In this document: positions 1-64,000 of the stretch, piece after piece
Layout: each line of letters starts with the position of its first letter
Position numbering within the stretch: position 1 is the stretch's first letter
Assembly: GCF_003269425.1 (NCBI RefSeq)
Contig: NZ_CP030104.1
Span: 3,319,001 to 3,383,000, forward strand
From: Flagellimonas maritima
GTDB lineage: Bacteria > Bacteroidota > Bacteroidia > Flavobacteriales > Flavobacteriaceae
DNA: 64,000 nucleotides
Direction: 5' to 3'
Program-made: the position numbers and the translations under genes
Notes under the pieces: generated by a model
Database searches by the model: none
The model's input: the letters and a program-made list of their open reading frames with translations, nothing else
What the model was told of the DNA's origin: nothing

Positions 1-2
1 GT

Positions 3-194
3 TGGGAAGCTGGACAAATTGTTGAAGACTCCAAGGCAGGAGCAGTTTTTCTACAACAAAACGAAGATGCCTTAAAAGATGTACTTTTAAAATGGTTCTC
101 CGCTTTTGAAAACGGAGAACTAAAAATAAGTTCTAGTAAGATAGAGCAATATCACAGAAGAGAATTAACCAAAGTATTGGCAAATTATATCTAA
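3..194 (+). CDS. Glycosyltransferase family 4, C-terminal fragment
   Basis: This is the 3' end of a gene entering from the left edge; the open frame ends with TAA at 192-194. The last 63 residues start WEAGQIVEDSKAGAVF and run through a segment like the nucleotide-sugar-binding end of GT4 enzymes (conserved Glu, then E/D-x-x-GAG, then a closing amphipathic helix with YHRREL). Such enzymes add a sugar to a growing surface glycan at the cytoplasmic face of the inner membrane. The stop codon overlaps the ATG of the next gene (TAATG), so the two are co-translated. The family call rests on the tail only. Confidence 0.6.
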   Translation, partial: WEAGQIVEDSKAGAVFLQQNEDALKDVLLKWFSAFENGELKISSSKIEQYHRRELTKVLANYI

Positions 195-1654
195 TGGGAA
201 TCGTTTTAAAACAATCTTTAAAAAATATAACGATTACCTATGTGGGCTTTGCTTTTGGAGCTGTAAATACGCTTTTTCTCTACACTCAAATTCTACCTGA
301 TGAATATTATGGTCTGGTGACATTTATCCTAGCATCGGGTGCGATATTAATGCCACTTATGGCCTTCGGTGTGCAAAACACAATGGTCAAGTTTTACAGT
401 AACTATCAAGATAAGGAAAAGGATGGTTTTTTAACGCTGATGCTGTTGACTCCCTTGCTGGCCATCATACCTCTGGCTTTGATTACATTTTTTTTTAATA
501 ATGCCATCGGAGATCTGGTTTCAAAAGTTAATCCGATGGTCAAACACTATATCTGGTATGTGTTTTTTGTAGGCTTGTCCATGGGATATTTTGAGGTGTT
601 CTACGCATGGTGCAAAGTGCATCTTAAATCTGTTTTTGGAAATTTCATGAAAGAAGTTTTTGGTAGGATAGGGGTTTCCGTATTGTTGCTGCTGTTGTAT
701 TATGAGGTAATTTCTTTGGCTATCTTTTTTAAACTCTTGGTCGGTCTATATCTTTTGAGAGCTGTTATCATTAAAATTTATGCATTTAGTATTCGTAAAC
801 TCAGGTTGGATTTCAACTTTCCGTCCAATACAAAGGAGATTCTTTTATACACTTTTTTAATCATTCTTGGGGGCTCCGCCGCATTGATATTAGTGGAAAT
901 AGATAAGGTAATGCTCAATCAATTTATTAAAATTGAAAATGTGGCCTACTATGGAGTAGCTGCATATATCGCCACTGTTATTATTGTTCCCTCTAGGGCA
1001 ATGCACCAAATAACGTACCCATTGACCGCCGAACTTTTGAATTCCGGAAATCATTTTGCGCTGGAAATCTTGTACAAGAAAACATCGCTGACCCTATTTA
1101 TTGCTTCTGGTATTCTTTTTATTTTAATACTACTGAATCTGAACGATCTGTACCTACTTTTGCCCGAAGCGTATCGAAATGGATTCTACATTGTATGCTT
1201 GATCGGACTTGCCAGGGTATTCGATTCTGTGCTTGGTAACAATAATTCTATTTTATACAATTCAAAACATTATAGGACGGTTTTAATTTTTGGAGTCTGT
1301 CTTGCGTTGTTGACCATTATTCTCAATTATATTCTTATACCTGTATTGGGTCTTGAAGGTGCAGCATTGGCCAGTTTTATTTCGATATTTATTTTCAATT
1401 TGGTAAAACTGATTTTCGTAAAGGTAAAATTCGGTTTTTTGCCGTTTACGCACGCTACGTTCAAGATTTTTGTAACGCTTGTGTTTTTGGCCGTATTATT
1501 CTATACCATACAGTTTCCGTTTCATCCCATAGTCAATATCATGATAAAATCGATTTTAATCGTTGTGACCTATTTGGGTATTTTGTTCCGTTTTCAAATC
1601 TCAGAGGATGTATCAGGTATTCTTTCGAAGTGGTTGAAAAGGAGGGAAGAGTAG
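194..1654 (+). CDS. Polysaccharide flippase / oligosaccharide transporter (MOP superfamily)
   Basis: A 486-residue protein with about 12-14 hydrophobic segments over its whole length and short charged loops, the usual size and layout of Wzx-type flippases (Polysacc_synt family). These move lipid-linked glycan repeat units from the cytoplasmic to the periplasmic side of the inner membrane. The N-terminus (SLKNITITYVGFAFGAVNTL) resembles the first membrane helix of the family. It starts inside the stop codon of a glycosyltransferase, which fits an exopolysaccharide, O-antigen or capsule operon. Substrate cannot be told from sequence. No terminator is obvious directly after it. Confidence 0.85.
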   Translation: MGIVLKQSLKNITITYVGFAFGAVNTLFLYTQILPDEYYGLVTFILASGAILMPLMAFGVQNTMVKFYSNYQDKEKDGFLTLMLLTPLLAIIPLALITFFFNNAIGDLVSKVNPMVKHYIWYVFFVGLSMGYFEVFYAWCKVHLKSVFGNFMKEVFGRIGVSVLLLLLYYEVISLAIFFKLLVGLYLLRAVIIKIYAFSIRKLRLDFNFPSNTKEILLYTFLIILGGSAALILVEIDKVMLNQFIKIENVAYYGVAAYIATVIIVPSRAMHQITYPLTAELLNSGNHFALEILYKKTSLTLFIASGILFILILLNLNDLYLLLPEAYRNGFYIVCLIGLARVFDSVLGNNNSILYNSKHYRTVLIFGVCLALLTIILNYILIPVLGLEGAALASFISIFIFNLVKLIFVKVKFGFLPFTHATFKIFVTLVFLAVLFYTIQFPFHPIVNIMIKSILIVVTYLGILFRFQISEDVSGILSKWLKRREE

Positions 1655-1731
1655 ATGAACAGGGCGATCAAAGTATTTGAAGAATCAAGGTCGCTTTGCT
1701 AAAAGGACAAAGAAGCTGGATTTTTTGTAAT

Positions 1732-1780
1732 GGTTCTTGGTTCCTGCATCTTAACACTTGAAACCTTACACTTGTTTCGT
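1732..1780. repeat. Degenerate heptanucleotide array (7 units)
   Basis: Read in one phase the sequence is ggttctt, ggttcct, gcatctt, aacactt, gaaacct, tacactt, gtttcgt. Position 5 is C and position 7 is T in every unit. It lies in the 354-bp gap between the flippase and the next minus-strand gene. No coding frame here looks genuine. The same 7-bp period recurs in other gaps of this window with different units. Confidence 0.55.
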
Positions 1781-1859
1781 TCCAGGGTTTGACATAAGGG
1801 GTGTAATCAAAATTGGGCTTAGGGGAATCTTGAACTATTAAACCATCCTTTAAAGAAAA

Positions 1860-1890
1860 ACCCCGTAGCGGATAAATCCAACTACGGGGT
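1860..1890 (-). terminator. Rho-independent terminator (minus strand)
   Basis: A 9-bp perfect stem (accccgtag / ctacggggt) with a 13-nt loop is followed on the minus strand by TTTTTCTTT. It lies about 120 bp past the stop of the minus-strand gene at 2009-3262, so it either ends that transcript after a long 3' untranslated stretch or ends a separate short RNA from 1890-2008. No T-run follows on the plus strand. Confidence 0.75.
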
Positions 1891-2008
1891 AAACAACTAA
1901 CCAACCTAAAAACTATCGTTATTCGATAATCGAGATTTAAAAGCTCCGAAACTTACTTCGATAATACTATATGGTTATCTCACTAATTTATGGGGCTATC
2001 CCAAAAAT

Positions 2009-3262
2009 TTACTGAACTCTAGAACTTCTTGTTCTAGTACTTGAAGTATTACTTCTTCTAGAACTATTGTTTCCAGTACTCCTTTTTACTGTAGTAGTTC
2101 TTGTGCTTTTGGAAACAGTTCTTTTGGGAGAACTACTTCTGCTTGCAACCGACCTACTGCTTGTGCTCTTTCTGGCCTCTGGCCTTTTGTACGTATTTTT
2201 AGTACTGCGAGTCACTGTTTTACTTCTTGGTGTAGAGGTAACCTGTCTTCTGGTAACAGTCCTGCTGTTTGGCTTTTGTGCAACCTCCTTCTTGGTTACC
2301 GTTCTACTGGTATTACTCCTAGATGCAACATTTCCTCTTCTATAATCACTCTGTTTTACTGTTCTAGTACTTCTATTATTTCTAGCTACAGTATTACTGG
2401 AACGATTTGCGGTAGTACCTCGTCTGTTGTTTGTTTGAGCTACAGACCTTCGTGTAGTAGAACTTCTGTTTGCACTACTAAACCTATTATTGTTATTAGA
2501 CTTACCGACATTTCGACCTGTAGATCTATTGCTTCTGGATGCAACACCCGCTCTTCTTACATTATTGTCATTTCTTACTGCAACCCTTCTATCATTTCTA
2601 TAGATATCAGATCTTCTATTTCTATTAAATCTATATTCTCTTCCAACTTGTGCGTAAGCTCTACGAACATTGTTCCTATATGGTCTGTGCCATGTATATC
2701 TTACAGGTGCATAATATCTTCTATAAGGAGTGGTCCAAACATTGCAAAAATTTACTGCAGGTCTGGCAAACCATCTGTGAAATGGTCTATACACATAACG
2801 TCTGTTATAAATATTAATGAATCCCGTATGATGACTAAAAGCTCCACCATTGTAAAAAACATTCAATCCACCAAGTCTTCTGACCCTACCATTCCTGTAC
2901 CATACATCTACACTACCAATTTGAGAAACACGACCATAGAAATCATAAAATATTGGAGTATTTTCAACTTGGATTACAGCTCCAAAATCATCAAACTGAA
3001 CAAAAGGATTATAATCGAAACCTGAATTAAAGGTGATACCGACGTTCCCAACCTGGGCACCGATACCTACATTAACGCGATTATCAACGTAAAAATCGAA
3101 TTCCCCGTCAGGATAAACTGAAAACGTTACGCCATCCTCAATAAAAATGAACGAATTTCCGTAACGATAATTGACGGTAGCAACCTTATCTTCAACCGTT
3201 GCGGCCTTGGTAAAAACTGTACCAAAAAAAACCGCTGCAATAATAAGTACTGACTTTTTCAT
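2009..3262 (-). CDS. Secreted protein with Arg/Ser/Thr-rich low-complexity tail
   Basis: A 417-residue protein of unknown function. The start is placed at MKKSVLIIAAVFFGTVFTKA, a clear signal peptide; the frame stays open for 31 codons further upstream but those encode no export signal. Residues about 25-190 form a beta-rich segment with DGVTFSVYPDGEFDFYV and many Asn, Phe and Tyr. From about residue 200 to the end the chain is strongly basic and repetitive, dominated by R, S, T and N in SNRSTR/SRTVTKK-like motifs, probably disordered. The tail may bind acidic polymers such as polysaccharide or nucleic acid (inference). It has its own upstream region and is separated from the T9SS operon by a terminator. 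Confidence 0.7.
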   Translation of the reverse strand: MKKSVLIIAAVFFGTVFTKAATVEDKVATVNYRYGNSFIFIEDGVTFSVYPDGEFDFYVDNRVNVGIGAQVGNVGITFNSGFDYNPFVQFDDFGAVIQVENTPIFYDFYGRVSQIGSVDVWYRNGRVRRLGGLNVFYNGGAFSHHTGFINIYNRRYVYRPFHRWFARPAVNFCNVWTTPYRRYYAPVRYTWHRPYRNNVRRAYAQVGREYRFNRNRRSDIYRNDRRVAVRNDNNVRRAGVASRSNRSTGRNVGKSNNNNRFSSANRSSTTRRSVAQTNNRRGTTANRSSNTVARNNRSTRTVKQSDYRRGNVASRSNTSRTVTKKEVAQKPNSRTVTRRQVTSTPRSKTVTRSTKNTYKRPEARKSTSSRSVASRSSSPKRTVSKSTRTTTVKRSTGNNSSRRSNTSSTRTRSSRVQ

Positions 3263-3338
3263 ACTATAAGGTTTTAAGTTCTGGAAGTAACTATTTACTT
3301 TCCATTTACTTAATACCAAACAGCGTGCCAAAAAAATA

Positions 3339-3372
3339 AAGTTCCTGATAAACAACTGTTTATCAGGAACTT
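3339..3372 (-). terminator. Strong rho-independent terminator of the T9SS operon
   Basis: A 15-bp perfect inverted repeat (aagttcctgataaac / gtttatcaggaactt) with a 4-nt loop is followed on the minus strand by TATTTTTT. It sits 29 bp past the stop of the OmpA-family gene, so it closes the three-gene unit 10107-3401. A weaker T-rich stretch on the plus side means it could work in both directions. Confidence 0.9.
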
Positions 3373-3400
3373 ATTTCATTTTTTAATAAACTTAAAGAAA

Positions 3401-5335
3401 TTAATTTTTTATAATGAACATAGATCTTCTGTTGAGTTGATGTGCTTTTTCTGAACACTTCACGCCATTGGAGCATTCATTTTGAAGCTGGGATTCACCA
3501 TAACCTTTAGCAGATAGTCTACTTCTATTTATCCCCTTCTTAACCAGCCATTCTAATGTAGACTTAGCTCTCCTATCCGAAAGAAGTTCATTGTACCTAT
3601 CATTTCCTCTGGAATCTGTATGGGATTCTATATGTATGACCAATTGAGGATACTCCTTCATGGCCGAAAGAATTTTGGCAAGTTCCACTTCTGCATCAGG
3701 CCTAATGTTGTGTTTGTCAAAATCAAAATAGATGGGCTGTAAATCAAGTCTGCAACCTAAATCGTTTACTGGACAATCGGGGGGTGTTAATTCCAAATTA
3801 ACCTCTAAAGTTGAAGAACCTACAGGAGTGTTGATCAATTTCTCATCTGGTTGATAATCCAACTCACTATTCGTAGCTCTAACAGAATATTGGTTGTTAC
3901 AATCTGAGATTCCATCAAAATTGTATGAACCCTTACTATCGGCTACGGTCTGTGAAACTACATTATTATTCTTATCAAGCAGCATAACTCTTGAGCCAGG
4001 TAAGATTTTTTTTGTGTCCTTGTCCACGACCAATCCTTTGATTAGAGTGGAACAGCTTTCAGCAAACCTATAAATGTCGTCTGACTTGCTCCCTTCATTA
4101 CCATTTCTATTGGAAGACAGATATCCAAACCGTTTTTCTTCGTTGATAATGAGACCGAAATCATCTTGATTTGTATTAATAGGTTTTTTTAGATTTGTTA
4201 CTGCTTTAAAAGTACCTGGATTGTTCAAGGATATGACAAAAACATCCAATCCACCAAGGCCTACGTGTCCATCGCTTGAAAAATATAAGTTGTTGTTATC
4301 GCTCAAATAAGGAAAACTTTCCCTTGCCTCGGTATTTACTCTGGAACCTAAATTTACTGGACTCCCGTAACTTCCATTTTTCAGTACTTCGACATACCAG
4401 ATATCTGACATTCCCAAAGTGCCCGGCATATCCGAAGAAAAGTAAAGTCTGGTTTCATCCCTGTTCAATGCAGGGTGGGCCACGGCATACGAATCGCTAT
4501 TAAAAGGCAATTCGCTTACATTGCCCCAACTACCGTTCGTGCTTTTGGTAGCTTTATAAATTTTTAGGCTTACCAACTTATTTTTTCCTCTTTTTTTCTT
4601 TCCGTCTATATAGTTGTTTCTAGTAAAGTACATGGTTCTACCATCTTTTGTAAAACAGGCCGAAGACTCATGGTATGGCGTATTGATATCACCTTTAAGC
4701 GATGCAGACTTGGAAAATAGCCCATTTTCGTCCAAATCCGCTACATATAGATCTAGGTAGGGCAGTCCGTTCCAATCATGGATTTTATCGCCTTGTGTGT
4801 TTTTGGAAGTTGAAGCATATACGATACTATTTCCGAAAAATGAAGGGCCAAAGTCCGAACTGGACAATCCGTTTGAAGCATTTAGGACTTTATATTCCTT
4901 TGACTCAAAATCGATAATGCTATCCAGTGTATATTTATTTTTTTGATAGCTTTCGGCTATTGAACTATTTTGTGCCGCATCGGCATAAGAACCCATTATC
5001 TTATTAGCCTCTTCATAGGCTCCAATACTTTTAAGAGATTGAGCGGCTCTGTGTTTATAGATAGGTTCTACCTCGTTTGGAAATTTTTCCAATAGTCTTT
5101 TATACCATATGGATGCTTCCTTGTATTCGCTATTAAAATAATAAGTGTCGCCCAACTTTTTAAATACCTGTGCGGATTCGTATCCATCCTCAACAACTTT
5201 AAGGTATATTTTTCTGGCATCTATATAGGAGTAGGTATCAAATTCCTCGTCCGCTTTTTTTACTTTATCCTTTTGTCCAAAAATGCTTCCTGTAATGCAT
5301 ATAAACAGTAAACATATTCTCAATTTTTGTAGCAT
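3401..5335 (-). CDS. OmpA family protein with TPR and PD40 propeller (T9SS-associated)
   Basis: A 644-residue outer-membrane-associated protein. Order: signal peptide (about 1-20, ending FGQ), TPR-like helices (about 22-130), PD40-type beta-propeller repeats (about 150-420, with SSD and LYFSSD motifs), a carboxypeptidase-regulatory-like fold (about 430-515), and a C-terminal OmpA domain (about 530-644) with YFDFDKHNIRPDAEVEL, HTDSRG and LSDRRAKS, which binds peptidoglycan. Proteins of this layout follow PorP/SprF genes in Bacteroidota and are thought to anchor type IX secretion or gliding components to the wall, as PorE does. It is last in the operon adhesin-PorP/SprF-OmpA, 19 bp after PorP/SprF. 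Confidence 0.88.
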   Translation of the reverse strand: MLQKLRICLLFICITGSIFGQKDKVKKADEEFDTYSYIDARKIYLKVVEDGYESAQVFKKLGDTYYFNSEYKEASIWYKRLLEKFPNEVEPIYKHRAAQSLKSIGAYEEANKIMGSYADAAQNSSIAESYQKNKYTLDSIIDFESKEYKVLNASNGLSSSDFGPSFFGNSIVYASTSKNTQGDKIHDWNGLPYLDLYVADLDENGLFSKSASLKGDINTPYHESSACFTKDGRTMYFTRNNYIDGKKKRGKNKLVSLKIYKATKSTNGSWGNVSELPFNSDSYAVAHPALNRDETRLYFSSDMPGTLGMSDIWYVEVLKNGSYGSPVNLGSRVNTEARESFPYLSDNNNLYFSSDGHVGLGGLDVFVISLNNPGTFKAVTNLKKPINTNQDDFGLIINEEKRFGYLSSNRNGNEGSKSDDIYRFAESCSTLIKGLVVDKDTKKILPGSRVMLLDKNNNVVSQTVADSKGSYNFDGISDCNNQYSVRATNSELDYQPDEKLINTPVGSSTLEVNLELTPPDCPVNDLGCRLDLQPIYFDFDKHNIRPDAEVELAKILSAMKEYPQLVIHIESHTDSRGNDRYNELLSDRRAKSTLEWLVKKGINRSRLSAKGYGESQLQNECSNGVKCSEKAHQLNRRSMFIIKN

Positions 5336-5354
5336 AGTATGTGTCTTTATGTTT

Positions 5355-6305
5355 TTAGAAGAATCTTGGGGTTAATATTCGGTCTGCTTTTTTGAAAATA
5401 TCGAATCGTAAAAAAACTTCGTATGACCCATCACTATAATCTTCTATATCCGTAGATTGGTAATCGTAAGCCATGCCAATAAAAATAGCATCTGAAACCT
5501 GGAAGCCAGCCATGGCACTAACCGAGGCGCTCCAACGATAAGATGCACCAAAAGTGAACTTTTCATTGAACATAAAATTTGCGGAAAAATCCCATTGTAA
5601 AGGAGAGCCACTTACCGCTTTAAAAAGGGTAGCGGGCTTGAACTTTAAGTTTGGGTTCAAATCAAAAACGTAACCTGCAATCAAAAAATAATGTAAACGC
5701 TCTATGGCTACGCCATCTCCGTCAAAATCCTCTAAATCATTGAGTGTGTCTTCATCAAAATGCTTGGTATTCAGAAAATTTGGAACCGAAGCTCCCATGT
5801 AAAATCTATCGGTATTAAAGTAGAGTCCCGCCCCAACCTGTGGTTGCAATCTGTTGTTGACATTATTTAGAAATAGAATATCCGCGTCATCGAGTATATT
5901 CAACTTAGTATAGTCCACATTTAATAAATCCACTCCAGCTTTCAGACCAAAGGAAAGCTCGCTGTTACGGGAAACTTCGATGCTGTACGCATAGTCAACG
6001 GTAAGATTGGATTCCGACGCAGGCCCGATTTCATCATGAACGATAGAAAGACCGAGTCCCATGTTATCGTACAACCCTATGGGTGAGTTTACCGTAAAGG
6101 TTCCCGTTTTGGGCGCGCCTTCAAAATTGACCCATTGTATTCTTCCCAAGACGCCAAAACTTAAGGCGTCCCGGTTTCCGGCATAGGCCGGGTTAATGAT
6201 CTGGGTATTGTACATGTACTGCGTGTACTGTGCATCCTGTTGCGCACTGGAGGAAAAGACCCCCAGTAGCACAAGGACAATTGCTATGAAATGATTTTTA
6301 TGCAT
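5355..6305 (-). CDS. PorP/SprF family type IX secretion system membrane protein
   Basis: A 316-residue outer-membrane beta-barrel protein. The diagnostic N-terminus QQDAQYTQYMYNTQIINPAY follows a signal peptide (MHKNHFIAIVLVLLGVF), and the chain ends in FDIF...LTPRFF. The start at 6305 gives a normal 21-residue signal peptide; an in-frame ATG at 6344 (MKKQRFLNK) would add 13 residues and cannot be excluded. SprF is needed for surface delivery of the gliding adhesin SprB, and paralogues next to CHU_C-domain adhesins are thought to serve that adhesin. Here it lies directly after such an adhesin gene, so it is probably the dedicated partner. Confidence 0.9.
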   Translation of the reverse strand: MHKNHFIAIVLVLLGVFSSSAQQDAQYTQYMYNTQIINPAYAGNRDALSFGVLGRIQWVNFEGAPKTGTFTVNSPIGLYDNMGLGLSIVHDEIGPASESNLTVDYAYSIEVSRNSELSFGLKAGVDLLNVDYTKLNILDDADILFLNNVNNRLQPQVGAGLYFNTDRFYMGASVPNFLNTKHFDEDTLNDLEDFDGDGVAIERLHYFLIAGYVFDLNPNLKFKPATLFKAVSGSPLQWDFSANFMFNEKFTFGASYRWSASVSAMAGFQVSDAIFIGMAYDYQSTDIEDYSDGSYEVFLRFDIFKKADRILTPRFF

Positions 6306-6363
6306 GCTGATTATTATCTTGTTCAAAAAACGTTGCTTTTTCATGATCGACTTTCTTGGCTTT

Positions 6364-9300
6364 CTAATCACGGTTGATGTATAGGTATCCGTTATAACTA
6401 TCCTCACCTGGATTTTCAGCTGGGAAGGTCAATGTATAGAAATAGGTTCCACTTGGCAGCTCTCTATCTTGAGCTATAGTATTTCTACCTTCGGATATAC
6501 CCCTGAAAAGATTATTTCCTTGACCATAATTATCAGTCTCATACACTTTTACACCCCAACGATTGAATATTTTAACATTATTATTGGGATAATTTTCAAT
6601 ACCTACAATTTGGAAATAGTCATTGAACCCGTCACCGTTTGGAGTTATACCATTGAAGATTTCAAAATCACCACCTCCATCTGCACAGAAACCTGTAACA
6701 TCGACTATGGTCGGGTCATCTTCTGAATAGCTATCGTCGTCAGAATCGTCGAATACTAGAACATCAAAATCAACAATGCTTGCAGTGACTCGTGCTTGAT
6801 TTTCAACAAAAATTGAGTCAATGTCATCTTGGGTAACATCGTAAAGTACACTGTATGTCCATTCTTCACCAGCTGCAAGAATCCCATCTTCACTTTCGTT
6901 GTCTATGACTAATCCACCAACTTCGCCTCCTAAGAGCTCATCAATGATAACCACATTCTCCAAGCTTGCACTACCGCCATTGAAAACCCTAAAATCATAT
7001 CTGATTGTATCATCACACCCGTCATTGTTCAAGTCCAGAACAATAGCTTCTTTAATTAAAGCTATGGGAACAGAGCTATTCGGGCATGCATCATCAGGAA
7101 CAATTATCCTTGTAGGATTGTTGTCAAAGAAATTGTTATTGTCAGAGAAATCGAACACTACCACATCAAAACCGACTGGAGCCCCTGTAACCAAAGCTTG
7201 GTTTACTACCGAACCAAAATCGATATCCTCTTGGGTAATACCATATAATGCCTGATAGGTCCATGTCTCGCCAACGGAGAGTGTGCCATCGTTTCCAACG
7301 TCAGTTCCCTCTATGGGGCCGGGCACCTCACCGCCTAGAAGTTCATCTTCTAGGAAAATCTCCTCCAGATTCACATCGCCGTTATTGGTCACGGTAAAAG
7401 TGTAGAGTATGCTATCGATACAACCATCCGTATCAATATCCACGAGCTCACCTTCCTTGATCAGAGCTATATTTGCAGACCCTTCGGTGCATGCGTCATC
7501 TGGAACTTCTGTTCTTAAGGGATTGTCCTGAAAGAAACTGTCATCATCTGAAAGATCAAATACAGCCGCGTCAAATCCAATTGGAAATCCAGTAACCTGC
7601 GCCTGGTTTACCACTATGCCATTATCAATATCCGGTTGTTCAATATCGTAGGTTGCCTGATAGGTCCATGTCTCGCCAACAGAGAGTATACCATCATTGT
7701 CTACGTCAGTTCCCTCTATGGGGCCAAGCACCTCACCACCGAGCAGTTCATCTTCGAGAAAAATCTCCTCTAGGTCTACATCGCCGTTATTGGTCACTGT
7801 AAAGGTGTAGAGTATACTGTCGATACAACCGTCCGCATTAACATCCACTAGTTCACCCGTTTTTAGCAGGCCAATATTGGCAGAACCGTTAGGGCATGCA
7901 TCATCCGGAATTTCTGTGCTAGTGAACCCATCCTCAAATAGACTATCGTTATCTGAAAGATCAGATACAGCTGCGTCGAATCCTATTGGAAATCCATTAA
8001 CCTGGGCTTGGTTTTCCACTATGCCATTATCGATATCCACTTGATTAATAGTATAAATTGCCTGATAGGTCCATGTCTCGCCAACGGAGAGTATACCATC
8101 GTTACCATCGTCAGTTCCTTGTACTGGACCGGGCACCTCACCATCGAGCAGTTCATCTTCGAGAAAAATCTCCTCGAGGTCAACATCTCCTATATTGGTA
8201 ACTGTAAAGGTGTACAATATGCTGTCGATACAACCGTCCGCATCAACATCAACAAGTTCACCTTCCTTGATAAGTCCAATATCCGCCGATCCGTTAGGGC
8301 AGGCATCATCCGGAACTTCTGTTCTAGTGAACCCATCCTCGAATAGACTATCATCGTCCGAGAAATCAGAAACCGATGCGTCAGATTCCAACAGGAAGCC
8401 TGTAACTGTTGCTTGATTTACCACTATAGTATTATCGATATCTTCTTGAGTGATACCGTAGAGCGCTTGATAGGTCCATGTCTCGCCAACGGAGAGTATA
8501 CCGTCTTCACCTACGTCAGTTCCTTCTAAGGGGCCAAAAATCTCAATATTGCCAAACAACGGAACGTCTTTGAGGACGATTTTCTCTAGGTCAACGTTGC
8601 CCGTATTTGTAACAGTAAAGGTGTACAGTATACTGTCGATACAGCCATCCCCATCAACGTCAACAAGTTCACCTGTTTTAATTAGCCCAATATTAGGTTC
8701 TTGACAATCAGAGAGGTCAACTATAGTTGGGTCATCCTCGAGCACGCTGTTGTCATCGGAGTCATCACTTACGGAATCCCCTGGTTGTCCTTGGACATCT
8801 GCGGTTACAGTTGCTTGGTTTTCTACCTCTCCAATATTTAAATCAGCTTGGGTAATATTGTAACTTGCAAAAAATATCCATGTTTCACCGGGATCTAAGA
8901 ATGTGTTATTGTTATCATCTCCAGAGTCAGGTCCGGGAATGATGCCTCCCAAAAGTGGATCGATAAGAACAATATTTTCAAGTACTTGTCCACCGCCTTC
9001 ATTGGTAAGTGTGAAAGTATAATTAATCACTTCACATCCAAGAGATCCATCTGCATTTACTCCTAATTCTCCAGTTTTTATAAGACCAATATTTGGCTGA
9101 CATGCGGAAAGATCAACAATAGTTGGGTCATCTTCCAAGATACTGTTATCATCAGAGAGGTCACTTACGGAATCCCCTGGTTGTCCTTGGACATCTGCAG
9201 TTACAGTTGCTTGGTTTTCTACTTCACCACTAGTTATATCAGGTTGAGTAATAATATAGTTTTCTGTGTATATCCATATTTCATCTGGGTCTAAAAAAGT

Positions 9301-10107
9301 ATCATTATTGTCATCTCCAGAGTTTGGTCCTAGAATTGGATCTGCTCCAAGAAGTGGATCGGTAAGAACAATATTTTCAAGTATTTGCCCTCCTCCTTCG
9401 TTTGTAAGTGTGAAGGTATATTGTATAATTTCACACCCGGGTGACCCAGCAAAATCCAATGCTTCCCCAGTTTTTATCAGTCCTATATTAGGCTGGCATT
9501 CTTCAATGTTAATTATGGTTGGGTCATTTTCCAACACACTTTCATCATCTGAAATGTCACTTACAATGTTTGCTGCATCGCCAACCACATTAGCTTGTAC
9601 AGTAGCACTGCTTTCAACTTGTCCATCATCAATATCGGTTTGCGTAATATTGTATTCAGCATCAAAAACCCAAATCTCACCTACACTCAAAATACCATCA
9701 TTGCCAACATCCCCAGCGGGAAGGCCTGGAATATCGCCAAGCACATCATCAGTAACTATGATGTTTTCCAATGCTTCATTTTCTGTACTTTCATTGGTTA
9801 CAGTATATGTGTATTGTATTGTGGCACAACTAGGAACTCCAGCGGAATCAGATGCAGAACCGGTCTTAACAAGCCCAATTCCACCAACAAAATTTTCTAA
9901 TCTACTACGGGATAGATTTTCTTTTGAAGAAACCAGAGGTGTTGTTGTATAACTATTACCAAAAACTTTCTCATTTATTTTTTCTTTTCCTATATCAAAC
10001 GCTAGAATATCTGATGTACACAGAAAACTCAAATAAATAAAAAAGTATATAAGCTGCGAAAATCCCTTTTTTTTATTTCTTGATGAACAATGGTTGTTTA
10101 AATACAT
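6364..10107 (-). CDS. DUF11-repeat surface adhesin with gliding-motility C-terminal (CHU_C) sorting domain
   Basis: A 1247-residue exported protein. After a signal-like N-terminus (hydrophobic about 17-37) come eight tandem DUF11-like beta-sandwich repeats (about 77-1145), each opening with IGLIKTGEL or a variant, containing YTFTVTN and closing near DDSLFEDGF. Residues about 1147-1247 form a type B T9SS sorting domain: ITPNGDGFNDYFQI, VKIFNRWGVKVYE, GTYFYTL. It should cross the outer membrane through the type IX system and stay on or leave the surface with help from the adjacent PorP/SprF. Repeats 4-7 are near-identical in DNA at an exact 405-bp spacing, a sign of recent duplication. Ligand unknown. 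Confidence 0.9.
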   Translation of the reverse strand: MYLNNHCSSRNKKKGFSQLIYFFIYLSFLCTSDILAFDIGKEKINEKVFGNSYTTTPLVSSKENLSRSRLENFVGGIGLVKTGSASDSAGVPSCATIQYTYTVTNESTENEALENIIVTDDVLGDIPGLPAGDVGNDGILSVGEIWVFDAEYNITQTDIDDGQVESSATVQANVVGDAANIVSDISDDESVLENDPTIINIEECQPNIGLIKTGEALDFAGSPGCEIIQYTFTLTNEGGGQILENIVLTDPLLGADPILGPNSGDDNNDTFLDPDEIWIYTENYIITQPDITSGEVENQATVTADVQGQPGDSVSDLSDDNSILEDDPTIVDLSACQPNIGLIKTGELGVNADGSLGCEVINYTFTLTNEGGGQVLENIVLIDPLLGGIIPGPDSGDDNNNTFLDPGETWIFFASYNITQADLNIGEVENQATVTADVQGQPGDSVSDDSDDNSVLEDDPTIVDLSDCQEPNIGLIKTGELVDVDGDGCIDSILYTFTVTNTGNVDLEKIVLKDVPLFGNIEIFGPLEGTDVGEDGILSVGETWTYQALYGITQEDIDNTIVVNQATVTGFLLESDASVSDFSDDDSLFEDGFTRTEVPDDACPNGSADIGLIKEGELVDVDADGCIDSILYTFTVTNIGDVDLEEIFLEDELLDGEVPGPVQGTDDGNDGILSVGETWTYQAIYTINQVDIDNGIVENQAQVNGFPIGFDAAVSDLSDNDSLFEDGFTSTEIPDDACPNGSANIGLLKTGELVDVNADGCIDSILYTFTVTNNGDVDLEEIFLEDELLGGEVLGPIEGTDVDNDGILSVGETWTYQATYDIEQPDIDNGIVVNQAQVTGFPIGFDAAVFDLSDDDSFFQDNPLRTEVPDDACTEGSANIALIKEGELVDIDTDGCIDSILYTFTVTNNGDVNLEEIFLEDELLGGEVPGPIEGTDVGNDGTLSVGETWTYQALYGITQEDIDFGSVVNQALVTGAPVGFDVVVFDFSDNNNFFDNNPTRIIVPDDACPNSSVPIALIKEAIVLDLNNDGCDDTIRYDFRVFNGGSASLENVVIIDELLGGEVGGLVIDNESEDGILAAGEEWTYSVLYDVTQDDIDSIFVENQARVTASIVDFDVLVFDDSDDDSYSEDDPTIVDVTGFCADGGGDFEIFNGITPNGDGFNDYFQIVGIENYPNNNVKIFNRWGVKVYETDNYGQGNNLFRGISEGRNTIAQDRELPSGTYFYTLTFPAENPGEDSYNGYLYINRD
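7200..8690. repeat. Four tandem 405-bp intragenic repeats
   Basis: The string cctgataggtccatgtctcg recurs at 7251, 7656 and 8061, and with one change at 8466, always exactly 405 bp (135 codons) apart. Flanking bases are also highly similar, including the segments for EEIFLEDELL and VDADGCIDSILYTFTVTN. Two further repeats (8781-8840 and 9177-9236) share a second conserved stretch at 396 bp (132 codons). Boundaries are approximate. Confidence 0.85.
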
Positions 10108-10680
10108 ATATGTTGGATTATTTATTGGATTTGTTGAAAAGCTTTAGGTAATATTATAGTTTTTTGAGTTTATACATATTTAGACCTTAATTGATGTCCG
10201 AAAAAAATTCTTGAATTCTAATTGAACTAATAAGTTGTTGAAAATCATGATCGGTCAGAAAAAATGCATTCACCCATAAACACCCAATTTCAACTGAGGA
10301 ATAGTTTATAGAAGAGTTAATATTTATTAATTAAAAAATCTATTACGTTTGAATTTGATATGAATCATTAATCGACACACAATCTTTATTGGTCAAACAG
10401 ATTTTTCAGATGCGCAAATTTGGAATTTGTTTACAATATTGAAGTGGGGAAATTCATGAACCAAGCAAACTAATTGACGGATTGCCCATTTGAGTTCACG
10501 AACAAAGTACGTTTGTAGGTTAATTTCTACACTTTATTCAATGAAAAAGAGAAATCGCTTTTGAGCGCCAATACTATTTTTTTAGATACAGTAAGTGTAC
10601 GATACTTAAAAATGGAAGGAAAAGAAGTATTTTTTCTTGAGGATATTAAAGTTAGATAGATTCAAAATTTGCCGAATTCC
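10108..10680. other. 573-bp intergenic region, no gene seen
   Basis: AT-rich DNA between the start of the adhesin gene and the stop of uvrA, both on the minus strand. It must hold the adhesin operon promoter, but I find no clear minus-strand TAnnTTTG box. Two plus-strand copies of tacgtttg (10344-10351 and 10508-10515) fit a -7 box but precede no convincing plus-strand gene. A 15-codon plus-strand frame at 10611 is too short to support. Confidence 0.5.
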
Positions 10681-13458
10681 TTAAATTTTCAATTTTAAAT
10701 ATTGAGCAGTAAAAGAGTTTTCATTTTGAACAATTTCTTCAGGAGTGCCTTCTGCAATAAGATATCCGCCATTTTCTCCACCTTCGGGGCCAAGGTCAAT
10801 GATGTAGTCTGCGCACTTGATCAATTCTATATTATGCTCGATTACAATTACGGAATGTCCTTTTGCAATAAGTTCCTCGAAGGATTTCAACAATTTTTTG
10901 ATATCATGGAAGTGAAGTCCCGTGGTAGGTTCGTCAAAAATGAAAAGTGCTTTTTCTTTTGTATTCCCCTTTACCAGAAATGATGCTAGTTTTATGCGCT
11001 GCGCTTCGCCACCAGATAGGGTGGAGGAGGACTGTCCTAGGGTTACATATCCTAAACCCACATCTTGGAGCGGTTGTAATTTGGTTACAATCTTTTTCTG
11101 ATTATAATTTTTAAAATGTTCTATGGCTTCATCAATGGTTAAACTCAAGACATCATCTATATTCTTACCTTCAAACTGTACTTCTAGAATTTCTTTTTTA
11201 AAACGTTTGCCCCCACAGACATCACATTCTAAATGTACATCGGCCATAAATTGCATTTCTACGGTAATCTCACCTTCGCCCTTACATTTTTCACAACGAC
11301 CACCGTCTACATTAAATGAAAAGTGTTTCGGTTGGTAACCTCTCAATTTACTCAGCTTTTGTGATGAAAAAAGGGTACGTATATCATCATAAGCTTTAAT
11401 GTAAGTAACCGGATTGGATCTTGATGAGCGACCTATTGGATTCTGGTCCACAAACTCAACATGTTTAACATGGCCATACTTGCCTTCTATTTTGGTAAAT
11501 TGACCTGCCTTTTCACCATAACCACCTACTTCCTTTAGTATTGTTGGGTATAGTATTTTTTTGACCAAAGTACTTTTTCCACTTCCTGAAACACCGGTCA
11601 CAACTGTAAGTACGTTTAAAGGAAAGATGGCATCTATATTTTTAAGGTTGTTTTCCCGGGCTCCTATTATTTTTATGTAGTGCTTGGAATTTCTACGTTC
11701 CGCTGGCACCTCAATTTTTTTGCTACCATTTAAGTAATCGGCCGTTAAGGAATTTGATTTTAAGATTTGACTCAAATTTCCGGTAGCTACGACCTCGCCG
11801 CCCAATGTTCCTGCCTCTGGGCCAATATCGATGACTTCGTCCGCGGCCTTCATAATATCCTCATCATGTTCAACCACTATAACGGTGTTGCCCAAATCTC
11901 GAAGCGATAGTAACACTTCGATTAAATTTTCGGTATCCTTGGGGTGCAGGCCAATACTTGGCTCATCCAATATATACATGGAACCTACCAAACTGCTCCC
12001 CAGTGATGTTGCCAAATTGATTCGTTGACTTTCTCCACCGGATAGGGTATTGGATTTTCGGTTCAATGTCAAATAGCTTAAACCTACTTTATTTAAATAA
12101 CCCAGTCTGGTCGTAATCTCTGTTAATAACCTTTTTGCAATAGTGGTATCATGGTCAGAAAGTGTCAACTCTTCAAAAAATGGAATCAGCTTTTTAATGG
12201 GTAGTTCTATTATATTTGACATAGAATTGCCATCGATTTTTACATAATTTGCCTCTTCACGAAGCCTTTTTCCTTTGCAGACCGAGCATTTTGTTTTTCC
12301 GCGGTAACGCGAAAGCATGACCCTATTTTGGATTTTATAGCTTTTTTCCTCAAGTTGTTGAAAAAATTTGTGGATTCCTATAAAATGTTCGTTGCCCTCC
12401 CATACCAACTGCTTTTGATTTTCAGATAATTCAAACCATGGTTTATGGATTGGAAAATCAAATTTATAAGCTGAATTGACCAATTGATCGCGATACCAGC
12501 CCATACTTTCGCCTCGCCATGGAAAAACGGCATTTTCAAAAACCGATAAAGCAGTATTGGGAATCACCAAGTCTTCATCAATACCTATAACATCACCGTA
12601 GCCTTCACATTTAGGACATGCGCCATAAGGGTTGTTGAAGCTGAAAAGGTGTACGTTGGGTTCTAGAAACTTTATGCCGTCCAGCTCAAATTGATTACTG
12701 AACGTTTTGGTTTGTCCATTTTCCAAATTCTCTATGATACACTGCCCTTTCCCCTCAAAAAAAGCATTATCGACCGCATTCCCCAAACGATTATAAAAAT
12801 CTTCATCATCTTTTATGATTATTCTATCTACCACTAAATCAAAACTTCTGCTTATATTTTTAGGAGCATTGTCAATTCGCAGCACTTCCCCTTTGTATTT
12901 TATCCTGGCATATCCTTGTTTGGAAAAAAGCTCCAAAGATTTTAAAGGCTCCCTTTCTTTGGTAATTGTAATAGGTGCCAATAATAAAAGCTTGCTCCCT
13001 TCTTTTAAGGTCTTTATATAATCGATAACATCGGTGACCGTATCTTTTTTTACTTCATTGCCAGATACGGGCGATATTGTTTTTCCAATGCGAGCATATA
13101 ATAATTTTAGATAATCATATATTTCCGTTGTTGTTCCTACCGTTGATCTAGGATTGGTGGAATTCACTTTTTGTTCTATGGCTATGGCGGGAGCTATACC
13201 TTTAATATAATCTACTTTTGGTTTGTCCAATTTCCCCAAAAATTGACGTGCGTACGAAGAAAGACTTTCAACATAACGACGTTGCCCCTCTGCATACAGC
13301 GTATCAAATGCAAGGCTGGATTTGCCAGAACCTGAAAGCCCGGTGATGACGACGAGTTTATTTCTGGGAATTATAACATCTATATTCTTTAAGTTGTGTA
13401 GTTTAGCTCCTTTAATGATAATATTCTCTTTTGAATCAACCTTATTGATAGTCGCCAT
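10681..13458 (-). CDS. uvrA: Excinuclease ABC subunit UvrA
   Basis: A 925-residue DNA damage-recognition ATPase of nucleotide excision repair, cytoplasmic, which loads UvrB at lesions. Two ABC ATPase halves are visible: Walker A GLSGSGKSS near residue 39 and GVSGSGKST in the second half, each with an LSGGE signature (TLSGGESQRI and TLSGGEAQRI) and a DEP Walker B. Cys pairs of the zinc modules are present (CPKCEG, CSVCKG, CEKCKG, CDVCGG). Length is normal for UvrA. Flavobacteria often carry two UvrA paralogues; this form (KLDKPKVDYIKGIAPAIAIEQ) may be the second. It has its own putative promoter at 13477-13484 and is not linked to uvrB here. Confidence 0.95.
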   Translation of the reverse strand: MATINKVDSKENIIIKGAKLHNLKNIDVIIPRNKLVVITGLSGSGKSSLAFDTLYAEGQRRYVESLSSYARQFLGKLDKPKVDYIKGIAPAIAIEQKVNSTNPRSTVGTTTEIYDYLKLLYARIGKTISPVSGNEVKKDTVTDVIDYIKTLKEGSKLLLLAPITITKEREPLKSLELFSKQGYARIKYKGEVLRIDNAPKNISRSFDLVVDRIIIKDDEDFYNRLGNAVDNAFFEGKGQCIIENLENGQTKTFSNQFELDGIKFLEPNVHLFSFNNPYGACPKCEGYGDVIGIDEDLVIPNTALSVFENAVFPWRGESMGWYRDQLVNSAYKFDFPIHKPWFELSENQKQLVWEGNEHFIGIHKFFQQLEEKSYKIQNRVMLSRYRGKTKCSVCKGKRLREEANYVKIDGNSMSNIIELPIKKLIPFFEELTLSDHDTTIAKRLLTEITTRLGYLNKVGLSYLTLNRKSNTLSGGESQRINLATSLGSSLVGSMYILDEPSIGLHPKDTENLIEVLLSLRDLGNTVIVVEHDEDIMKAADEVIDIGPEAGTLGGEVVATGNLSQILKSNSLTADYLNGSKKIEVPAERRNSKHYIKIIGARENNLKNIDAIFPLNVLTVVTGVSGSGKSTLVKKILYPTILKEVGGYGEKAGQFTKIEGKYGHVKHVEFVDQNPIGRSSRSNPVTYIKAYDDIRTLFSSQKLSKLRGYQPKHFSFNVDGGRCEKCKGEGEITVEMQFMADVHLECDVCGGKRFKKEILEVQFEGKNIDDVLSLTIDEAIEHFKNYNQKKIVTKLQPLQDVGLGYVTLGQSSSTLSGGEAQRIKLASFLVKGNTKEKALFIFDEPTTGLHFHDIKKLLKSFEELIAKGHSVIVIEHNIELIKCADYIIDLGPEGGENGGYLIAEGTPEEIVQNENSFTAQYLKLKI

Positions 13459-13476
13459 ATGTTAAAATTTGAACTT

Positions 13477-13484
13477 CAAAGATA
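13477..13484 (-). promoter_or_regulatory. Putative -7 promoter box of uvrA
   Basis: The plus-strand bases caaagata read TATCTTTG on the minus strand, matching the Bacteroidota consensus TAnnTTTG. It lies 18 bp before the uvrA ATG, giving a leader of about 10 nt. I see no clear -33 TTTG at the right distance. Confidence 0.45.
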
Positions 13485-13576
13485 CGCTACACCACACTTA
13501 ATACGTATATTGTATCAGTTAACATCTAAAATTGCACAGATCACAACATAGTTTTTTCACGGGCATCCCGTTTTTC

Positions 13577-13584
13577 TATATTTG
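13577..13584 (+). promoter_or_regulatory. Putative -7 promoter box of the ECF sigma gene
   Basis: tatatttg matches TAnnTTTG. A T-run at 13551-13557 stands where the -33 element should be. The start of transcription would be near 13590, leaving an unusually long leader of about 120 nt before the sigma factor ATG, which could hold post-transcriptional control. Confidence 0.4.
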
Positions 13585-13708
13585 ATGTGTAATTAAAAAG
13601 CTGATAGGCCTATACAGAAATAATTACTTTTTTAAAATTAAAACTTATAACTCTGAGTCTTTCTCGTTAAGGGAGGGCTGGGACTTTAACCAAAAAAAAG
13701 TAATTTGT

Positions 13709-14290
13709 ATGGAACTACAGATTGATGACTCGATATTAGTAAAAAACTACATTGCAGGTGATGAGAAATGTCTTGAAAAACTCATTAACAGGCACAACCA
13801 AAGAATTTCCAGCTTTATTTATTCCAAAGTATTGGATAGGGATGTCGCAGAAGACATTTTCCAGGATACCTTTATTAAGGTAATCAAAACTCTAAAAAAG
13901 GGCTCATATAGTGAAGAAGGCAAATTCTTGCCTTGGGTAATGCGAATAGCGCATAACCTTATTATAGACCACTTTCGTAAAAACAAAAGAATGCCCAAGT
14001 TTGAAGGAAGCGATGACTTCAATATCTTCTCGGTCATTCATGATGATAAGCTCAATGCTGAAAAACAGATTATAAAAAATCAAATAGACAGTGACCTTAC
14101 GCTCATTATTGAAGAATTGCCGGACGATCAAAAAGAAGTATTGATAATGCGTATCTATAAGGATATGAGTTTCAAGGAAATTTCTGAAAACACGGGAGTA
14201 AGCATAAATACCGCTTTAGGCAGAATGCGATACGCCTTGATAAACCTTAGAAAAATAGTTGAGCGAAATAATATCGTTTTAACGAATTAA
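13709..14290 (+). CDS. ECF-type RNA polymerase sigma-70 factor
   Basis: A 193-residue sigma factor. Region 2 is about residues 23-95 (DRDVAEDIFQDTFIKVIKTL, WVMRIAHNLIIDHFRK), where the -10-like DNA element and core polymerase are contacted. Region 4 is about 128-185 (LPDDQKEVLIMRIYKDMSFKEISE, then a helix-turn-helix with NTALGRMRYAL). There is no region 3, as expected for ECF sigmas. The next gene is a 47-residue orphan and not a recognisable membrane anti-sigma factor, so the control of this sigma is not obvious. A terminator follows the pair at 14531-14561. Confidence 0.92.
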   Translation: MELQIDDSILVKNYIAGDEKCLEKLINRHNQRISSFIYSKVLDRDVAEDIFQDTFIKVIKTLKKGSYSEEGKFLPWVMRIAHNLIIDHFRKNKRMPKFEGSDDFNIFSVIHDDKLNAEKQIIKNQIDSDLTLIIEELPDDQKEVLIMRIYKDMSFKEISENTGVSINTALGRMRYALINLRKIVERNNIVLTN

Positions 14291-14362
14291 TCTGCATTAG
14301 GACGAACATAGCAATATTTCCATACTAGTGGCGTTATCTAAATGTAACAATAATGCTAGAAT

Positions 14363-14506
14363 ATGGAAAACATTTACTCTGAAGAACAAAGTACCGTAAA
14401 AACGGTAAAAGCAAGTAAAGAAACTGTAGATTTCTTATTGAGCTACTCTAAATCGATGCAAGTAGTTGATTACAAAAATCACAAATTTGAAGTTGTGTTA
14501 AATTAA
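14363..14506 (+). CDS. Small conserved-looking protein, 47 aa, downstream of sigma factor
   Basis: ATG at 14363 to TAA at 14504-14506 encodes a 47-residue soluble, charged protein beginning MENIYSEEQSTVKTVKASKE and ending HKFEVVLN. There is no membrane segment or Cys. It lies 72 bp after the ECF sigma gene, on the same strand, and is followed 24 bp later by a strong terminator, so it should share the sigma transcript. Codon use looks like genuine coding. I recall similar short proteins in other Flavobacteriaceae but cannot check. It might modulate the sigma factor (inference). Confidence 0.65.
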   Translation: MENIYSEEQSTVKTVKASKETVDFLLSYSKSMQVVDYKNHKFEVVLN

Positions 14507-14530
14507 AACACATCTATCTTATTATTTTAC

Positions 14531-14561
14531 AAAAAAGAACCGCTATCAGCGGTTCTTTTTT
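14531..14561. terminator. Bidirectional terminator overlapping the nth stop codon
   Basis: A 14-bp perfect stem (aaaaaagaaccgct / agcggttctttttt) with a 3-nt loop has T-runs on both strands. On the plus strand it ends the sigma/47-aa transcript. On the minus strand it ends nth, and the last codons and TGA stop of nth (14546-14548) lie inside the hairpin. Confidence 0.92.
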
Positions 14562-15208
14562 GTTTTATGGTATGCAGAAATCACTGTTTTTCTTCCAATG
14601 GTTTTTGTAATCGTATCTTTTTCCAGATTCCAACCTCTTGCAGGAGAATAATCCCTTCCGTACCAAATAATCTGTAGATGCAATCGGTTCCAAAGTTCTT
14701 CTGGAAACAGACGTTTGGCATCCTTTTCAGTTTGGACAACATTTTTTCCATTACTGAATCCCCAACGGTACATAAGTCTATGAATGTGTGTATCCACAGG
14801 AAATGCCGGAATACCAAATGCCTGTGAAACCACAACGCTGGCAGTTTTATGACCAACCGCAGGTAATTCTTCCAATAACTCCATTTCTTTGGGTACTTCT
14901 CCGTTATATTTTTCAATCAAGATTTCTGATAATCCATGAATACCTTTGGATTTCATTGGGGAGAGACCCACGGGTTTAATAATTTCCCTTATTTCATCTA
15001 CTGTAAGCTTTACCATATCAAACGGATTGTTTGCCTTTGAAAAAAGTAGGGGCGTAATCTTATTTACCCGCACATCTGTACTTTGGGCAGATAGCAATAC
15101 GGCAATCAGTAAAGTATATGGATCCTTATGATCGAGCGGTACAGGAATCACAGGATAAAGTTTTTCCAAAGTATCGATAACAAAATTTACTTTATCCTGT
15201 TTGGTCAT
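14546..15208 (-). CDS. nth: Endonuclease III (DNA glycosylase/AP lyase), cluster-less form
   Basis: A 220-residue base-excision repair enzyme that removes oxidised pyrimidines and nicks abasic sites. The helix-hairpin-helix (LPAVGHKTASVVV, about 115-127) carries the catalytic Lys121, and Asp139 follows in FPVDTHIHRL. The family's C-terminal [4Fe-4S] loop (four Cys) is absent: the matching region reads YGRDYSPARGWNLEKDTITK, and the whole protein has no cysteine. Activity may be kept without the cluster. It is divergent from bcp, 55 bp away, and its 3' end is built into a terminator hairpin. Confidence 0.9.
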   Translation of the reverse strand: MTKQDKVNFVIDTLEKLYPVIPVPLDHKDPYTLLIAVLLSAQSTDVRVNKITPLLFSKANNPFDMVKLTVDEIREIIKPVGLSPMKSKGIHGLSEILIEKYNGEVPKEMELLEELPAVGHKTASVVVSQAFGIPAFPVDTHIHRLMYRWGFSNGKNVVQTEKDAKRLFPEELWNRLHLQIIWYGRDYSPARGWNLEKDTITKTIGRKTVISAYHKTKKNR

Positions 15209-15263
15209 TTTTGTTTAATTTTATAAAAAATAAGTTAAACAATAAATCTAAAGATTTACATTT

Positions 15264-15716
15264 ATGAATATGCTAAAAGTAGGGGATAAAGTACCTGAAT
15301 TTTCTTCAAAAGACCAAGATGGAAACGTTATTAATCTCAATGATTATAAGGGAAAAAAATTGATTGTTTTTTTCTATCCACGTGCAAACACCCCTGGCTG
15401 CACGGCCGAAGCCTGTAACTTAAGAGATAATTATAAACTTTTACAGGAGCAAGGTTATGAAATTTTGGGTGTTAGCGAAGATTCCGAAAAGAAACAAAGC
15501 AATTTTAGAAATAAGTATGACTTTCAATTTCCGTTGTTAGCGGATGAAGACCATACAGTAATTGAAACATTTGGTGTTTGGGGACCGAAAAAATTTATGG
15601 GACGGGAATACGATGGGTTGCACAGAACCACGTTTGTAATCGATGAGAACGGTACCATTGAAAGGGTGATTGAAAAAGTAAAGACAAAAGACCACGCTGC
15701 ACAGCTTTTGGATTAA
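15264..15716 (+). CDS. bcp: Thioredoxin-dependent thiol peroxidase (BCP/peroxiredoxin Q)
   Basis: A 150-residue cytoplasmic peroxiredoxin that reduces hydrogen peroxide and organic hydroperoxides with thioredoxin as donor. It has a thioredoxin-like fold with the motif PRANTPGCTAEAC: the first Cys is the peroxidatic residue and the second, five residues later, is the resolving one, typical of PrxQ. GMWGPKKF-like (here GVWGPKKFMGREYDGLHRTTF) is also family-typical. A second in-frame ATG at 15270 (MLKVGDKVPEF) is an equally good start. A terminator shared with the convergent neighbour follows. Confidence 0.95.
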   Translation: MNMLKVGDKVPEFSSKDQDGNVINLNDYKGKKLIVFFYPRANTPGCTAEACNLRDNYKLLQEQGYEILGVSEDSEKKQSNFRNKYDFQFPLLADEDHTVIETFGVWGPKKFMGREYDGLHRTTFVIDENGTIERVIEKVKTKDHAAQLLD

Positions 15717-15728
15717 ATATTTAGTAAT

Positions 15729-15770
15729 AACAAAAACGGCACTTCCATGATGGAAAGTGCCGTTTTTGTT
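15729..15770. terminator. Bidirectional terminator between bcp and the convergent gene
   Basis: A long stem (left arm 15729-15747, right arm 15751-15770 with one bulged A, loop tga) with core acggcacttcca / tggaaagtgccgt. T-runs flank it on both strands, so it closes both convergent transcripts. Confidence 0.9.
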
Positions 15771-15787
15771 TAGAATGTATTGGAGAT

Positions 15788-17245
15788 TTAAACCTCTTCT
15801 TTTTCTTTAAGTAACTTTCTGGTAAAAAGTTTTTTATCCTTTATTATTTCTGCAATTCCTTCTGGCAACATTTCTTCCCATCCGTCTTCTCCGTTAATAA
15901 TACGTTTTAATACTTCTCTGGAAAAAATATTCATAATATCGGGATCATAATCAATAATGTCCATAACCTTTCCATTGTACTTGAAGAATTTGTACAGCTC
16001 CTTCATTCTTGGATGGACCTTAACATTGTTACTGGTCATTATTTGCCCTGTATCTGCATCCTTCATTGGATATAAGTACACCTTAAGATCTTTGAAGAAG
16101 AGTTTCCCAAAAGCTTCCAATATACCGCCACTCAAATCCCTGTAATATTTCTCATCAAAAACATCCACCAAATTATTGACCCCCATGGTGAGTCCAATCT
16201 TGGCTTTTGTGTAATTATTGAAATATTCGACCAGCTTATAATATTCTTGGAATTTAGATATCATAACCGTGTGCCCCAGCGAACTTAAAAGTTCCGCGCG
16301 GTCCATAAAATCCTGTTCGTCAATTTCTCCAGATGCCTTTAGATTGGACAAAGTGATTTCGAAGACAACTATAGTGTTTTCATATTCAACGGTCTGTTCC
16401 CGTATAAAAATATCGTATGACTTTTGAAACATATCCATATTGACCTTGGTAACGGGCCTAAAACTTCCGCGCAGCGCAAGAATATTCTTTTTATAAAGGA
16501 CTGCTGCAGGTAGTAAATTGTTTCCATCTGGGCCAAACATCACAGCATCGGTCATATTATTTCTAATAAGCTGTAAGCTCATGAGCCTATTATCAACCTC
16601 TTTAAAATGAGGACCAGTAAAATTTACCATATCAATTTCGATAGTATCCTTATCGATATGGTCATAAAGATATTTTAGGAGTTTTTTTGGTTTGTGGTTT
16701 TTAAAAAATGCTCCATAAATAAGGTTTACCCCAAGAGTTCCCAAAGTTTCTTGCTGTAGCCTCGCTTCATTTTGTTTAAAGCGAATATGTAGAACAATTT
16801 CATCATACTCCTTTTGCTTTGGGTCAAGTTGAAATCGAATACCGATCCACCCATGCCCCTTATATCTTTTTGAAAAATCTATGGTTGCAACGGTATTGGC
16901 AAACGAAAAGAACAAATAATCAGGATTATTTTCACGGCTTATACGCTCTTCCACCAGTTGCATTTCATAAGCGAGCATTCGTTTTAACCTGGCCTGTGTA
17001 ACATACCTGCCATCTTTTTCAGTGCCATAAATTGCATCGCTAAAAGATTTATCATAGGCACTCATAGCCTTGGCTATAGTACCCGAAGCGCCACCTGCCC
17101 TAAAAAACTGCCGTGCCGTTTCTTGTCCTGCACCTATTTCGGCAAAGGTGCCATAGATGTTGGAATTTAAATTTATCCTCAGGGTTTTTGCCTTTATGGA
17201 AGGAATGTTCTCAAAAGCGTATTGGCTGTTTGTAGCGGTGGACAT
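15788..17245 (-). CDS. Conserved protein of unknown function, 485 aa
   Basis: I do not recognise the function with confidence. The protein is soluble, with no signal peptide or membrane segment, and is rich in Phe, Tyr and Lys. The N-terminal part (TFAEIGAGQETARQFFRAGGASGTIAKAMSAYD) is the most motif-like, with a Gly-rich turn. The middle is alpha/beta-like (NTIVVFEITLSNL, SLGHTVMISKFQEYYKLVEYF). Full-length homologues are, to my memory, spread through Bacteroidota and cyanobacteria under doubtful names. It has its own likely promoter (TAACTTTG on the minus strand at 17265-17272) and stands alone between a terminator and a divergent hydrolase. Confidence 0.75.
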   Translation of the reverse strand: MSTATNSQYAFENIPSIKAKTLRINLNSNIYGTFAEIGAGQETARQFFRAGGASGTIAKAMSAYDKSFSDAIYGTEKDGRYVTQARLKRMLAYEMQLVEERISRENNPDYLFFSFANTVATIDFSKRYKGHGWIGIRFQLDPKQKEYDEIVLHIRFKQNEARLQQETLGTLGVNLIYGAFFKNHKPKKLLKYLYDHIDKDTIEIDMVNFTGPHFKEVDNRLMSLQLIRNNMTDAVMFGPDGNNLLPAAVLYKKNILALRGSFRPVTKVNMDMFQKSYDIFIREQTVEYENTIVVFEITLSNLKASGEIDEQDFMDRAELLSSLGHTVMISKFQEYYKLVEYFNNYTKAKIGLTMGVNNLVDVFDEKYYRDLSGGILEAFGKLFFKDLKVYLYPMKDADTGQIMTSNNVKVHPRMKELYKFFKYNGKVMDIIDYDPDIMNIFSREVLKRIINGEDGWEEMLPEGIAEIIKDKKLFTRKLLKEKEEV

Positions 17246-17264
17246 AACCAGTATTTTATATGAG

Positions 17265-17272
17265 CAAAGTTA
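17265..17272 (-). promoter_or_regulatory. Putative -7 promoter box
   Basis: caaagtta on the plus strand reads TAACTTTG on the minus strand, a full match to TAnnTTTG, 19 bp before the ATG of the 485-aa gene. Confidence 0.45.
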
Positions 17273-17320
17273 CACTCTTAGTTCAATCTATTAAATAAAT
17301 AAGTTATAATTTTGGTTTTA

Positions 17321-18097
17321 ATGGATGATATGATGACCATCACATTTTTAGGAACGGGAACCTCTCAGGGAATTCCTGTTATCGGAAGCAATCATCCAGT
17401 GTGCCTTAGCAACGACCCAAGAGACAAAAGACTACGGGTTTCCGTATTGATTTCGTGGAAAAATTTCAATTACGTGATAGATTGTGGACCGGATTTTAGA
17501 CAACAAATGTTGACAAACTCCGTCACAAAACTGGATGGAATTCTTTTTACGCACGAACATGCCGACCATACTGCTGGAATCGATGATATCCGCCCTTTCT
17601 TTTTTAGACAAGGAGATATTCCCGTTTATGCCCACAAAAGGGTTATTGAATCCCTCAAGATACGATTTGATTATATTTTTGCCGATGAAGACAGATATCC
17701 TGGAGCCCCGGCGGTAAAAGTTACGGAAGTCGTCAACAATAAAACTATTCCTTTGGGCGGTCTACAAGTAATCCCCATTGAGGCATTCCATAACCGTTTA
17801 CAGGTTTTTGGATATCGTTTCAACGATTTCATATACCTGACCGATGTAAAACGTGTTGATGAAAATGAAATGAATAAAATGATGGGAGCAAAGGTCTTGG
17901 TAGTAAATGCACTTAGGGAAGAAGCACACCATTCACATTTTAATCTGGATGAAGCCATAGCTTTTGCCAAAAGGGTGGGAGCAGATAAAACGTATTTTAC
18001 ACATATTAGCCATTTGTTGGGATTTCATGAAGAAGTTGAGAAAAAATTGCCCAAAAATATTCTTTTGGCCTACGATAATTTACAATTGAAGATTTAA
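17321..18097 (+). CDS. MBL fold metallo-hydrolase (PhnP-like)
   Basis: A 258-residue metallo-beta-lactamase-fold hydrolase. From the ATG at 17321 it opens MDDMMTITFLGTGTSQGIPV, the first strand typical of the PhnP/RNase Z-like group, and contains THEHADHTAG (His78, His80, Asp82, His83), the metal-binding motif, with a later Asp in YLTDVKR and His in FTHISH. ATGs at 17330 and 17333 are possible starts; a TTG at 17312 would lengthen it by three residues. The substrate is probably a phosphodiester or similar small molecule (inference). The next gene begins 2 bp after its stop, so they form a pair. Confidence 0.85.
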   Translation: MDDMMTITFLGTGTSQGIPVIGSNHPVCLSNDPRDKRLRVSVLISWKNFNYVIDCGPDFRQQMLTNSVTKLDGILFTHEHADHTAGIDDIRPFFFRQGDIPVYAHKRVIESLKIRFDYIFADEDRYPGAPAVKVTEVVNNKTIPLGGLQVIPIEAFHNRLQVFGYRFNDFIYLTDVKRVDENEMNKMMGAKVLVVNALREEAHHSHFNLDEAIAFAKRVGADKTYFTHISHLLGFHEEVEKKLPKNILLAYDNLQLKI

Positions 18098-18099
18098 AC

Positions 18100-18594
18100 A
18101 TGAAAAGTAAAATTTTTCTTTACCTATTTATTTTCGCTGCGTTGATTGCATTGTACCAATTTGTAAGTACAAACAACATGCAAAAATCATTTTATTCCGA
18201 TTCAGAAAGTTTGAAAGATGAAATTTCGGATTTAAAAGATTCCTTGCAACAATCCCAACTTAAAATGTTGGACATGCAGTATTTTTCTTTGGAGAACAAT
18301 GACGATGCCCTTGCATACTATGACCACCTCAACCTTAAGAACCCTACGCGATATATTGAGGATAAACTATTGGAGACCAATGAAAAAAGAGGGGACAACC
18401 CACTCATTCCCTACGAGGGGATGGAAAGTGACTTTAAGATAAACAAAATCAAGATTATCAACCATAAATGGTTGTTGGCAGATTTTTCAGATGGAAAATA
18501 TTGGGGCGATTTAATCATTAAATACGAACTCAAGAATGACCTTGGCGTAGATTTTACCTTAGTGGACCATTTGTTGTATACTAGAAGTAATTAG
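18100..18594 (+). CDS. Membrane-anchored coiled-coil protein of unknown function
   Basis: A 164-residue protein with an N-terminal membrane helix (residues 5-22), then a coiled-coil stretch (SESLKDEISDLKDSLQQSQL, about 35-55), then a small globular domain with NHKWLLADFSDGKYWGDLII. No Cys lipobox follows the helix, so it is likely an inner-membrane anchor with the bulk in the periplasm. It is 2 bp after the MBL hydrolase gene and must be co-transcribed. Its TAG overlaps the stop of the convergent carboxylesterase gene by 4 nt. Confidence 0.75.
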   Translation: MKSKIFLYLFIFAALIALYQFVSTNNMQKSFYSDSESLKDEISDLKDSLQQSQLKMLDMQYFSLENNDDALAYYDHLNLKNPTRYIEDKLLETNEKRGDNPLIPYEGMESDFKINKIKIINHKWLLADFSDGKYWGDLIIKYELKNDLGVDFTLVDHLLYTRSN

Positions 18595-19250
18595 ATATGT
18601 TGGATCAACCACTCCTTAAACGAATAAAAATTTTGGGGAGATACGCCATGACCAACAGGAAACTCTTCATATTTATGGTTAATTCCAAGACGTTTTAAAA
18701 AATCCGGTATTTTTTGTGCCCATTCCGCAGGAATCACTTGATCTACCTGACCATGGGAAGCATAAATATTTAAATTCCTATAGTCTTTGGTTTCATACCC
18801 TTCAGACAAAATCCCTTCATTAATATATCCACTAAGCGCTATAACATTTTTAATTTTTTCAGGATATGAAAGCGCTACTGCATAGCTCAAAATAGTACCT
18901 TGGCTAAATCCCAAAAGCGTAATGTTATCAATATTTAAATTGAATGCATTACAAGCTTCATCTATGAAAGCAACTATTTTATCTCTAGAGGTACGTGCCT
19001 GTTCATCATCACTCCATTTACCTTGTTCTGCATCAAAATTAATAGCGTACCAAGCATAACCAAAAGGTTCTAGGTCATAAGGTGCCCTAACGGATAATAT
19101 GGCCAACTCACCCGGCAATTCAGAAGCGAAGGAAAATAAATCTTCTTCATTGCTGCCATACCCATGAAACATAAAAAGGCATGGACTCTTTTCTTTTTTA
19201 GTTACTGGTGCACGATAGAGATATTCTAAAGATAATGGGGTGGGGGACAT
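18591..19250 (-). CDS. Phospholipase/carboxylesterase family alpha/beta hydrolase
   Basis: A 219-residue serine hydrolase. The nucleophile elbow GFSQG places Ser116, with Asp170 in SHGQVDQVIP and His201 in VGHGVSP completing the triad. FMFHGYGSNEEDL supplies the oxyanion-hole region. Family members cleave short acyl esters or lysophospholipids. There is no signal peptide, so it is cytoplasmic. It lies 9 bp downstream of a small membrane protein gene and could be the last gene of the unit that begins with the BatA-type gene at 22766. Confidence 0.88.
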   Translation of the reverse strand: MSPTPLSLEYLYRAPVTKKEKSPCLFMFHGYGSNEEDLFSFASELPGELAILSVRAPYDLEPFGYAWYAINFDAEQGKWSDDEQARTSRDKIVAFIDEACNAFNLNIDNITLLGFSQGTILSYAVALSYPEKIKNVIALSGYINEGILSEGYETKDYRNLNIYASHGQVDQVIPAEWAQKIPDFLKRLGINHKYEEFPVGHGVSPQNFYSFKEWLIQHI

Positions 19251-19259
19251 TTTTCTTAA

Positions 19260-19583
19260 TTATGGAATAAAGGTAAACCATTTTTGAAAATACGCTCCAA
19301 TCAAGGGCAGTAATTGCTTTTTTGAATTAATCGCCCCAAAAAAGCCGTATAGAGCAAGAACCAGATATAGAAAATATAGTCCCAAAGCGGCTTGAGCGAT
19401 ATTGGTGAAAGTCAGGACGATTGCCAATGCGTGGTACATTACATGAACCCCAAATGCCTGGCGAATATGAAAACGTGCAAACGAATTTTTTGGTTCCATG
19501 TTCATAGTTAGTGCTATAAGACACCCCACTATTGTAATGTAGCTAATTATTGCCGTTGTTCTACCTTTTTTTTCCTCTCCCAA
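19260..19583 (-). CDS. Small inner-membrane protein (DUF4870/Tic20-like)
   Basis: A 107-residue protein with about three to four membrane helices: ISYITIVGCLIALTM, the VHVMYHALAIVLTF region, ALGLYFLYLVLALYGFF and a short C-terminal segment. The central motif FARFHIRQAFG resembles the conserved loop of DUF4870/Tic20-type proteins. Function unknown. Its start is 1 bp after the stop of the dihydroorotase-like gene and its stop is 9 bp before the carboxylesterase ATG, so it sits in a tight unit. Confidence 0.75.
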   Translation of the reverse strand: MGEEKKGRTTAIISYITIVGCLIALTMNMEPKNSFARFHIRQAFGVHVMYHALAIVLTFTNIAQAALGLYFLYLVLALYGFFGAINSKKQLLPLIGAYFQKWFTFIP

Positions 19584-19584
19584 T

Positions 19585-20841
19585 TTATTGGATTAAAAGT
19601 TTATCATTATTTATTGTACCATAAACCTTTCCCTTCAATCGGCTTCCTAAAAACATACTGTTCTTTGTATTGGAAAGAATTTGTTTTTCCATAAAAACAT
19701 TTTCATCATCAGGGTCAAACAAAGTAATACAAGCTTTTTCACCTTCTTTTATGGCAGTTTGCCCTAATCCAAAACGCTCTCGTCCTTTTGTCAATAACGA
19801 GATGGTTTTTTCTAAACCAAGAATATGGTTTAAACTTCCAAAGGCGGATTCCAATCCAATACTTCCGTCCACCGCATTATCGAATTCAACCATTTTTTCT
19901 TCTATAGCAATTGGAATATGGTCCGAGGTTACAAAATCTACAATACCATCCTTTAAACCTTTAATAAGTGCTTTGCAATCTGATTTACTTCTAAGGGGAG
20001 GTGATACCTTAAAATTTGTATCGAACTCCTTTAAGCTTTCATCGGTAAAAATTAGATTATGGACGGCAACACTACAGCTTACGTCCAGCCCTCTTTTTTT
20101 GGCATTTGCAATAAGCTTAACGGAATTTGCTGTTGAAATTGTAGGAATATGGAGCTTTCCACCAGTATATTCCAAAATAAACAGGTCTCTGGAAATCTGT
20201 AACTCCTCCGCTAGAGCAGGAATTGCCTTAAGTCCTAGAGCAGTAGAAACCTCTCCCTCATGAACAATACCCTTACCTGCAATATCACCATTTTGCGGAT
20301 AGGAAAATATAAGTCCATCAAAACTTTCAGCATAAAGCAATGCAATTTTAAGAATATTGGGATTTGAAATCTGCTTTTTAAAATCGTAATAAGCTACTGC
20401 ACCGGCATTCTTCATATCAAATAGCTCTGCCAAATCCTTTCCTTCGGAGTTTATGGTTAAACATCCCAGCGGGTGGAGGTTGGTTGTACTATTCTTAGCT
20501 CTTTCTTTCAAAAAAACAATATCCGAACTGGTATCCGGCAATGGATTTGTATTGGGGTTCAACAAAATATCGCTAAACCCGCTTCGTGCAGCTACGTCCA
20601 AACCATTCTCTATGGTTTCTCGTTCTTCAAATCCGGGTTCTCCAAAACTCACACTACTGTCAATCCAACCCAAGGAAATATGAAGATTTTTATAATCTAT
20701 ACATTTTGTATTGGAATTTACCTCGATAGATGTTGAAATCTTTTCAATGATTCCTTTTTTTATGAGAATGTCGCGCTTTTTTAAATGTAGGGAGCCGTTT
20801 TCAGGGCATATTATTTTTGCGGACTTCAGCAGAATGTTCAT
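19585..20841 (-). CDS. Dihydroorotase-like amidohydrolase lacking metal ligands
   Basis: A 418-residue protein of the dihydroorotase family, which closes carbamoyl-aspartate to dihydroorotate in pyrimidine synthesis. The fold markers are kept: GWID near 58-61, PNTNP at 96-100, TGGKLHI at 227-232, TSDHIP at 306-310. The catalytic site is not. The D-x-H-x-H motif reads DSSVS (Ser63, Ser65), the substrate Arg after it is Gly67, the HCED histidine is replaced near SYPQN, and the second His of HIAH is Thr234. It is therefore probably non-catalytic, perhaps a structural partner like the pseudo-dihydroorotases bound to ATCase. Its ATG overlaps the stop of the BatA-type gene (ATGA). Confidence 0.85.
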   Translation of the reverse strand: MNILLKSAKIICPENGSLHLKKRDILIKKGIIEKISTSIEVNSNTKCIDYKNLHISLGWIDSSVSFGEPGFEERETIENGLDVAARSGFSDILLNPNTNPLPDTSSDIVFLKERAKNSTTNLHPLGCLTINSEGKDLAELFDMKNAGAVAYYDFKKQISNPNILKIALLYAESFDGLIFSYPQNGDIAGKGIVHEGEVSTALGLKAIPALAEELQISRDLFILEYTGGKLHIPTISTANSVKLIANAKKRGLDVSCSVAVHNLIFTDESLKEFDTNFKVSPPLRSKSDCKALIKGLKDGIVDFVTSDHIPIAIEEKMVEFDNAVDGSIGLESAFGSLNHILGLEKTISLLTKGRERFGLGQTAIKEGEKACITLFDPDDENVFMEKQILSNTKNSMFLGSRLKGKVYGTINNDKLLIQ

Positions 20842-22766
20842 GTTATGAATTTTTGAATGATTACTTCAATAAGTGCCAGAAGTAGTGCTAAAATAATAAA
20901 CCATTTCCAGTATGCCGTTATACTGTTTTCAGCTTCAAGAAAATCAAATAATGATGTAATTGAATCTTGTCTGATGGAACTATTTATGTTATTCAAATCC
21001 AGATAATTTAACTTACTCTCGGTTCTAGGATAATTAAAACTTATTTTTTTAATGGGTTTTCCACTTCTTTTAATATTAAAGATACCATCAACTGTGGGAT
21101 TATCACTAAAACTGATTCTTACTTTATGTGGAAAACTTTGCTGCAGGGGAATAAATTCATATCCTTCTTTTGAAACATTCAAGATATCATCGCTTCCCAA
21201 ATCTATTGGAACATCAATTGTATTTGGCCTTCCTACGGTGTGGTATGTTCTAGGAACCCTAAGGCCGAATGTAGCCATGTTATAAAATGTAGGAACAATC
21301 AATGGGGAATTTTTAAAATTTGAGTTATCGCGTTCCAGCGGAGCAGAAAAAAAATAAAAACCATCGGTACCTGATAAAAATGCATCGCCTCCTTCTAAGG
21401 ATAAAATCTTCAATGCCGTAGATTTTGTTTTGAAGAACTGTTTTACATTGGGATATTGAAAATTATATACCTTTTTTTCAAAAACATTTTTATAAAGAGG
21501 GTGTTCAAAAGAAATATTGGTTATTTTTTTATCGACAACCAATTTTTGATTCAGTTGTGTTGCAAAAAAACCTGAAAGAAATTGATTATAGGATGTCAGA
21601 TCACTTTCCAAAGAGGGGATAACGATTACGGTCCCGCCATTTTCTTTAAGAGTCTTCAATACTTTCTGCAAGCTTTTGGGAATAGATGGCAAATTATCCA
21701 AGATTATAACATTTTGTTCATCTAAAAAACTATAGTCCAATTGGCCAAGCGAATATTTTTTAAATATGAATTCCTCCTGCGTAAATAATCTGTCCAAATA
21801 ATCATCATTGGAATTAGCTATTGCCAATACTTTTATTTTTTCTTTTTTATCGATATTGAAAAAGAATTGATTATCATAGGTTAAACTATTGTCCATAATT
21901 TTTAAAATTCCTTCCAATGGCTGATTGTCCGGTATAGTAAATACTACTTTGGCTTTTCCATTGGTATCGAATTTAGCAGAAGTCTTGGCAATTAAAAGTT
22001 CGCCATTATAAAGTGATATGGGAACATTTTCATTGTCGTTATTCCCTGATAGCATTACAGAAAGCGAAGACGGAGTAGCTTGGTTTTCAATTAAAAAAAC
22101 TGAATCTATTGCAATGTTTTGGGCCTCTTTTGGTCGAACGGGCACTAAATAGTTAGTGACTGTGGAATCCAAGGTGCTATTTGAAGCATACATTCGCTCC
22201 TGAAAATCTGATAATAGGATTAAATTTTTAATGGAGGCATCCGAATTTGAAAATAATGTATTGGCCTTTAGTGCAATACCGTTAAAATCCAATTGTTTAT
22301 GCGAATAAGGGAGCGACAATAAATTATTCTGAATATCTTTTATGGTTATATCCTTAAAGGTTTTTTCGTTTGTGAACAGACTAAAAACACTTTCTGAATC
22401 AATATTTTTTATCAGTTCCTGGGTAGACTTCTCCAATAGTGAAAGACCGTTGCTCTTAGCCTGCATACTAAAAGAGTCATCCAAATAAACCACGGTTTCT
22501 TTTTGTTGCAGTGCAGTTTTTTTGGAAGAAAAAGGCTGTGCAAATGCAAAAACAATGGCTGTAAGCATTAACAGCCTTACCATAAGCAATAACCATTTTT
22601 TTAGAGTGTTGCTTTTTCTGGATTCCGAAACCACTTTTTGCAGCATGGCCACATTGGTGAAAGGAGTTTTCTTAAATCTTCGTAATTGAAATAGATGGAT
22701 TAAAATAGGAATGATTAGAAGAACTAGAGCCCAAAGGATTTCTGGATGTTTAAACTGCATTCCCAA
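20838..22766 (-). CDS. BatA domain-containing membrane protein
   Basis: A 642-residue inner-membrane protein. The N-terminal 80 residues carry the BatA/aerotolerance-type motif (FKHPEILWALVLLIIPILIH, then QLRRFKKTPFTNVAML, then a second helix around 60-78). A von Willebrand-like segment begins with VVYLDDSFSM near residue 90. A long periplasmic part follows, with a single helix at the extreme C-terminus (WFIILALLLALIEVII). Homologues are widespread in Bacteroidota and act in envelope or stress functions that are poorly defined. ATG at 22760 is an alternative start. It heads a unit with the dihydroorotase-like gene by a 4-bp overlap. Confidence 0.82.
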   Translation of the reverse strand: MGMQFKHPEILWALVLLIIPILIHLFQLRRFKKTPFTNVAMLQKVVSESRKSNTLKKWLLLMVRLLMLTAIVFAFAQPFSSKKTALQQKETVVYLDDSFSMQAKSNGLSLLEKSTQELIKNIDSESVFSLFTNEKTFKDITIKDIQNNLLSLPYSHKQLDFNGIALKANTLFSNSDASIKNLILLSDFQERMYASNSTLDSTVTNYLVPVRPKEAQNIAIDSVFLIENQATPSSLSVMLSGNNDNENVPISLYNGELLIAKTSAKFDTNGKAKVVFTIPDNQPLEGILKIMDNSLTYDNQFFFNIDKKEKIKVLAIANSNDDYLDRLFTQEEFIFKKYSLGQLDYSFLDEQNVIILDNLPSIPKSLQKVLKTLKENGGTVIVIPSLESDLTSYNQFLSGFFATQLNQKLVVDKKITNISFEHPLYKNVFEKKVYNFQYPNVKQFFKTKSTALKILSLEGGDAFLSGTDGFYFFSAPLERDNSNFKNSPLIVPTFYNMATFGLRVPRTYHTVGRPNTIDVPIDLGSDDILNVSKEGYEFIPLQQSFPHKVRISFSDNPTVDGIFNIKRSGKPIKKISFNYPRTESKLNYLDLNNINSSIRQDSITSLFDFLEAENSITAYWKWFIILALLLALIEVIIQKFIT

Positions 22767-22837
22767 CTTTGATTGAACAAATATAGGGATTAAAATTATA
22801 GTTAATGGTCAGGGGACGAATCTGGATGATATTCTTG

Positions 22838-22914
22838 AAGGGTCAAGGGTGAAGCATAATATTTTAAGCTTAGGGCTTAGGGCTTAGGGCTTAGGGCTTT
22901 TGACTTTGGGTTCA
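22838..22914. repeat. Heptanucleotide array, GGGCTTA type
   Basis: Units in phase are aagggtc, aagggtg, aagcata (22838-22858), then after a short AT spacer aagctta, gggctta three times, gggcttt, tgacttt, gggttca (22866-22914). The centre is a perfect 4-copy run of gcttagg (22868-22895). The array is noncoding, in the gap between the GT2 gene and the start of the BatA-type gene, so it lies upstream of the latter. Confidence 0.85.
22856..22871. repeat. 16-bp direct repeat, copy 1
   Basis: ataatattttaagctt occurs here and again, identical, at 24099-24114, 1243 bp away, bracketing the GT2 gene. Each copy leads straight into a heptanucleotide array. Confidence 0.8.
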
Positions 22915-22930
22915 ATTTTTTATTTCTTAC

Positions 22931-22993
22931 AAACAACAAACAACAAACAACAAACAACAAACAACAAACAACAAACAACAAACAACAAACAAC
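22931..22993. repeat. Nine perfect copies of AAACAAC
   Basis: The 7-bp unit aaacaac is repeated nine times without error from 22931 to 22993, ending 5 bp before the GT2 stop codon at 22999. A run this perfect is expected to slip during replication, so copy number should vary between isolates. It is outside the reading frame of the GT2 gene. Confidence 0.95.
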
Positions 22994-22998
22994 GCTAC

Positions 22999-24006
22999 TT
23001 AACAAAAGAAAAAGTAATCTTGCATTGCAATTTGGTTTAGCTCATTCAAATATTCCTTGATTTCCTTTTGGGCTTGTTCATTGGCAACAGTTACAATACT
23101 CTGTGGGTTGACCAATTCCTTTAATACTGAAAAATGAAATAGTTCTTGTCCATAGATTTTTTTATTGATTTTTTTTGGATTGTCACATAGCCAGACAAAA
23201 TCGACATCCTTTTTCAGAAGATATTTGGCAACATTCTTCCCTTTAAATCCTGCACCCCAAATGACTAAAGGGCGTTTGGTTTTGTAATCTAGTTTTAAAA
23301 AAAAATATAGTTTGAGATTCAGAAAATAATTTTGGGCATAATGTTCGCTCGTTCGGGAGGTTCTGGTATTATAATCCCTCCACAAATGTAGAACTTCACT
23401 GCATGGAATAACGTTTAATCCTTTTTCATAAAACCGAAAAGTAAGGTCGTAATCCTCAGGATATCGATTGGGACTAAAGGCACCACATGCATCAAAATCT
23501 TTTCGGAATACCATCCAGCATGGAGACGGAATGACACATTCTTTATATATTTCACTATAGTTGGTTCCCTTTTCGGTCAATCGGTTCAACCAAGCTTCAT
23601 AGCGAGCATACCCATTGCTAATTCCCGTACCAGAAAAATACCGCACTTGTCCAACCGCTATATTTCCTACACCGGTCTTAGCTAAAGAATCGGCCATGGT
23701 TTTAAGCCGACTTGGTTTCATGATGTCATCTGAATCCATTCGGGTAATTAAAATACCCGAACTTTGAGAATATGCTGTTCGCAGCGCAGGTATGATTCCT
23801 TGCCCCGTGTTTTTGATAACTTTTATTCTTTCATCTATTTTCGCATAAGAAATGAGCAATTCCAAGCTATTGTCTTCCGAGTGGTCATCAACTGCGATAA
23901 TTTCCCAATTTTGATATGTTTGGCTTATGATAGAATCCAAGCATTCAGGTAAAAAGAGAGCAGTATTTTTAAATGGAATTAGGATACTTACCAAAAAGTT
24001 TTGCAT
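22999..24006 (-). CDS. Glycosyltransferase family 2 with C-terminal Rossmann-like domain
   Basis: A 335-residue enzyme. Residues 1-215 form a GT2 (GT-A) domain: VSILIPFKN at the start, DDHSEDNS, RMDSDDIMKP as the DxD metal/nucleotide-sugar site, and YPEDYDLTFRFYEKG as the acceptor-side acid motif. Residues about 245-335 look like a nucleotide-binding Rossmann unit (PLVIWGAGFKGKNVAKYLLK, then VWLCDNPKK), found at the end of some GT2 proteins. It has no membrane helix. The donor and acceptor are unknown. It is bracketed by a 16-bp direct repeat and heptamer arrays, and no glycan gene is next to it, so it may be a separate acquisition (inference). Confidence 0.88.
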   Translation of the reverse strand: MQNFLVSILIPFKNTALFLPECLDSIISQTYQNWEIIAVDDHSEDNSLELLISYAKIDERIKVIKNTGQGIIPALRTAYSQSSGILITRMDSDDIMKPSRLKTMADSLAKTGVGNIAVGQVRYFSGTGISNGYARYEAWLNRLTEKGTNYSEIYKECVIPSPCWMVFRKDFDACGAFSPNRYPEDYDLTFRFYEKGLNVIPCSEVLHLWRDYNTRTSRTSEHYAQNYFLNLKLYFFLKLDYKTKRPLVIWGAGFKGKNVAKYLLKKDVDFVWLCDNPKKINKKIYGQELFHFSVLKELVNPQSIVTVANEQAQKEIKEYLNELNQIAMQDYFFFC

Positions 24007-24098
24007 GCAGATAATTTAATAGCGAGGGGCTAATAACTAGTTGTTTGCAAATTATCGATTTTAGAAATGGGAAGCTTATTAAATTAGAAGCTGTTTTT

Positions 24099-24114
24099 AT
24101 AATATTTTAAGCTT
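24099..24114. repeat. 16-bp direct repeat, copy 2
   Basis: Identical to 22856-22871 (ataatattttaagctt) and in the same orientation. It is followed within 2 bp by the heptamer array at 24116. Confidence 0.8.
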
Positions 24115-24115
24115 T

Positions 24116-24171
24116 AAACTCTAAGCTCCAATCTCCAATCTCCAATCTCTAGGCTCTAAGCACTAGGCTCT
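24116..24171. repeat. Degenerate heptanucleotide array (8 units, ARKCTCT type)
   Basis: Consecutive units are aaactct, aagctcc, aatctcc, aatctcc, aatctct, aggctct, aagcact, aggctct. Positions 1 (A), 4 (C) and 6 (C) are invariant. It fills the gap between the stop of the SGNH hydrolase gene at 24218 and the start of the GT2 gene at 24006, both on the minus strand. Confidence 0.9.
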
Positions 24172-24217
24172 ATTATTAAACTTGAACTTGATGCTTGTCC
24201 TTGAAATTCTCATATCC

Positions 24218-24907
24218 TTACTCCAAAGATTTAATTGCTTTTTCAACCAAAATTTCCATGATTTTGTATCCTTTTGCATTCGGATGGACGCCATCCTCTG
24301 CCAGCTCCAATGGAAGTCCATTTCTATTGTCGGCCATTTCACTGAAATAATCGAGATAGAAAATTTTCTTTTCTTCTGCCAAATTTTTGAGCATGCTGTT
24401 GAGTTTTGGAATCTTAATATCGGGATTGAGTCCAGGCCTCCATGAATAGTCAAAAACGGGAAGTATGGAACATATAATAGGTTTTATATGATTTGCTTCT
24501 GCCAATTCTACCATGGAAAGAATGTTGTCTTTGATCTGCTCTAGGCTCATTGGGCCTGTATTGCCAGCTATGTCATTTGTGCCGGCCAAAATAACAACAA
24601 TTTTAGGTTTCAAATCAATTACATCTTGTCTAAAGCGTAACAGCATTTGGGGTGTGGTCTGTCCACTGATTCCTCTGTTCACATATAAAGGATTCTCAAA
24701 AAAGCCAGGACTTTTGTTAGACCAAAGCTCTGTAATGGAATTACCCATAAAAACAACCCTTTTTTCTTTTTCTAAAAGATGTTGGGGCTTTTTAGCATCC
24801 ATAGTTTTTAAGGAATCATTCTGTTTTTCATATTTGGAGAGGTTTGGCCAGTCTTGGGCATTCACCGTTAAACCCGACAAGCATAGGATTATCAATAAAA
24901 CTTTCAT
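24218..24907 (-). CDS. SGNH/GDSL hydrolase family protein, secreted
   Basis: A 229-residue exported esterase-like protein with signal peptide MKVLLIILCLSGLTVNAQ. The SGNH blocks are intact: VFMGNSITE (Ser57, block I), GISGQT (Gly, block II), GTND at 109-112 (Asn, block III), and DGVHPN with Asp205 and His208 (block V). It resembles the PAF-acetylhydrolase subunit type that acts on acylated sugars or glycans in the periplasm. It is 1 bp after the stop of a secreted protein gene of unknown function and is part of the run 26989-24218. A shorter frame at 24163-24453 is a shadow. Confidence 0.9.
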   Translation of the reverse strand: MKVLLIILCLSGLTVNAQDWPNLSKYEKQNDSLKTMDAKKPQHLLEKEKRVVFMGNSITELWSNKSPGFFENPLYVNRGISGQTTPQMLLRFRQDVIDLKPKIVVILAGTNDIAGNTGPMSLEQIKDNILSMVELAEANHIKPIICSILPVFDYSWRPGLNPDIKIPKLNSMLKNLAEEKKIFYLDYFSEMADNRNGLPLELAEDGVHPNAKGYKIMEILVEKAIKSLE

Positions 24908-24908
24908 C

Positions 24909-25490
24909 CTACTTACTTTTCGGTGGTGTAATCATAATATGGGCCTTGTGCGTTCCGGGATCCATAATCCAGGCATGGCCAGGTGGAGTAGGTGTCGTGG
25001 GCAAGCCTGTTGACTCGCCGGTTGCAAAGGGAATGTAAAAAACATAGCGTACGTACGGATTCTCTATTTCTTTTGTTTCGGAATTAATAACTCCCGTGAA
25101 CACACATAAGGTTGACTTGTCCGGCATTTTTAGCTGACCGGATTTTACTTCTTTTTCCCGAATATCAAAAATCTGCTTGCCGTCTTTCCCATCTTTTTGC
25201 AGTTCGCGTCCTCTCGCCATAAAAGGGTCTAAATCCTTATGATAAGCTGCCGTAGAAAATTTTTCTTTTTTTGGATCACTTGCCAAGGCAATATAATCGT
25301 TGGTTCCTTCACGTAAGGATACGAAATTTCCATTGGCATCATATCCATAGACTTTGGCACCTTTTTTATAATCGAGCGGGACTGCCATTAATGCTGTTTC
25401 TATCTGCCATTCTTTAGAAGGAATTTCTTGTGAAAATCCCATCTGAAAAATAAATAATAAACTGGTCATTGTTAAAATATACCTGCTCAT
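24909..25490 (-). CDS. Secreted protein of unknown function
   Basis: A 193-residue protein with signal peptide (MSRYILTMTSLLFIFQMGFSQ). The mature part has a conserved-looking core: EIPSKEWQIETALMAVPLDY at its start, then AKVYGYDANGNFVSLREGTN, and a C-terminal PTPPGHAWIMDPGTHKAHIM with three His that could bind a metal. I cannot assign a family. It lies between an S10 peptidase gene (11 bp) and an SGNH hydrolase gene (1 bp) on the same strand, so all three are probably one transcript for degrading exported substrates. Confidence 0.7.
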   Translation of the reverse strand: MSRYILTMTSLLFIFQMGFSQEIPSKEWQIETALMAVPLDYKKGAKVYGYDANGNFVSLREGTNDYIALASDPKKEKFSTAAYHKDLDPFMARGRELQKDGKDGKQIFDIREKEVKSGQLKMPDKSTLCVFTGVINSETKEIENPYVRYVFYIPFATGESTGLPTTPTPPGHAWIMDPGTHKAHIMITPPKSK

Positions 25491-25501
25491 GTTCTTTATA
25501 T

Positions 25502-26989
25502 TTAATATTTTGCACTTTTTCCTTTTGTGGTAGTCCTTAAAATAAAGGATCTTATATCATCATTTGCCTTTTGCAAATCTTCACGTCTCAGATACATCAT
25601 ATGTCCGGAGCGATAGCCTTTAAACTCGAACCTATCTTTCATGCGACCACTTGGGTCAACCTGCCACATAGTGTATTTGGCATTAAAATAGGTAGTGGCA
25701 CCATCATAATAGCCTGATTGCACCAAAACATTTAGATAAGGGTTCTGTGACATGGCCTGGCGAAGATTGTCTCTGGTCTCATCATCTTCATTGTTCCAAG
25801 GATGAACAGGCCCAAACATATTGTACTTTATATCTGTTTTAAAGTTGAGCTCTTCTTGCAGATAATAATTGATGGCGGGTGTAAAACTGTGTAACCAAGA
25901 TGTAATTTCCGAATTGTAATCCGGGCTGTTTCCGGAAAGCTGTTTGTCCATTCCCAAATACCTACTGTCCAATCGCCCAACGGTATACCCACCTTTTTCT
26001 TTCAACAGGTTCTTCCAGAAAAATCGGGTAGGTACGTCCAAATTATGATCTAGGATATCTTTTTCTTTCAAACCGGAATATTGCGCCATTTTTTTAGCCA
26101 CACTGTTACGTTCTGCATCAGAAATAAAACCACCTTTTGCGATTGCAGGAATAAGTGTATTGATGGTATATGCTTCAGACTCGGGTAAGACCTCCAACAA
26201 ATCCTTGCTTTGCAAATCTGACGGCAATGCCTTATGGTGCCATGCTGCTGCGGTATAATAGGGCAAATTCAAAGCGCTTGATACGGGTCCTCCAACACGT
26301 ATCACCTTGTAATCGGCAGGCGAAACCATAATTACGCCATTAAGGTACATCCATTGTTGATTTTGTAGCGCCAAAGAAAGTCCCATGACACGTGTTCCTC
26401 CATAACTTTCCCCAATAATATATTTAGGTGAACGCCAGCGGTTGTTTCTGGTCACAAATGTATTAAGCCATTCAGCCAAATATTTAATATCCGCATTGAT
26501 TCCAAAAAATTTGTCCCTATCCACCTTTTCGCCTTTTTCAGGTATTGTTCGTGAATACCCTGTATTTGCTGGATTTACATATACAATATCCGTAACATCA
26601 AGAACAGAAAATGGATTTTCTTTTACACCGTAGGGCTGAACGGGATAGCCCTCATCATCAATCTTAAGTGTACGTGGGCCCGTATACGCAAGATGCATCC
26701 AGACCGAACCTGAACCGGGTCCACCATTAAAGGAAATCAACAAGGGTCGTTCGGCTCTATTCTTAACGTTATTCCTTGTATAATAGGTATAATGCAACGA
26801 AGCTGTGGGTTCTCCCATTTCATCCCAAACAGGCTGGGTTCCCGTGGTAGCGGTATAACCAAAACTTGTTCCGTTTATAGTTACATTGTGCTGTGTGGTA
26901 ATAGTCGTGTCAATCGGTAGTTTCCTGTTTTGTGCAACAGTAATTGCACTACATAATAAAACACAAAGAGTAAGGCTGATTTTTTTCAT
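25502..26989 (-). CDS. S10 family serine carboxypeptidase-like protein, secreted
   Basis: A 495-residue exported peptidase with signal peptide MKKISLTLCVLLCSAITVAQ. Family motifs are present: FNGGPGSGSVWMHL (87-100, oxyanion hole), GESYGGTR with nucleophile Ser195, a C-terminal Asp in SGYYDGAT and His463 in RSGHMMY. It should release C-terminal residues from peptides in the periplasm or outside. It heads the three-gene run with the unknown secreted protein and the SGNH hydrolase. The 272-bp gap upstream separates it from a divergent oxidoreductase. Confidence 0.9.
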   Translation of the reverse strand: MKKISLTLCVLLCSAITVAQNRKLPIDTTITTQHNVTINGTSFGYTATTGTQPVWDEMGEPTASLHYTYYTRNNVKNRAERPLLISFNGGPGSGSVWMHLAYTGPRTLKIDDEGYPVQPYGVKENPFSVLDVTDIVYVNPANTGYSRTIPEKGEKVDRDKFFGINADIKYLAEWLNTFVTRNNRWRSPKYIIGESYGGTRVMGLSLALQNQQWMYLNGVIMVSPADYKVIRVGGPVSSALNLPYYTAAAWHHKALPSDLQSKDLLEVLPESEAYTINTLIPAIAKGGFISDAERNSVAKKMAQYSGLKEKDILDHNLDVPTRFFWKNLLKEKGGYTVGRLDSRYLGMDKQLSGNSPDYNSEITSWLHSFTPAINYYLQEELNFKTDIKYNMFGPVHPWNNEDDETRDNLRQAMSQNPYLNVLVQSGYYDGATTYFNAKYTMWQVDPSGRMKDRFEFKGYRSGHMMYLRREDLQKANDDIRSFILRTTTKGKSAKY

Positions 26990-27197
26990 ATATATTTTGA
27001 ATTAGCATGGACTTAAAAATAGGGATTTTGTGTGACAATCTTCCTATACGTATAGAATTACGACTGTTTTGAAATCTGCCTTTATTTCAACTCATTGACT
27101 TCACGAATATTCCTTTATGAATTGAATATTGTTTCCAATATCATCTTAAAAGCACTCCAAAGGGAAAGTAGGCGAGTCTAGGTCGATGTATACTATT

Positions 27198-27211
27198 CCG
27201 TCTTAAGACGG
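27198..27211. promoter_or_regulatory. 14-bp perfect palindrome, possible operator
   Basis: CCGTCTTAAGACGG is self-complementary over 14 bp, standing out from the AT-rich surroundings. It lies 51 bp before the ATG of the Gfo/Idh/MocA oxidoreductase and 209 bp before the divergent S10 peptidase gene. It has no T-run, so it is not a terminator; a dimeric repressor site is the likely reading. Confidence 0.45.
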
Positions 27212-27261
27212 CTAACCATATTTCTTTTTAAATTTATTGATCATCAATAAAAAAACTTTCC

Positions 27262-28398
27262 ATGAAACAAATATCAAGAAGAGATTTTGGCACAACCTTG
27301 GCGAAAGGAGTTGGAGGTGCTGCCCTATTGGCTACAACTCCAATGGCATGTGCAATGGGTAATGCACAAAACAAAAAGAAATTAGGTATTGCTTTAGTTG
27401 GACTAGGAAGCTATAGTACATATCAACTTGCACCTGCTTTATTGGATACGGAACATTGTTATTTGGCGGGAATTGTTACAGGTACTTCAGAAAAAGAACA
27501 GATTTGGGCAGACAATTATGCTATTCCAAAAGCGAATATATACAACTATCAGAATTTTGATACTATCGCCAAGAATAATACTATCGATATTGTATATGTG
27601 GTATTACCGAATAGTATGCATGCTGATTTTTGCATCCGTGCCGCTAGAGCAGGAAAACATGTTATTTGTGAAAAACCTATGGCCATTACCGTTCCAGAAT
27701 GCGACGCCATCATAAATGCGTGTAAAAAAGCTAATGTAAAGCTTGGCATGGGGTATCGCTTACATTCAGAACCATATACCCAAGAAGTAAAACGTTTTGT
27801 AAAGGAAAAAACATTCGGTGCTGTCAATTATATTACGGCGGATGCCGCATACAGGTCCTCTTCTAACCCTGACCAATGGCGTTTGAACAAAAAATTATCT
27901 GGTGGTGGAGCGCTAATGAACATGGGTGTTTATGCCATTCAAAGTATTATTTATGGAACAGGGGAAAATCCGAACTCAGTTTCTGCTCAAGAATTTAGTA
28001 CGCGACCTGAATACTTTAAAGAAACCGATGAGACCATTACAGCCCAATTTGAATTCCCAAGTGGCGCGGTTGGAAATATCATGACTTCGCATAATGCTCG
28101 GGCTAACCGACTTTATGCTTCTTGTGATCATGGATGGTTTGAGCTGGACCCTGCGTCCACCTATATTCCCTTGGCAGGAAGAACTTCAAATGGAAAACTC
28201 GAATTTCCACAGGAAAGCCAACAAAAGCTACAAATGGATGACTTTGCAGAACATATTCTGTACGGAAAACCAAATAGGGCGCCAGGCGAAATGGGCAGAA
28301 GGGATATGGTAATCGTAGAGGCGATTTATGAGTCTATCGCGCAGGGTGGAAAGAAAATTGATTTTGATTTTAAACCTGAATATGGTTTTGGAGGATGA
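27262..28398 (+). CDS. Gfo/Idh/MocA family oxidoreductase with Tat signal
   Basis: A 378-residue NAD(P)-dependent sugar dehydrogenase-type protein. The N-terminus ISRRDFGTTLAKGVGGAALL is a twin-arginine signal, so the folded enzyme with its cofactor is exported to the periplasm, as for glucose-fructose oxidoreductase. The Rossmann start is KLGIALVGLGSYSTYQLAPAL; VICEKPMA is the family's cofactor/catalytic Lys motif; GGGALMNMGVYAIQ follows in the substrate domain. The substrate is likely a sugar or cyclitol. It stands alone; a palindrome at 27198-27211 may control it. Confidence 0.92.
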   Translation: MKQISRRDFGTTLAKGVGGAALLATTPMACAMGNAQNKKKLGIALVGLGSYSTYQLAPALLDTEHCYLAGIVTGTSEKEQIWADNYAIPKANIYNYQNFDTIAKNNTIDIVYVVLPNSMHADFCIRAARAGKHVICEKPMAITVPECDAIINACKKANVKLGMGYRLHSEPYTQEVKRFVKEKTFGAVNYITADAAYRSSSNPDQWRLNKKLSGGGALMNMGVYAIQSIIYGTGENPNSVSAQEFSTRPEYFKETDETITAQFEFPSGAVGNIMTSHNARANRLYASCDHGWFELDPASTYIPLAGRTSNGKLEFPQESQQKLQMDDFAEHILYGKPNRAPGEMGRRDMVIVEAIYESIAQGGKKIDFDFKPEYGFGG

Positions 28399-28520
28399 TT
28401 TTTCCTCACTATTAAGACTTTGTCTAATTAATAACACTTCCTTAACTTTTTAACATTATAATGAAGTTTAGTTTCGATTATGACCACATTTAGTTAACGA
28501 TGCTTAGGTGTCCTCAGTGG

Positions 28521-28528
28521 TATTTTTG
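28521..28528 (+). promoter_or_regulatory. Putative -7 promoter box of the PhoX-like gene
   Basis: tatttttg matches TAnnTTTG and lies 45 bp before the ATG at 28574. No convincing -33 TTTG is seen at the expected spacing. Confidence 0.4.
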
Positions 28529-28573
28529 TTAAGAATCCTTTAATAAAATTTACTTCTAAACCTTAAAACACAA

Positions 28574-30097
28574 ATGAGAACACTTAAAAATTTAGTACTA
28601 ATGGGAGTCCTGGTCGCTGTAACATCCTGTGACAAAATTGATGATTTTGTAGGCGGCGGTGACGACGACGAACCAAAAGGCACCATTTTCGAAAACAAGT
28701 CTGAGTTGGAACCTTTGGTCGCAATGAAACCACAGTTCAATTTTGTACAAGCTTATTCTCTTATCAGTTCAACAGAAACTCTCAGTAATGGTTTCAAATT
28801 GGTAGGTGCACAAGATGGTGGTGGTTTTTTACGAAACCCATCAGGGTCGGGATACATTTATCTTGCCAATGCCGAGGATGATTATGCAATTTCCCGTATT
28901 TATTTTGATGAGTACATGAACCCGACCGAAGGAGAATGGATATTAAATTCGGGAGTGGAAGATTTTGCACGCCAGTGTTCAGGAACCATGTGGGAAGCTG
29001 ATATACATGGTGGCTCATCAGATTTATTTCTTTCCGCGTCGGAGCGCTTTCACTATGACGTTAAAGGTTTAGATCCTTACGCAGCCGCCACTCCAACAGC
29101 AGACTTTGGCTTGGACGCTTTAGGTGAATTTGCATGGGAAAATGCGGTTCCATTGCCAAAAAACACCTACTCTGGAAAAACGGTCATCGTCGGTGGTGAT
29201 GATGACTCCAGCGGTTCAGAAGGTCAGGTGACTTTATATTATTCTAAAAATGGTAATGCAGACTTAACGGGTGGTGAAATCTATGTATTAAGGTTTAAGC
29301 AAGTTTCCGATGGTGCAGGGGGTACGATGAATGCATTGGACGGTACAATCTATACCGAAGAAAATCTGGATTTAGGAACTACTTATGACGTAGAGTTTGT
29401 TAAAATAGAAAATGGTGCATCCTTGACCAAGGATGAAATGGAAACAGCATGTATAGACATAAATGCTTCTGCTTTTATGAGAGTAGAAGATGTTGATTAT
29501 CAAAAAGGAGTTGATGAAAATGCCAGAAATGTATTTTTCGCGGTTACCGGTAGAGGTCCGGGCAGGGATACTTATAATGATTGGGGTACCGTTTACAAAC
29601 TGGAATTGGATGAGGACTCTCCCTTAACAGGTAAATTGACCCAGATTATCAGTGGCAATACAGATACCAACAACATGGATGGTAACTTGGCAAGCTTGCA
29701 GAGCCCTGACAATATCTGTGTCACGGAAAATTTTGTATATGTCCAAGAAGACCCAAATTCTTTTTCCAGAGGACATTCAGCTTATATCTATCAGTCGGAT
29801 TTAAATGGGAACAATATTAAAGAAGTTCTCGAATTTGTTGTTCGACAAGATTTAGATCCTACAGGAAGCACAGGCTTTAGTGGTGAATATGGCAATTTAG
29901 AAGATATTTCAGATAAAATTGGAGAGCCAAATACATTTATTCTTAATCTTCAGCCCCATTATTGGGAGAGCCCTGACTTTCAAAACGTTGATGGTCATGA
30001 TTGGAGAACAAAAACTGGTTTGACAGGGGATTTGGTCAATGGCCGTGAAGATGACCAAGGTGGACAAATAGTTCTGCTTAAAGGATTGCCTAGATAA
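28574..30097 (+). CDS. PhoX-like (DUF839) lipoprotein
   Basis: A 507-residue lipoprotein: the signal ends LVAVTSC with Cys19 as lipidation site, then an acidic linker GGGDDDE. The body resembles DUF839/PhoX proteins: an early gene region with GFKLVGAQDGGGFLRNPSG, a central GQVTLYYSKNGNADLTGGEIYVLRF, RVEDVDYQ, and LQSPDNICVTENFVYVQED near the C-terminus, which matches the PhoX SPDN motif. PhoX phosphatases use Ca and Fe to cleave phosphomonoesters, but I cannot confirm all ligands here. A hairpin terminator separates it from the di-haem peroxidase gene. Phosphatase activity is an inference. Confidence 0.7.
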   Translation: MRTLKNLVLMGVLVAVTSCDKIDDFVGGGDDDEPKGTIFENKSELEPLVAMKPQFNFVQAYSLISSTETLSNGFKLVGAQDGGGFLRNPSGSGYIYLANAEDDYAISRIYFDEYMNPTEGEWILNSGVEDFARQCSGTMWEADIHGGSSDLFLSASERFHYDVKGLDPYAAATPTADFGLDALGEFAWENAVPLPKNTYSGKTVIVGGDDDSSGSEGQVTLYYSKNGNADLTGGEIYVLRFKQVSDGAGGTMNALDGTIYTEENLDLGTTYDVEFVKIENGASLTKDEMETACIDINASAFMRVEDVDYQKGVDENARNVFFAVTGRGPGRDTYNDWGTVYKLELDEDSPLTGKLTQIISGNTDTNNMDGNLASLQSPDNICVTENFVYVQEDPNSFSRGHSAYIYQSDLNGNNIKEVLEFVVRQDLDPTGSTGFSGEYGNLEDISDKIGEPNTFILNLQPHYWESPDFQNVDGHDWRTKTGLTGDLVNGREDDQGGQIVLLKGLPR

Positions 30098-30126
30098 CTA
30101 TTCCTTAACGATATTATTGAATAAAG

Positions 30127-30153
30127 AGACCTTCACTTGGTGGAGGTCTTTTC
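30127..30153 (+). terminator. Rho-independent terminator after the PhoX-like gene
   Basis: A 10-bp stem (agaccttcac / gtggaggtct, one G-U pair), loop ttg, followed by a short T-run. It stands 30 bp after the stop at 30097 and 30 bp before the peroxidase ATG; leaky read-through into that gene is possible. Confidence 0.7.
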
Positions 30154-30181
30154 ATGCTTACCAAATATTAAGTACTAGACA

Positions 30182-32026
30182 ATGACATTTCAAAAGATTG
30201 CTCTCATTCTTACACTTTGCATACTATTATGCTCATGTAAAAATGAGCAAAAATACACACTGGTAGACAATCAACAAACTTCCTCTAAAGTTGAAATAAA
30301 TTGGTCTTTGGCACAGGCACACTACCTACAAAACATGACTGATGCAATGTCTTATCTGGATAGTCTTGCAAAATTTGAATCAGACAGTCCCCAAGCTAAA
30401 AAATGGTTTATAAAAACCAGACAAGCTTTTAAAAGGGCTGAACCTTATGCCTCTTACCTAAACCCTGAAGTAGGGCATAGGGCCAACGGTCCGGCATTGC
30501 CCATAGTAACGGATGATACCCAGAAAGTTCTGCGCCCATTTGGACTTCAAAAAATTGAGGAAAGCATCTATGAAGGTGGAGAAAGTAAAGAGCAATATCA
30601 AAAAGAAATACGACTTACCCACGGTCTTTTCAAAAATCTTAAGAAAAATATTCAAAAAAGGGAATTGACGCCACAACGTTTTTTTATAGCTACACATCAA
30701 CAATTAATGCGGATAATAAGTCTGGGAATTTCAGGATTCGACACTCCTGTTAGTCAATTGGGCCTAGGTGAAACAACAATTTCTCTGCAAAGCCTAAAAG
30801 AGATTTACAATAGCAGTATTCGGAGTCTTGTAACAGCCAAAAATCAGAAACTTGACAGCACATTTCATAAAAATATTGATAAAGCGGTAAATTATCTTAA
30901 TGCCAATCCAAACTTTGAAACTTTTGACAGATTTACCTTTATTCGGGATTTCATGAATCCCATTACCCGAAACTGGGTAGAAATTAGAAAAACAGCAGAT
31001 ATCTGGAAACCTGTTAATAGTAAGCCCTTTAATTTTGATGCGCCGACCTTTTTTGAGGAAGATTCGTTCAATGTTGAATTTTTTACACCTCCCGTAAATA
31101 GAAATCCTACCGAAAAACGAATTGCCCTAGGAAAAAAACTCTTTTTTGACGCCAACTTATCCAAAAGTGGAAAGATGGCCTGTGTTACCTGCCATAATCC
31201 TAAAAAAGGTTGGGCGGACGGAATGGTAGTGAACAAAGACAATATTGGCAAACCATTGAAAAGAAATACACCAACGTTGATCAATGCAGCATATCAACAA
31301 AGTTTTTTTTGGGAGGGTAGGGCCCCAACAATTCTGAATCAAATAAATGCGGTATTTAACAATAAAAAAGAGTTCAATAGTTCGGTGCATGAATTTTCAA
31401 AAGAAATTTTAATCGATTCCACTTATGCAGAACTATTTAAAGAGGCCTATGGAGGTATTGGAACAAAAAACACAACTATAGTTCGTGCCATTTCCTCTTA
31501 TATTGCTACACTAAAAGGTTTTAATTCCAAGTTTGACCGTAACATCCGTGGTGAAGAAGATTCTTTTACTGAACAAGAAAAATTGGGTTTCAATTTGTAT
31601 ATGGGAAAAGCATTATGCGCCACCTGTCATTTTATTCCATTGACCAATGGTACCGTTCCACCTTTCTTTTCAGAACATGAAAAAGAAGTTATTGGTGTTC
31701 CTGAAACTGCTGCCAATAATGAATTGGATGATGACTTGGGATTTTATTTATTGCCAAATTCACAGCTGGAAGTCTACAAGGGGATGTTTAAAACACCAAC
31801 AGTCAGGAATTCTGAAGTTACAGCACCCTATATGCACAATGGAGTATATAATACCTTGGAAGAAGTCATGAATTTTTACAATCTTGGCGGGGGTGGAGGA
31901 CTAGGTTTCGATTTGCCCTATCAAACCCTTCCATTTGATAACCTTCAATTGACAAAACAAGAAGAAAAGGCACTAGTTGTTTTTATGAAAACGCTAACCG
32001 ATGTTGAAATAGGAGAGGAGTACTAA
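30182..32026 (+). CDS. Di-haem cytochrome c peroxidase (CCP/MauG family) lipoprotein
   Basis: A 614-residue lipoprotein with signal ending LCILLCSC (Cys19). Residues about 25-290 form a helical, imelysin-like N-terminal region (ANGPALPIV, EGGESKEQYQKEI). The C-terminal half is a bacterial CCP: haem motif 1 CVTCH near residue 335 in GKMACVTCHNPKKGWADG and motif 2 CATCH near 480 in ALCATCHFIPL, with FFWEGRAPT and TPTVRNSEVTAPYMHNGVY typical of the family. It is anchored in the periplasm, taking electrons from cytochromes. Its TAA overlaps the stop of the convergent TIGR02757 gene. Confidence 0.9.
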   Translation: MTFQKIALILTLCILLCSCKNEQKYTLVDNQQTSSKVEINWSLAQAHYLQNMTDAMSYLDSLAKFESDSPQAKKWFIKTRQAFKRAEPYASYLNPEVGHRANGPALPIVTDDTQKVLRPFGLQKIEESIYEGGESKEQYQKEIRLTHGLFKNLKKNIQKRELTPQRFFIATHQQLMRIISLGISGFDTPVSQLGLGETTISLQSLKEIYNSSIRSLVTAKNQKLDSTFHKNIDKAVNYLNANPNFETFDRFTFIRDFMNPITRNWVEIRKTADIWKPVNSKPFNFDAPTFFEEDSFNVEFFTPPVNRNPTEKRIALGKKLFFDANLSKSGKMACVTCHNPKKGWADGMVVNKDNIGKPLKRNTPTLINAAYQQSFFWEGRAPTILNQINAVFNNKKEFNSSVHEFSKEILIDSTYAELFKEAYGGIGTKNTTIVRAISSYIATLKGFNSKFDRNIRGEEDSFTEQEKLGFNLYMGKALCATCHFIPLTNGTVPPFFSEHEKEVIGVPETAANNELDDDLGFYLLPNSQLEVYKGMFKTPTVRNSEVTAPYMHNGVYNTLEEVMNFYNLGGGGGLGFDLPYQTLPFDNLQLTKQEEKALVVFMKTLTDVEIGEEY

Positions 32027-32787
32027 AATTTTTCGAACACCCCAAGTCCAAAAAGTGCGAAATCATATTTAACCGGGTCCATTGGATCTAGTTTTCTCAA
32101 GTTTCTATCGAGTTCTTCCAGGGCCTTGGCATCGTTTTGTTTTCGTCGCAGTAATTTTAGTTTTCTGGCAACATTGCCAGAATGAACATCCAGCGGACAT
32201 GAGAGTTGATTTGGTTTTAAACTTTTCCAGATACCAAAATCCACGCCCGTGCTTCCATCCCTTACCATCCATCGCAGGAACATATTGATTCGTTTTGCTG
32301 CTGAGCCTTTAATGGGATCAGAAACATGTTTCATGGTTCTAATCTCATGGGGCAATTCAAAAAATTGGATTTTAAAATTGGATATGGCAGATTGTAGCGA
32401 GTCTGTATTCTGATGTTTTACAAATATTGATTCCAGGCCATCATGATTGATATAGATATTTTGAAGACTTTTTATAAAATACTGTAAATCATGACCGTTA
32501 AAGGTTCTATGCACAAAAGGAATCAATTTTTCCAAATCCGTTTCTGAATGGTTGAGTACAAAATCATGGGGGGCATTGTCCAGAAGTTCCATTAATCTTG
32601 ACGCATTATTAATAATACTTTTTCGGTTTCCCCAAGCTATGGTTGCGGTTAAAAAACCACTGATTTCAATATCCTCTTTTTTGGAGAAGCGATGTGGAAT
32701 TTGTAGCGGGTCTTCTTCTAAAAACTTGGGATGATTGTATTGTGCTACCTTTTCGTCCAAAAAAGTCTTTAGTTCAGTTTTGGTCAT
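32023..32787 (-). CDS. TIGR02757 (DUF2400) family protein
   Basis: A 254-residue cytoplasmic protein of unknown function found across Bacteroidota. Recognisable motifs are DPLQIPHRF near residue 26, ISGFLTATIAWGNRKSI, PLDVHSGNVARKLKLL and DPMDPVKYDFALFGLGV at the C-terminus. The helix-rich chain is similar in layout to helix-hairpin-helix DNA glycosylases, but no activity is established to my knowledge. It is 9 bp downstream of the LolD-type ATPase gene and shares its transcript. Confidence 0.9.
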   Translation of the reverse strand: MTKTELKTFLDEKVAQYNHPKFLEEDPLQIPHRFSKKEDIEISGFLTATIAWGNRKSIINNASRLMELLDNAPHDFVLNHSETDLEKLIPFVHRTFNGHDLQYFIKSLQNIYINHDGLESIFVKHQNTDSLQSAISNFKIQFFELPHEIRTMKHVSDPIKGSAAKRINMFLRWMVRDGSTGVDFGIWKSLKPNQLSCPLDVHSGNVARKLKLLRRKQNDAKALEELDRNLRKLDPMDPVKYDFALFGLGVFEKF

Positions 32788-32796
32788 AATATAAAA

Positions 32797-33459
32797 TCAA
32801 GAAACGATCAAACCGTCTACCATGGTCAACTTTCTATCGGCCATATCCGCCAACTCCAGATTATGAGTGACCAAAACAAAGGTCTGTCCAAATTCATCAC
32901 GGAGCTCAAAAAAAAGTTTGTGAAGATTGTCCGCACTTTCAGAATCCAGATTACCACTTGGCTCATCAGCAAGAATTACAGAAGGGTTGTTGATCAAAGA
33001 ACGGGCCACGGCCACACGCTGTTGCTCACCACCTGACAATTCATTGGGTTTATGATGATATCTATCTGATAGCCCCAAGAAATCCAAAAGCTCTTTTGCC
33101 CTTTTTTCTGCTTCCGTCTTTGGAGTCCTCTTTATAAATGCGGGGATACAAACATTTTCCAATGCGGTAAATTCCGGTAATAATTGATGAAACTGAAAAA
33201 TGAAACCGATATGTTCATTTCTAAAACGTGCCAGATTTTTATCATTGAGTTGTGTAACAATAATATCATTGATGGACAAAAAGCTGTCCTCCATATTTAT
33301 TGGTGCATCCAACGTGCCCAAAATTTGTAATAAAGTTGTTTTGCCTGCCCCTGAAGCTCCTACAATAGATACGATCTCGCCTTTTTTTATTTCTAGATCA
33401 ACACCTTTTAAAACCTGTAGATTTCCGTAACTTTTTTTAATATTGCTGGCCTTTATCAT
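32797..33459 (-). CDS. ABC transporter ATP-binding protein, LolD/MacB type
   Basis: A 220-residue ATPase: Walker [10 protein letters not shown], signature [15 protein letters not shown], Walker [13 protein letters not shown], and the switch His in THN. The extra ENVCIPAFI and [12 protein letters not shown] segments are typical of the LolD/MacB/FtsE group, which drives lipoprotein release or efflux without substrate translocation through the membrane. No permease partner is next to it; in Bacteroidota the LolCE-like permease is often elsewhere. The second gene of its unit is the TIGR02757 protein. Confidence 0.9.
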
Positions 33460-33590
33460 AAGTATTTTTAATGCTGTGGTATGAACCCTAGCGACTGTAC
33501 AAACAAAAATCGGAAGTTTTAATTAAAGTTTTAGTGTGATAGTGCGACTACTTATAAAATTTTATCATAGTTTTTGAGCAGTGAAATCAC

Positions 33591-33598
33591 TAACTTTG
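33591..33598 (+). promoter_or_regulatory. Putative -7 promoter box of msrA
   Basis: taactttg matches TAnnTTTG, 17 bp before the msrA ATG. A TTTG at 33573-33576 is present but only 14 bp upstream, shorter than the usual spacing. Confidence 0.4.
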
Positions 33599-33615
33599 TT
33601 TAACTTTACATTGAA

Positions 33616-34176
33616 ATGAATGAACAAAATAAAGATTCTTTAGAAACCGCCATATTCGCTGGTGGTTGTTTTTGGTGTACTGAAGCTGTCTTCCAAAGAC
33701 TTAATGGGGTACAAGAAGTAACTTCCGGTTATACGGGCGGAACAATAAAAAATCCTGCATACAGAGAAATATGCACAGGTAGGACCGGCCATGCCGAAGC
33801 TATAAAAATAGAATTTGACCCTACTTTAATTTCTTATGAGGAGCTGTTAGAAGTATTTTTTGCCACACATGACCCTACCACACTAAATAGGCAGGGCAAT
33901 GATGTTGGCACACAATACAGAAGCGAAATTTTTTACACAAATAGGGAGCAAGAAAAAAAGGCAGGGGAGTTTATAGCACTTTTGGAAAGGGAAAATGTAT
34001 TCAGTTCTCCAATAGTAACTGCAATTTCTGAAGAAAAAGAATTTTACCTAGCTGAGGAGGATCATCAGAATTATTATAATGATAACTCAAATCAACCTTA
34101 TTGTCAATTCATAATCGACCCTAAAATCAAGAAATTGAATAAATATTTTTCAAATAAACTAAATACTGTTAAATAG
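33616..34176 (+). CDS. msrA: Peptide-methionine (S)-S-oxide reductase MsrA
   Basis: A 186-residue enzyme that repairs oxidised methionine in proteins, using thioredoxin. The active-site motif GGCFWCTEA has catalytic Cys18, with [17 protein letters not shown] and NQPYCQFII as further MsrA marks; the Cys in the last motif is a candidate recycling residue. It has no signal peptide, so it is cytoplasmic. folE starts 4 bp after its stop, so the two genes are co-transcribed. Confidence 0.96.
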
Positions 34177-34180
34177 ATCT

Positions 34181-34780
34181 ATGGCACCATATCAAAACAT
34201 GGAAGAATATAATATCACTATTACCAATGATATCAAAGAACGTTTCTCAAAAATTATCGGAGAGATAGGGGAGGATGTCAGCCGTGATGGACTTTTAAAA
34301 ACCCCAGAACGTGCGGCCAAAGCGATGCTGTTTTTAACACAGGGGTATCAACAAGACGCAGCAGAGATTTTAAAAGGTGCAATGTTCGAGGAAGAATACG
34401 ACGATATGGTTATTATAAAAAATATTGAGCTGTACTCTTTGTGCGAACATCACATGCTCCCATTTTTTGGTAAAGCCCATGTGGCTTACATACCCAATGG
34501 ACATATTGTTGGACTGAGCAAAATTCCACGAATCGTAGATGTTTTTGCAAGGAGATTACAGGTGCAAGAACGTTTGACACATGATATTCTGGAATGTCTC
34601 AACAATACACTAAAACCTAAAGGTGTTGCAGTCGTTATCGAGGCTTCGCATATGTGCATGATGATGCGCGGCGTACAGAAACAGAATTCCGTTACGACCA
34701 CATCAGGATTTAGGGGACAGTTTGAAAAAATAGAAACGAGGAACGAGTTTCTTAAACTTATTGGATCGGATTTATCCTAG
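34181..34780 (+). CDS. folE: GTP cyclohydrolase I FolE
   Basis: A 199-residue cytoplasmic enzyme that converts GTP to 7,8-dihydroneopterin triphosphate, the first step of folate and queuosine-type pathways. Zinc ligands are Cys88 and His91 in SLCEHHML and Cys159 in [30 protein letters not shown] is the family's helical signature. The initiator at 34181 gives a short N-terminal extension before [16 protein letters not shown]; an ATG at 34199 (MEEYNITIT) is an alternative. It follows msrA by 4 bp. Confidence 0.96.
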
Positions 34781-34820
34781 TTAATTTTTTCAAGTCGTTC
34801 CTATTTGCTATTTTTCCTCA

Positions 34821-35096
34821 ATGGCAATAGAAAAAAACCTAAAGTATCGAAACCTTCTTTTAGGATTATTGTTTGATGGCATCGGAATGTTATCTTTTGC
34901 CATTCCTGGAATTGGTGAGTTTTCTGATGTAATTTGGGCTCCCTTGGCAGCTTGGATTATGACGCGAATGTATGAGGGCAAAGTTGGTCAGGCAGCAGGT
35001 GCAGTTACTTTTGTTGAAGAATTAGTACCTGGCCTGGATATTATTCCCACTTTTACCCTTACATGGATTTATACTTATCTCATTGAAAAGAAGTAA
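34821..35096 (+). CDS. Small membrane protein of unknown function
   Basis: A 91-residue protein with two to three hydrophobic stretches (LLLGLLFDGIGMLSFAIPG, VIWAPLAAWIMTRMY, IIPTFTLTWIYTYL). I do not recognise a named family, though such short proteins with IPGIGEFSDVIWAPL are common in flavobacteria. It is 40 bp after folE and could be the third gene of that unit. Confidence 0.75.
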   Translation: MAIEKNLKYRNLLLGLLFDGIGMLSFAIPGIGEFSDVIWAPLAAWIMTRMYEGKVGQAAGAVTFVEELVPGLDIIPTFTLTWIYTYLIEKK

Positions 35097-35191
35097 AGTA
35101 TGATTATTATATCAATTAAACATAATTTCATAAGAGCAAGCCGACTCAATAATTTTTTATAAATTACCCCAAAACATAAACAATTAAAACA

Positions 35192-35680
35192 ATGAGAAAA
35201 ATAATTTACACATTAACGGTTCTATTTGTTTTCGCCGCCTGCAACGACGAAAAGAAAGTGCTTTCAGAACAATTGGACGAGTTACAAATGCAAAATGACA
35301 GTATTGAAAAAATCCATAGCGAATTTCAGTCCACCCATAATCAGATGATGGACAAGCACGAACAATTCAAATCTAAACTAAACAACATGGAAATTAAGGA
35401 TTCCACTGTTTTGGAAGATGTTGCTCGTCATGAAGTGATTTTGAAACAGCATGATGCAGTTTTGGCTGGTCATGATAAAATGATAAAAGCCCATAAAGAT
35501 TTAAAATCTGACTTTGGGGATATGACTGCGATTGAAATGAGGGCACAACTTGAAGAAATGAAAAAAGCCCATCAAACAATGATGGATGAACACTCAAAAA
35601 TGGAAAATGAACATGGTGTTATTATGGATGACCATGAAACATTGATGAGTAAGCTTGATAGTGTAGAAACTTCTGAATAA
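35192..35680 (+). CDS. Lipoprotein with histidine-heptad coiled coil
   Basis: A 162-residue lipoprotein: signal MRKIIYTLTVLFVFAAC with Cys17 as lipidation site, then an almost entirely helical chain. All eleven histidines lie on exact 7-residue spacings in three blocks: His42, 49, 56; His80, 87, 94, 101; His127, 134, 141, 148. This puts one stripe of His along one face of a coiled coil. The last block is also Met-rich (HQTMMDEHSKMENEH). Metal binding by the stripe is plausible (inference). Relatives are sometimes labelled viral A-type inclusion protein, a name without functional content. A very strong terminator follows. Confidence 0.8.
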   Translation: MRKIIYTLTVLFVFAACNDEKKVLSEQLDELQMQNDSIEKIHSEFQSTHNQMMDKHEQFKSKLNNMEIKDSTVLEDVARHEVILKQHDAVLAGHDKMIKAHKDLKSDFGDMTAIEMRAQLEEMKKAHQTMMDEHSKMENEHGVIMDDHETLMSKLDSVETSE

Positions 35681-35700
35681 AAAAGGCTACACTTAACATA

Positions 35701-35744
35701 AAAAACCGGCGGTCTTTTATAATAGTCAAAGACCGCCGGTTTTT
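35701..35744. terminator. Strong bidirectional terminator
   Basis: A 17-bp perfect stem (left 35701-35717, right 35728-35744; core ccggcggtcttt / aaagaccgccgg) with a 10-nt loop and T-runs on both strands. It closes the plus-strand lipoprotein gene and the long minus-strand run that ends with MerC. Confidence 0.95.
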
Positions 35745-35747
35745 TTA

Positions 35748-36176
35748 TTATTCATTCTTGGTTGGTAGTGCATTGGCACAACATCCATTATTTCCACATT
35801 GACAGTATTTTCTATTATAAAGATGCAATACCACCAAAGCGAGGGAGGGTACGTAGATTATTTCCTCGGCAAGCAGAACCAGTTCCAGCTTTTCATTCAA
35901 GATAACCGTTGCAAGAAATATCCAAGAAACCCATAAGGCAAATTTCATCCAGTATTTTGAAGTGTTTCTTACCGACCAAAACACCGCTAAAAGTGATATA
36001 ATTATAAAAAGTATATCCAGAAACCCCCACCAAAATGGACTGCTGTGATGACCCTGCACGTGACCTGTATGTGCAGCAAATAAAAAAGGGGTGGCCAAGC
36101 AATGTACAAGGCACAAGCTACTGGCAAAAGAACCCCATGTGTCTGACTGAGCGGAAAATTTTAATGAAATGGCCAT
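35748..36176 (-). CDS. MerC domain-containing membrane protein
   Basis: A 142-residue protein with four membrane helices and an N-terminal Cys motif SLCLVHCLATPFLF, as in MerC mercury transporters, whose Cys pair takes up Hg(II). Chromosomal MerC-like proteins in flavobacteria are not proven to move mercury. The tail has a second Cys group (YCQCGNNGCC), typical of the flavobacterial form and a likely metal site. It is the last gene of the minus-strand run starting near 49901 or earlier, 30 bp after the preceding lipoprotein gene. Confidence 0.88.
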   Translation of the reverse strand: MAISLKFSAQSDTWGSFASSLCLVHCLATPFLFAAHTGHVQGHHSSPFWWGFLDILFIIISLLAVFWSVRNTSKYWMKFALWVSWIFLATVILNEKLELVLLAEEIIYVPSLALVVLHLYNRKYCQCGNNGCCANALPTKNE

Positions 36177-36206
36177 CTGATTTGATTGTTTGTTTGAAAG
36201 TGTTTT

Positions 36207-37031
36207 TTATGACTTTAATGTGACCGTCCTTACGACTTTGTTGAAAGGGCCTGGAATAGGATTGCCTTGTGAATCGATTAATTCCAATTGAATGATAACT
36301 TCGCCCATCGGCAACCCGATAATGATATGTGGGGCCCATTCCGTAATCACAAATTCTTCACCGTTGATGGTGGCCCTTACTTTATTCCCGTCTTCTGAAA
36401 GGGTGGTGTTGAGCACAAAAAAATCCAATAGCAGACGCTTTGTATCGGCTCCCAAATATTCCCCTTTGGGCCGACTGTAGATAAGTGTTGGGGCATCCAT
36501 ATCCAATCCATTAGAATCAACTGGATTCTCACCAACTTCCAATTTTTTTACGACCATCGAATTTTCGTTTTTTACCGATTCGTGGTAAGAGCGGCTTAAA
36601 AAAGCCACTAGATGATGCACTCCATCAGGGATTTCTTTTGAAAATGTAGGTTCATAGTGTGCGGAATAGGGTTGGTTGTTCAAAATAAAGTGGATGTGCT
36701 GTCCCTTACCTGAATTCGCTAATAGTTCGGCATTGGGACCATCCGTTTGGGCGCCCAGTTCATAGTCACTTACCATAAAGTCAAATTTGGCTTCTCCGCC
36801 TTTGGCAATCGTGCCGTCACTCAGGGATTGCAGCTCCAAAGTGGCATCTTCATAGGCCGGGGAGCCTTCTAGTTTTACCAATTCAATACTTGTATTTGTG
36901 GTTTCGTCCGCAACTTTAAGGGATTGCTCGGCAGCTTTCTTATCAACGGTATCCTTTTTCTGCTGCTTGCAAGAAATGGTTGCGGCAAATAAAAGTAGCA
37001 TTGCAAAAATCTGTGGTGTGTTCATTTTCAT
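36207..37031 (-). CDS. Putative lipoprotein with beta-sandwich (unknown function)
   Basis: A 274-residue lipoprotein; signal MKMNTPQIFAMLLLFAATISC with Cys21. The mature chain has a first domain with GGEAKFDFMVSDYELGAQT, KGQHIHFILNNQPYSAHYEP (two His) and DGVHHLVAFLSRSYHES, and a second domain with GEEFVITEWAPHIIIGLPMG and VIIQLELIDSQGNPI, resembling Ig-like folds of exported metal-related proteins. I cannot name a family. It is between the DUF5829 gene (30 bp) and merC in the same orientation. Confidence 0.7.
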   Translation of the reverse strand: MKMNTPQIFAMLLLFAATISCKQQKKDTVDKKAAEQSLKVADETTNTSIELVKLEGSPAYEDATLELQSLSDGTIAKGGEAKFDFMVSDYELGAQTDGPNAELLANSGKGQHIHFILNNQPYSAHYEPTFSKEIPDGVHHLVAFLSRSYHESVKNENSMVVKKLEVGENPVDSNGLDMDAPTLIYSRPKGEYLGADTKRLLLDFFVLNTTLSEDGNKVRATINGEEFVITEWAPHIIIGLPMGEVIIQLELIDSQGNPIPGPFNKVVRTVTLKS

Positions 37032-37061
37032 TTTTGTTGTTTTTAGTATTATGAATTGTAT

Positions 37062-38015
37062 TTAAGGATAATCTTTATAAAGGTTTTTCAAGTTCCATAT
37101 AGATTGGTTGCCCATATTGGAAATTGTGAGGTTGCCCAGTTTGGTGATACTGGTATCAGCGGTATTTAAACTGCAATGAATCTCGTTAATACGACTGAAT
37201 GCTATGGTATCGGAAGGTGTGATAGTAATGGAGATATCCCCACTTGCAATCTTCAATGATTTGTCTTTCTTTGATAGTAGCTTGCAACCCAGTTGGCGCA
37301 TTTCTTGAGCAATTCGTTTATAATCTTTGAGCGTACAAGTCATGATGATGCCGGTGATACCTTCAAATAACTGTTTTTTGCTATAGGATACTTTTAAAAA
37401 GGCTTCCCGAGAGTATTCTCGATGTTCCTTTTGGTGTAGACCATCCAAAAATGCTGGATTGTAAAATGCATACCAAGTGTGAAGAGAGGTTCTGGAAGTT
37501 GGGGAATAAAAAGCCTTGAACCACGTAATGTTTTCTTTCCGAAGTGGCACTTCAACTGTTTCGGAAAAATTTAAATATGGTTTTCCCGTTTGTTTCAATT
37601 TAGGTGTCACCCCTAAGTGAAAATGCTCGCCTTTGTTACGAAGGGCAAAACCGATTCCACTTTTGCCCACAGGCTCGTTATATTCATTGTTTGGTCCCAA
37701 AAGTTCTATAAAATGCTTATGCCCCCTGAGGTAGCACGAGGTCGTGCGGTCGTCAACAGCCTTAAAATCGGGTAATCCACCATCAATGGAGGAATAAGTC
37801 TCCTTTAAAAAATCATGTTGTGTGAATTGGCTGTAGGTAACGCTATCCAAGACAACATACAAATGGTTGAAGCTTACTTGGGATACGTTATGATTAAAAG
37901 CTTCATCGATTTTCTCTCGATCAACGATTGAAGCATCGTAGCTTTTCCGGACCTTTTCTTGACAAGAAGTCAACAACAGTACTATCACCAGATAGCTAAG
38001 TTCGCGTACATTCAT
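37062..38015 (-). CDS. DUF5829 family lipoprotein (VOC-like)
   Basis: A 317-residue protein; signal SYLVIVLLLTSC with Cys18 as likely lipidation site. The mature part starts VSFNHLYVVLDSVTYSQF and contains HKHFIELLGP, a layout like the vicinal-oxygen-chelate (glyoxalase-like) fold, where early His and later Glu often bind metal. The second half is a GITGIIMTCTLKDYKRI segment and a C-terminal beta-sandwich. Family function is unknown. The 1-bp gap to the DUF5916 stop and the 30-bp gap to the next lipoprotein gene put it in the operon. Confidence 0.8.
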   Translation of the reverse strand: MNVRELSYLVIVLLLTSCQEKVRKSYDASIVDREKIDEAFNHNVSQVSFNHLYVVLDSVTYSQFTQHDFLKETYSSIDGGLPDFKAVDDRTTSCYLRGHKHFIELLGPNNEYNEPVGKSGIGFALRNKGEHFHLGVTPKLKQTGKPYLNFSETVEVPLRKENITWFKAFYSPTSRTSLHTWYAFYNPAFLDGLHQKEHREYSREAFLKVSYSKKQLFEGITGIIMTCTLKDYKRIAQEMRQLGCKLLSKKDKSLKIASGDISITITPSDTIAFSRINEIHCSLNTADTSITKLGNLTISNMGNQSIWNLKNLYKDYP

Positions 38016-38016
38016 C

Positions 38017-40281
38017 TCAAAACTGTTTTAAAAAAGTGATTTTACTGATAAATTGTGTACTCTGCTGAATAGGGTCGAATAAATCCGTTTGGGTATCATT
38101 AAATACCAGATAAATGAAAGATAAGGGCATATATTCCCAACTAAAGCGTACGTTCCAGCGGCCTTGTTCATCAAAACTATTGTACTGGTAAAAGGTAGAG
38201 AGTTGTACCCTTGGATTGAGTGCTACGCGCAGTCCTCCAGTGTACAATCGAGTATCCAGGTCATTGCTTGCCACTCCCACATTATTAATGTTATTGTACT
38301 CATAATCGGCGGTCAGCGCAATATGGGGCAAAGGGGCATATCGCAAACCTCCTTCAAGAGTATTTCTTGTACCATTATAAAAGTCACCAAAATCGTAACC
38401 GATAGACCCCGAGAATTTCTTGGACTGGTCGGTGTTATATTTCAAAACATATCGCGTGTAACTGTAATCGCCTTGTGCAATTTGAAGTCCGAGTGGTGCA
38501 AAATCAAAATTAATATTTTGCCAAGTAGGGGTAAAGGAGGCCTCTACAAAACTGTTGTCCTTAAACCAAGTAAAAATGGGAAAGATGTAAAGGCTTGATT
38601 GCTGAAAATTACCAAAATCCTCAAAATCATGGTAATAGTTAAAGAAAGCCCCAGGATCCCATCGGCGTACAAAGGGAAGCCATTTTGGTCTGAGAATTGC
38701 ATAACCCCCTGGACTATGGTACATCACATCTTTTTGAAATACAAAACCCATATCAGGTGCATAATCTTCACTGACAAAGGCATTGAGATAACCCATATAA
38801 TAATTGTTGGTACGTTTACCTGCAAAGAGGCGTCCCGAAAATCCTGTATCCCCGGTCTCACTATCCAATGAAGTGGAGACCAAATAGGATAGGGTAATCT
38901 CGCTTTTCGGCCGTATCAATCCGTCAATGGAGATGGTGGTATTGTTTCGACTATTAATACCCAGATTATCAAAGGAATCATCCAGTCGATATGTGATCAT
39001 CGCCCCTATGTTATTTTCTTTACCATAGTTCTGGGTATAACGCGCTACTCCAAAAGTACTGCCCGTACTGTTGTCGGTTTCCCTTTGGCGAACGGCCAAA
39101 GCCGCAATCGTTCTATTTTCGTTACGGTCGGTATATCGTGCCCCTGCGTCCAATGGTGCGGGAGCTGCATTAAAGGTGTTTTCCAAGCCGATGGTTCGGC
39201 TGAAAAAAGGCCGTACCTGAAAATTTCCGCCTCCAGCCCAAATACCGGAATTCTCCAAAAAGAACTGTCGCCGTTCGGGGAAAAAGATATTGAAGCGTTC
39301 AAGGTTGTTGACGGCCCGATCAACATCAGCTTGGGCAAAATCTGTATTAATGGTCAAATCCAACACTGCATTGGGGTTTATGGCCCATTTTACATCACCC
39401 CCAATCTTTGGTTCGTTCAATTTTTCTGTAAGGACCTCTCCAGTTTTGTTTTCGTCGTATTGATAGAGCGCATAGGGTTCTACCCTAATATTTGCCGATG
39501 GTGGTGGCACTTCAAGACCTATAAGTTTAGCGGCATAGACCATCCGGTTTTCAGAAAAGGACTGTGGAATAGCAGGGAAGACTGTTTTTTCGAAATCTTT
39601 TCTAGCCAGGCGATAAAATGTAATGCCCCACTCAACAGCTTTGCCTTCAATGGGTTTATCATAGCGAATAGACTTGAAAGGAATTGCGAATTCGGCATAA
39701 TACCCTTTATCGGTGCGTTGGGTACGTACACGCCAGAGAGCATTCCAGTCCTCATCAGTATTGTTATCATTGAAACTCTGCAAATCCAATTGATTTCCAT
39801 GCGGCGTGGTCTGAAAGGAAACAGCATATTGTTTGGTATTCTGTGCATCGATTTGTATGCCAAAGACATCATTTTCCCCATTGTCAAAATCACGGCGTAA
39901 ATCTTGCATTCGTACTCCTTTTTTTCCTAAGGAGTCTGCCGCAAATACCCCCACATATAGGTTTTTTTCATCATAAAGTACCCTAACCGTAGTCAGGTTT
40001 TTTATAGGACCGCCCTGAACAGGCTCTACCCGAAAGAAATTGGTGATTGGTTCGGCACGTTCCCAGTCCGCTTCTTCTAAGCGACCGTCAATCATTAACT
40101 TTCCTATAGTTTTTGTGGCTGAAATAGTTCTGGGTATTTCGGGTGGAGGGAAATTGTCAGTTTCCTTTTCTTGAGCCAATAAAGTAGCTCCTCCACATAA
40201 AGCAGGTAGAAACAAGAAAAGCAAAAAAAGCCGATAATATTTACTTGTAATCATATTTTCTGATTGATTGTAACGGTTCAT
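38017..40281 (-). CDS. DUF5916 outer-membrane protein with CBM9-like N-terminus
   Basis: A 754-residue exported protein. After the signal peptide comes a CBM9-like domain (about 45-240: IDGRLEEADWERAEPITNFF, RVLYDEKNLYVGVFAADS) and then a DUF5916 beta-barrel (about 250-754) with aromatic-Gly strands and a terminal Phe (ITFLKQF), suggesting insertion in the outer membrane. The start may be the ATG at 40254 (MITSKYYRLFLLFL), which gives a shorter signal peptide. The family often lies beside TonB receptors; here it follows one by 89 bp. The ligand is unknown. Confidence 0.85.
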   Translation of the reverse strand: MNRYNQSENMITSKYYRLFLLFLFLPALCGGATLLAQEKETDNFPPPEIPRTISATKTIGKLMIDGRLEEADWERAEPITNFFRVEPVQGGPIKNLTTVRVLYDEKNLYVGVFAADSLGKKGVRMQDLRRDFDNGENDVFGIQIDAQNTKQYAVSFQTTPHGNQLDLQSFNDNNTDEDWNALWRVRTQRTDKGYYAEFAIPFKSIRYDKPIEGKAVEWGITFYRLARKDFEKTVFPAIPQSFSENRMVYAAKLIGLEVPPPSANIRVEPYALYQYDENKTGEVLTEKLNEPKIGGDVKWAINPNAVLDLTINTDFAQADVDRAVNNLERFNIFFPERRQFFLENSGIWAGGGNFQVRPFFSRTIGLENTFNAAPAPLDAGARYTDRNENRTIAALAVRQRETDNSTGSTFGVARYTQNYGKENNIGAMITYRLDDSFDNLGINSRNNTTISIDGLIRPKSEITLSYLVSTSLDSETGDTGFSGRLFAGKRTNNYYMGYLNAFVSEDYAPDMGFVFQKDVMYHSPGGYAILRPKWLPFVRRWDPGAFFNYYHDFEDFGNFQQSSLYIFPIFTWFKDNSFVEASFTPTWQNINFDFAPLGLQIAQGDYSYTRYVLKYNTDQSKKFSGSIGYDFGDFYNGTRNTLEGGLRYAPLPHIALTADYEYNNINNVGVASNDLDTRLYTGGLRVALNPRVQLSTFYQYNSFDEQGRWNVRFSWEYMPLSFIYLVFNDTQTDLFDPIQQSTQFISKITFLKQF

Positions 40282-40370
40282 AAATCAGTAGGTTTGATTA
40301 TCCAATACTTTAGATTAATTTTCAAATCAATTGCTATCATTTCTATGAATTATTGCATATTCCTGAGGAT

Positions 40371-42695
40371 TTAGAAAGTGTATCCTATCCGAGTTCCCAC
40401 GTAATAATTCCGGTCCATCCCAGGGTCAAAAAAGCCACCAAATCCCGAATTCAATCCATGCATTTGACTATATTTTTCATCTAAGGCATTATTGACACCT
40501 ACAAATACATTTAAACGAATTCCCTCTAACAGTCCTTGGGTGTATCCCAGCTTAAGGTCTAACAATTGATAAGAATTGTCTTTGGTACTGTTTTCGTTGT
40601 TAAGGAATATATCATCATAGAAGTTATAGGTGCCATTAAAATAAAGACCCCATTTTGTAGCAAGATCTAAACCTCCCACAATGCTATGCAAGTGTATTCC
40701 AGGGACCCTATTGCCATCAAAATTCACCTGCACTGTATTACCCTCTCCATCAACGGTCAATGAATTGTAAGATTCAAAGGTATGGTCCATGTAATTGTAA
40801 TTGGCCCATATCCGACTTTTTGGGAACAGCGAATTTTCTTCATCAAACAGGTTGTATAGCAATGCCAATTCTATACCCTGGCGGTCAATGGCTCCTGCAT
40901 TTTCATTTTCAATAAAGTCAAGATTACCCGCAGTGCCCACTACTCGTGGTACAATGACATCATTCTCATCCATACGGTAAAAAGTGAGGTCAAAGTTTAA
41001 CTTGTCGTCAAATACGGAACCCCTGATTCCCAACTCTTTGTTCCAACCGATAGTGGATTGCAAATCATTGTTTACTGTGCGATTGTTGTTTTCAAAAGCG
41101 CCTCTAGGTGGTGGTGCAAAACCTTTACTTATGTTCCCCTGAACAGCAATTTTTTCGGACAGTAGTTTGACCACTCCTATTCTTGGTGAAAAGTCATTTA
41201 CCTTACGCTCAAATTCCTGAATTCCAGTTGTATCTAGAAATTCCTGAAAATCCAATCTAAAATTATTGTAGCTGCCACCAATGGTCAATGTTGTTCTTGC
41301 TGGAAGTTTTATCTCGGCCTGGACGAAGCCCAAAACAAGTTCATTGATGATTTCCCGACTGTTTACTATTGGACTTTCAAAACCATTTGAGAATACATCG
41401 ACATCACCAAGACCACGGGTATACTCAACTCCAAAAACTAAATCTGTCGGTAAATTGAACGGTTTAAATGAATAAGTGTTGGCGGATCTTAGTGAAAATG
41501 TAGTCGTAGTGTTTTGATCGGCAGAAACAAAAAAATCATTTCCTATAAGAAAGGATCCTTCCAATACTTGATAGTTGAATGTGGTATTATTCTTCCATTT
41601 ATCGTTAAAGCGATATTGATGCCCAGCTCCAATCATCAAAAGTTGACCGATTAATCCATTATCCAATTCTGGTGAAAAATTGGATTGTCTAGGATTCTCT
41701 GCTACTTGTTCCGCTGTTAAGTTGCCTGGAATGCCATAACTTCTATCTCCAAAAATCCCAACAATGGATATGGTCTGTTTATCGTTGGGAAATACTCTTC
41801 CGAAGAGATTGATAAATTCATTTGAAGATGATGCTTCCTCACGATACCCATCGGTTTCCACATTGGAGTATTGCAACCTTAAATCGCCATTTTTACCACC
41901 TGTTGCGAAAGATATGCCAGCTCTAGTAGTACCATAAGACCCCGAAAAACCATCTAAGTTTAGTTGTGTCTTTCCAAATTCGGGAACTTTGTTCTCAAAT
42001 AAAGCAACGCCCGCAAGACCTCCTCCGTAAATGCTCCCCGAAGGACCACGGATAATGTCCAAGCTTCCGACTGCACCCATATCCAAGTAGGCCAAGGGTG
42101 GAAAACCACCTGCGGAAGTTAATGGTATCCCATTCCAATACATTTTATAGCTATCACTATGGCCAACAATGCCCAGATTACCCCCACGTATCCTAATTCG
42201 GTACCTACCTATAGTAGTGGATTCCACCTTAACCCCCGGCATTGTGCTTAGGGCCTGTTGGGGAGAACGAAAATCGAAACGTTCCAAATCGGCGAAAGTA
42301 ATACGGGAAACAGATGCAGGCGTCTCCAAAAGTCGTCTTGTACCTTCCAATGCTGTTAAGGTCACCCCGTCCAGGTTCAAGGTCTCAGCTGTCATACGAA
42401 TAACAATTTCCTTTGGATTGGTTTCAAGAGTTATACTTACTGCTCCATAACCAATATAGGACACCGCAATAGCTACTGGAAAGGAGGGTACATTTAGCTC
42501 GAAGTTTCCGTCCCCATCGGTTACTGTTCCTTTTTCTGCTCCTATTATTGAAACAGATGCCCCCATCAATGGTGCTTGGCTCAGCCCGTCGATTACTTTG
42601 CCTTGAAAAGACTGCTGTGCAAACACTGTTTGAAATGCTGATAGCATCCCAATAACGAGTGATAGCTTTAATAGCATGCTTTTAAATTTGTCCAT
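40371..42695 (-). CDS. TonB-dependent outer-membrane receptor (second in island)
   Basis: A 774-residue receptor. Order: signal peptide ending VFAQQ, carboxypeptidase-regulatory-like domain (about 30-110, QGKVIDGLSQAPLMGASVSI), plug domain (about 115-240, RITFADLERFDF, MPGVKVESTTIGRYRIRIRGG, DIIRGPSGSIYGGG), and a 22-strand-type barrel ending NYYVGTRIGYTF with terminal Phe. This architecture is siderophore- or metal-type (FecA-like) and not the SusC type, as no SusD follows. The ATG lies 4 bp after the stop of the second ABC permease, so import and the ABC system are coupled. Substrate unproven. Confidence 0.92.
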   Translation of the reverse strand: MDKFKSMLLKLSLVIGMLSAFQTVFAQQSFQGKVIDGLSQAPLMGASVSIIGAEKGTVTDGDGNFELNVPSFPVAIAVSYIGYGAVSITLETNPKEIVIRMTAETLNLDGVTLTALEGTRRLLETPASVSRITFADLERFDFRSPQQALSTMPGVKVESTTIGRYRIRIRGGNLGIVGHSDSYKMYWNGIPLTSAGGFPPLAYLDMGAVGSLDIIRGPSGSIYGGGLAGVALFENKVPEFGKTQLNLDGFSGSYGTTRAGISFATGGKNGDLRLQYSNVETDGYREEASSSNEFINLFGRVFPNDKQTISIVGIFGDRSYGIPGNLTAEQVAENPRQSNFSPELDNGLIGQLLMIGAGHQYRFNDKWKNNTTFNYQVLEGSFLIGNDFFVSADQNTTTTFSLRSANTYSFKPFNLPTDLVFGVEYTRGLGDVDVFSNGFESPIVNSREIINELVLGFVQAEIKLPARTTLTIGGSYNNFRLDFQEFLDTTGIQEFERKVNDFSPRIGVVKLLSEKIAVQGNISKGFAPPPRGAFENNNRTVNNDLQSTIGWNKELGIRGSVFDDKLNFDLTFYRMDENDVIVPRVVGTAGNLDFIENENAGAIDRQGIELALLYNLFDEENSLFPKSRIWANYNYMDHTFESYNSLTVDGEGNTVQVNFDGNRVPGIHLHSIVGGLDLATKWGLYFNGTYNFYDDIFLNNENSTKDNSYQLLDLKLGYTQGLLEGIRLNVFVGVNNALDEKYSQMHGLNSGFGGFFDPGMDRNYYVGTRIGYTF

Positions 42696-42699
42696 CTTA

Positions 42700-44127
42700 C
42701 TAAGTTGTTATGATATTTGCTTTTGTTTTCTTGCTATAAACAATAATCCCCATGAGGTATACTACAATGGAAAGTACCAGTATAATTATCATTCCCATTG
42801 AGGGTGAGGCAATTTGCGGTATGTAAGTGAACTTGGGCAAATCAGGATAATCTTTTTGTGAGAAATCTTTATTATTATAAAGAAATGGCATAAAATGCTC
42901 CCTCCAACTATTGGCAAAGGCCACTACTTGTTTTCTATAACTTTCATAGTCTCTGGTGGAAGTACCCGCCATTCGGTTCAAGGTTTCCTGTACAATGATG
43001 GCAGGTGAAATCCATTTGAACTTGCTCACCCAATCTTGCTGCTTTTGTAATTGTTCTTCGTAAGTATTGACCACGGGGGCCAGTTCTTCCCTTATTAATT
43101 TTTGTGAAGCCATGTACCGATGGTAGAATCCTCTAAACTGGGTAGTATCATTCAGTGCATATTCGGGATGGTCTCGCAAGTAATTATCCAAGATTTCATC
43201 TGCTTTCTTGGTGGATTCTGCCTTTAAAGCACGCATATCGTTAATCATTAATGTACGCGAGGGCATAGGATATAATGTATTGCCCAACTGGTTAAGCACT
43301 GAAGGTACCAGCAGGACGAAAATCACCCATAGCCCCAATAGTGCAACGGCGTTCTTTGCTGAACTTCCTACCCAAAGGTTTACCAAAAATCCTAGGGCAA
43401 ACCAAAAGAGCATATAAATCAATATGATTCCTACCAAACCGAAGAACACCTTTATCTGCGCAAAGGGATTGTATCCAAATACAAAACAAACGAAGATCAG
43501 CGCTCCAATGACCAATACGGAGAGCCAGAAAAAGCGGAGACCAAATTTTTGTAGCACCCAATTCTGAATGCCAATAGGCTGCGCCGCCAAAAGTCGTAGC
43601 GACCCACTTTCCTTTTCGGAGGAAAGTACATTATATGAAAAGGCTATAATAAGCAATGGCAATAAGTAGACGATAACAAATGCCAGGTCAAAACTGCCGA
43701 AGAGCAGTTGAACCGGACTAGTCATTTCAGTAAAGTTTAGTGCAAAATCGTCTCCCGATACTTTTGGTTTTACATAGTGCGTAAAAAGATCCGCTTGCCC
43801 TACAGAAACAAAGGCCATGGGCTGTGGCTCCATGGCTGCCACCCTGGGGTGGTAATTGCCCACTGCCATTGGACTGGTGGGAATGGTCCAGGGCGATGCA
43901 CTTACCTCTAAACCTTTTTCCACTGAATCCAATAGTTTCAGCATCATTTCATCGTTCTCTTTAACTTCTTCGTGGGCCGCAACGATATTATCTGTTCGTT
44001 TGTTCACTTTTTCCTTACCGTTGCGTGCGGCAAAACCAAAAAGCAATAACAAAATGATGCTCAAAAGCTGTATCCAGCGGCTTCGCAGCAATAGTTTTAA
44101 CTCATATTTAAAATTGTAAAATAGCAT
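42700..44127 (-). CDS. ABC-2 type transporter permease (DUF3526), second copy
   Basis: A 475-residue inner-membrane protein with an N-terminal helix, a large extracytoplasmic insert (about 40-150) and five to six helices, ending in a C-terminal helix pair. The start is put at 44127 (MLFYNFKYELKLLLRSRWIQ), 2 bp after the previous stop; the frame runs 18 codons further up but would overlap that gene. It shares length and layout with the permease at 44130-45536, so the two probably form a heterodimer with the ATPase at 45533. DUF3526 permeases occur in copper-related Nos-type and other export systems. Confidence 0.85.
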   Translation of the reverse strand: MLFYNFKYELKLLLRSRWIQLLSIILLLLFGFAARNGKEKVNKRTDNIVAAHEEVKENDEMMLKLLDSVEKGLEVSASPWTIPTSPMAVGNYHPRVAAMEPQPMAFVSVGQADLFTHYVKPKVSGDDFALNFTEMTSPVQLLFGSFDLAFVIVYLLPLLIIAFSYNVLSSEKESGSLRLLAAQPIGIQNWVLQKFGLRFFWLSVLVIGALIFVCFVFGYNPFAQIKVFFGLVGIILIYMLFWFALGFLVNLWVGSSAKNAVALLGLWVIFVLLVPSVLNQLGNTLYPMPSRTLMINDMRALKAESTKKADEILDNYLRDHPEYALNDTTQFRGFYHRYMASQKLIREELAPVVNTYEEQLQKQQDWVSKFKWISPAIIVQETLNRMAGTSTRDYESYRKQVVAFANSWREHFMPFLYNNKDFSQKDYPDLPKFTYIPQIASPSMGMIIILVLSIVVYLMGIIVYSKKTKANIITT

Positions 44128-44129
44128 GA

Positions 44130-45536
44130 TCAGATAGTTTTTGTGGTGAAGAATAAAAAGCCGAAGGAAGCTATAAGCCAAATTCCTAAGATTCCGAGGT
44201 TGGACGTATTCCGGGAAAGTATGGAACCTAGTTCAGGAGGGTCGTACTCAAAAGCAGGCAATGTTGCCCAAACATCAGCATCCGCTTGATAGCTCCAGTC
44301 CCCGTAGGACGAATTTTCAGCAAAATTCTTATTCAAAAACTTTTGAGTCGCAATACGGTATTCCTCTGCCGCATCTGCAAAATCCCAATGTGTGGCATAA
44401 TCGGTGTGAGCAATGGCCATGCTTAGAAACCGTGTGGGCAAATAAGGTGAAATCAAAGCTAAACTCTTGTAGACACTTGCTTGTTGGGTGTATTGGTCCT
44501 TAAGATGATTATAATGCTTAAAATAGACCTCGGCCTCGTGTTCTTCGCCCTTTTGCATACGATATCCATCAAAGTTAAAGGGCAGTTGATGCAAACTATC
44601 TACGCCATATTCCCTCAAAACCTGTTCTTGCAACAGTTTGGATTCCTTGCTCCATGGATTATGCCCGTCCAGCCCCTCTTTTTTATCCTGAAGCACATTG
44701 GCAGCAAACTCCTGTCTGGTCGGGTACGGATGCTTGCTTTCGGCAATGTTACTGGCTGCTTTGGGTGCTACCAAACAAGCAATGATCCAAACACATAAAG
44801 AGGCGACCAAAGAAATACCGGATTTTTTAGTTTTAGAGGAAATGATCAAAACGATGTTAGTGAAAATCATATAATATCCTATATATATCAAAAACATTAA
44901 AAGCAGCGCGTTCCAATTGAGCACTCCAAAGTCATCTAGGTTACTCAAAAGAACCCCTGCCAATAAAAACAATACCGCCGTGATAATAAAAATTGGCAGG
45001 AAAAGAGCCGTCCACTTTCCTATTAGCCATTTCCAATTAGATATTCCCTGACTTTTTAGTAGAGTCAAGGTTCCCATTTCCCGCTCTTTTGTAAAGCTGT
45101 TATATCCTAAAAGAACAATAAGTAGGGGGATGATAAACAGCAAAATGAAATCAGGGGTCAAATCACCAAAGCGAGCCAAACCTGTCTGATCTGCGGCTGC
45201 ACTGAATTGTGCCTCATTGCGATTATGCGCCTCCAGAAAAATTGAAGTTCCTGCATATTTATCTACACCTTGATCTACTAAGGAAAGAGGATATTTTGGT
45301 TTAAAGGCATAGGTTCCATAATGTGCCGCTGAATGTGGATTTTTTTCTCCTTGATTGTCCCAAACAGCACGCTCGGTAGTTTTGGCCCTGGCATATTGTT
45401 CGTTTACATTTTGATACTGTTTTGCGCTGATCCAAACTGCAATGGAAAGCAGCAATAAAACAATGGCAAAAGCAATGCGTACACGGCCTTCGCGCATAAA
45501 TTCCTTGGTTTCTTTGATGAATGTTTTAAAAATCAT
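44130..45536 (-). CDS. ABC-2 type transporter permease (DUF3526), first copy
   Basis: A 468-residue permease: helix at about 18-36, an extracytoplasmic loop with NEQYARAKTTERAVWDNQGE, then a cluster of helices (FILLFIIPLLIVLLGYNSF, and further to about 290), a long extracytoplasmic region and a final helix (LGILGIWLIASFGFLFF). FTKEREMGTLTLLKSQGIS is the coupling-helix motif of ABC-2 proteins. Its ATG overlaps the ATPase stop (ATGA), and the next permease follows 2 bp after its TGA. The export substrate is unknown. Confidence 0.85.
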   Translation of the reverse strand: MIFKTFIKETKEFMREGRVRIAFAIVLLLLSIAVWISAKQYQNVNEQYARAKTTERAVWDNQGEKNPHSAAHYGTYAFKPKYPLSLVDQGVDKYAGTSIFLEAHNRNEAQFSAAADQTGLARFGDLTPDFILLFIIPLLIVLLGYNSFTKEREMGTLTLLKSQGISNWKWLIGKWTALFLPIFIITAVLFLLAGVLLSNLDDFGVLNWNALLLMFLIYIGYYMIFTNIVLIISSKTKKSGISLVASLCVWIIACLVAPKAASNIAESKHPYPTRQEFAANVLQDKKEGLDGHNPWSKESKLLQEQVLREYGVDSLHQLPFNFDGYRMQKGEEHEAEVYFKHYNHLKDQYTQQASVYKSLALISPYLPTRFLSMAIAHTDYATHWDFADAAEEYRIATQKFLNKNFAENSSYGDWSYQADADVWATLPAFEYDPPELGSILSRNTSNLGILGIWLIASFGFLFFTTKTI

Positions 45537-46249
45537 AATACCGCTTCTTTATAGTTCATCGTGTCAAGATATGCCTGCTCCAATGATGCGAGGGATATAT
45601 CATTGGCAATCAGTTCTTGCTTCAGGAGGCCATTTTTCATAATACCTATGCGAGTCGCTACTTCCTTGGCCCTGAACAAATCATGTGTAGCCATTAGAGT
45701 GGCGACGCCTTTGGAACGTAATTTTTGAAGTAGTTGACCAAATTCATTGCTGGCCTTGGGATCTAATCCTGAAGTAGGCTCATCCAACAGTAATACTTTG
45801 GCATCTTTTGCCAGAGCAATGGCTATGCCCACTTTTTGTCGCATTCCTTTGGAAAAAGTAGAGATATGTTTATTAAAGGCTTCCGGTTGCAGGCCTGCGT
45901 CTTCCAAAAATTCTTTTAATTCAATTTTTGAAAGCTTTTTTTCTGCAATTCCAGAGAAATAATCCAAATTTTCTACAGCTGTTAGGCTTGGGTATAGCAT
46001 TAGGTTTTCAGGGATATAGGCCAGAAAACGTTTTGTGGCTTTTGGTTTTTTTGCTACGTTGAGCTGATTGATAAAAGCGCTCCCGGACGTGGGTGCAACA
46101 AAGCCAAGCAGTAAATTGATGGTAGTGGTTTTTCCAGCTCCGTTGGCACCGAGAAGACAATAGATTTCGCCTTCATCGACTTTTAGATTTAAATGATCAA
46201 GTGCAGTTTGATCACCGTATTTTTTTGTAAGATCAGTCGTTATTATCAT
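45533..46249 (-). CDS. ABC transporter ATP-binding protein
   Basis: A 238-residue ATPase from the ATG at 46249 (MIITTDLTKKYGDQ); an upstream in-frame start at 46288 is not needed. Walker A is GANGAGKTTT, signature STFSKGMRQKVGIA, Walker B VLLLDEPTSGLD, switch His in ATHD. The SKGMRQ signature and GFVAPTSG are typical of CcmA/Nos-type ABC-2 exporters. It is the first gene of ATPase-permease-permease-TonB receptor, with a 115-bp gap to the upstream small membrane protein gene. Confidence 0.92.
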   Translation of the reverse strand: MIITTDLTKKYGDQTALDHLNLKVDEGEIYCLLGANGAGKTTTINLLLGFVAPTSGSAFINQLNVAKKPKATKRFLAYIPENLMLYPSLTAVENLDYFSGIAEKKLSKIELKEFLEDAGLQPEAFNKHISTFSKGMRQKVGIAIALAKDAKVLLLDEPTSGLDPKASNEFGQLLQKLRSKGVATLMATHDLFRAKEVATRIGIMKNGLLKQELIANDISLASLEQAYLDTMNYKEAVL

Positions 46250-46364
46250 GGTGGCTAAAATTTTTAAATGATAGGATACTACAATCACTTTGATATATAG
46301 AACTTATATACAAAGCGTCGTTTTTTAAAGTCAAGGCGTACTGCCTTAAGAAATAGTAGTGTCT

Positions 46365-46700
46365 TTAGGTTAGGGACGAGGGTGGACCTCTAAGAAGATA
46401 ATTTGTATTCGCTCTCTGATTAAGAACTGATTTATCAAAATTCACACGCATTAAAGCACACGCAAATCCTAATAAAATTGCAGGGTACACCCAGAAGTAT
46501 AGGGTTTGGCCCAATAATTTAGCGCAAAGTTCGCAGGCTAGGGAAGTTTTATCAATTTGGGTATCATGAGCGTTATGCTCAACATGAATACCAATATCAT
46601 GTTGAACAAAGACATGATGTACGGTATGATATGACAATTGAAACAGGAGTATCACTGTCAATAGTATTCCAAACCGTTTTTTTGTCCTTTTGCTTCTCAT
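46365..46700 (-). CDS. Small His/Cys membrane protein
   Basis: A 111-residue protein from the ATG at 46700 (MRSKRTKKRFGILL); an ATG at 46733 would add 11 residues. One helix lies near residues 10-25, followed by a His-rich periplasmic stretch (YHTVHHVFVQHDIGIHVEHN, seven His), a CELC pair, and a second helix near 70-90. The C-terminus RGPPSSLT resembles the RPPPLL end of the small protein at 50110. The His/CxxC mix suggests metal binding (inference). It lies between the acidic lipoprotein and the ABC ATPase. Confidence 0.65.
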   Translation of the reverse strand: MRSKRTKKRFGILLTVILLFQLSYHTVHHVFVQHDIGIHVEHNAHDTQIDKTSLACELCAKLLGQTLYFWVYPAILLGFACALMRVNFDKSVLNQRANTNYLLRGPPSSLT

Positions 46701-46760
46701 GAGAAAAAGGGAGTGGATGAACTCCACCCCCAATAATTCAATTAATTTAAGTTTACGTAT

Positions 46761-47384
46761 TTATTGAATATTTAAAACGAAATCCAAGTCAAAATCACTA
46801 TCACCATCGTTAGCTCCTGTTGTAGCTGATTTTAGATCAGGTTGGTGTTGAAGTCTGACAGTAAATATTCCCCCTGTTGTTGTACTTGCGGCCGGTGTAG
46901 TCCAAGAAGTTGACAAACCTACGGGATTTCCATTCTCATCTTGGTCATTGTAATTGATCGGATCGGAAGCTGTATCTATGTTGCCATTTCCTCCTGGACT
47001 GTCGAAAGCATCGGTGGTGAAACTAAAGAAAATCTGGTGTTCATCGTCTTCATCCGAAATTTCATCACCAATATCTTCTACATCTGTTGGGTCCAATGCA
47101 TTCAAAATTTCAAAAGTTAAAGTATATTGAGTATCCGCGGAAAGCGTAATTTCATCTTGTTCTGCTAATTCCGCTATACCTTCTCCGTCGGGATCAACTG
47201 CTGTTGCCCGAACCACATCGTTGGGATCAGCATCATTGGTGAAAATAAGGGTTACATTAGTAATCACTTCTTCATCATTTTCTTCTTCTGGTGCATCGTC
47301 ATCATCACTACAACTACTTATAGCGAAAGTGGCGAATAGAAGTACTAGTAAACGATAATTTATAAATTTTTCAATTGTTTTCAT
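46761..47384 (-). CDS. Acidic lipoprotein, periplasmic/surface
   Basis: A 207-residue lipoprotein; signal ends ATFAISSC with Cys25, followed by a strongly acidic linker (SDDDDAPEEENDEE). The body has D-rich loops (TNDADPNDVV, EISDEDDEHQIFF) and ends DGDSDFDLDFVLNI. Such lipoproteins often lie next to a metal TonB receptor in flavobacteria and may capture its ligand. Here it follows the His-loop receptor by 105 bp. Binding of Zn, Cu or Ca is an inference from charge and neighbours. Confidence 0.75.
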   Translation of the reverse strand: MKTIEKFINYRLLVLLFATFAISSCSDDDDAPEEENDEEVITNVTLIFTNDADPNDVVRATAVDPDGEGIAELAEQDEITLSADTQYTLTFEILNALDPTDVEDIGDEISDEDDEHQIFFSFTTDAFDSPGGNGNIDTASDPINYNDQDENGNPVGLSTSWTTPAASTTTGGIFTVRLQHQPDLKSATTGANDGDSDFDLDFVLNIQ

Positions 47385-47489
47385 TTTTACTTTTTTTTAA
47401 TTGTTTTTAATTATTTATAACGGTTTCATTTATTTTAAAAAAATCAAGGAGGTCTGGTTGTGGTGGACCTAGTTTTAGGGGCATTTTTC

Positions 47490-49901
47490 TTAATCATTAT
47501 TATTTGCTTTAAAGGTATAATTCAACACAAAGAGAATATTTCTGCCAGGTTCATCAGCGAAATATCGCATTTCATTGAGATAATCGCGATAACCAGTATT
47601 CAAAAGGTTTTGGGCGGTAATACTTCCGTTAAGATTTTTCCATTTAAAACTCCACCTAAGGTCAAGCAGAAAATAACCTTCAGGCGCATCTATAAAATCA
47701 AAGATTTCTGATTGTGTGGTAATGGTAACAGAACCATCGACCAAACTTTCTGGAGAAACCCTTCGAGGTGCTTGAAATTGTTGAAAGGTATAACTTGGCC
47801 TAATCATAAACTTTGAAGATTCAAACTCCCAAAGTTTTCCTTGGTCCCATTGTAATTCAAAACTTGTTGAAATAGGGGGTTGGTTTATCAAGGGTTCGTT
47901 TTCACCTATATTTCTTGACCATAGATAACTGAATCCAAAAGTTCCCGAGATGGTTTTGGTCCAATCTTTTTTCCAACTGTAATCAGCTCCAAGAAACAAT
48001 GCATCTGCTTGATCAAAAATAAATGCGGGCATAGGACCTCTAATCGTTCCAAACACACCTAAAGGTCTATCAAAAATGTAGTTCTCAATATAGTGTGAGT
48101 AAACGGTCAGGTTGTGGAAATTGCCATTTTTGTATGTCTGAAATTCATTGATGAACTTATATCCTCTTTCTGGGTCGACCTGACTCTCACTTAAAGGCGT
48201 TACTTCATCTGTACTAAGTTCGCCATCGATATCGGTAAACCGAAGTAGTCCAAAGGTAGTCTTGAAGCCCTCTTGTCCAAAGCTGAAAAGTTCCGCTACA
48301 TTGGGTGTACGCCAAGCGGTACCTAAATTTGTTCTAAAAGTACTGTTTTCAGACAGTTCTCTTACAAAACCGATAGATGCCGTAAGGTTGGTAAAATTAT
48401 AATTGTCCCTAAAAATATCTTGATTGGTTTCGCGTCCTCGTACATCATTAGATTCAAAATCGAACCTAAGGCCTGCTTCCAAAGTATTTTTTTCAAACTC
48501 CAAGCTTTCACTTATAAAGGCACTATACCGATCTGTATTGTAATTTGGGATGAATGGAGTAGTTTGGGTACCTGGATTGTTATCGTTGTTCTGACCAAAG
48601 TATTGGATGCCTAGCAAGCCCTCCAATCCGTTCCAATTGGGATGTTTCCATTCCAGTTGATAATCATAGGTCATTAAATCAAGGTCGATAATAGGCAGCT
48701 CAGCATTTCTTCTTACATCAAATTCATCTCTTTTATTTAGTTGAACTCCTCCACGAAAGGTAAGTTTACCTTCTTTGGAATACCACCAGTTTATTTCCGC
48801 TTTGGCCAAATGATGTTGGGTTTCTTGCTTGGGCTCATTAATATCATAAGAAAAGGGATTGATAATGATAGGTTCATCGGAATTGATGATTCTTATAAAA
48901 GCGTTAGAGCTGCTTGCTACGGATGAACGTAAAAGTGCCAGATTCTGATCTACGAAGCTGTAGTATATTTTAAAGTCCCAATTTTTAAGATGGCGTAAAA
49001 CGCCAAAGCTAAAAGCTTTCTCTTCTTTTCCTGTATTGGTAAGATTGTAGTCGGGGGCACTACGGTCACCGATTTTCGTATAATTTCCATTTAAAAAATA
49101 ACTCCACTCTTTAGAGCCTTTACCTATTTCCAGGTTAGCATTAATTCCACGACCATTGGTTTGATAACCAGTTCCTACATTGGCATACAATGGATTGTTG
49201 AGCAGCAACGGATTGGATTCAACAATAATGGCACCACCCAGTGCTTCTGGTCCAAAACGGACCCCTGAAGCGCCTTTGATGACGGTAACACTATTTGCAG
49301 AATTAATATCTATTTCTGGTGCATGGTCTGTTCCCCAATTTTGAAAACCATGCTTGAAGCCATTATTTAAGATTAAAATCCGATTTCCAAACAAACCATG
49401 TATTACAGGTAATTGCACATTAGTACCCGTCGAGGCAAATGTGACGCCTTGCTGCTCTGCTAGTACAGCTGCTAAAGATTGGGTAAAGTCACTATTGATT
49501 TCTGATTTATTCAAAGTAATCTGTGAAATTGATTTTGTGCCTTTTTCCCTATTTTTTTCTGCTTGAATAGTTACCTCGTCCAACCCTACCACTTTTGGTG
49601 TTAAAAAGATATGGGGCAGTGCACCATGTTCATGATTATGCTCGTGTGTTGAATCAGAATATCCTAGACAAGAAATTGTTAGCGTATTTGTATCAGAACA
49701 TAGTCCTTCAATGTAAAACGCACCATCTTTATTGGTCAGATCATATTTTTCTGTGCCATTTACCCTCACGGTCACATAAGGTATTGCTGCTTTGGTTTCA
49801 GCATCCAGCACCTTGCCACTGATTGTGTATGTACACGGTTTATTTTGTGCTATAGTCAAAAATGAAATAAATAGAAAAAACAATAAAGGCCTTAGCTTCA
49901 T
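47490..49901 (-). CDS. TonB-dependent outer-membrane receptor with His-rich loop
   Basis: An 803-residue receptor. Signal peptide (ends TIAQ), carboxypeptidase-regulatory-like domain (about 24-105), a short His-rich stretch HEHNHEHG at about 85-92, plug (about 110-235, LNKSEINSDFTQSLAAVLAEQ, IKGASGVRFGPEALGGAIIV), and a barrel ending ILFVLNYTFKANNND. The His stretch and the plug type resemble zinc/copper receptors such as ZnuD. No SusD partner is present. It is the first large gene of the minus-strand island; its metal role is inferred. Confidence 0.9.
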   Translation of the reverse strand: MKLRPLLFFLFISFLTIAQNKPCTYTISGKVLDAETKAAIPYVTVRVNGTEKYDLTNKDGAFYIEGLCSDTNTLTISCLGYSDSTHEHNHEHGALPHIFLTPKVVGLDEVTIQAEKNREKGTKSISQITLNKSEINSDFTQSLAAVLAEQQGVTFASTGTNVQLPVIHGLFGNRILILNNGFKHGFQNWGTDHAPEIDINSANSVTVIKGASGVRFGPEALGGAIIVESNPLLLNNPLYANVGTGYQTNGRGINANLEIGKGSKEWSYFLNGNYTKIGDRSAPDYNLTNTGKEEKAFSFGVLRHLKNWDFKIYYSFVDQNLALLRSSVASSSNAFIRIINSDEPIIINPFSYDINEPKQETQHHLAKAEINWWYSKEGKLTFRGGVQLNKRDEFDVRRNAELPIIDLDLMTYDYQLEWKHPNWNGLEGLLGIQYFGQNNDNNPGTQTTPFIPNYNTDRYSAFISESLEFEKNTLEAGLRFDFESNDVRGRETNQDIFRDNYNFTNLTASIGFVRELSENSTFRTNLGTAWRTPNVAELFSFGQEGFKTTFGLLRFTDIDGELSTDEVTPLSESQVDPERGYKFINEFQTYKNGNFHNLTVYSHYIENYIFDRPLGVFGTIRGPMPAFIFDQADALFLGADYSWKKDWTKTISGTFGFSYLWSRNIGENEPLINQPPISTSFELQWDQGKLWEFESSKFMIRPSYTFQQFQAPRRVSPESLVDGSVTITTQSEIFDFIDAPEGYFLLDLRWSFKWKNLNGSITAQNLLNTGYRDYLNEMRYFADEPGRNILFVLNYTFKANNND

Positions 49902-50109
49902 TATATTTTATTATACAAAGGAGTTTGAGCAGTCTTATGATCTTTTATAGAATGGTTATAGTTCTCAATGAAACTATTGTAATTCACGTTGTTGACGAAT
50001 TCTATATTAAAAACCATAAATTAACTTGAAAGAGCTATTTTAAGAATCTTTGTAAAAGATCTAATTATCCCAGTCCTAAATTTAGATACTAGGTAATTTT
50101 AATAAATTC

Positions 50110-50397
50110 TTATAAAAGAGGAGGGGGCCTAGAGAAGAGTTGATACGTATTGGACTCCCTGAAAAATACTTGAGCCTTTTCTGTAAATCGTTTAACTTGT
50201 ACTATCTCTTTGGAACTAGAGAGGATAGGTAAGGAAGGAATCTCCAAATCAGAAGATTGATTTTCAAGTGCGATGTCACAGATATCGCAATTTTCAATAG
50301 TGTCGCAATCATTACTTTGATGGGCATACACATGTAAAGCCGATACTTTGATAAGCATCAAAAAGATAAAAAGCAAGAGACCAATAATCTTTCTCAT
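50110..50397 (-). CDS. Small secreted Cys-containing protein
   Basis: A 95-residue protein from the ATG at 50397 (MRKIIGLLLFIFLM); an ATG at 50406 is also possible. Signal peptide to about residue 22, then HVYAHQSNDCDTIENCDICD (three Cys, two His), and a C-terminus ending SRPPPLL, like the small protein at 46365. It lies 208 bp upstream of the His-loop TonB receptor on the same strand, so it may start the island transcript. A metal-carrying role is an inference. Confidence 0.6.
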   Translation of the reverse strand: MRKIIGLLLFIFLMLIKVSALHVYAHQSNDCDTIENCDICDIALENQSSDLEIPSLPILSSSKEIVQVKRFTEKAQVFFRESNTYQLFSRPPPLL

Positions 50398-50458
50398 CTG
50401 CAACATGATACAAATCTATGCAAATTGACAGATTAAATAATGTTAATAAAAATATAAT

Positions 50459-50764
50459 TTAAGAGATTAAGAAACCCAAGCCCATGCGTTTGAGCATCTT
50501 TTTTTCAAAATCCCAGAAAAATCGAAATTGGCCAAAAAGCCATCCAAAAAAAACCAGTAGAACTTGGTAAATTGGGAAAATCAAAAGGATTCTAACGGGC
50601 CAGTAAATCCAATTGGAAACGTTTCCTTTTTGTAACCCTATTAAATCAGTTAAGGGAGCGGCCAATTTTGCTGCACAACTTCCTGTTATGGCAAAGACAA
50701 TGAAAATGACGACTATTTGAAAGTTGGACTCAATGCCCCAGCGTTTTTTTAATTTTTCCATCAA
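50459..50764 (-). CDS. DUF6787 family membrane protein
   Basis: A 101-residue protein opening MEKLKKRWGIESNF (start at 50761 or 50764) with helices at about 16-35 (VVIFIVFAITGSCAAKLAAP) and 52-72 (YWPVRILLIFPIYQVLLVFFG), then a Phe-rich loop and KKMLKRMG. This matches my recollection of DUF6787, a short Bacteroidota family of unknown function. It is 26 bp after the DUF6146 gene stop and probably shares its transcript. Confidence 0.75.
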   Translation of the reverse strand: MMEKLKKRWGIESNFQIVVIFIVFAITGSCAAKLAAPLTDLIGLQKGNVSNWIYWPVRILLIFPIYQVLLVFFGWLFGQFRFFWDFEKKMLKRMGLGFLIS

Positions 50765-50790
50765 ATGCTATTCAATGCAAAAATAGCATA

Positions 50791-51249
50791 TTAAATTCTA
50801 GGAAAGAAAGGTCCCAACCGCTGATTGTATTTTCTCTGAAAATAAATAAAATAATTGTAAAGCTTATAATTTACTTCGTATCCGTAATCAATATTGGGAT
50901 CATAGTCGATTTGAAATATATATAAATTTGGATCGAACAGTTGTGGTTGCATTACTCTTTGGTTCCAATTAATGACCAAAATATCGTTTCTATTCTCAAG
51001 AAAGTTCTGGGAATAATAACCTTCTGGCTGTGCAACACTTAACAGCCAAGCATTGAAACCTGGTTCCAAAATAATAATTTCATATTCAGATTCCTCATCC
51101 TTGATTTCCACGGCCTCACCTTCTTCCATATCAAAGTACGCTTGTTCATCTTCTGAAACTTTAATGGCCTCTTTATGTGTAGAACATGATACCACTATTA
51201 TCGGAATCAATAGAAAAATAATGATTTTGCGTAATTCTTTTCTTTTCAT
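50791..51249 (-). CDS. DUF6146 family lipoprotein
   Basis: A 152-residue lipoprotein; signal ends IPIIVVSC (Cys22). The mature part has an acidic segment (MEEGEAVEIKDEESE) and the family core: IILEPGFNAWLLSVAQPEGY, SQNFLENRNDILVINWNQRV, YDPNIDYGYEVNYKLYNYFI, ending in a basic NQRLGPFFPRI. The function is unknown; wide conservation in Bacteroidota suggests an envelope role. A terminator at 51267-51294 separates it from the upstream DUF937 gene. Confidence 0.85.
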   Translation of the reverse strand: MKRKELRKIIIFLLIPIIVVSCSTHKEAIKVSEDEQAYFDMEEGEAVEIKDEESEYEIIILEPGFNAWLLSVAQPEGYYSQNFLENRNDILVINWNQRVMQPQLFDPNLYIFQIDYDPNIDYGYEVNYKLYNYFIYFQRKYNQRLGPFFPRI

Positions 51250-51266
51250 GATTATAATTTACAAAA

Positions 51267-51294
51267 AAAGCCATTCAGAATTCCAAATGGCTTT
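51267..51294 (-). terminator. Rho-independent terminator of the DUF937 gene
   Basis: Stem aaagccatt / aatggcttt (9 bp) with a 10-nt loop and a minus-strand T-run. It is 21 bp past the stop at 51316. Confidence 0.8.
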
Positions 51295-51315
51295 GTTAAT
51301 TATTGTTAAGATGCT

Positions 51316-51957
51316 TTATTTGCCGAAAAGTCCTCCGAGCACACCGCCGAGGCCACTACTTTTTTTATTTCCGCCATTTAGAACCATTCCCGCCAAATCA
51401 TCCATTATACTGCCATCTCCATCGGAATCCAAAAAACTTTCTATTAGTGACTGCTGTTTGTTAGCTGCAGTATTACCGCCCATCAATCCGCCTAAAAGCC
51501 CATTTAGTCCCTCAGGACTGCTTATTTTTTGTTGTCTTGTCTGTCTGCCCAAATAACCCAATAAAATTGGAGCGGCAATTTTCAATATTTGTGAAACTGA
51601 ACCAGAATCAATTCCTGATTTATTGCTCAGCGCATTTTCCACCTGTGGTTGTTTATTGCCAAAAACGTGGCCCAAGATCCCTGCCCCGTCATTTATGACA
51701 CTATCATCGACACCTCCACCAAACAAACCTCCCAAATTGTCTAGAATGCTGCCATCATGCTTTGATGATAAAGCACTCATCAAACCTTGTGCTCCATTGG
51801 TAGTATTTGCATTCTTTTTCATGGCTCCCATGATCAAGGGCATGGCCATGCTCAAAACTTCTGCAGTTTTATTTTCTGATTGTCCCGTTTGATTGGAAAC
51901 TCCGTTAATTAATTGTCTGCCCGTTGGGCTAGTTAATAAATCCATTAATCCTGACAT
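51316..51957 (-). CDS. DUF937 domain-containing protein
   Basis: A 213-residue soluble protein, rich in Gly, Asn and Ser, with a DUF937 layout: SPTGRQLINGVSNQTGQSEN near the start, VLSMAMPLIMGAMKKN, DSVINDGAGILGHVFG, and IAAPILLGYLGRQTR. The tail is very Gly-rich (GLGGVLGGLFGK) and ends at the stop. Its function is unknown. It is an isolated gene between the serA terminator and its own terminator. Confidence 0.9.
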   Translation of the reverse strand: MSGLMDLLTSPTGRQLINGVSNQTGQSENKTAEVLSMAMPLIMGAMKKNANTTNGAQGLMSALSSKHDGSILDNLGGLFGGGVDDSVINDGAGILGHVFGNKQPQVENALSNKSGIDSGSVSQILKIAAPILLGYLGRQTRQQKISSPEGLNGLLGGLMGGNTAANKQQSLIESFLDSDGDGSIMDDLAGMVLNGGNKKSSGLGGVLGGLFGK

Positions 51958-51992
51958 TTCTATAGTGTTTAGTTAATAGCACAAAATACAAA

Positions 51993-52016
51993 AAAGAACC
52001 TATAGAAAAGCTCTTT
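51993..52016 (-). terminator. Probable terminator of serA
   Basis: An 8-bp stem with two wobble pairs (aaagaacc / agctcttt on the plus strand), an 8-nt loop and a minus-strand TTTTTT run, 14 bp past the serA stop. Weaker than the other terminators here. Confidence 0.5.
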
Positions 52017-52029
52017 GACCAAAAATGGA

Positions 52030-52980
52030 CTACTTTAATAAATCTATTATTTGATGGGCAAGCTCCAAGCTGATACGTTCTTGGGCTTCTTCAGTTGAAG
52101 CTCCCGTATGAGGTGTCAAGGATATTTTTGGATGCATTAATATTCTAATCTCGGGACTGGGTTCAGACTCGAAGACATCCAACCCTGCAAAAGCCACTTT
52201 TTCATTATCTAAAGCGTCAATTAAAGCCACTTCATCCAATACACCGCCGCGAGAGGCATTAATTATTCCCACACCTGTTTTCATTTTATCGAATTCCGTT
52301 TTGCCCAATACATATTTCTTTTGTGATGGCACATGAACTGTTATAAAGTCGGAAGTTTTGAGCAACGTCTCAAATTCACAGTTTTTTAGGGTGAACTTCA
52401 CGGTTTGTCCATCATAGAAAGAGAGTTCCAAGGTGTGTTCTGTGGTATGATGGTCGTTAAAAAGAACTTTCATTCCCAAACCCAGGGCTATTTTAGCTGT
52501 AGCGTGACCAATTCTTCCAAAGCCTATGATTCCCAATGTTTTTCCTTTGAGCTCTGAGCCTCCACTGTAGCTTTTCTTTAATTGCTTAAATTTACTGTCA
52601 CCGTCCAAAGGCATGTTTCTGTTGGAATCATACAAAAAACGCACTCCACTCAATAAATGGGCAAAGACCAGTTCCGCAACCGATTCCGAGGAAGCAGCAG
52701 GTGTGTTGATTACATGGATGCCTTTTGATCTTGCATAATCCACATCAATATTGTCCATGCCTACACCACCTCGGCCAATCAACTTAAGAGTGGGACAAGC
52801 GTCTATTAAGGATTTTCTAGCCTCGGTCGCACTTCGCACTAATAATACTGTAATTTTATGTTCGTTGATAAAGTTGGCAAGTTGTTCTTTTGCAACTTTG
52901 GTCATAATGACCTCAAAACCTTTTTTTTCAAGTAAATCGATTCCGGATTGAGCGATGCCATCATTGGCCAGTATTTTCAT
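52030..52980 (-). CDS. serA: D-3-phosphoglycerate dehydrogenase (D-2-hydroxyacid dehydrogenase)
   Basis: A 316-residue NAD-dependent dehydrogenase for the first step of serine synthesis. GIIGFGRIG (150-158) is the NAD site; Arg244 in NASRGG, Glu273 in VFESEP and His291 in TPHTG form the catalytic triad. GRGGVGMDNID is conserved in PGDH. It lacks the C-terminal ACT domain of longer SerA proteins, as usual for this clade. It is downstream of serC; the 147-bp gap holds heptamer arrays. Confidence 0.9.
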   Translation of the reverse strand: MKILANDGIAQSGIDLLEKKGFEVIMTKVAKEQLANFINEHKITVLLVRSATEARKSLIDACPTLKLIGRGGVGMDNIDVDYARSKGIHVINTPAASSESVAELVFAHLLSGVRFLYDSNRNMPLDGDSKFKQLKKSYSGGSELKGKTLGIIGFGRIGHATAKIALGLGMKVLFNDHHTTEHTLELSFYDGQTVKFTLKNCEFETLLKTSDFITVHVPSQKKYVLGKTEFDKMKTGVGIINASRGGVLDEVALIDALDNEKVAFAGLDVFESEPSPEIRILMHPKISLTPHTGASTEEAQERISLELAHQIIDLLK

Positions 52981-52989
52981 AAGTGTTGA

Positions 52990-53116
52990 ATTCTTGGTTC
53001 TCTATTCTTAATTCTCTTTTCTTTATTCTTGCTCTTTTGTTATGTATAAGCTTGTCTTGTAGACTTGTCTCTTTTCTTCTATCAATACTCAAAACTTAAC
53101 ACTTTGCACTTAAAAC
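52990..53116. repeat. Two degenerate heptanucleotide arrays between serC and serA
   Basis: Array 1 (52990-53031) reads attcttg, gttctct, attctta, attctct, tttcttt, attcttg, with TTCT invariant at positions 2-5. Array 2 (53082-53116) reads tcaatac, tcaaaac, ttaacac, tttgcac, ttaaaac; each starts with T and ends AC. The stretch between them is less regular. Both lie in the non-coding gap of a co-directional gene pair. Confidence 0.8.
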
Positions 53117-53127
53117 TGATGGATTGA

Positions 53128-54192
53128 TCACCCTTTCTTCTCAAGTTCACTCATAATATCCACCAACACCCCTACGCTATCAAGGGGTAGGGCATTATAC
53201 ATGGATGCACGGTAACCGCCTACGGAACGATGCCCGTTGATTCCATTGATTCCTGCTTCTTTGCATTTTTCCTCAAAAATATTTTTTAGGGAGTCATCTG
53301 TAATATTAAAAGTTGCATTCATGATAGAACGGTCTTCCTTGGCGGCAAAGCCTGAGAAAACAGGGTTGAGTTCGATTTCAGAATAAATGAGATTGGCTTT
53401 CCTTTCATTGATTTCCTCGATTGCCGCAATACCACCAAGGTCTTTTAGCCACTGCATGGTCAACATGGAAACATAAACAGCAAAAACGGGTGGCGTGTTG
53501 AACATGCTGTCCTTACCAATGTGTACTCCGTAATCCATCATGGAAGGTATTTTTTTTGAAACTTTCCCAAGAATATCTTCTTTAACGACAACAAGTGTAG
53601 TTCCTGCAGGGCCCATATTCTTTTGAGCACCTGCATATATCAAATCGAATTTTGAAAAATCCATTTGACGCGAGAAGATATCAGAACTCATGTCACAAAC
53701 TAAAGGAACATCGGTTTTTGGAAATTTCTTTATCTGGGTTCCGAAAATAGTGTTGTTGGATGTAAGATGGAGGTAGTCCAAATCTGAGGGAATCGAGTAG
53801 CCCTTTGGAATGTAATTGAAATTTTGGTCCTGTGAAGAAGCTACTTCGACTATTTCACCGAACAATTTGGCTTCTTTGATAGCTTTTAAACTCCAGGTTC
53901 CCGTATTTACATATCCTGCTTTCTTGTTCAATAAGTTATAAGCGGCCATAAGGAATTGCATACTGGCACCCCCTTGAAGGAACAACGCCTGATAACCTTT
54001 TCCTTCTAAATCCAAAAGTTCCAGGGCCAAAGAACGTGCTTTCTCCATAATTGCCACAAACTCCTTGCTTCTATGGGATATCTCTATCAAAGAAAGACCT
54101 ATTCCATCCAGTTCCATAACTGCCTCGGAAGCTTTCAGCATAACCTCTTGTGGCAAAATACAAGGCCCTGCGCTAAAATTGTGCTTTTTCAT
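53128..54192 (-). CDS. serC: 3-phosphoserine/phosphohydroxythreonine transaminase SerC
   Basis: A 354-residue PLP enzyme for the second step of serine synthesis and part of vitamin B6 synthesis. The start is the ATG at 54192 (MKKHNFSAGPCILP, the usual N-terminus); a TTG further up gives five extra residues. YAGAQKNMGPAGTTLV contains the PLP lysine, and CDMSSDIFSR and GHRSVGGYRASMYNALPLDS are family motifs. It lies upstream of serA and downstream of the LuxC-type reductase gene, all on the minus strand. Confidence 0.95.
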   Translation of the reverse strand: MKKHNFSAGPCILPQEVMLKASEAVMELDGIGLSLIEISHRSKEFVAIMEKARSLALELLDLEGKGYQALFLQGGASMQFLMAAYNLLNKKAGYVNTGTWSLKAIKEAKLFGEIVEVASSQDQNFNYIPKGYSIPSDLDYLHLTSNNTIFGTQIKKFPKTDVPLVCDMSSDIFSRQMDFSKFDLIYAGAQKNMGPAGTTLVVVKEDILGKVSKKIPSMMDYGVHIGKDSMFNTPPVFAVYVSMLTMQWLKDLGGIAAIEEINERKANLIYSEIELNPVFSGFAAKEDRSIMNATFNITDDSLKNIFEEKCKEAGINGINGHRSVGGYRASMYNALPLDSVGVLVDIMSELEKKG

Positions 54193-54321
54193 ATGTTGGT
54201 TTATCAATAGTAAATTTCATTAGTTCAAATAAAAATTGAGTCAGTGTTCTGTAATTTAATCAAGCAATAAAGGTCTTAAAAAATCTTTGATATAGAAACA
54301 GCTTTTAGCATTTGAAATCTT

Positions 54322-55368
54322 TTAGAGCTGTAATAAAAAATCTATAGTGTCAACACCATCGGCATAATCGTTTAATCTTGGTTTTTGGGTTTCGCCAAAA
54401 TGTATTTCATTAGAAAATAATCCTTCAGAAACTATGCACTGGATTTCTTCTTTTTGAATGTTTGTTTGTTCCCTTAATCTTGGAAGTGAATCATAATATT
54501 CGTAAAATAAGGAAGCAATAGGGGATGAAAGGCTCGTATCTTCTTTTAAAATCAGAAATCCGTTGTCCAAAATCTTAAACTCGCTCATCAAATAAACGGC
54601 TTTGTTATAATCATAGTTATTCGCATATTTATGATGATATATAATTTTTTGAAAACCAAAAATCGCCTTAAAGAATTCATCAAAATTATATGCTTTGGGA
54701 ACGTATATTTTTGAAACATTTCTACAGCCAAGACCGAAATATTTAAAAATATCTTCTCCTAATTCCCGAAGCTGATTTTTAGTCTCTTTACCTGTCAATA
54801 CAGCAACGGCGTTACGATTTTTTCGAATAATGCTTGGTTTTCTTCCAAAATAGTACTCAAAATATCGACCGGTGTTATTGCTTCCGGTGGCAATCACTGC
54901 ATCGTAGTTTTCAAATTTTCCTTCTGTGAATACTATTTTGTCTACTAGGGATGGTTCCTGCTCAATTAAATAATTGGCAAAATAGGGAAGTAATACGGTA
55001 TCATTTGAGGATAGTTTTGCCAAAACTTTATTGCCCGTTAATAATACACATAGAAAATCATGGAACCCTACCAAAGGGATATTGCCGGCCATAATGACAC
55101 CAACAGTTTTTGGCTCACTTGTTCGATTTTGCTTGTACTTTGATAACCATTTGGTCAAATTTTCATGGGTCAATTGCTTTGACCACTGCTCAAGGGAGAA
55201 TAATACACTTTCCTTGGTAAACCAACCATTTTGCTGTCCTGCTCGAATGATAACATCATTCAAATCATTGTATTTATTATTGGTTTTTATATTGTGATTA
55301 TCGCAGTGATCATGGATATAATTTCCAAGTTTAACAAAAGCTTCCAATATTGATTTATGTGCCGTCAT
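54322..55368 (-). CDS. Acyl-CoA reductase (LuxC family)
   Basis: A 348-residue NAD(P)H-dependent reductase like LuxC, which turns activated fatty acids to aldehydes. Visible motifs are VIMAGNIPLVGFHDFLCVLL, NKVLAKLSSND, DAVIATGSNNTGRYFEYYFG and LGEDIFKYFGLGCRNVSKIYVP with the active-site Cys. The same gene is commonly found beside serC-serA and a divergent ferredoxin in flavobacteria, suggesting shared control of reductant use (inference). It has no signal peptide. Confidence 0.88.
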   Translation of the reverse strand: MTAHKSILEAFVKLGNYIHDHCDNHNIKTNNKYNDLNDVIIRAGQQNGWFTKESVLFSLEQWSKQLTHENLTKWLSKYKQNRTSEPKTVGVIMAGNIPLVGFHDFLCVLLTGNKVLAKLSSNDTVLLPYFANYLIEQEPSLVDKIVFTEGKFENYDAVIATGSNNTGRYFEYYFGRKPSIIRKNRNAVAVLTGKETKNQLRELGEDIFKYFGLGCRNVSKIYVPKAYNFDEFFKAIFGFQKIIYHHKYANNYDYNKAVYLMSEFKILDNGFLILKEDTSLSSPIASLFYEYYDSLPRLREQTNIQKEEIQCIVSEGLFSNEIHFGETQKPRLNDYADGVDTIDFLLQL

Positions 55369-55372
55369 TATA

Positions 55373-55404
55373 TTTGTACACTAAACCACTAGGGTTTATT
55401 TTTG
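55373..55404 (+). promoter_or_regulatory. Bacteroidota-type promoter of the ferredoxin gene
   Basis: TTTG at 55373-55376 and tatttttg at 55397-55404 are 20 bp apart, which fits the -33 TTTG / -7 TAnnTTTG consensus well. The leader to the ATG at 55457 would be about 45 nt. This is the best complete promoter match in the window. Confidence 0.6.
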
Positions 55405-55456
55405 TGTAAAAGTAAGCATGCCCAAATAATTACGGCGTACCAAGAAAAAGAAAATT

Positions 55457-55810
55457 ATGGCAATCATTATAACAGACGAATGCATCAATTGCGGGGCTTG
55501 CGAGCCTGAATGCCCAAATACCGCAATTTATGAGGGAGCAGATGAGTGGCGTTATAGCGACGGCACTTCACTCTCCGGAGATGTGGTTCTTCCCAGCGGA
55601 AAGGCTGTTAATGCCGATGATGTTCAAGTTCCCATCAGCGATGAAATATATTATATATCCCCAGATAAATGTACCGAGTGTATGGGTTTTCATGAAGAAC
55701 CGCAATGCGCTGCGGTATGTCCTGTGGATTGTTGTGTCCCGGATGAAGATATTGTAGAAACGGAAGAAGAACTGCTAGGAAAACAGAAATTTATGCATCC
55801 TGAGGAATAA
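55457..55810 (+). CDS. 4Fe-4S dicluster ferredoxin
   Basis: A 117-residue electron carrier with two cluster motifs: Cys9, 12, 15, 19 ([12 protein letters not shown]) and Cys72, 75, 84, 88 ([18 protein letters not shown]). Two further Cys follow directly (DCC). The region between the clusters is longer than in clostridial ferredoxins, as in the Allochromatium-type. It is divergent from the LuxC-type reductase gene, 88 bp away, and could supply it or another reductase with electrons. A MITE-like element follows. Confidence 0.93.
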
Positions 55811-55832
55811 GAATAAAAGTCTTTTAAATTGG

Positions 55833-55962
55833 GAGACTGTCTAAAAAGATATATCTTAAATTAACTTTCACATCGAGCGGAATGGAGATGTATTCAAAAT
55901 CAATATGTTAAAGTTCTCGACTCCGCTCTAACTGACTGTGGAAAGGCTTTTTAGACAGCCTC
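55833..55962. mobile_element. MITE-like inverted-repeat element
   Basis: The ends are gagactgtctaaaaag (55833-55848) and ctttttagacagcctc (55947-55962), a 16-bp inverted repeat with one mismatch. The inside has a second, degenerate pair around gagcgga (55875) and tccgctc (55922). No frame encodes a protein. The sequence type (tcgagcg...cgactccgctc) is, from memory, common as an interspersed repeat in flavobacterial genomes. T-runs next to the right end could let it serve as a terminator for the ferredoxin gene. Confidence 0.7.
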
Positions 55963-55968
55963 TTTTTT

Positions 55969-56106
55969 ATGCAAGAAAAAGAAGAAATATATAACGGATT
56001 TTGGAAAAAGGCGGGTTGCTTCCTCTCCTTAATTGCAATCCTTACCATTATGGCCAGTATTGGATATGCGCTGTACGTATTTTTTGTCCGTCAGATTTTG
56101 TATTAA
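55969..56106 (+). CDS. Small single-pass membrane protein, 45 aa
   Basis: ATG at 55969 to TAA at 56104-56106 encodes MQEKEEIYNGFWKK followed by one hydrophobic helix (about 16-40) and RQILY. The N-terminus is charged and polar, so the orientation is probably N-in. It begins 7 bp after the MITE-like element, which therefore forms its leader. A true gene is likely because of the codon use and the clean helix, but the length makes this uncertain. Confidence 0.5.
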   Translation: MQEKEEIYNGFWKKAGCFLSLIAILTIMASIGYALYVFFVRQILY

Positions 56107-56136
56107 AAGAATCATGTTACCATCAAAACTTCAACT

Positions 56137-56144
56137 TATATTTG
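56137..56144 (+). promoter_or_regulatory. Putative -7 promoter box of ychF
   Basis: tatatttg followed by cacg matches TAnnTTTG. Transcription would start near 56150, which puts both heptamer arrays (56156-56283) in the 5' untranslated leader of ychF. Confidence 0.5.
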
Positions 56145-56155
56145 CACGCTGAAAA

Positions 56156-56283
56156 TCAGTAGTCAGTAATTTAGTGGTTAGTGGTCAATAGTCAGTAATT
56201 GTTGGTTGATATTTTACATAAAATTTGAAATGTCAATCCTCGTATATAAAATCACATATCTTAATTCTAATATCTCAAATCCA
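56156..56283. repeat. Degenerate heptanucleotide arrays upstream of ychF
   Basis: Units at 56156-56205: tcagtag, tcagtaa, (one extra t), ttagtgg, ttagtgg, tcaatag, tcagtaa, ttgttgg. A second short block at 56256-56283 has a 14-bp period: atatctt+aattcta, atatctc+aaatcca. Both lie between the 45-aa protein gene and the ychF ATG. Confidence 0.7.
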
Positions 56284-56291
56284 AATAATAT

Positions 56292-57386
56292 ATGAAAGCC
56301 GGTATTGTAGGATTGCCCAATGTAGGAAAATCGACTTTGTTCAATTGCTTGTCCAACGCAAAAGCTCAAAGTGCCAACTTCCCATTTTGCACTATCGAAC
56401 CTAACATAGGGGTTGTTAGTGTTCCGGATGCCCGCTTGGAAAAACTGGAAGAATTGGTGAATCCGGAACGGGTAATTCCAGCTACGGTTGAAATCGTAGA
56501 TATTGCAGGATTGGTAAAAGGTGCCAGTAAAGGCGAAGGACTTGGAAACCAGTTTTTGGGAAACATTCGGGAAACAGATGCTATTCTTCACGTGCTCCGT
56601 TGTTTTGATAATGACAATATTGTACATGTTGATGGTTCAATTGACCCTATTCGGGATAAGGAAACAATTGATATGGAGCTCCAATTGAAAGATTTGGAAA
56701 GTGTTGAAAAGAAGCTTGATAAAGTTAAAAGAGCCGCAAAAACAGGAAATAAAGAAGCACAGAAAGAAGCAGCTGTTCTTTCTGCTTTAAAAGAAGGTTT
56801 GGATGCTGGGACTTCCGTTAGGGCAATAACAATCAGCGAAGATGACCGTACCGAATATGTTAAGCCTTTACAGTTGATTACGGATAAACCGGTAATGTAT
56901 GTTTGCAATGTAGACGAAGGTGCTGCTGTTGATGGCAATACATATGTTGAAAAAGTAAAGAACGCTGTTGCCCAAGAAAATGCTGAAGTAATCTACCTAG
57001 CAGTAGGAACCGAGGCCGATATTACAGAATTGGAAACTTATGAAGAGCGTCAAATGTTTTTAGAGGATTTGGGGCTTTCAGAGCCGGGATCGGCCAAATT
57101 AATCCGAGGAGCTTATTCTTTGTTAAATTTGGATACTTATTTTACTGCCGGAGTCAAAGAAGTGAGAGCTTGGACGATTCCCGTTGGCGCTACAGCCCCT
57201 CAAGCAGCAGGTGTAATCCATACGGATTTTGAGAAAGGATTTATTCGAGCAGAAGTCATAAGCTATAATGATTATGTAGCTTACGGAAGCGAGTCCAAAG
57301 TGAAAGAAGCAGGGAAAATGCGTGTTGAAGGCAAGGAATATGTAGTAAAAGACGGTGATGTCATGCACTTTAGGTTCAATGTTTAG
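56292..57386 (+). CDS. ychF: Redox-regulated ATPase YchF
   Basis: A 364-residue OBG-family P-loop ATPase linked to the ribosome and to oxidative-stress response. G1 is GLPNVGKST (7-15), G3 is DIAGLVKGASKGEG, the G4 position has NVDE instead of NKxD, which explains ATP rather than GTP preference, and the C-terminus is a TGS-like domain ending VKDGDVMHFRFNV. Length fits the family exactly. It appears to be a monocistronic gene with a long leader. Confidence 0.96.
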   Translation: MKAGIVGLPNVGKSTLFNCLSNAKAQSANFPFCTIEPNIGVVSVPDARLEKLEELVNPERVIPATVEIVDIAGLVKGASKGEGLGNQFLGNIRETDAILHVLRCFDNDNIVHVDGSIDPIRDKETIDMELQLKDLESVEKKLDKVKRAAKTGNKEAQKEAAVLSALKEGLDAGTSVRAITISEDDRTEYVKPLQLITDKPVMYVCNVDEGAAVDGNTYVEKVKNAVAQENAEVIYLAVGTEADITELETYEERQMFLEDLGLSEPGSAKLIRGAYSLLNLDTYFTAGVKEVRAWTIPVGATAPQAAGVIHTDFEKGFIRAEVISYNDYVAYGSESKVKEAGKMRVEGKEYVVKDGDVMHFRFNV

Positions 57387-57451
57387 TGTAAAGCTCTAAT
57401 ACTTTATCATATCAACAGTATTTGTTAATTACTTTATTGCGGCTGTCCATT

Positions 57452-57459
57452 TATTTTTG
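57452..57459 (+). promoter_or_regulatory. Putative -7 promoter box of parE-parC
   Basis: tatttttg matches TAnnTTTG and gives a leader of about 33 nt before the ATG at 57498. No -33 TTTG stands at the right distance. Confidence 0.4.
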
Positions 57460-57497
57460 TGTCTAAATTCTATATTAGCGAAGCTAACCCTTATCTA

Positions 57498-59363
57498 ATG
57501 GCAGAAACCAAGTATACTGAGGATAATATCCGTTCCCTGGATTGGAAGGAACACATCCGTATGCGCCCTGGAATGTACATTGGTAAATTGGGAGATGGCT
57601 CTTCTGCTGATGACGGCATCTATATTCTTTTAAAGGAAGTCATCGATAATTGTATCGATGAGTTTGTCATGGGTGCCGGCAAGACCATAGAAATTGTTAT
57701 CAAGGATAATACCGTCAACGTTCGTGATTATGGTAGGGGAATCCCCTTAGGAAAAGTCGTGGATGTCGTCTCTAAAATGAACACTGGCGGAAAATATGAT
57801 ACCCGTGCTTTTAAAAAATCCGTTGGCCTCAATGGTGTTGGTACAAAAGCTGTAAATGCACTTTCAAATTCCTTCAAAGTAGCTTCTATTAGAGATGGCC
57901 AACAAAAAATCGCCGAATTTAAGGCTGGAAACCTGGTGAACGAGGAATTGGAGGATTCTTCGAAACGGAGAGGTACCAAAGTAAGTTTTGTTCCTGATGA
58001 AACAATCTTCAAAAAGTATAAGTATAGGAACGAGTATGTGGAGCGCATGCTCAAAAATTATGTATATCTAAATCCTGGCCTCACCATTGTCTTCAATGGC
58101 GAAAAATTCCATTCTGAAAATGGTTTGAAGGATTTATTGGAGGACAACAATAATCAAGAGGACTTTCTATATCCCATCATTCATCTAAAGGGCGATGATA
58201 TCGAAGTAGCCCTAACACATAGCAAAACACAATATAGCGAAGAATACCACTCTTTTGTCAACGGTCAGCACACCACACAGGGAGGAACACATCAAGCCGC
58301 ATTTAGGGAGGCATTGGTAAAGACGGTTCGAGAACATTATGGAAAAAACTATGATGCTTCGGATATAAGAAAATCCATTATTTCCGCTATAGCCATAAAA
58401 GTTATGGAGCCCGTATTTGAAAGTCAGACAAAGACAAAATTGGGCTCTACGGATATGGGAGGAAATTTACCAACGGTCCGTACTTATATCAATGATTTTA
58501 TTGGCAAATATCTGGACAATTATCTGCATAAAAACCAAGATACAAAAGACGCCATACAACGAAAGATCGTACAAGCGGAAAAAGAACGAAAAGAACTCTC
58601 AGGAATTCGGAAATTAGCTAGGGATCGTGCAAAAAAAGCAAGTTTGCACAATAAAAAATTGCGCGATTGTCGTGTTCACCTTCAAGACATGAAGAAGGAT
58701 AGGAGATTGGAATCCACGCTGTTTATAACGGAGGGCGATTCCGCGTCAGGGTCCATCACAAAATCTAGGGATGTCAATACTCAAGCTGTCTTCAGTTTAA
58801 GGGGAAAACCACTGAATTCCTATGGTATGTCCAAGAAAATCGTCTATGAGAACGAGGAATTCAATTTGTTGCAGGCGGCATTGAACATCGAGGAATCAAT
58901 GGAAGATTTGCGCTACAACAATATTGTGATCGCCACGGATGCCGATGTTGACGGAATGCACATAAGATTGTTATTAATTACATTCTTTTTGCAATTTTTC
59001 CCTGAGCTGATAAAGGAAAACCATCTTTACATTTTGCAAACCCCATTGTTTAGGGTAAGAAATAAAAAAGAGACCATTTATTGCTATAGCGAAGAAGAAA
59101 GAAGAGCAGCGATTGAAAAGCTTACCGGTAAAGCGGAAATTACCCGTTTTAAGGGTTTGGGGGAAATTTCCCCTGATGAATTTAAACACTTCATTGGAGA
59201 TGATATCCGATTGGAGCCTGTAATGTTGGACAAGGCCATGAGTATCGATAACCTTTTAAAATTTTATATGGGCAAAAATACGCCTGACAGACAGGAATTC
59301 ATAATAAACAACCTTAAAGTAGAACTTGATTTAATAGACGAAAACCAATTGCAAAACAATTAA
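57498..59363 (+). CDS. parE: DNA topoisomerase IV subunit B (ParE)
   Basis: A 621-residue ATPase subunit of type IIA topoisomerase that decatenates chromosomes. The GHKL ATPase has DNCIDEF and DYGRGIP, with [14 protein letters not shown] for nucleotide binding; the Toprim part has TEGDSASG and [12 protein letters not shown]. The start is the ATG at 57498 ([16 protein letters not shown], the usual family N-terminus); a GTG at 57459 would add 13 residues but lies on the promoter box. parC follows 17 bp after its stop. The ParE call rather than GyrB rests on the length and the parC neighbour. Confidence 0.94.
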
Positions 59364-59380
59364 AACGCACATCCTTCTAA

Positions 59381-62008
59381 ATGGAAGAGAATGAAGATTT
59401 GAATGATGAAGGTCTAGAAAACCAAAACGGTTCCCAAGATACGCTTACCAAAGTGACCGGAATGTACAAGGACTGGTTTTTGGACTATGCTTCCTATGTT
59501 ATTCTGGAACGTGCGGTACCTGCCATTGAAGATGGTTTTAAACCTGTTCAGCGCAGAATAATGCATTCCTTAAAAGAACTGGATGATGGTAGGTACAACA
59601 AAGTTGCCAATGTGGTAGGCCATACTATGCAATACCATCCGCACGGAGATGCCAGTATTGCAGATGCCATGGTCCAGATAGGACAGAAAGATTTGCTGAT
59701 TGATACGCAGGGCAACTGGGGAAATATTTTAACAGGAGATGGTGCGGCCGCATCACGATATATAGAGGCAAGACTTTCAAAGTTTGGTCTAGAAGTTGTT
59801 TTCAGTCCAAAAATTACGGAATGGCAGCTCTCTTATGACGGGAGAAAAAAAGAGCCCGTAAGCCTTCCCGTAAAGTTTCCGTTGTTGTTGGCGCAAGGAG
59901 CCGAAGGTATCGCTGTTGGACTATCCACAAGAGTATTGCCCCATAATTTTAATGAGCTCATAGATGCTTCCATAAAACATTTGAAAGGACAACGTTTTCA
60001 GATTTTCCCGGATTTCCCCACAGCCGGAATTATTGATGTTACCAACTATAATGAAGGCATGCGAGGAGGTAAAATTCGGGTCAGGGCCAAAATTTCAACG
60101 TTTGATAAAAACACATTGGTCATAAACGAAATACCGTATGGAACCAATACATCTTCATTGATAGATTCCATTCTAAAGGCCAACGACAAAGGTAAGATCA
60201 AGGTTAAAAAAATTGAAGACAACACCGCAGCAGAGGTTGAAATTCTTGTGCATCTACCCAGTGGAATTTCGCCGGATAAAACCATAGATGCACTATACGC
60301 GTTTACGGCATGTGAATCTTCCATTTCGCCATTGGGCTGTATCATTGAGGATAACAAACCTTTGTTTATAGGCGTAAAGGAAATGCTTAAGCGTTCTACG
60401 GACTATACGGTTGAACTGTTAAAGGCCGAGCTGGAGATACAACTTCGTGAACTTGAGGAACAATGGCATTTTGCTTCTTTGGAACGCATTTTTATCGAGA
60501 ACAGGATTTATCGGGATATTGAAGAAGAGGAAACCTGGGAAGGGGTTATTTCTGCTATTGACAAAGGTCTAAAGCCTTTCACAGAAAATCTGAAAAGAGC
60601 CGTAACGGAAGATGACATTGTTCGCTTGACCGAAATCCGCATCAAACGTATATCCAAATTCGATTTAGAAAAAGCACAGCAGCTTCTCGATAGCTTGGAT
60701 GAAAGAATTGCCCAGACCAAACACCATCTAGAGCATTTGGTGGATTATGCTATAGACTATTTCAAAGAACTTAAAAAGAAATACGGAAAAGGGCGGGAGC
60801 GTAAATCGGAAATAAAGGTATTCGATGATATTGAGGCCACCAAAGTAGTGATCAGAAATACCAAACTATATGTAAATCGAGAAGAGGGTTTTGTAGGAAC
60901 CTCACTCAAAAAAGATGAATATGTAACGGATTGTAGTGACATTGATGATATTATCGTTTTTACCAAAATTGGAGAAATGATGATAACAAAAGTCGATTCA
61001 AAAACATTTGTTGGGAAGAACATCATCCATGTTGCAGTTTTTAAGAAAAAGGACAATAGAACCATTTACAATATGGTCTACAAGGACGGCAGGGGTGGAC
61101 CAAGCTATATTAAAAGATTTAATGTCACCAGTATCACCAGAGACAAAACGTATAATCTAACAAGCGGAAAAGCCAATTCGGATGTTCTCTATTTTTCGGC
61201 AAATCCAAATGGGGAGGCCGAGGTAATCACTGTGCTTTTGCGTCAATCCGGGAGCATAAAGAAATTGAAATGGGATATAGATTTCGCCGATGTTCTCATT
61301 AAGGGCAGGGGATCTAAAGGAAATATTGTTACTAAATACCCCGTAAAGCGAATCGAATTAAAAGAAAAAGGACTATCTACCCTAAAACCAAGAAAAATCT
61401 GGTTCGATGAAATTGTAGGACGATTGAATGTTGATGGAAGGGGAGAATTGCTAGGTGATTTCAAAGCTGAAGATTTGTTGCTTGTCATTGATCAAAAAGG
61501 AATGGTGAAGACCATACTTCCCGAGCTATTGGCCCGTTTTAGCGATGATATGATCGTACTGGAAAAATGGAACCCAAAAAAACCTATATCCATAGTACAC
61601 TATGAAGGTGAAAAGGACAGGTTTTACATTAAACGTTTTTTGATAGAGAATCCCGGTAAGGAAGAATTGGTAATATCCGAGCATCCAAAATCCTATTTGG
61701 AATTGGTCTCTACAGATTGGCGGCCCGTTATTGAAATTGAATTTCCAAAACCAAGGGGTAAAGATGCGAAGCCAAATCAGCAGGTGGATGTGGAAAGCTT
61801 TATTACGGTAAAAGGAATAAAAGCCTTAGGGAATCAGTTGACCGCTGAAAAAATCAAAAATATTAACATTTTGGAATCCTTGCCGTTTGAAGAACCGGAA
61901 ACACGACCAACCAATGAGATTGAGGTGGTTGATGAAGAGTCTATAAGTAATACCGATAATAGTATAGATTCAAAAGATGAAGGTTCTGATCAAACAACTT
62001 TGTTTTAG
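59381..62008 (+). CDS. parC: DNA topoisomerase IV subunit A (ParC)
   Basis: An 875-residue DNA-cleaving subunit. The winged-helix part has HPHGDASIADAM (quinolone-resistance region, Ser92) and the active Tyr127 in AASRYIEARLS. A coiled-coil gate is near 390-490. The C-terminal half is a beta-propeller-like DNA-wrapping domain, ending in an acidic tail (VDEESISNTDNSIDSKDEGS). It forms an operon with parE, with a 17-bp gap. Confidence 0.94.
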   Translation: MEENEDLNDEGLENQNGSQDTLTKVTGMYKDWFLDYASYVILERAVPAIEDGFKPVQRRIMHSLKELDDGRYNKVANVVGHTMQYHPHGDASIADAMVQIGQKDLLIDTQGNWGNILTGDGAAASRYIEARLSKFGLEVVFSPKITEWQLSYDGRKKEPVSLPVKFPLLLAQGAEGIAVGLSTRVLPHNFNELIDASIKHLKGQRFQIFPDFPTAGIIDVTNYNEGMRGGKIRVRAKISTFDKNTLVINEIPYGTNTSSLIDSILKANDKGKIKVKKIEDNTAAEVEILVHLPSGISPDKTIDALYAFTACESSISPLGCIIEDNKPLFIGVKEMLKRSTDYTVELLKAELEIQLRELEEQWHFASLERIFIENRIYRDIEEEETWEGVISAIDKGLKPFTENLKRAVTEDDIVRLTEIRIKRISKFDLEKAQQLLDSLDERIAQTKHHLEHLVDYAIDYFKELKKKYGKGRERKSEIKVFDDIEATKVVIRNTKLYVNREEGFVGTSLKKDEYVTDCSDIDDIIVFTKIGEMMITKVDSKTFVGKNIIHVAVFKKKDNRTIYNMVYKDGRGGPSYIKRFNVTSITRDKTYNLTSGKANSDVLYFSANPNGEAEVITVLLRQSGSIKKLKWDIDFADVLIKGRGSKGNIVTKYPVKRIELKEKGLSTLKPRKIWFDEIVGRLNVDGRGELLGDFKAEDLLLVIDQKGMVKTILPELLARFSDDMIVLEKWNPKKPISIVHYEGEKDRFYIKRFLIENPGKEELVISEHPKSYLELVSTDWRPVIEIEFPKPRGKDAKPNQQVDVESFITVKGIKALGNQLTAEKIKNINILESLPFEEPETRPTNEIEVVDEESISNTDNSIDSKDEGSDQTTLF

Positions 62009-62074
62009 TGCATTATTCTACCTATTTTACCGTTCATGTATTATACACGCTAACCCATTACTTAATTATTTTTT

Positions 62075-63031
62075 ATGGATTTCACCAACCCGTTAGTTTA
62101 CGGAGTGCCCGTTTTTATTGCTTTTATCCTATTCGAGCTTACATACAGCAAAGCCCACGGTGATAATCATTTATACAATTGGAAGGATTTGGCCGCGAGC
62201 GGTTTTATGGGAGTAGGGTCGGCAATATTGGGTCCTTTGTTTAAGGTAATATTCGCTATAGTGCTTTTTGAAGGAGTTTATGAGTTATGCAATCCTTTGG
62301 TAGACGGAGTGCGCCAAAACTTTTTAGGGTATGAATCTTTCGGTTATGCTTGGTATGTATGGATTTTGTGTCAACTGGCAGATGATTTCACGTATTATTG
62401 GTTTCATAGGGCGAATCATGAAATCCGACTTTTATGGGCTGCACATATTGTACACCATTCCTCTGATAATTTTAATCTTGGAACGGCGGTACGCAATGGA
62501 TGGTTTACAATTTTGTACAAACCACTTTTTTATATGTGGATGACCGCTATTGGTTTCCCACCGGAAATGGTAGTCGTTTGTTTGGGAATTGAAGCTTTAT
62601 GGCAGTTTCAATTACATTCGGTTTACGTTCCCAAACTGGGTTTTTTGGAAAAAATTTTTAATACCCATACAATGCACCAAGTGCACCATGCCCAGAATGT
62701 TGAGTATTTGGATAAAAATCATGGTGGATTTCTAAATATCTTCGATAAGATTTTTGGAACTTGGAAAGAATTGGACGATGATATAGATGTAAAATATGGA
62801 GTAATCCATTCGCCGGAATCCTATAATCCTGTTGTAATACTTACGCATGAGTTCAAGGATATTTGGAACGATATGAAGAAATCGAAAAAACTATCACATA
62901 AACTGATGTATGTTTTTGGACCTCCGGGATGGAGCCATGATGGCAGCACCCTAACGGTAAAGCAACAGCAAAAATTACATTACCAACAAAAAAAGCTAAA
63001 TCCAGAATTGGCTTTTCATCGACCTAATTAA
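62075..63031 (+). CDS. Sterol desaturase / fatty acid hydroxylase family protein
   Basis: A 318-residue membrane di-iron enzyme. The His clusters are complete: HRANH (111-115), HIVHH (124-128), HTMHQVHH (198-205) and NHGG (His216). Four to five helices surround them. The family adds a hydroxyl or double bond to lipids such as carotenoids, sphingolipids or ether lipids; the substrate here is unknown. It is alone, 66 bp after parC, and its stop is 2 bp from the stop of the convergent terC gene, leaving no room for a hairpin. Confidence 0.9.
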   Translation: MDFTNPLVYGVPVFIAFILFELTYSKAHGDNHLYNWKDLAASGFMGVGSAILGPLFKVIFAIVLFEGVYELCNPLVDGVRQNFLGYESFGYAWYVWILCQLADDFTYYWFHRANHEIRLLWAAHIVHHSSDNFNLGTAVRNGWFTILYKPLFYMWMTAIGFPPEMVVVCLGIEALWQFQLHSVYVPKLGFLEKIFNTHTMHQVHHAQNVEYLDKNHGGFLNIFDKIFGTWKELDDDIDVKYGVIHSPESYNPVVILTHEFKDIWNDMKKSKKLSHKLMYVFGPPGWSHDGSTLTVKQQQKLHYQQKKLNPELAFHRPN

Positions 63032-63033
63032 AA

Positions 63034-63846
63034 CTATTCCTGACTCACTTCAGTAGCTTTTTTCTTGTTTTTCTTCATTCTCAGGTCAAAGAACTCCACC
63101 ATAATGGAGAAAGCTATCGTAAAATAAAGGTATCCTTTTGGAATAGCCCCGACTTCATTATCAAATACTACAAGATGTGATAAATGAGCTGCTTCTGTAA
63201 TGAGCATAAAGCCTATCAAAATCAAAAAAGATAGTCCCAACACTTGAACGGAAGGATGTCTATTGACGAATTCGCCGACAGGATTTGCAAACACCATCAT
63301 TATAACCACGGATATAACAACGGCGGTTATCATCAATATCAGAGCATCCATAGGATTTGGAGAAATACCATTGGTCATGCCGATGGCTGTTAAAATAGAA
63401 TCGAAGGAAAAAACAATATTGATTACTGTAATCTGAATAATTGCATTTGTTAGGGATGAAGAGCGGGACTTGGTAACCTCACGTTCGTCATGGCCCCTGT
63501 CCTCGATTTTTTCATGGATTTCTTTCGTACTCTTGTACAACAGAAAGAGTCCTCCCAAAAACAAAATAACTGCTTGCCAACTTATCCCACCTGTTACCCA
63601 AGATTCGTCTAAAACCAAAAAGGGCTTTTTCATTTTTGTCAACCACGTTATACCGAACAAAAGAAGTATACGCATGGCCATGGCCAAAATCAATCCAAGA
63701 TTGGTTGCTTTTTTCCTATCTTTTTTTTCGAGTTTTCCAGCTGCAATGGAAATGAAGATGATATTGTCTATTCCAAGGATAATTTCTAAGAACGTTAGCG
63801 TAAGTAATGCCATCCAGGCATCTGGACTTGTAAAAATGTCAAGCAT
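63034..63846 (-). CDS. TerC family integral membrane protein
   Basis: A 270-residue protein with about seven membrane helices. LEIILGIDNIIFIS near residues 20-33 and VINIVFSFDSILTAIGM near 140-156 carry the paired acidic motifs (GIDN and FSFDS) of TerC/Alx proteins. These are linked to tellurite resistance and, for several members, manganese export. The C-terminus is basic (DLRMKKNKKKATEV). It lies 2 bp downstream of another minus-strand gene that runs off the window. Confidence 0.92.
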   Translation of the reverse strand: MLDIFTSPDAWMALLTLTFLEIILGIDNIIFISIAAGKLEKKDRKKATNLGLILAMAMRILLLFGITWLTKMKKPFLVLDESWVTGGISWQAVILFLGGLFLLYKSTKEIHEKIEDRGHDEREVTKSRSSSLTNAIIQITVINIVFSFDSILTAIGMTNGISPNPMDALILMITAVVISVVIMMVFANPVGEFVNRHPSVQVLGLSFLILIGFMLITEAAHLSHLVVFDNEVGAIPKGYLYFTIAFSIMVEFFDLRMKKNKKKATEVSQE

Positions 63847-63848
63847 GG

Positions 63849-63998
63849 TCAGTTTGTTTTAAATGCAGTTCCTTTAAATCTACGTTTGTCGCCAATGGCA
63901 TTGTATTCAAATGTATAAGAAGAATCTGAGGTTGTCAATATTTTAATGTGTATGGACTTTTCCTCTGCCTTACTCTTGGGATTGATATTTTTCAGGAC
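63849..63998 (-). CDS. C-terminal fragment of an unidentified gene upstream of terC
   Basis: An open minus-strand frame enters from the right edge and ends with TGA (63849-63851). The visible 49 residues (SYTFEYNAIGDKRRFKGTAF at the end) look like a beta-rich, basic protein tail. There is no family call to make. The 2-bp gap to the terC ATG indicates co-transcription. The frame and codon use support real coding, but only the tail is visible. Confidence 0.5.
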   Translation of the reverse strand, partial: VLKNINPKSKAEEKSIHIKILTTSDSSYTFEYNAIGDKRRFKGTAFKTN

Positions 63999-64000
63999 AT

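Follow-up and report, generated by a model that had tools for sequence, protein, structure and literature searches.

Intergenic regions of Flagellimonas maritima harbour tandem arrays of units exactly 7 nt long, as do the intergenic short tandemly repeated repetitive (STRR) sequences of cyanobacteria. These arrays have probably originated from local 7-nt duplication or slippage followed by decay through point mutation, and have been tolerated behind genes. Observed here are the 7-nt period itself, the intergenic location close to gene 3' ends, the differing units behind one and the same gene across species, the recurrence and bias of units, and an uneven density within the genus. The analysis departs from a 64,000-nt stretch of contig NZ_CP030104.1 (positions 3,319,001 to 3,383,000), referred to as the window, for which an initial annotation had proposed five arrays with a fixed period of 7 and a free unit sequence.

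The period was evaluated on a sample of 1.66 Mb (44% of the genome) that comprises the window and 80 stretches of 20 kb and provides 827 intergenic regions (157.7 kb) as well as 1,358 ORFs of at least 300 nt (1.49 Mb). At a score of at least 15, the intergenic regions contain 31 lag-7 segments, as opposed to 0.0 in dinucleotide shuffles held to the equal threshold; at a score of at least 10, these numbers are 42 and 4.2, respectively. Other lags are nearly empty at the higher threshold, with 1, 0, 2, 0, 0, 3, 1, 2 and 1 segments for lags 4, 5, 6, 8, 9, 10, 11, 12 and 13. Lags 14 and 21 are harmonics of lag 7. Coding ORFs yielded merely two lag-7 segments with a score of at least 15, and in relatives 20 segments compare with 0.0 in shuffles. 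Hence, within the sampled part of the genome neither a missing lag-7 excess nor an equal excess in shuffled DNA was encountered, and the proposals of a special period of 7 and of an intergenic location both hold. An origin of the arrays by chance, or as a compositional artefact of AT-rich intergenic DNA, is already refuted by these counts for the population as a whole and retains a negligible probability, even if one of the five proposed loci (1732-1780) falls within the range of chance.

The individual loci of the window, located by TRF and a lag-7 scan, differ in strength (Table 1). Each proposed interval surpasses 1000 of 1000 shuffles at lag 7, including 1732-1780 with a match fraction of 0.55, yet these intervals had been picked for periodicity beforehand. 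Whole gaps were therefore shuffled 300 times and the maximum over lags 4-12 was taken. None of the 300 shuffles reached the observed maximum for 22838-22993 and 24116-24171, and p values of 0.02-0.04 and 0.007-0.02 were obtained for 52990-53116 and 56156-56283, respectively, where the periodicity is confined to parts of the intervals. For 1732-1780, the corresponding value is 0.32-0.47 (0.04-0.08 for lag 7 alone), so that this locus is unsupported as an array. Thus, two of the five proposed arrays are unequivocal (22838-22993 and 24106-24172), two are moderately supported and one does not stand out.

Table 1. Heptamer arrays of the window, as proposed or supported, and an adjoining gene.
Position	Strand	Feature	Remark
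1732..1780	+	Proposed NNNNCTT array	Chance-like in a search over the whole gap and lags 4-12
22838..22851	+	Two heptamers, AAGGGTC and AAGGGTG	AAGGGTC also forms a 13-copy array at L086:11177-11270
22868..22907	+	Array of GCTTAGG (= GGGCTTA), 4.6 exact copies and further decayed ones	Exact part 22868-22899 (TRF/lag-7 scan)
22929..22993	+	ACAAACA array, 9.3 exact copies	Starts 5 nt past the glycosyltransferase stop codon
22999..24006	-	Family 2 glycosyltransferase gene (PF00535)	Lag-7 segments on the 3' side in some relatives, with differing units
24106..24172	+	Degenerate TTTAAGC/TCCAATC/TCTAGGC array (AATCTCC-type), 9.6 units	
52990..53030	+	Degenerate array of 5.9 TTCTNNN units	Moderately supported
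53082..53111	+	Degenerate array of roughly 4 ACTYNNN units	Weakly to moderately supported
56156..56197	+	Degenerate array of roughly 6 TCAGTAG units, including one indel	Reverse-complement form of the L097 and L247 units

The units themselves are less free than had been assumed. Against a null model in which the letters were shuffled within each unit (1000 shuffles), seven identical unit pairs were counted among 32 own arrays (0.95 expected) and 13 between own arrays and those of the family (1.2 expected), numbers reached by none of the 1000 shuffles in either case. Since the family set includes some orthologous arrays twice, distinct unit classes common to F. maritima and related species were counted in addition, which gave five versus 0.74 expected (p 0.0002). 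Classes containing GTY, i.e. RAC on the other strand, amount to 72% in the own set (45% expected) and 59% in the family set (34% expected), again with 0 of 1000 shuffles each. TGA/TCA is likewise over-represented in both. The claim that units are unrelated between loci was therefore not confirmed, and that of a free unit sequence gives way to a restricted repertoire with identical pairs and shared classes above expectation. Near matches with at most one substitution are no commoner than among random intergenic heptamers (27 versus 22, and 52 versus 51.5), which points to a set of recurring words instead of one loose consensus. In the own sample, 18 of 25 unit classes were seen once. The 22838-22993 locus combines two units, GGGCTTA and ACAAACA, with the two AAGGGT[C/G] copies, and GGGCTTA recurs elsewhere in the genome at L086:11346-11410. 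By eye, the TCAGTAG unit at 56156 corresponds to the reverse complement of the TACTGAC/ACTACTG arrays at L097 and L247. Relative to the skew of the respective stretch, the array strands display no clear bias (G versus C 16 to 16; T versus A 18 to 11 with three ties).

With regard to neighbouring genes, one type of gap yielded no arrays. Among own arrays with a score of at least 14 (n = 32, none omitted), 30 lie in codirectional, two in convergent and none in divergent gaps, the latter making up 41.9 of 149.6 kb. In relatives (score of at least 12), where six of 39 arrays were omitted because a stretch end cuts the gap, the remaining 33 comprise 19 codirectional and 14 convergent cases, and again none in the 53.5 of 164.8 kb that are divergent. 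Moreover, 13 of 30 own arrays lie within 15 nt of a stop codon (4.8 expected), as do six of 19 in relatives (2.3 expected, p 0.012). For six of the 30 arrays in own codirectional gaps, no more than 15 nt separate the array end from the predicted start of the following gene (4.8 expected), and contact with a promoter or leader downstream is thus possible in some cases. Dispersed REP-like repeats were found in two of 26 array gaps and 18 of 583 other gaps (at least 80 nt), counts too small for a comparison.

Individual loci differ between relatives. The glycosyltransferase gene has its nearest named relatives in Flagellimonas/Allomuricauda of the Flavobacteriaceae, not in cyanobacteria. Behind this gene, relatives carry other units, namely ATGTCCG (L003), a GAAAATT-like unit (L025) or ATTGNNN (L006, L051, L067). 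In one gap compared by eye for a single species pair (L067:11354 and L074:11372), the difference consists mainly of whole 7-nt units. None of the 32 relatives that keep the lipase and the glycosyltransferase gene as neighbours shows a lag-7 segment (score of at least 9) in the interval between them, where F. maritima has the 24106-24172 array; in 14 of the 32, this interval is 437-461 nt long and seems to contain an extra gene. Within the genus, array presence looks patchy. The congeners G008, G048, G049 and G050 exhibit 3-4 lag-7 segments per 80-160 kb, a density that is no unbiased genus average as these genomes were picked because another of their loci had arrays, whereas G005, G017 and G018 gave no segment with a score of at least 10 in 100 kb each. 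An empty sample does not equal an empty genome: none was found in 40 kb of G001, yet L005, linked to G001 by mutS1 coordinates, has two. At the same threshold, no lag-7 segment occurred in 50 kb of E. coli or in 100 kb each of G025, G034 and G036 from other families of the order; G027, also from another family, has two in 100 kb, a number equalled at each of lags 6, 8 and 9.

A plausible scenario for these patterns is that arrays arise and grow through tandem duplication in 7-nt steps, be it by slippage during replication or by a comparable local error in copying, gain and lose whole units, and subsequently decay by point mutation. They would persist mainly where a 7-bp insertion is harmless, i.e. 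directly after stop codons and in further gaps that include a gene 3' end; slippage as the process and tolerance as the cause of the location are both inferred. Perfect arrays such as TACTGAC with 14.6 copies at L097:12819 indeed coexist with strongly decayed ones. The per-column variance of real arrays (0.0315 own, 0.0312 family) is matched by simulated duplication with uniform mutation (0.0298-0.0305 at 60% duplication events) and is too high for simulations without duplication (0.0186-0.0225). Duplication shares of 60-80% reproduce the observed column variance, in line with the unit variation of VNTRs, though the simulated arrays are less decayed, with a mean deviation of 0.21-0.23 versus 0.27-0.31 in real ones. 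Plain slippage predicts neither a single step length, given the 0-2 segments for 5, 6, 8 and 9 nt at a score of at least 15, nor a restricted set of units that recur across loci and species. Two-copy lag-7 runs of 7-10 nt are hardly in excess (22 versus 16.1 expected), and births of new arrays are thus scarcely visible. Taken together, local duplication and decay fit the arrays except for the choice of 7. Loss of mismatch repair was rejected as a cause, since mutS1 exceeds the cut-off in 60 of 60 genomes of the genus, including this one. It was likewise found in 61 of 61 genomes of a phylum sample, and 11 of 11 genomes reached through the loci have a match (10 of 11 over the cut-off).

Alternatively, the arrays could be functional as repeated DNA sites or as 3' untranslated RNA binding sites, with a candidate protein that contacts about 3-4 nt in every 7 nt and tolerates letter changes around a RAC/GTY core, and with selection holding the phase. 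This appears rather unlikely. The over-represented words in both the own genome and relatives, the proximity to gene 3' ends and the 3-4 invariant columns of some decayed arrays (e.g. TTCTNNN at 52991 and ATTGNNN at L074:11372) would agree with it, but column conservation does not exceed that of simulated neutral duplication with mutation. Furthermore, no strand is constant in transcript orientation (15 G-rich versus 15 C-rich of 30; 18 A-rich versus 10 T-rich), and the array at 24106-24172 is lacking in all 32 relatives that keep its two neighbouring genes together. An architecture of 3-4 anchored and 3-4 free columns was rejected as evidence, as neutral simulated arrays score equally high and also match a better statistic. 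In the permutation test for such anchors, Fisher p values were about 1e-6 in the own set and 1e-16 to 1e-18 in the family set, yet a lag-8 control reached 1e-9 to 1e-11 and shuffled DNA 0.003-0.02; the test is biased because a single substitution produces two adjacent mismatches per column.

The sharp period and the biased units might instead reflect a dedicated enzyme, such as a recombinase, polymerase or reverse transcriptase with a preference for particular start words whose copying or duplication proceeds in steps of 7 nt; this would also accord with the uneven congeners and with a lag-7 peak in plasmids of Nostoc/Trichormus from another phylum. This is unlikely in view of the small excess of fresh two-copy duplications and of the fact that none of three tested families tracks the arrays. 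Among eight genomes compared (five array-bearing, three without arrays in the sample), Y-family polymerases are present in all eight, whereas Y1 transposase domains are restricted to G049 and reverse transcriptase domains to G000 and G008. A mechanism measuring 7 bp, as originally proposed, is conceivable; the free sequence named as one of its grounds was not supported. Still less probable is that ectopic recombination or gene conversion between arrays has spread units among loci and homogenised the repertoire, with 7 as the frozen history of a few founder arrays. AAGGGTC followed by GGGCTTA is found in identical order at window positions 22838-22900 and at L086:11177-11410, two places that the contig separates by about 3.19 Mb, and the surplus of identical pairs points in the same direction. 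However, when 22700-24300 was compared with the own genome, the sole match besides itself at E of at most 0.001 linked these two places and was 43 nt long and inside the array, in accordance with the earlier view that no single element has spread. In addition, most unit classes occur once in the sample, and units common to other species would be unexplained unless transferred or ancestral.

Local duplication with decay, as preferred here, has counterparts in known systems. STRRs of heterocystous cyanobacteria consist of 7-nt units arranged head to tail in intergenic regions at many loci, with several unit families per genome and at least three different heptamers, and the F. maritima arrays are alike in these respects. 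They differ in phylum and in their units, which appear mostly unlike the STRR words: by eye, the own list lacks STRR1 and STRR3, and one decayed-array consensus (class AATGACC) coincides with STRR2. The absence from divergent gaps was observed for the arrays of F. maritima and its relatives. In five samples of Nostoc/Trichormus plasmids (250 kb), six segments with a score of at least 10 and three of at least 15 were found for lag 7, compared to three and none for lag 8 and two and none for lag 9. Their lag-7 units are of several kinds, which weakens the contrast drawn in the initial annotation that cyanobacterial STRRs share a consensus. Bacterial VNTRs and simple sequence repeats evolve by slipped-strand mispairing, generally without a single fixed unit length. 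They resemble the present case in the occurrence of perfect and decayed arrays and in the apparent gain or loss of whole units within a gap shared by two species, and they differ in that one unit length dominates in F. maritima. Phase-variable heptanucleotide repeats of other bacteria reside in coding sequence or promoters. They share the 7-nt unit, and copy number could alter expression or frame, but F. maritima coding DNA is array-poor and no array was found in its divergent gaps, which speaks against phase variation, though the arrays that end close to a predicted start leave some room for it.

The question why some bacteria accumulate exact seven-base tandem repeats is usually tied to cyanobacteria. 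Conceivably, though this is doubtful, tandem copies are written behind genes by a process of the cell that has an inherent step of 7 nt and prefers RAC/GTY and TGA words, perhaps in connection with the ends of transcription. It would be active in some but not all species of one marine flavobacterial genus and have a counterpart in cyanobacteria. If so, the period-7 arrays of unrelated bacteria would have one mechanism. Perfect arrays could double as strain-typing markers. A second, unrelated group with species-level differences in density within one genus and with a clear location rule (behind genes, with none detected between divergent ones) renders the question testable.

An excess of matches 7 nt apart in intergenic DNA, as proposed in the initial annotation, was recovered in a sample of the genome of Flagellimonas maritima (3,772,469 bp, a single contig; the window is G000:C1:3319001-3383000). 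In the window plus 80 stretches of 20 kb, together containing 827 gaps (157.7 kb), whose borders, as throughout, come from our simple ORF caller with no curated annotation behind them, we counted 42 lag-7 segments at a score of ≥10 versus 4.2 in dinucleotide shuffles, and 31 versus 0.0 at ≥15. At the latter threshold, lags 4–6 and 8–13 yielded 0–3 segments each, while lags 14 and 21, the harmonics of 7, gave 26 and 17. Coding ORFs (1.49 Mb) contained only 2 lag-7 segments at ≥15. The first 1.26 Mb alone agrees (23 segments at ≥15 versus 0.2 in shuffles, with a single coding segment over 1.137 Mb), and in the 30 window gaps (5,557 nt) the fraction of matches over lags 2–30 peaks at 7, 21 and 14. 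Given this excess over shuffles, other lags and coding DNA, the period of seven is real and specific.

Within the window, Tandem Repeats Finder reported the arrays tabulated below and elsewhere a few items of two to three copies. Five loci had initially been proposed, and shuffling of each entire gap, with the maximum taken over lags 4–12, separated them: 22838–22993 and 24116–24171 each exceeded 300 of 300 shuffles, 52990–53116 (p 0.02–0.04) and 56156–56283 (p 0.007–0.02) are moderately supported, and 1732–1780 is unsupported as an array (p 0.32–0.47; 0.04–0.08 for lag 7 alone). Units AAGGGTC and then GGGCTTA occur in equal order at 22838–22900 and in the own-genome stretch L086 (11177–11410), in gaps about 3.19 Mb apart; when the genome was searched with the window copy of this gap, only 43 nt matched at L086, all of them array. 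Separately, tandem repeats of about 400 bp at 7219–9564 lie within a long ORF (6364–10107, minus strand) that looks like an ordinary repeated-domain protein.

Period-7 arrays detected in the window
Feature	Position	Source
Period-7 array	22868–22899	Tandem Repeats Finder
Period-7 array	22929–22993	Tandem Repeats Finder
Period-7 array	24126–24172	Tandem Repeats Finder
Period-7 array	52990–53030	Tandem Repeats Finder
Period-7 array	56156–56197	Tandem Repeats Finder

The closest named relatives of the window's glycosyltransferase gene belong to Flagellimonas/Allomuricauda (Flavobacteriaceae), with a top identity of 76% among the best 80 of 406. These 80 loci hold 20 lag-7 segments at ≥15 versus 0–2 at lags 4–6, 8–13 and 15–20, and 6 in 1.36 Mb of coding DNA; at ≥12, 14 of the 80 carry a lag-7 segment (0–3 for other lags from 4 to 13). 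At threshold 10, lag 8 also rises above shuffles (11 versus 1.2). Arrays with GGTTATTN-like units of this minor second period were seen in three related genomes (L015:15357, L021:9811, L042:15392-16224). In L042, copies of a block that includes a heptamer-phased stretch follow one another at intervals of 151 bp (15890, 16041, 16192, 16343), and the array at L138:14044 mixes TTTGAR and TTTGARC words, so that its step is not strictly 7.

Divergent gaps lack arrays in both samples. Among 32 arrays of F. maritima, 30 are codirectional and 2 convergent; divergent gaps make up 41.9 of 149.6 kb of gap DNA, yet contain none. Counted by gap (n=26), the figures are 24, 2 and 0. Among the relatives, sampled as the best 80 of 406 loci and 25 stretches and counted from a score of ≥12, arrays in codirectional gaps number 19 and those in convergent gaps 14, with 6 of 39 omitted since their gaps are cut by a stretch end. 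Divergent gaps account for 53.5 of 164.8 kb and again contain none; the 23 gaps involved divide into 14, 9 and 0. By hand calculation, the absence of divergent gaps has a probability of about 2e-4 among the 26 and about 1e-4 among the 23. Moreover, 13 of the 30 codirectional arrays of F. maritima lie ≤15 nt from the upstream stop codon (random placement predicts 4.8 and reached 13 in 0 of 2000 runs), as do 6 of the 19 in that relatives' sample (2.3 expected, p 0.012). Near the next predicted start there is no excess (6 of the 30 versus 4.8).

Units had been described as free and unrelated between loci, which does not hold. In rotation- and strand-independent form, the 32 arrays (score ≥14) reduce to 25 classes, and the number of pairs with an identical unit is 7, versus 0.95 when letters are shuffled within units (0 of 1000 reach 7) and 1.5 for random intergenic heptamers (maximum 6 in 200 draws). 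Five classes are common to these 25 and the 32 of the relatives (0.74 expected, p 0.0002). Near matches with ≤1 substitution are no commoner than in random heptamers, either within F. maritima (27 versus 22) or across species (52 versus 51.5). Thus, the repertoire is a set of words that recur exactly and lean weakly toward GTY, rather than one loose consensus. GTY/RAC occurs in 18 of 25 own and 19 of 32 relatives' classes, where letter shuffles predict 45% and 34%; the lean was first found on 17 own classes (13 of 17), and later stretches gave 6 of 9. TGA/TCA is likewise enriched and GTA/TAC and TAT/ATA are depleted; other words singled out in the initial F. maritima set, GTCA among them, did not hold up in the relatives. 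A reading of decayed arrays as 3–4 fixed plus 3–4 free letters was rejected, as simulated uniform-mutation arrays reproduced its permutation-test "proof". A better column statistic was matched by simulated duplication plus mutation (mutation alone falls short), and since simulations gave equal results we do not claim such a structure.

Arrays also turn over. On the 3' side of the glycosyltransferase gene, 12 of the best 80 of 406 loci have a lag-7 segment (≥9) in the first 330 nt and more follow beyond, with words differing between species. Among these loci, none of the 32 relatives keeping the gene pair around 24106–24172 adjacent has an array between them; 14 of the 32 seem to have an extra gene there. 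In the nearest relative (L003), the draft contig stops inside a nearly perfect ATGTCCG array (11014–11097), which suggests that arrays of this kind can interrupt an assembly. Density looks uneven within the genus: G005, G017 and G018 gave no lag-7 segments in 300 kb sampled, and four genomes chosen for arrays seen elsewhere in them (G008, G048, G049, G050) gave 3–4 per 80–160 kb. Nostoc/Trichormus plasmids (250 kb) had 6 segments at ≥10 for lag 7, 3 for lag 8 and 2 for lag 9; E. coli (50 kb) had none at lag 7.

The closest known system is presumably the heptanucleotide STRRs of cyanobacteria, and the present arrays work as these do. They come from a different taxon, however, and any correspondence between their units and the named STRR words would be tentative; hence, the arrays are not filed as STRR members. 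Dispersed short palindromic elements around CGAGCGCAGTCGAG in the intergenic DNA of F. maritima (5–8 copies per such 14-mer in the sample) look REP-like; a search of the same genome for Y1 transposase domains gave no match. Two reverse-transcriptase-domain matches lie side by side at G000:C1:3189093-3191036 and are likewise paired in G008; the remaining six genomes in this search gave no such match.

As for the origin of the step, all 60 of the 60 genus genomes tested carry mutS1. Loops larger than about four nucleotides escape MutS; such a cut-off would permit steps of 5–9 alike, and MutS escape is therefore insufficient by itself as an explanation. Co-occurrence of three enzyme families with arrays in 8 genomes gave no candidate. 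We propose that local tandem duplication in 7-nt steps would make the arrays, that point mutations would then decay them, and that tolerance would filter where they persist. The step of 7 and the favoured words fall outside this scheme, which does explain why both perfect and decayed arrays occur, why they differ by whole units and turn over, and why they lie behind genes.
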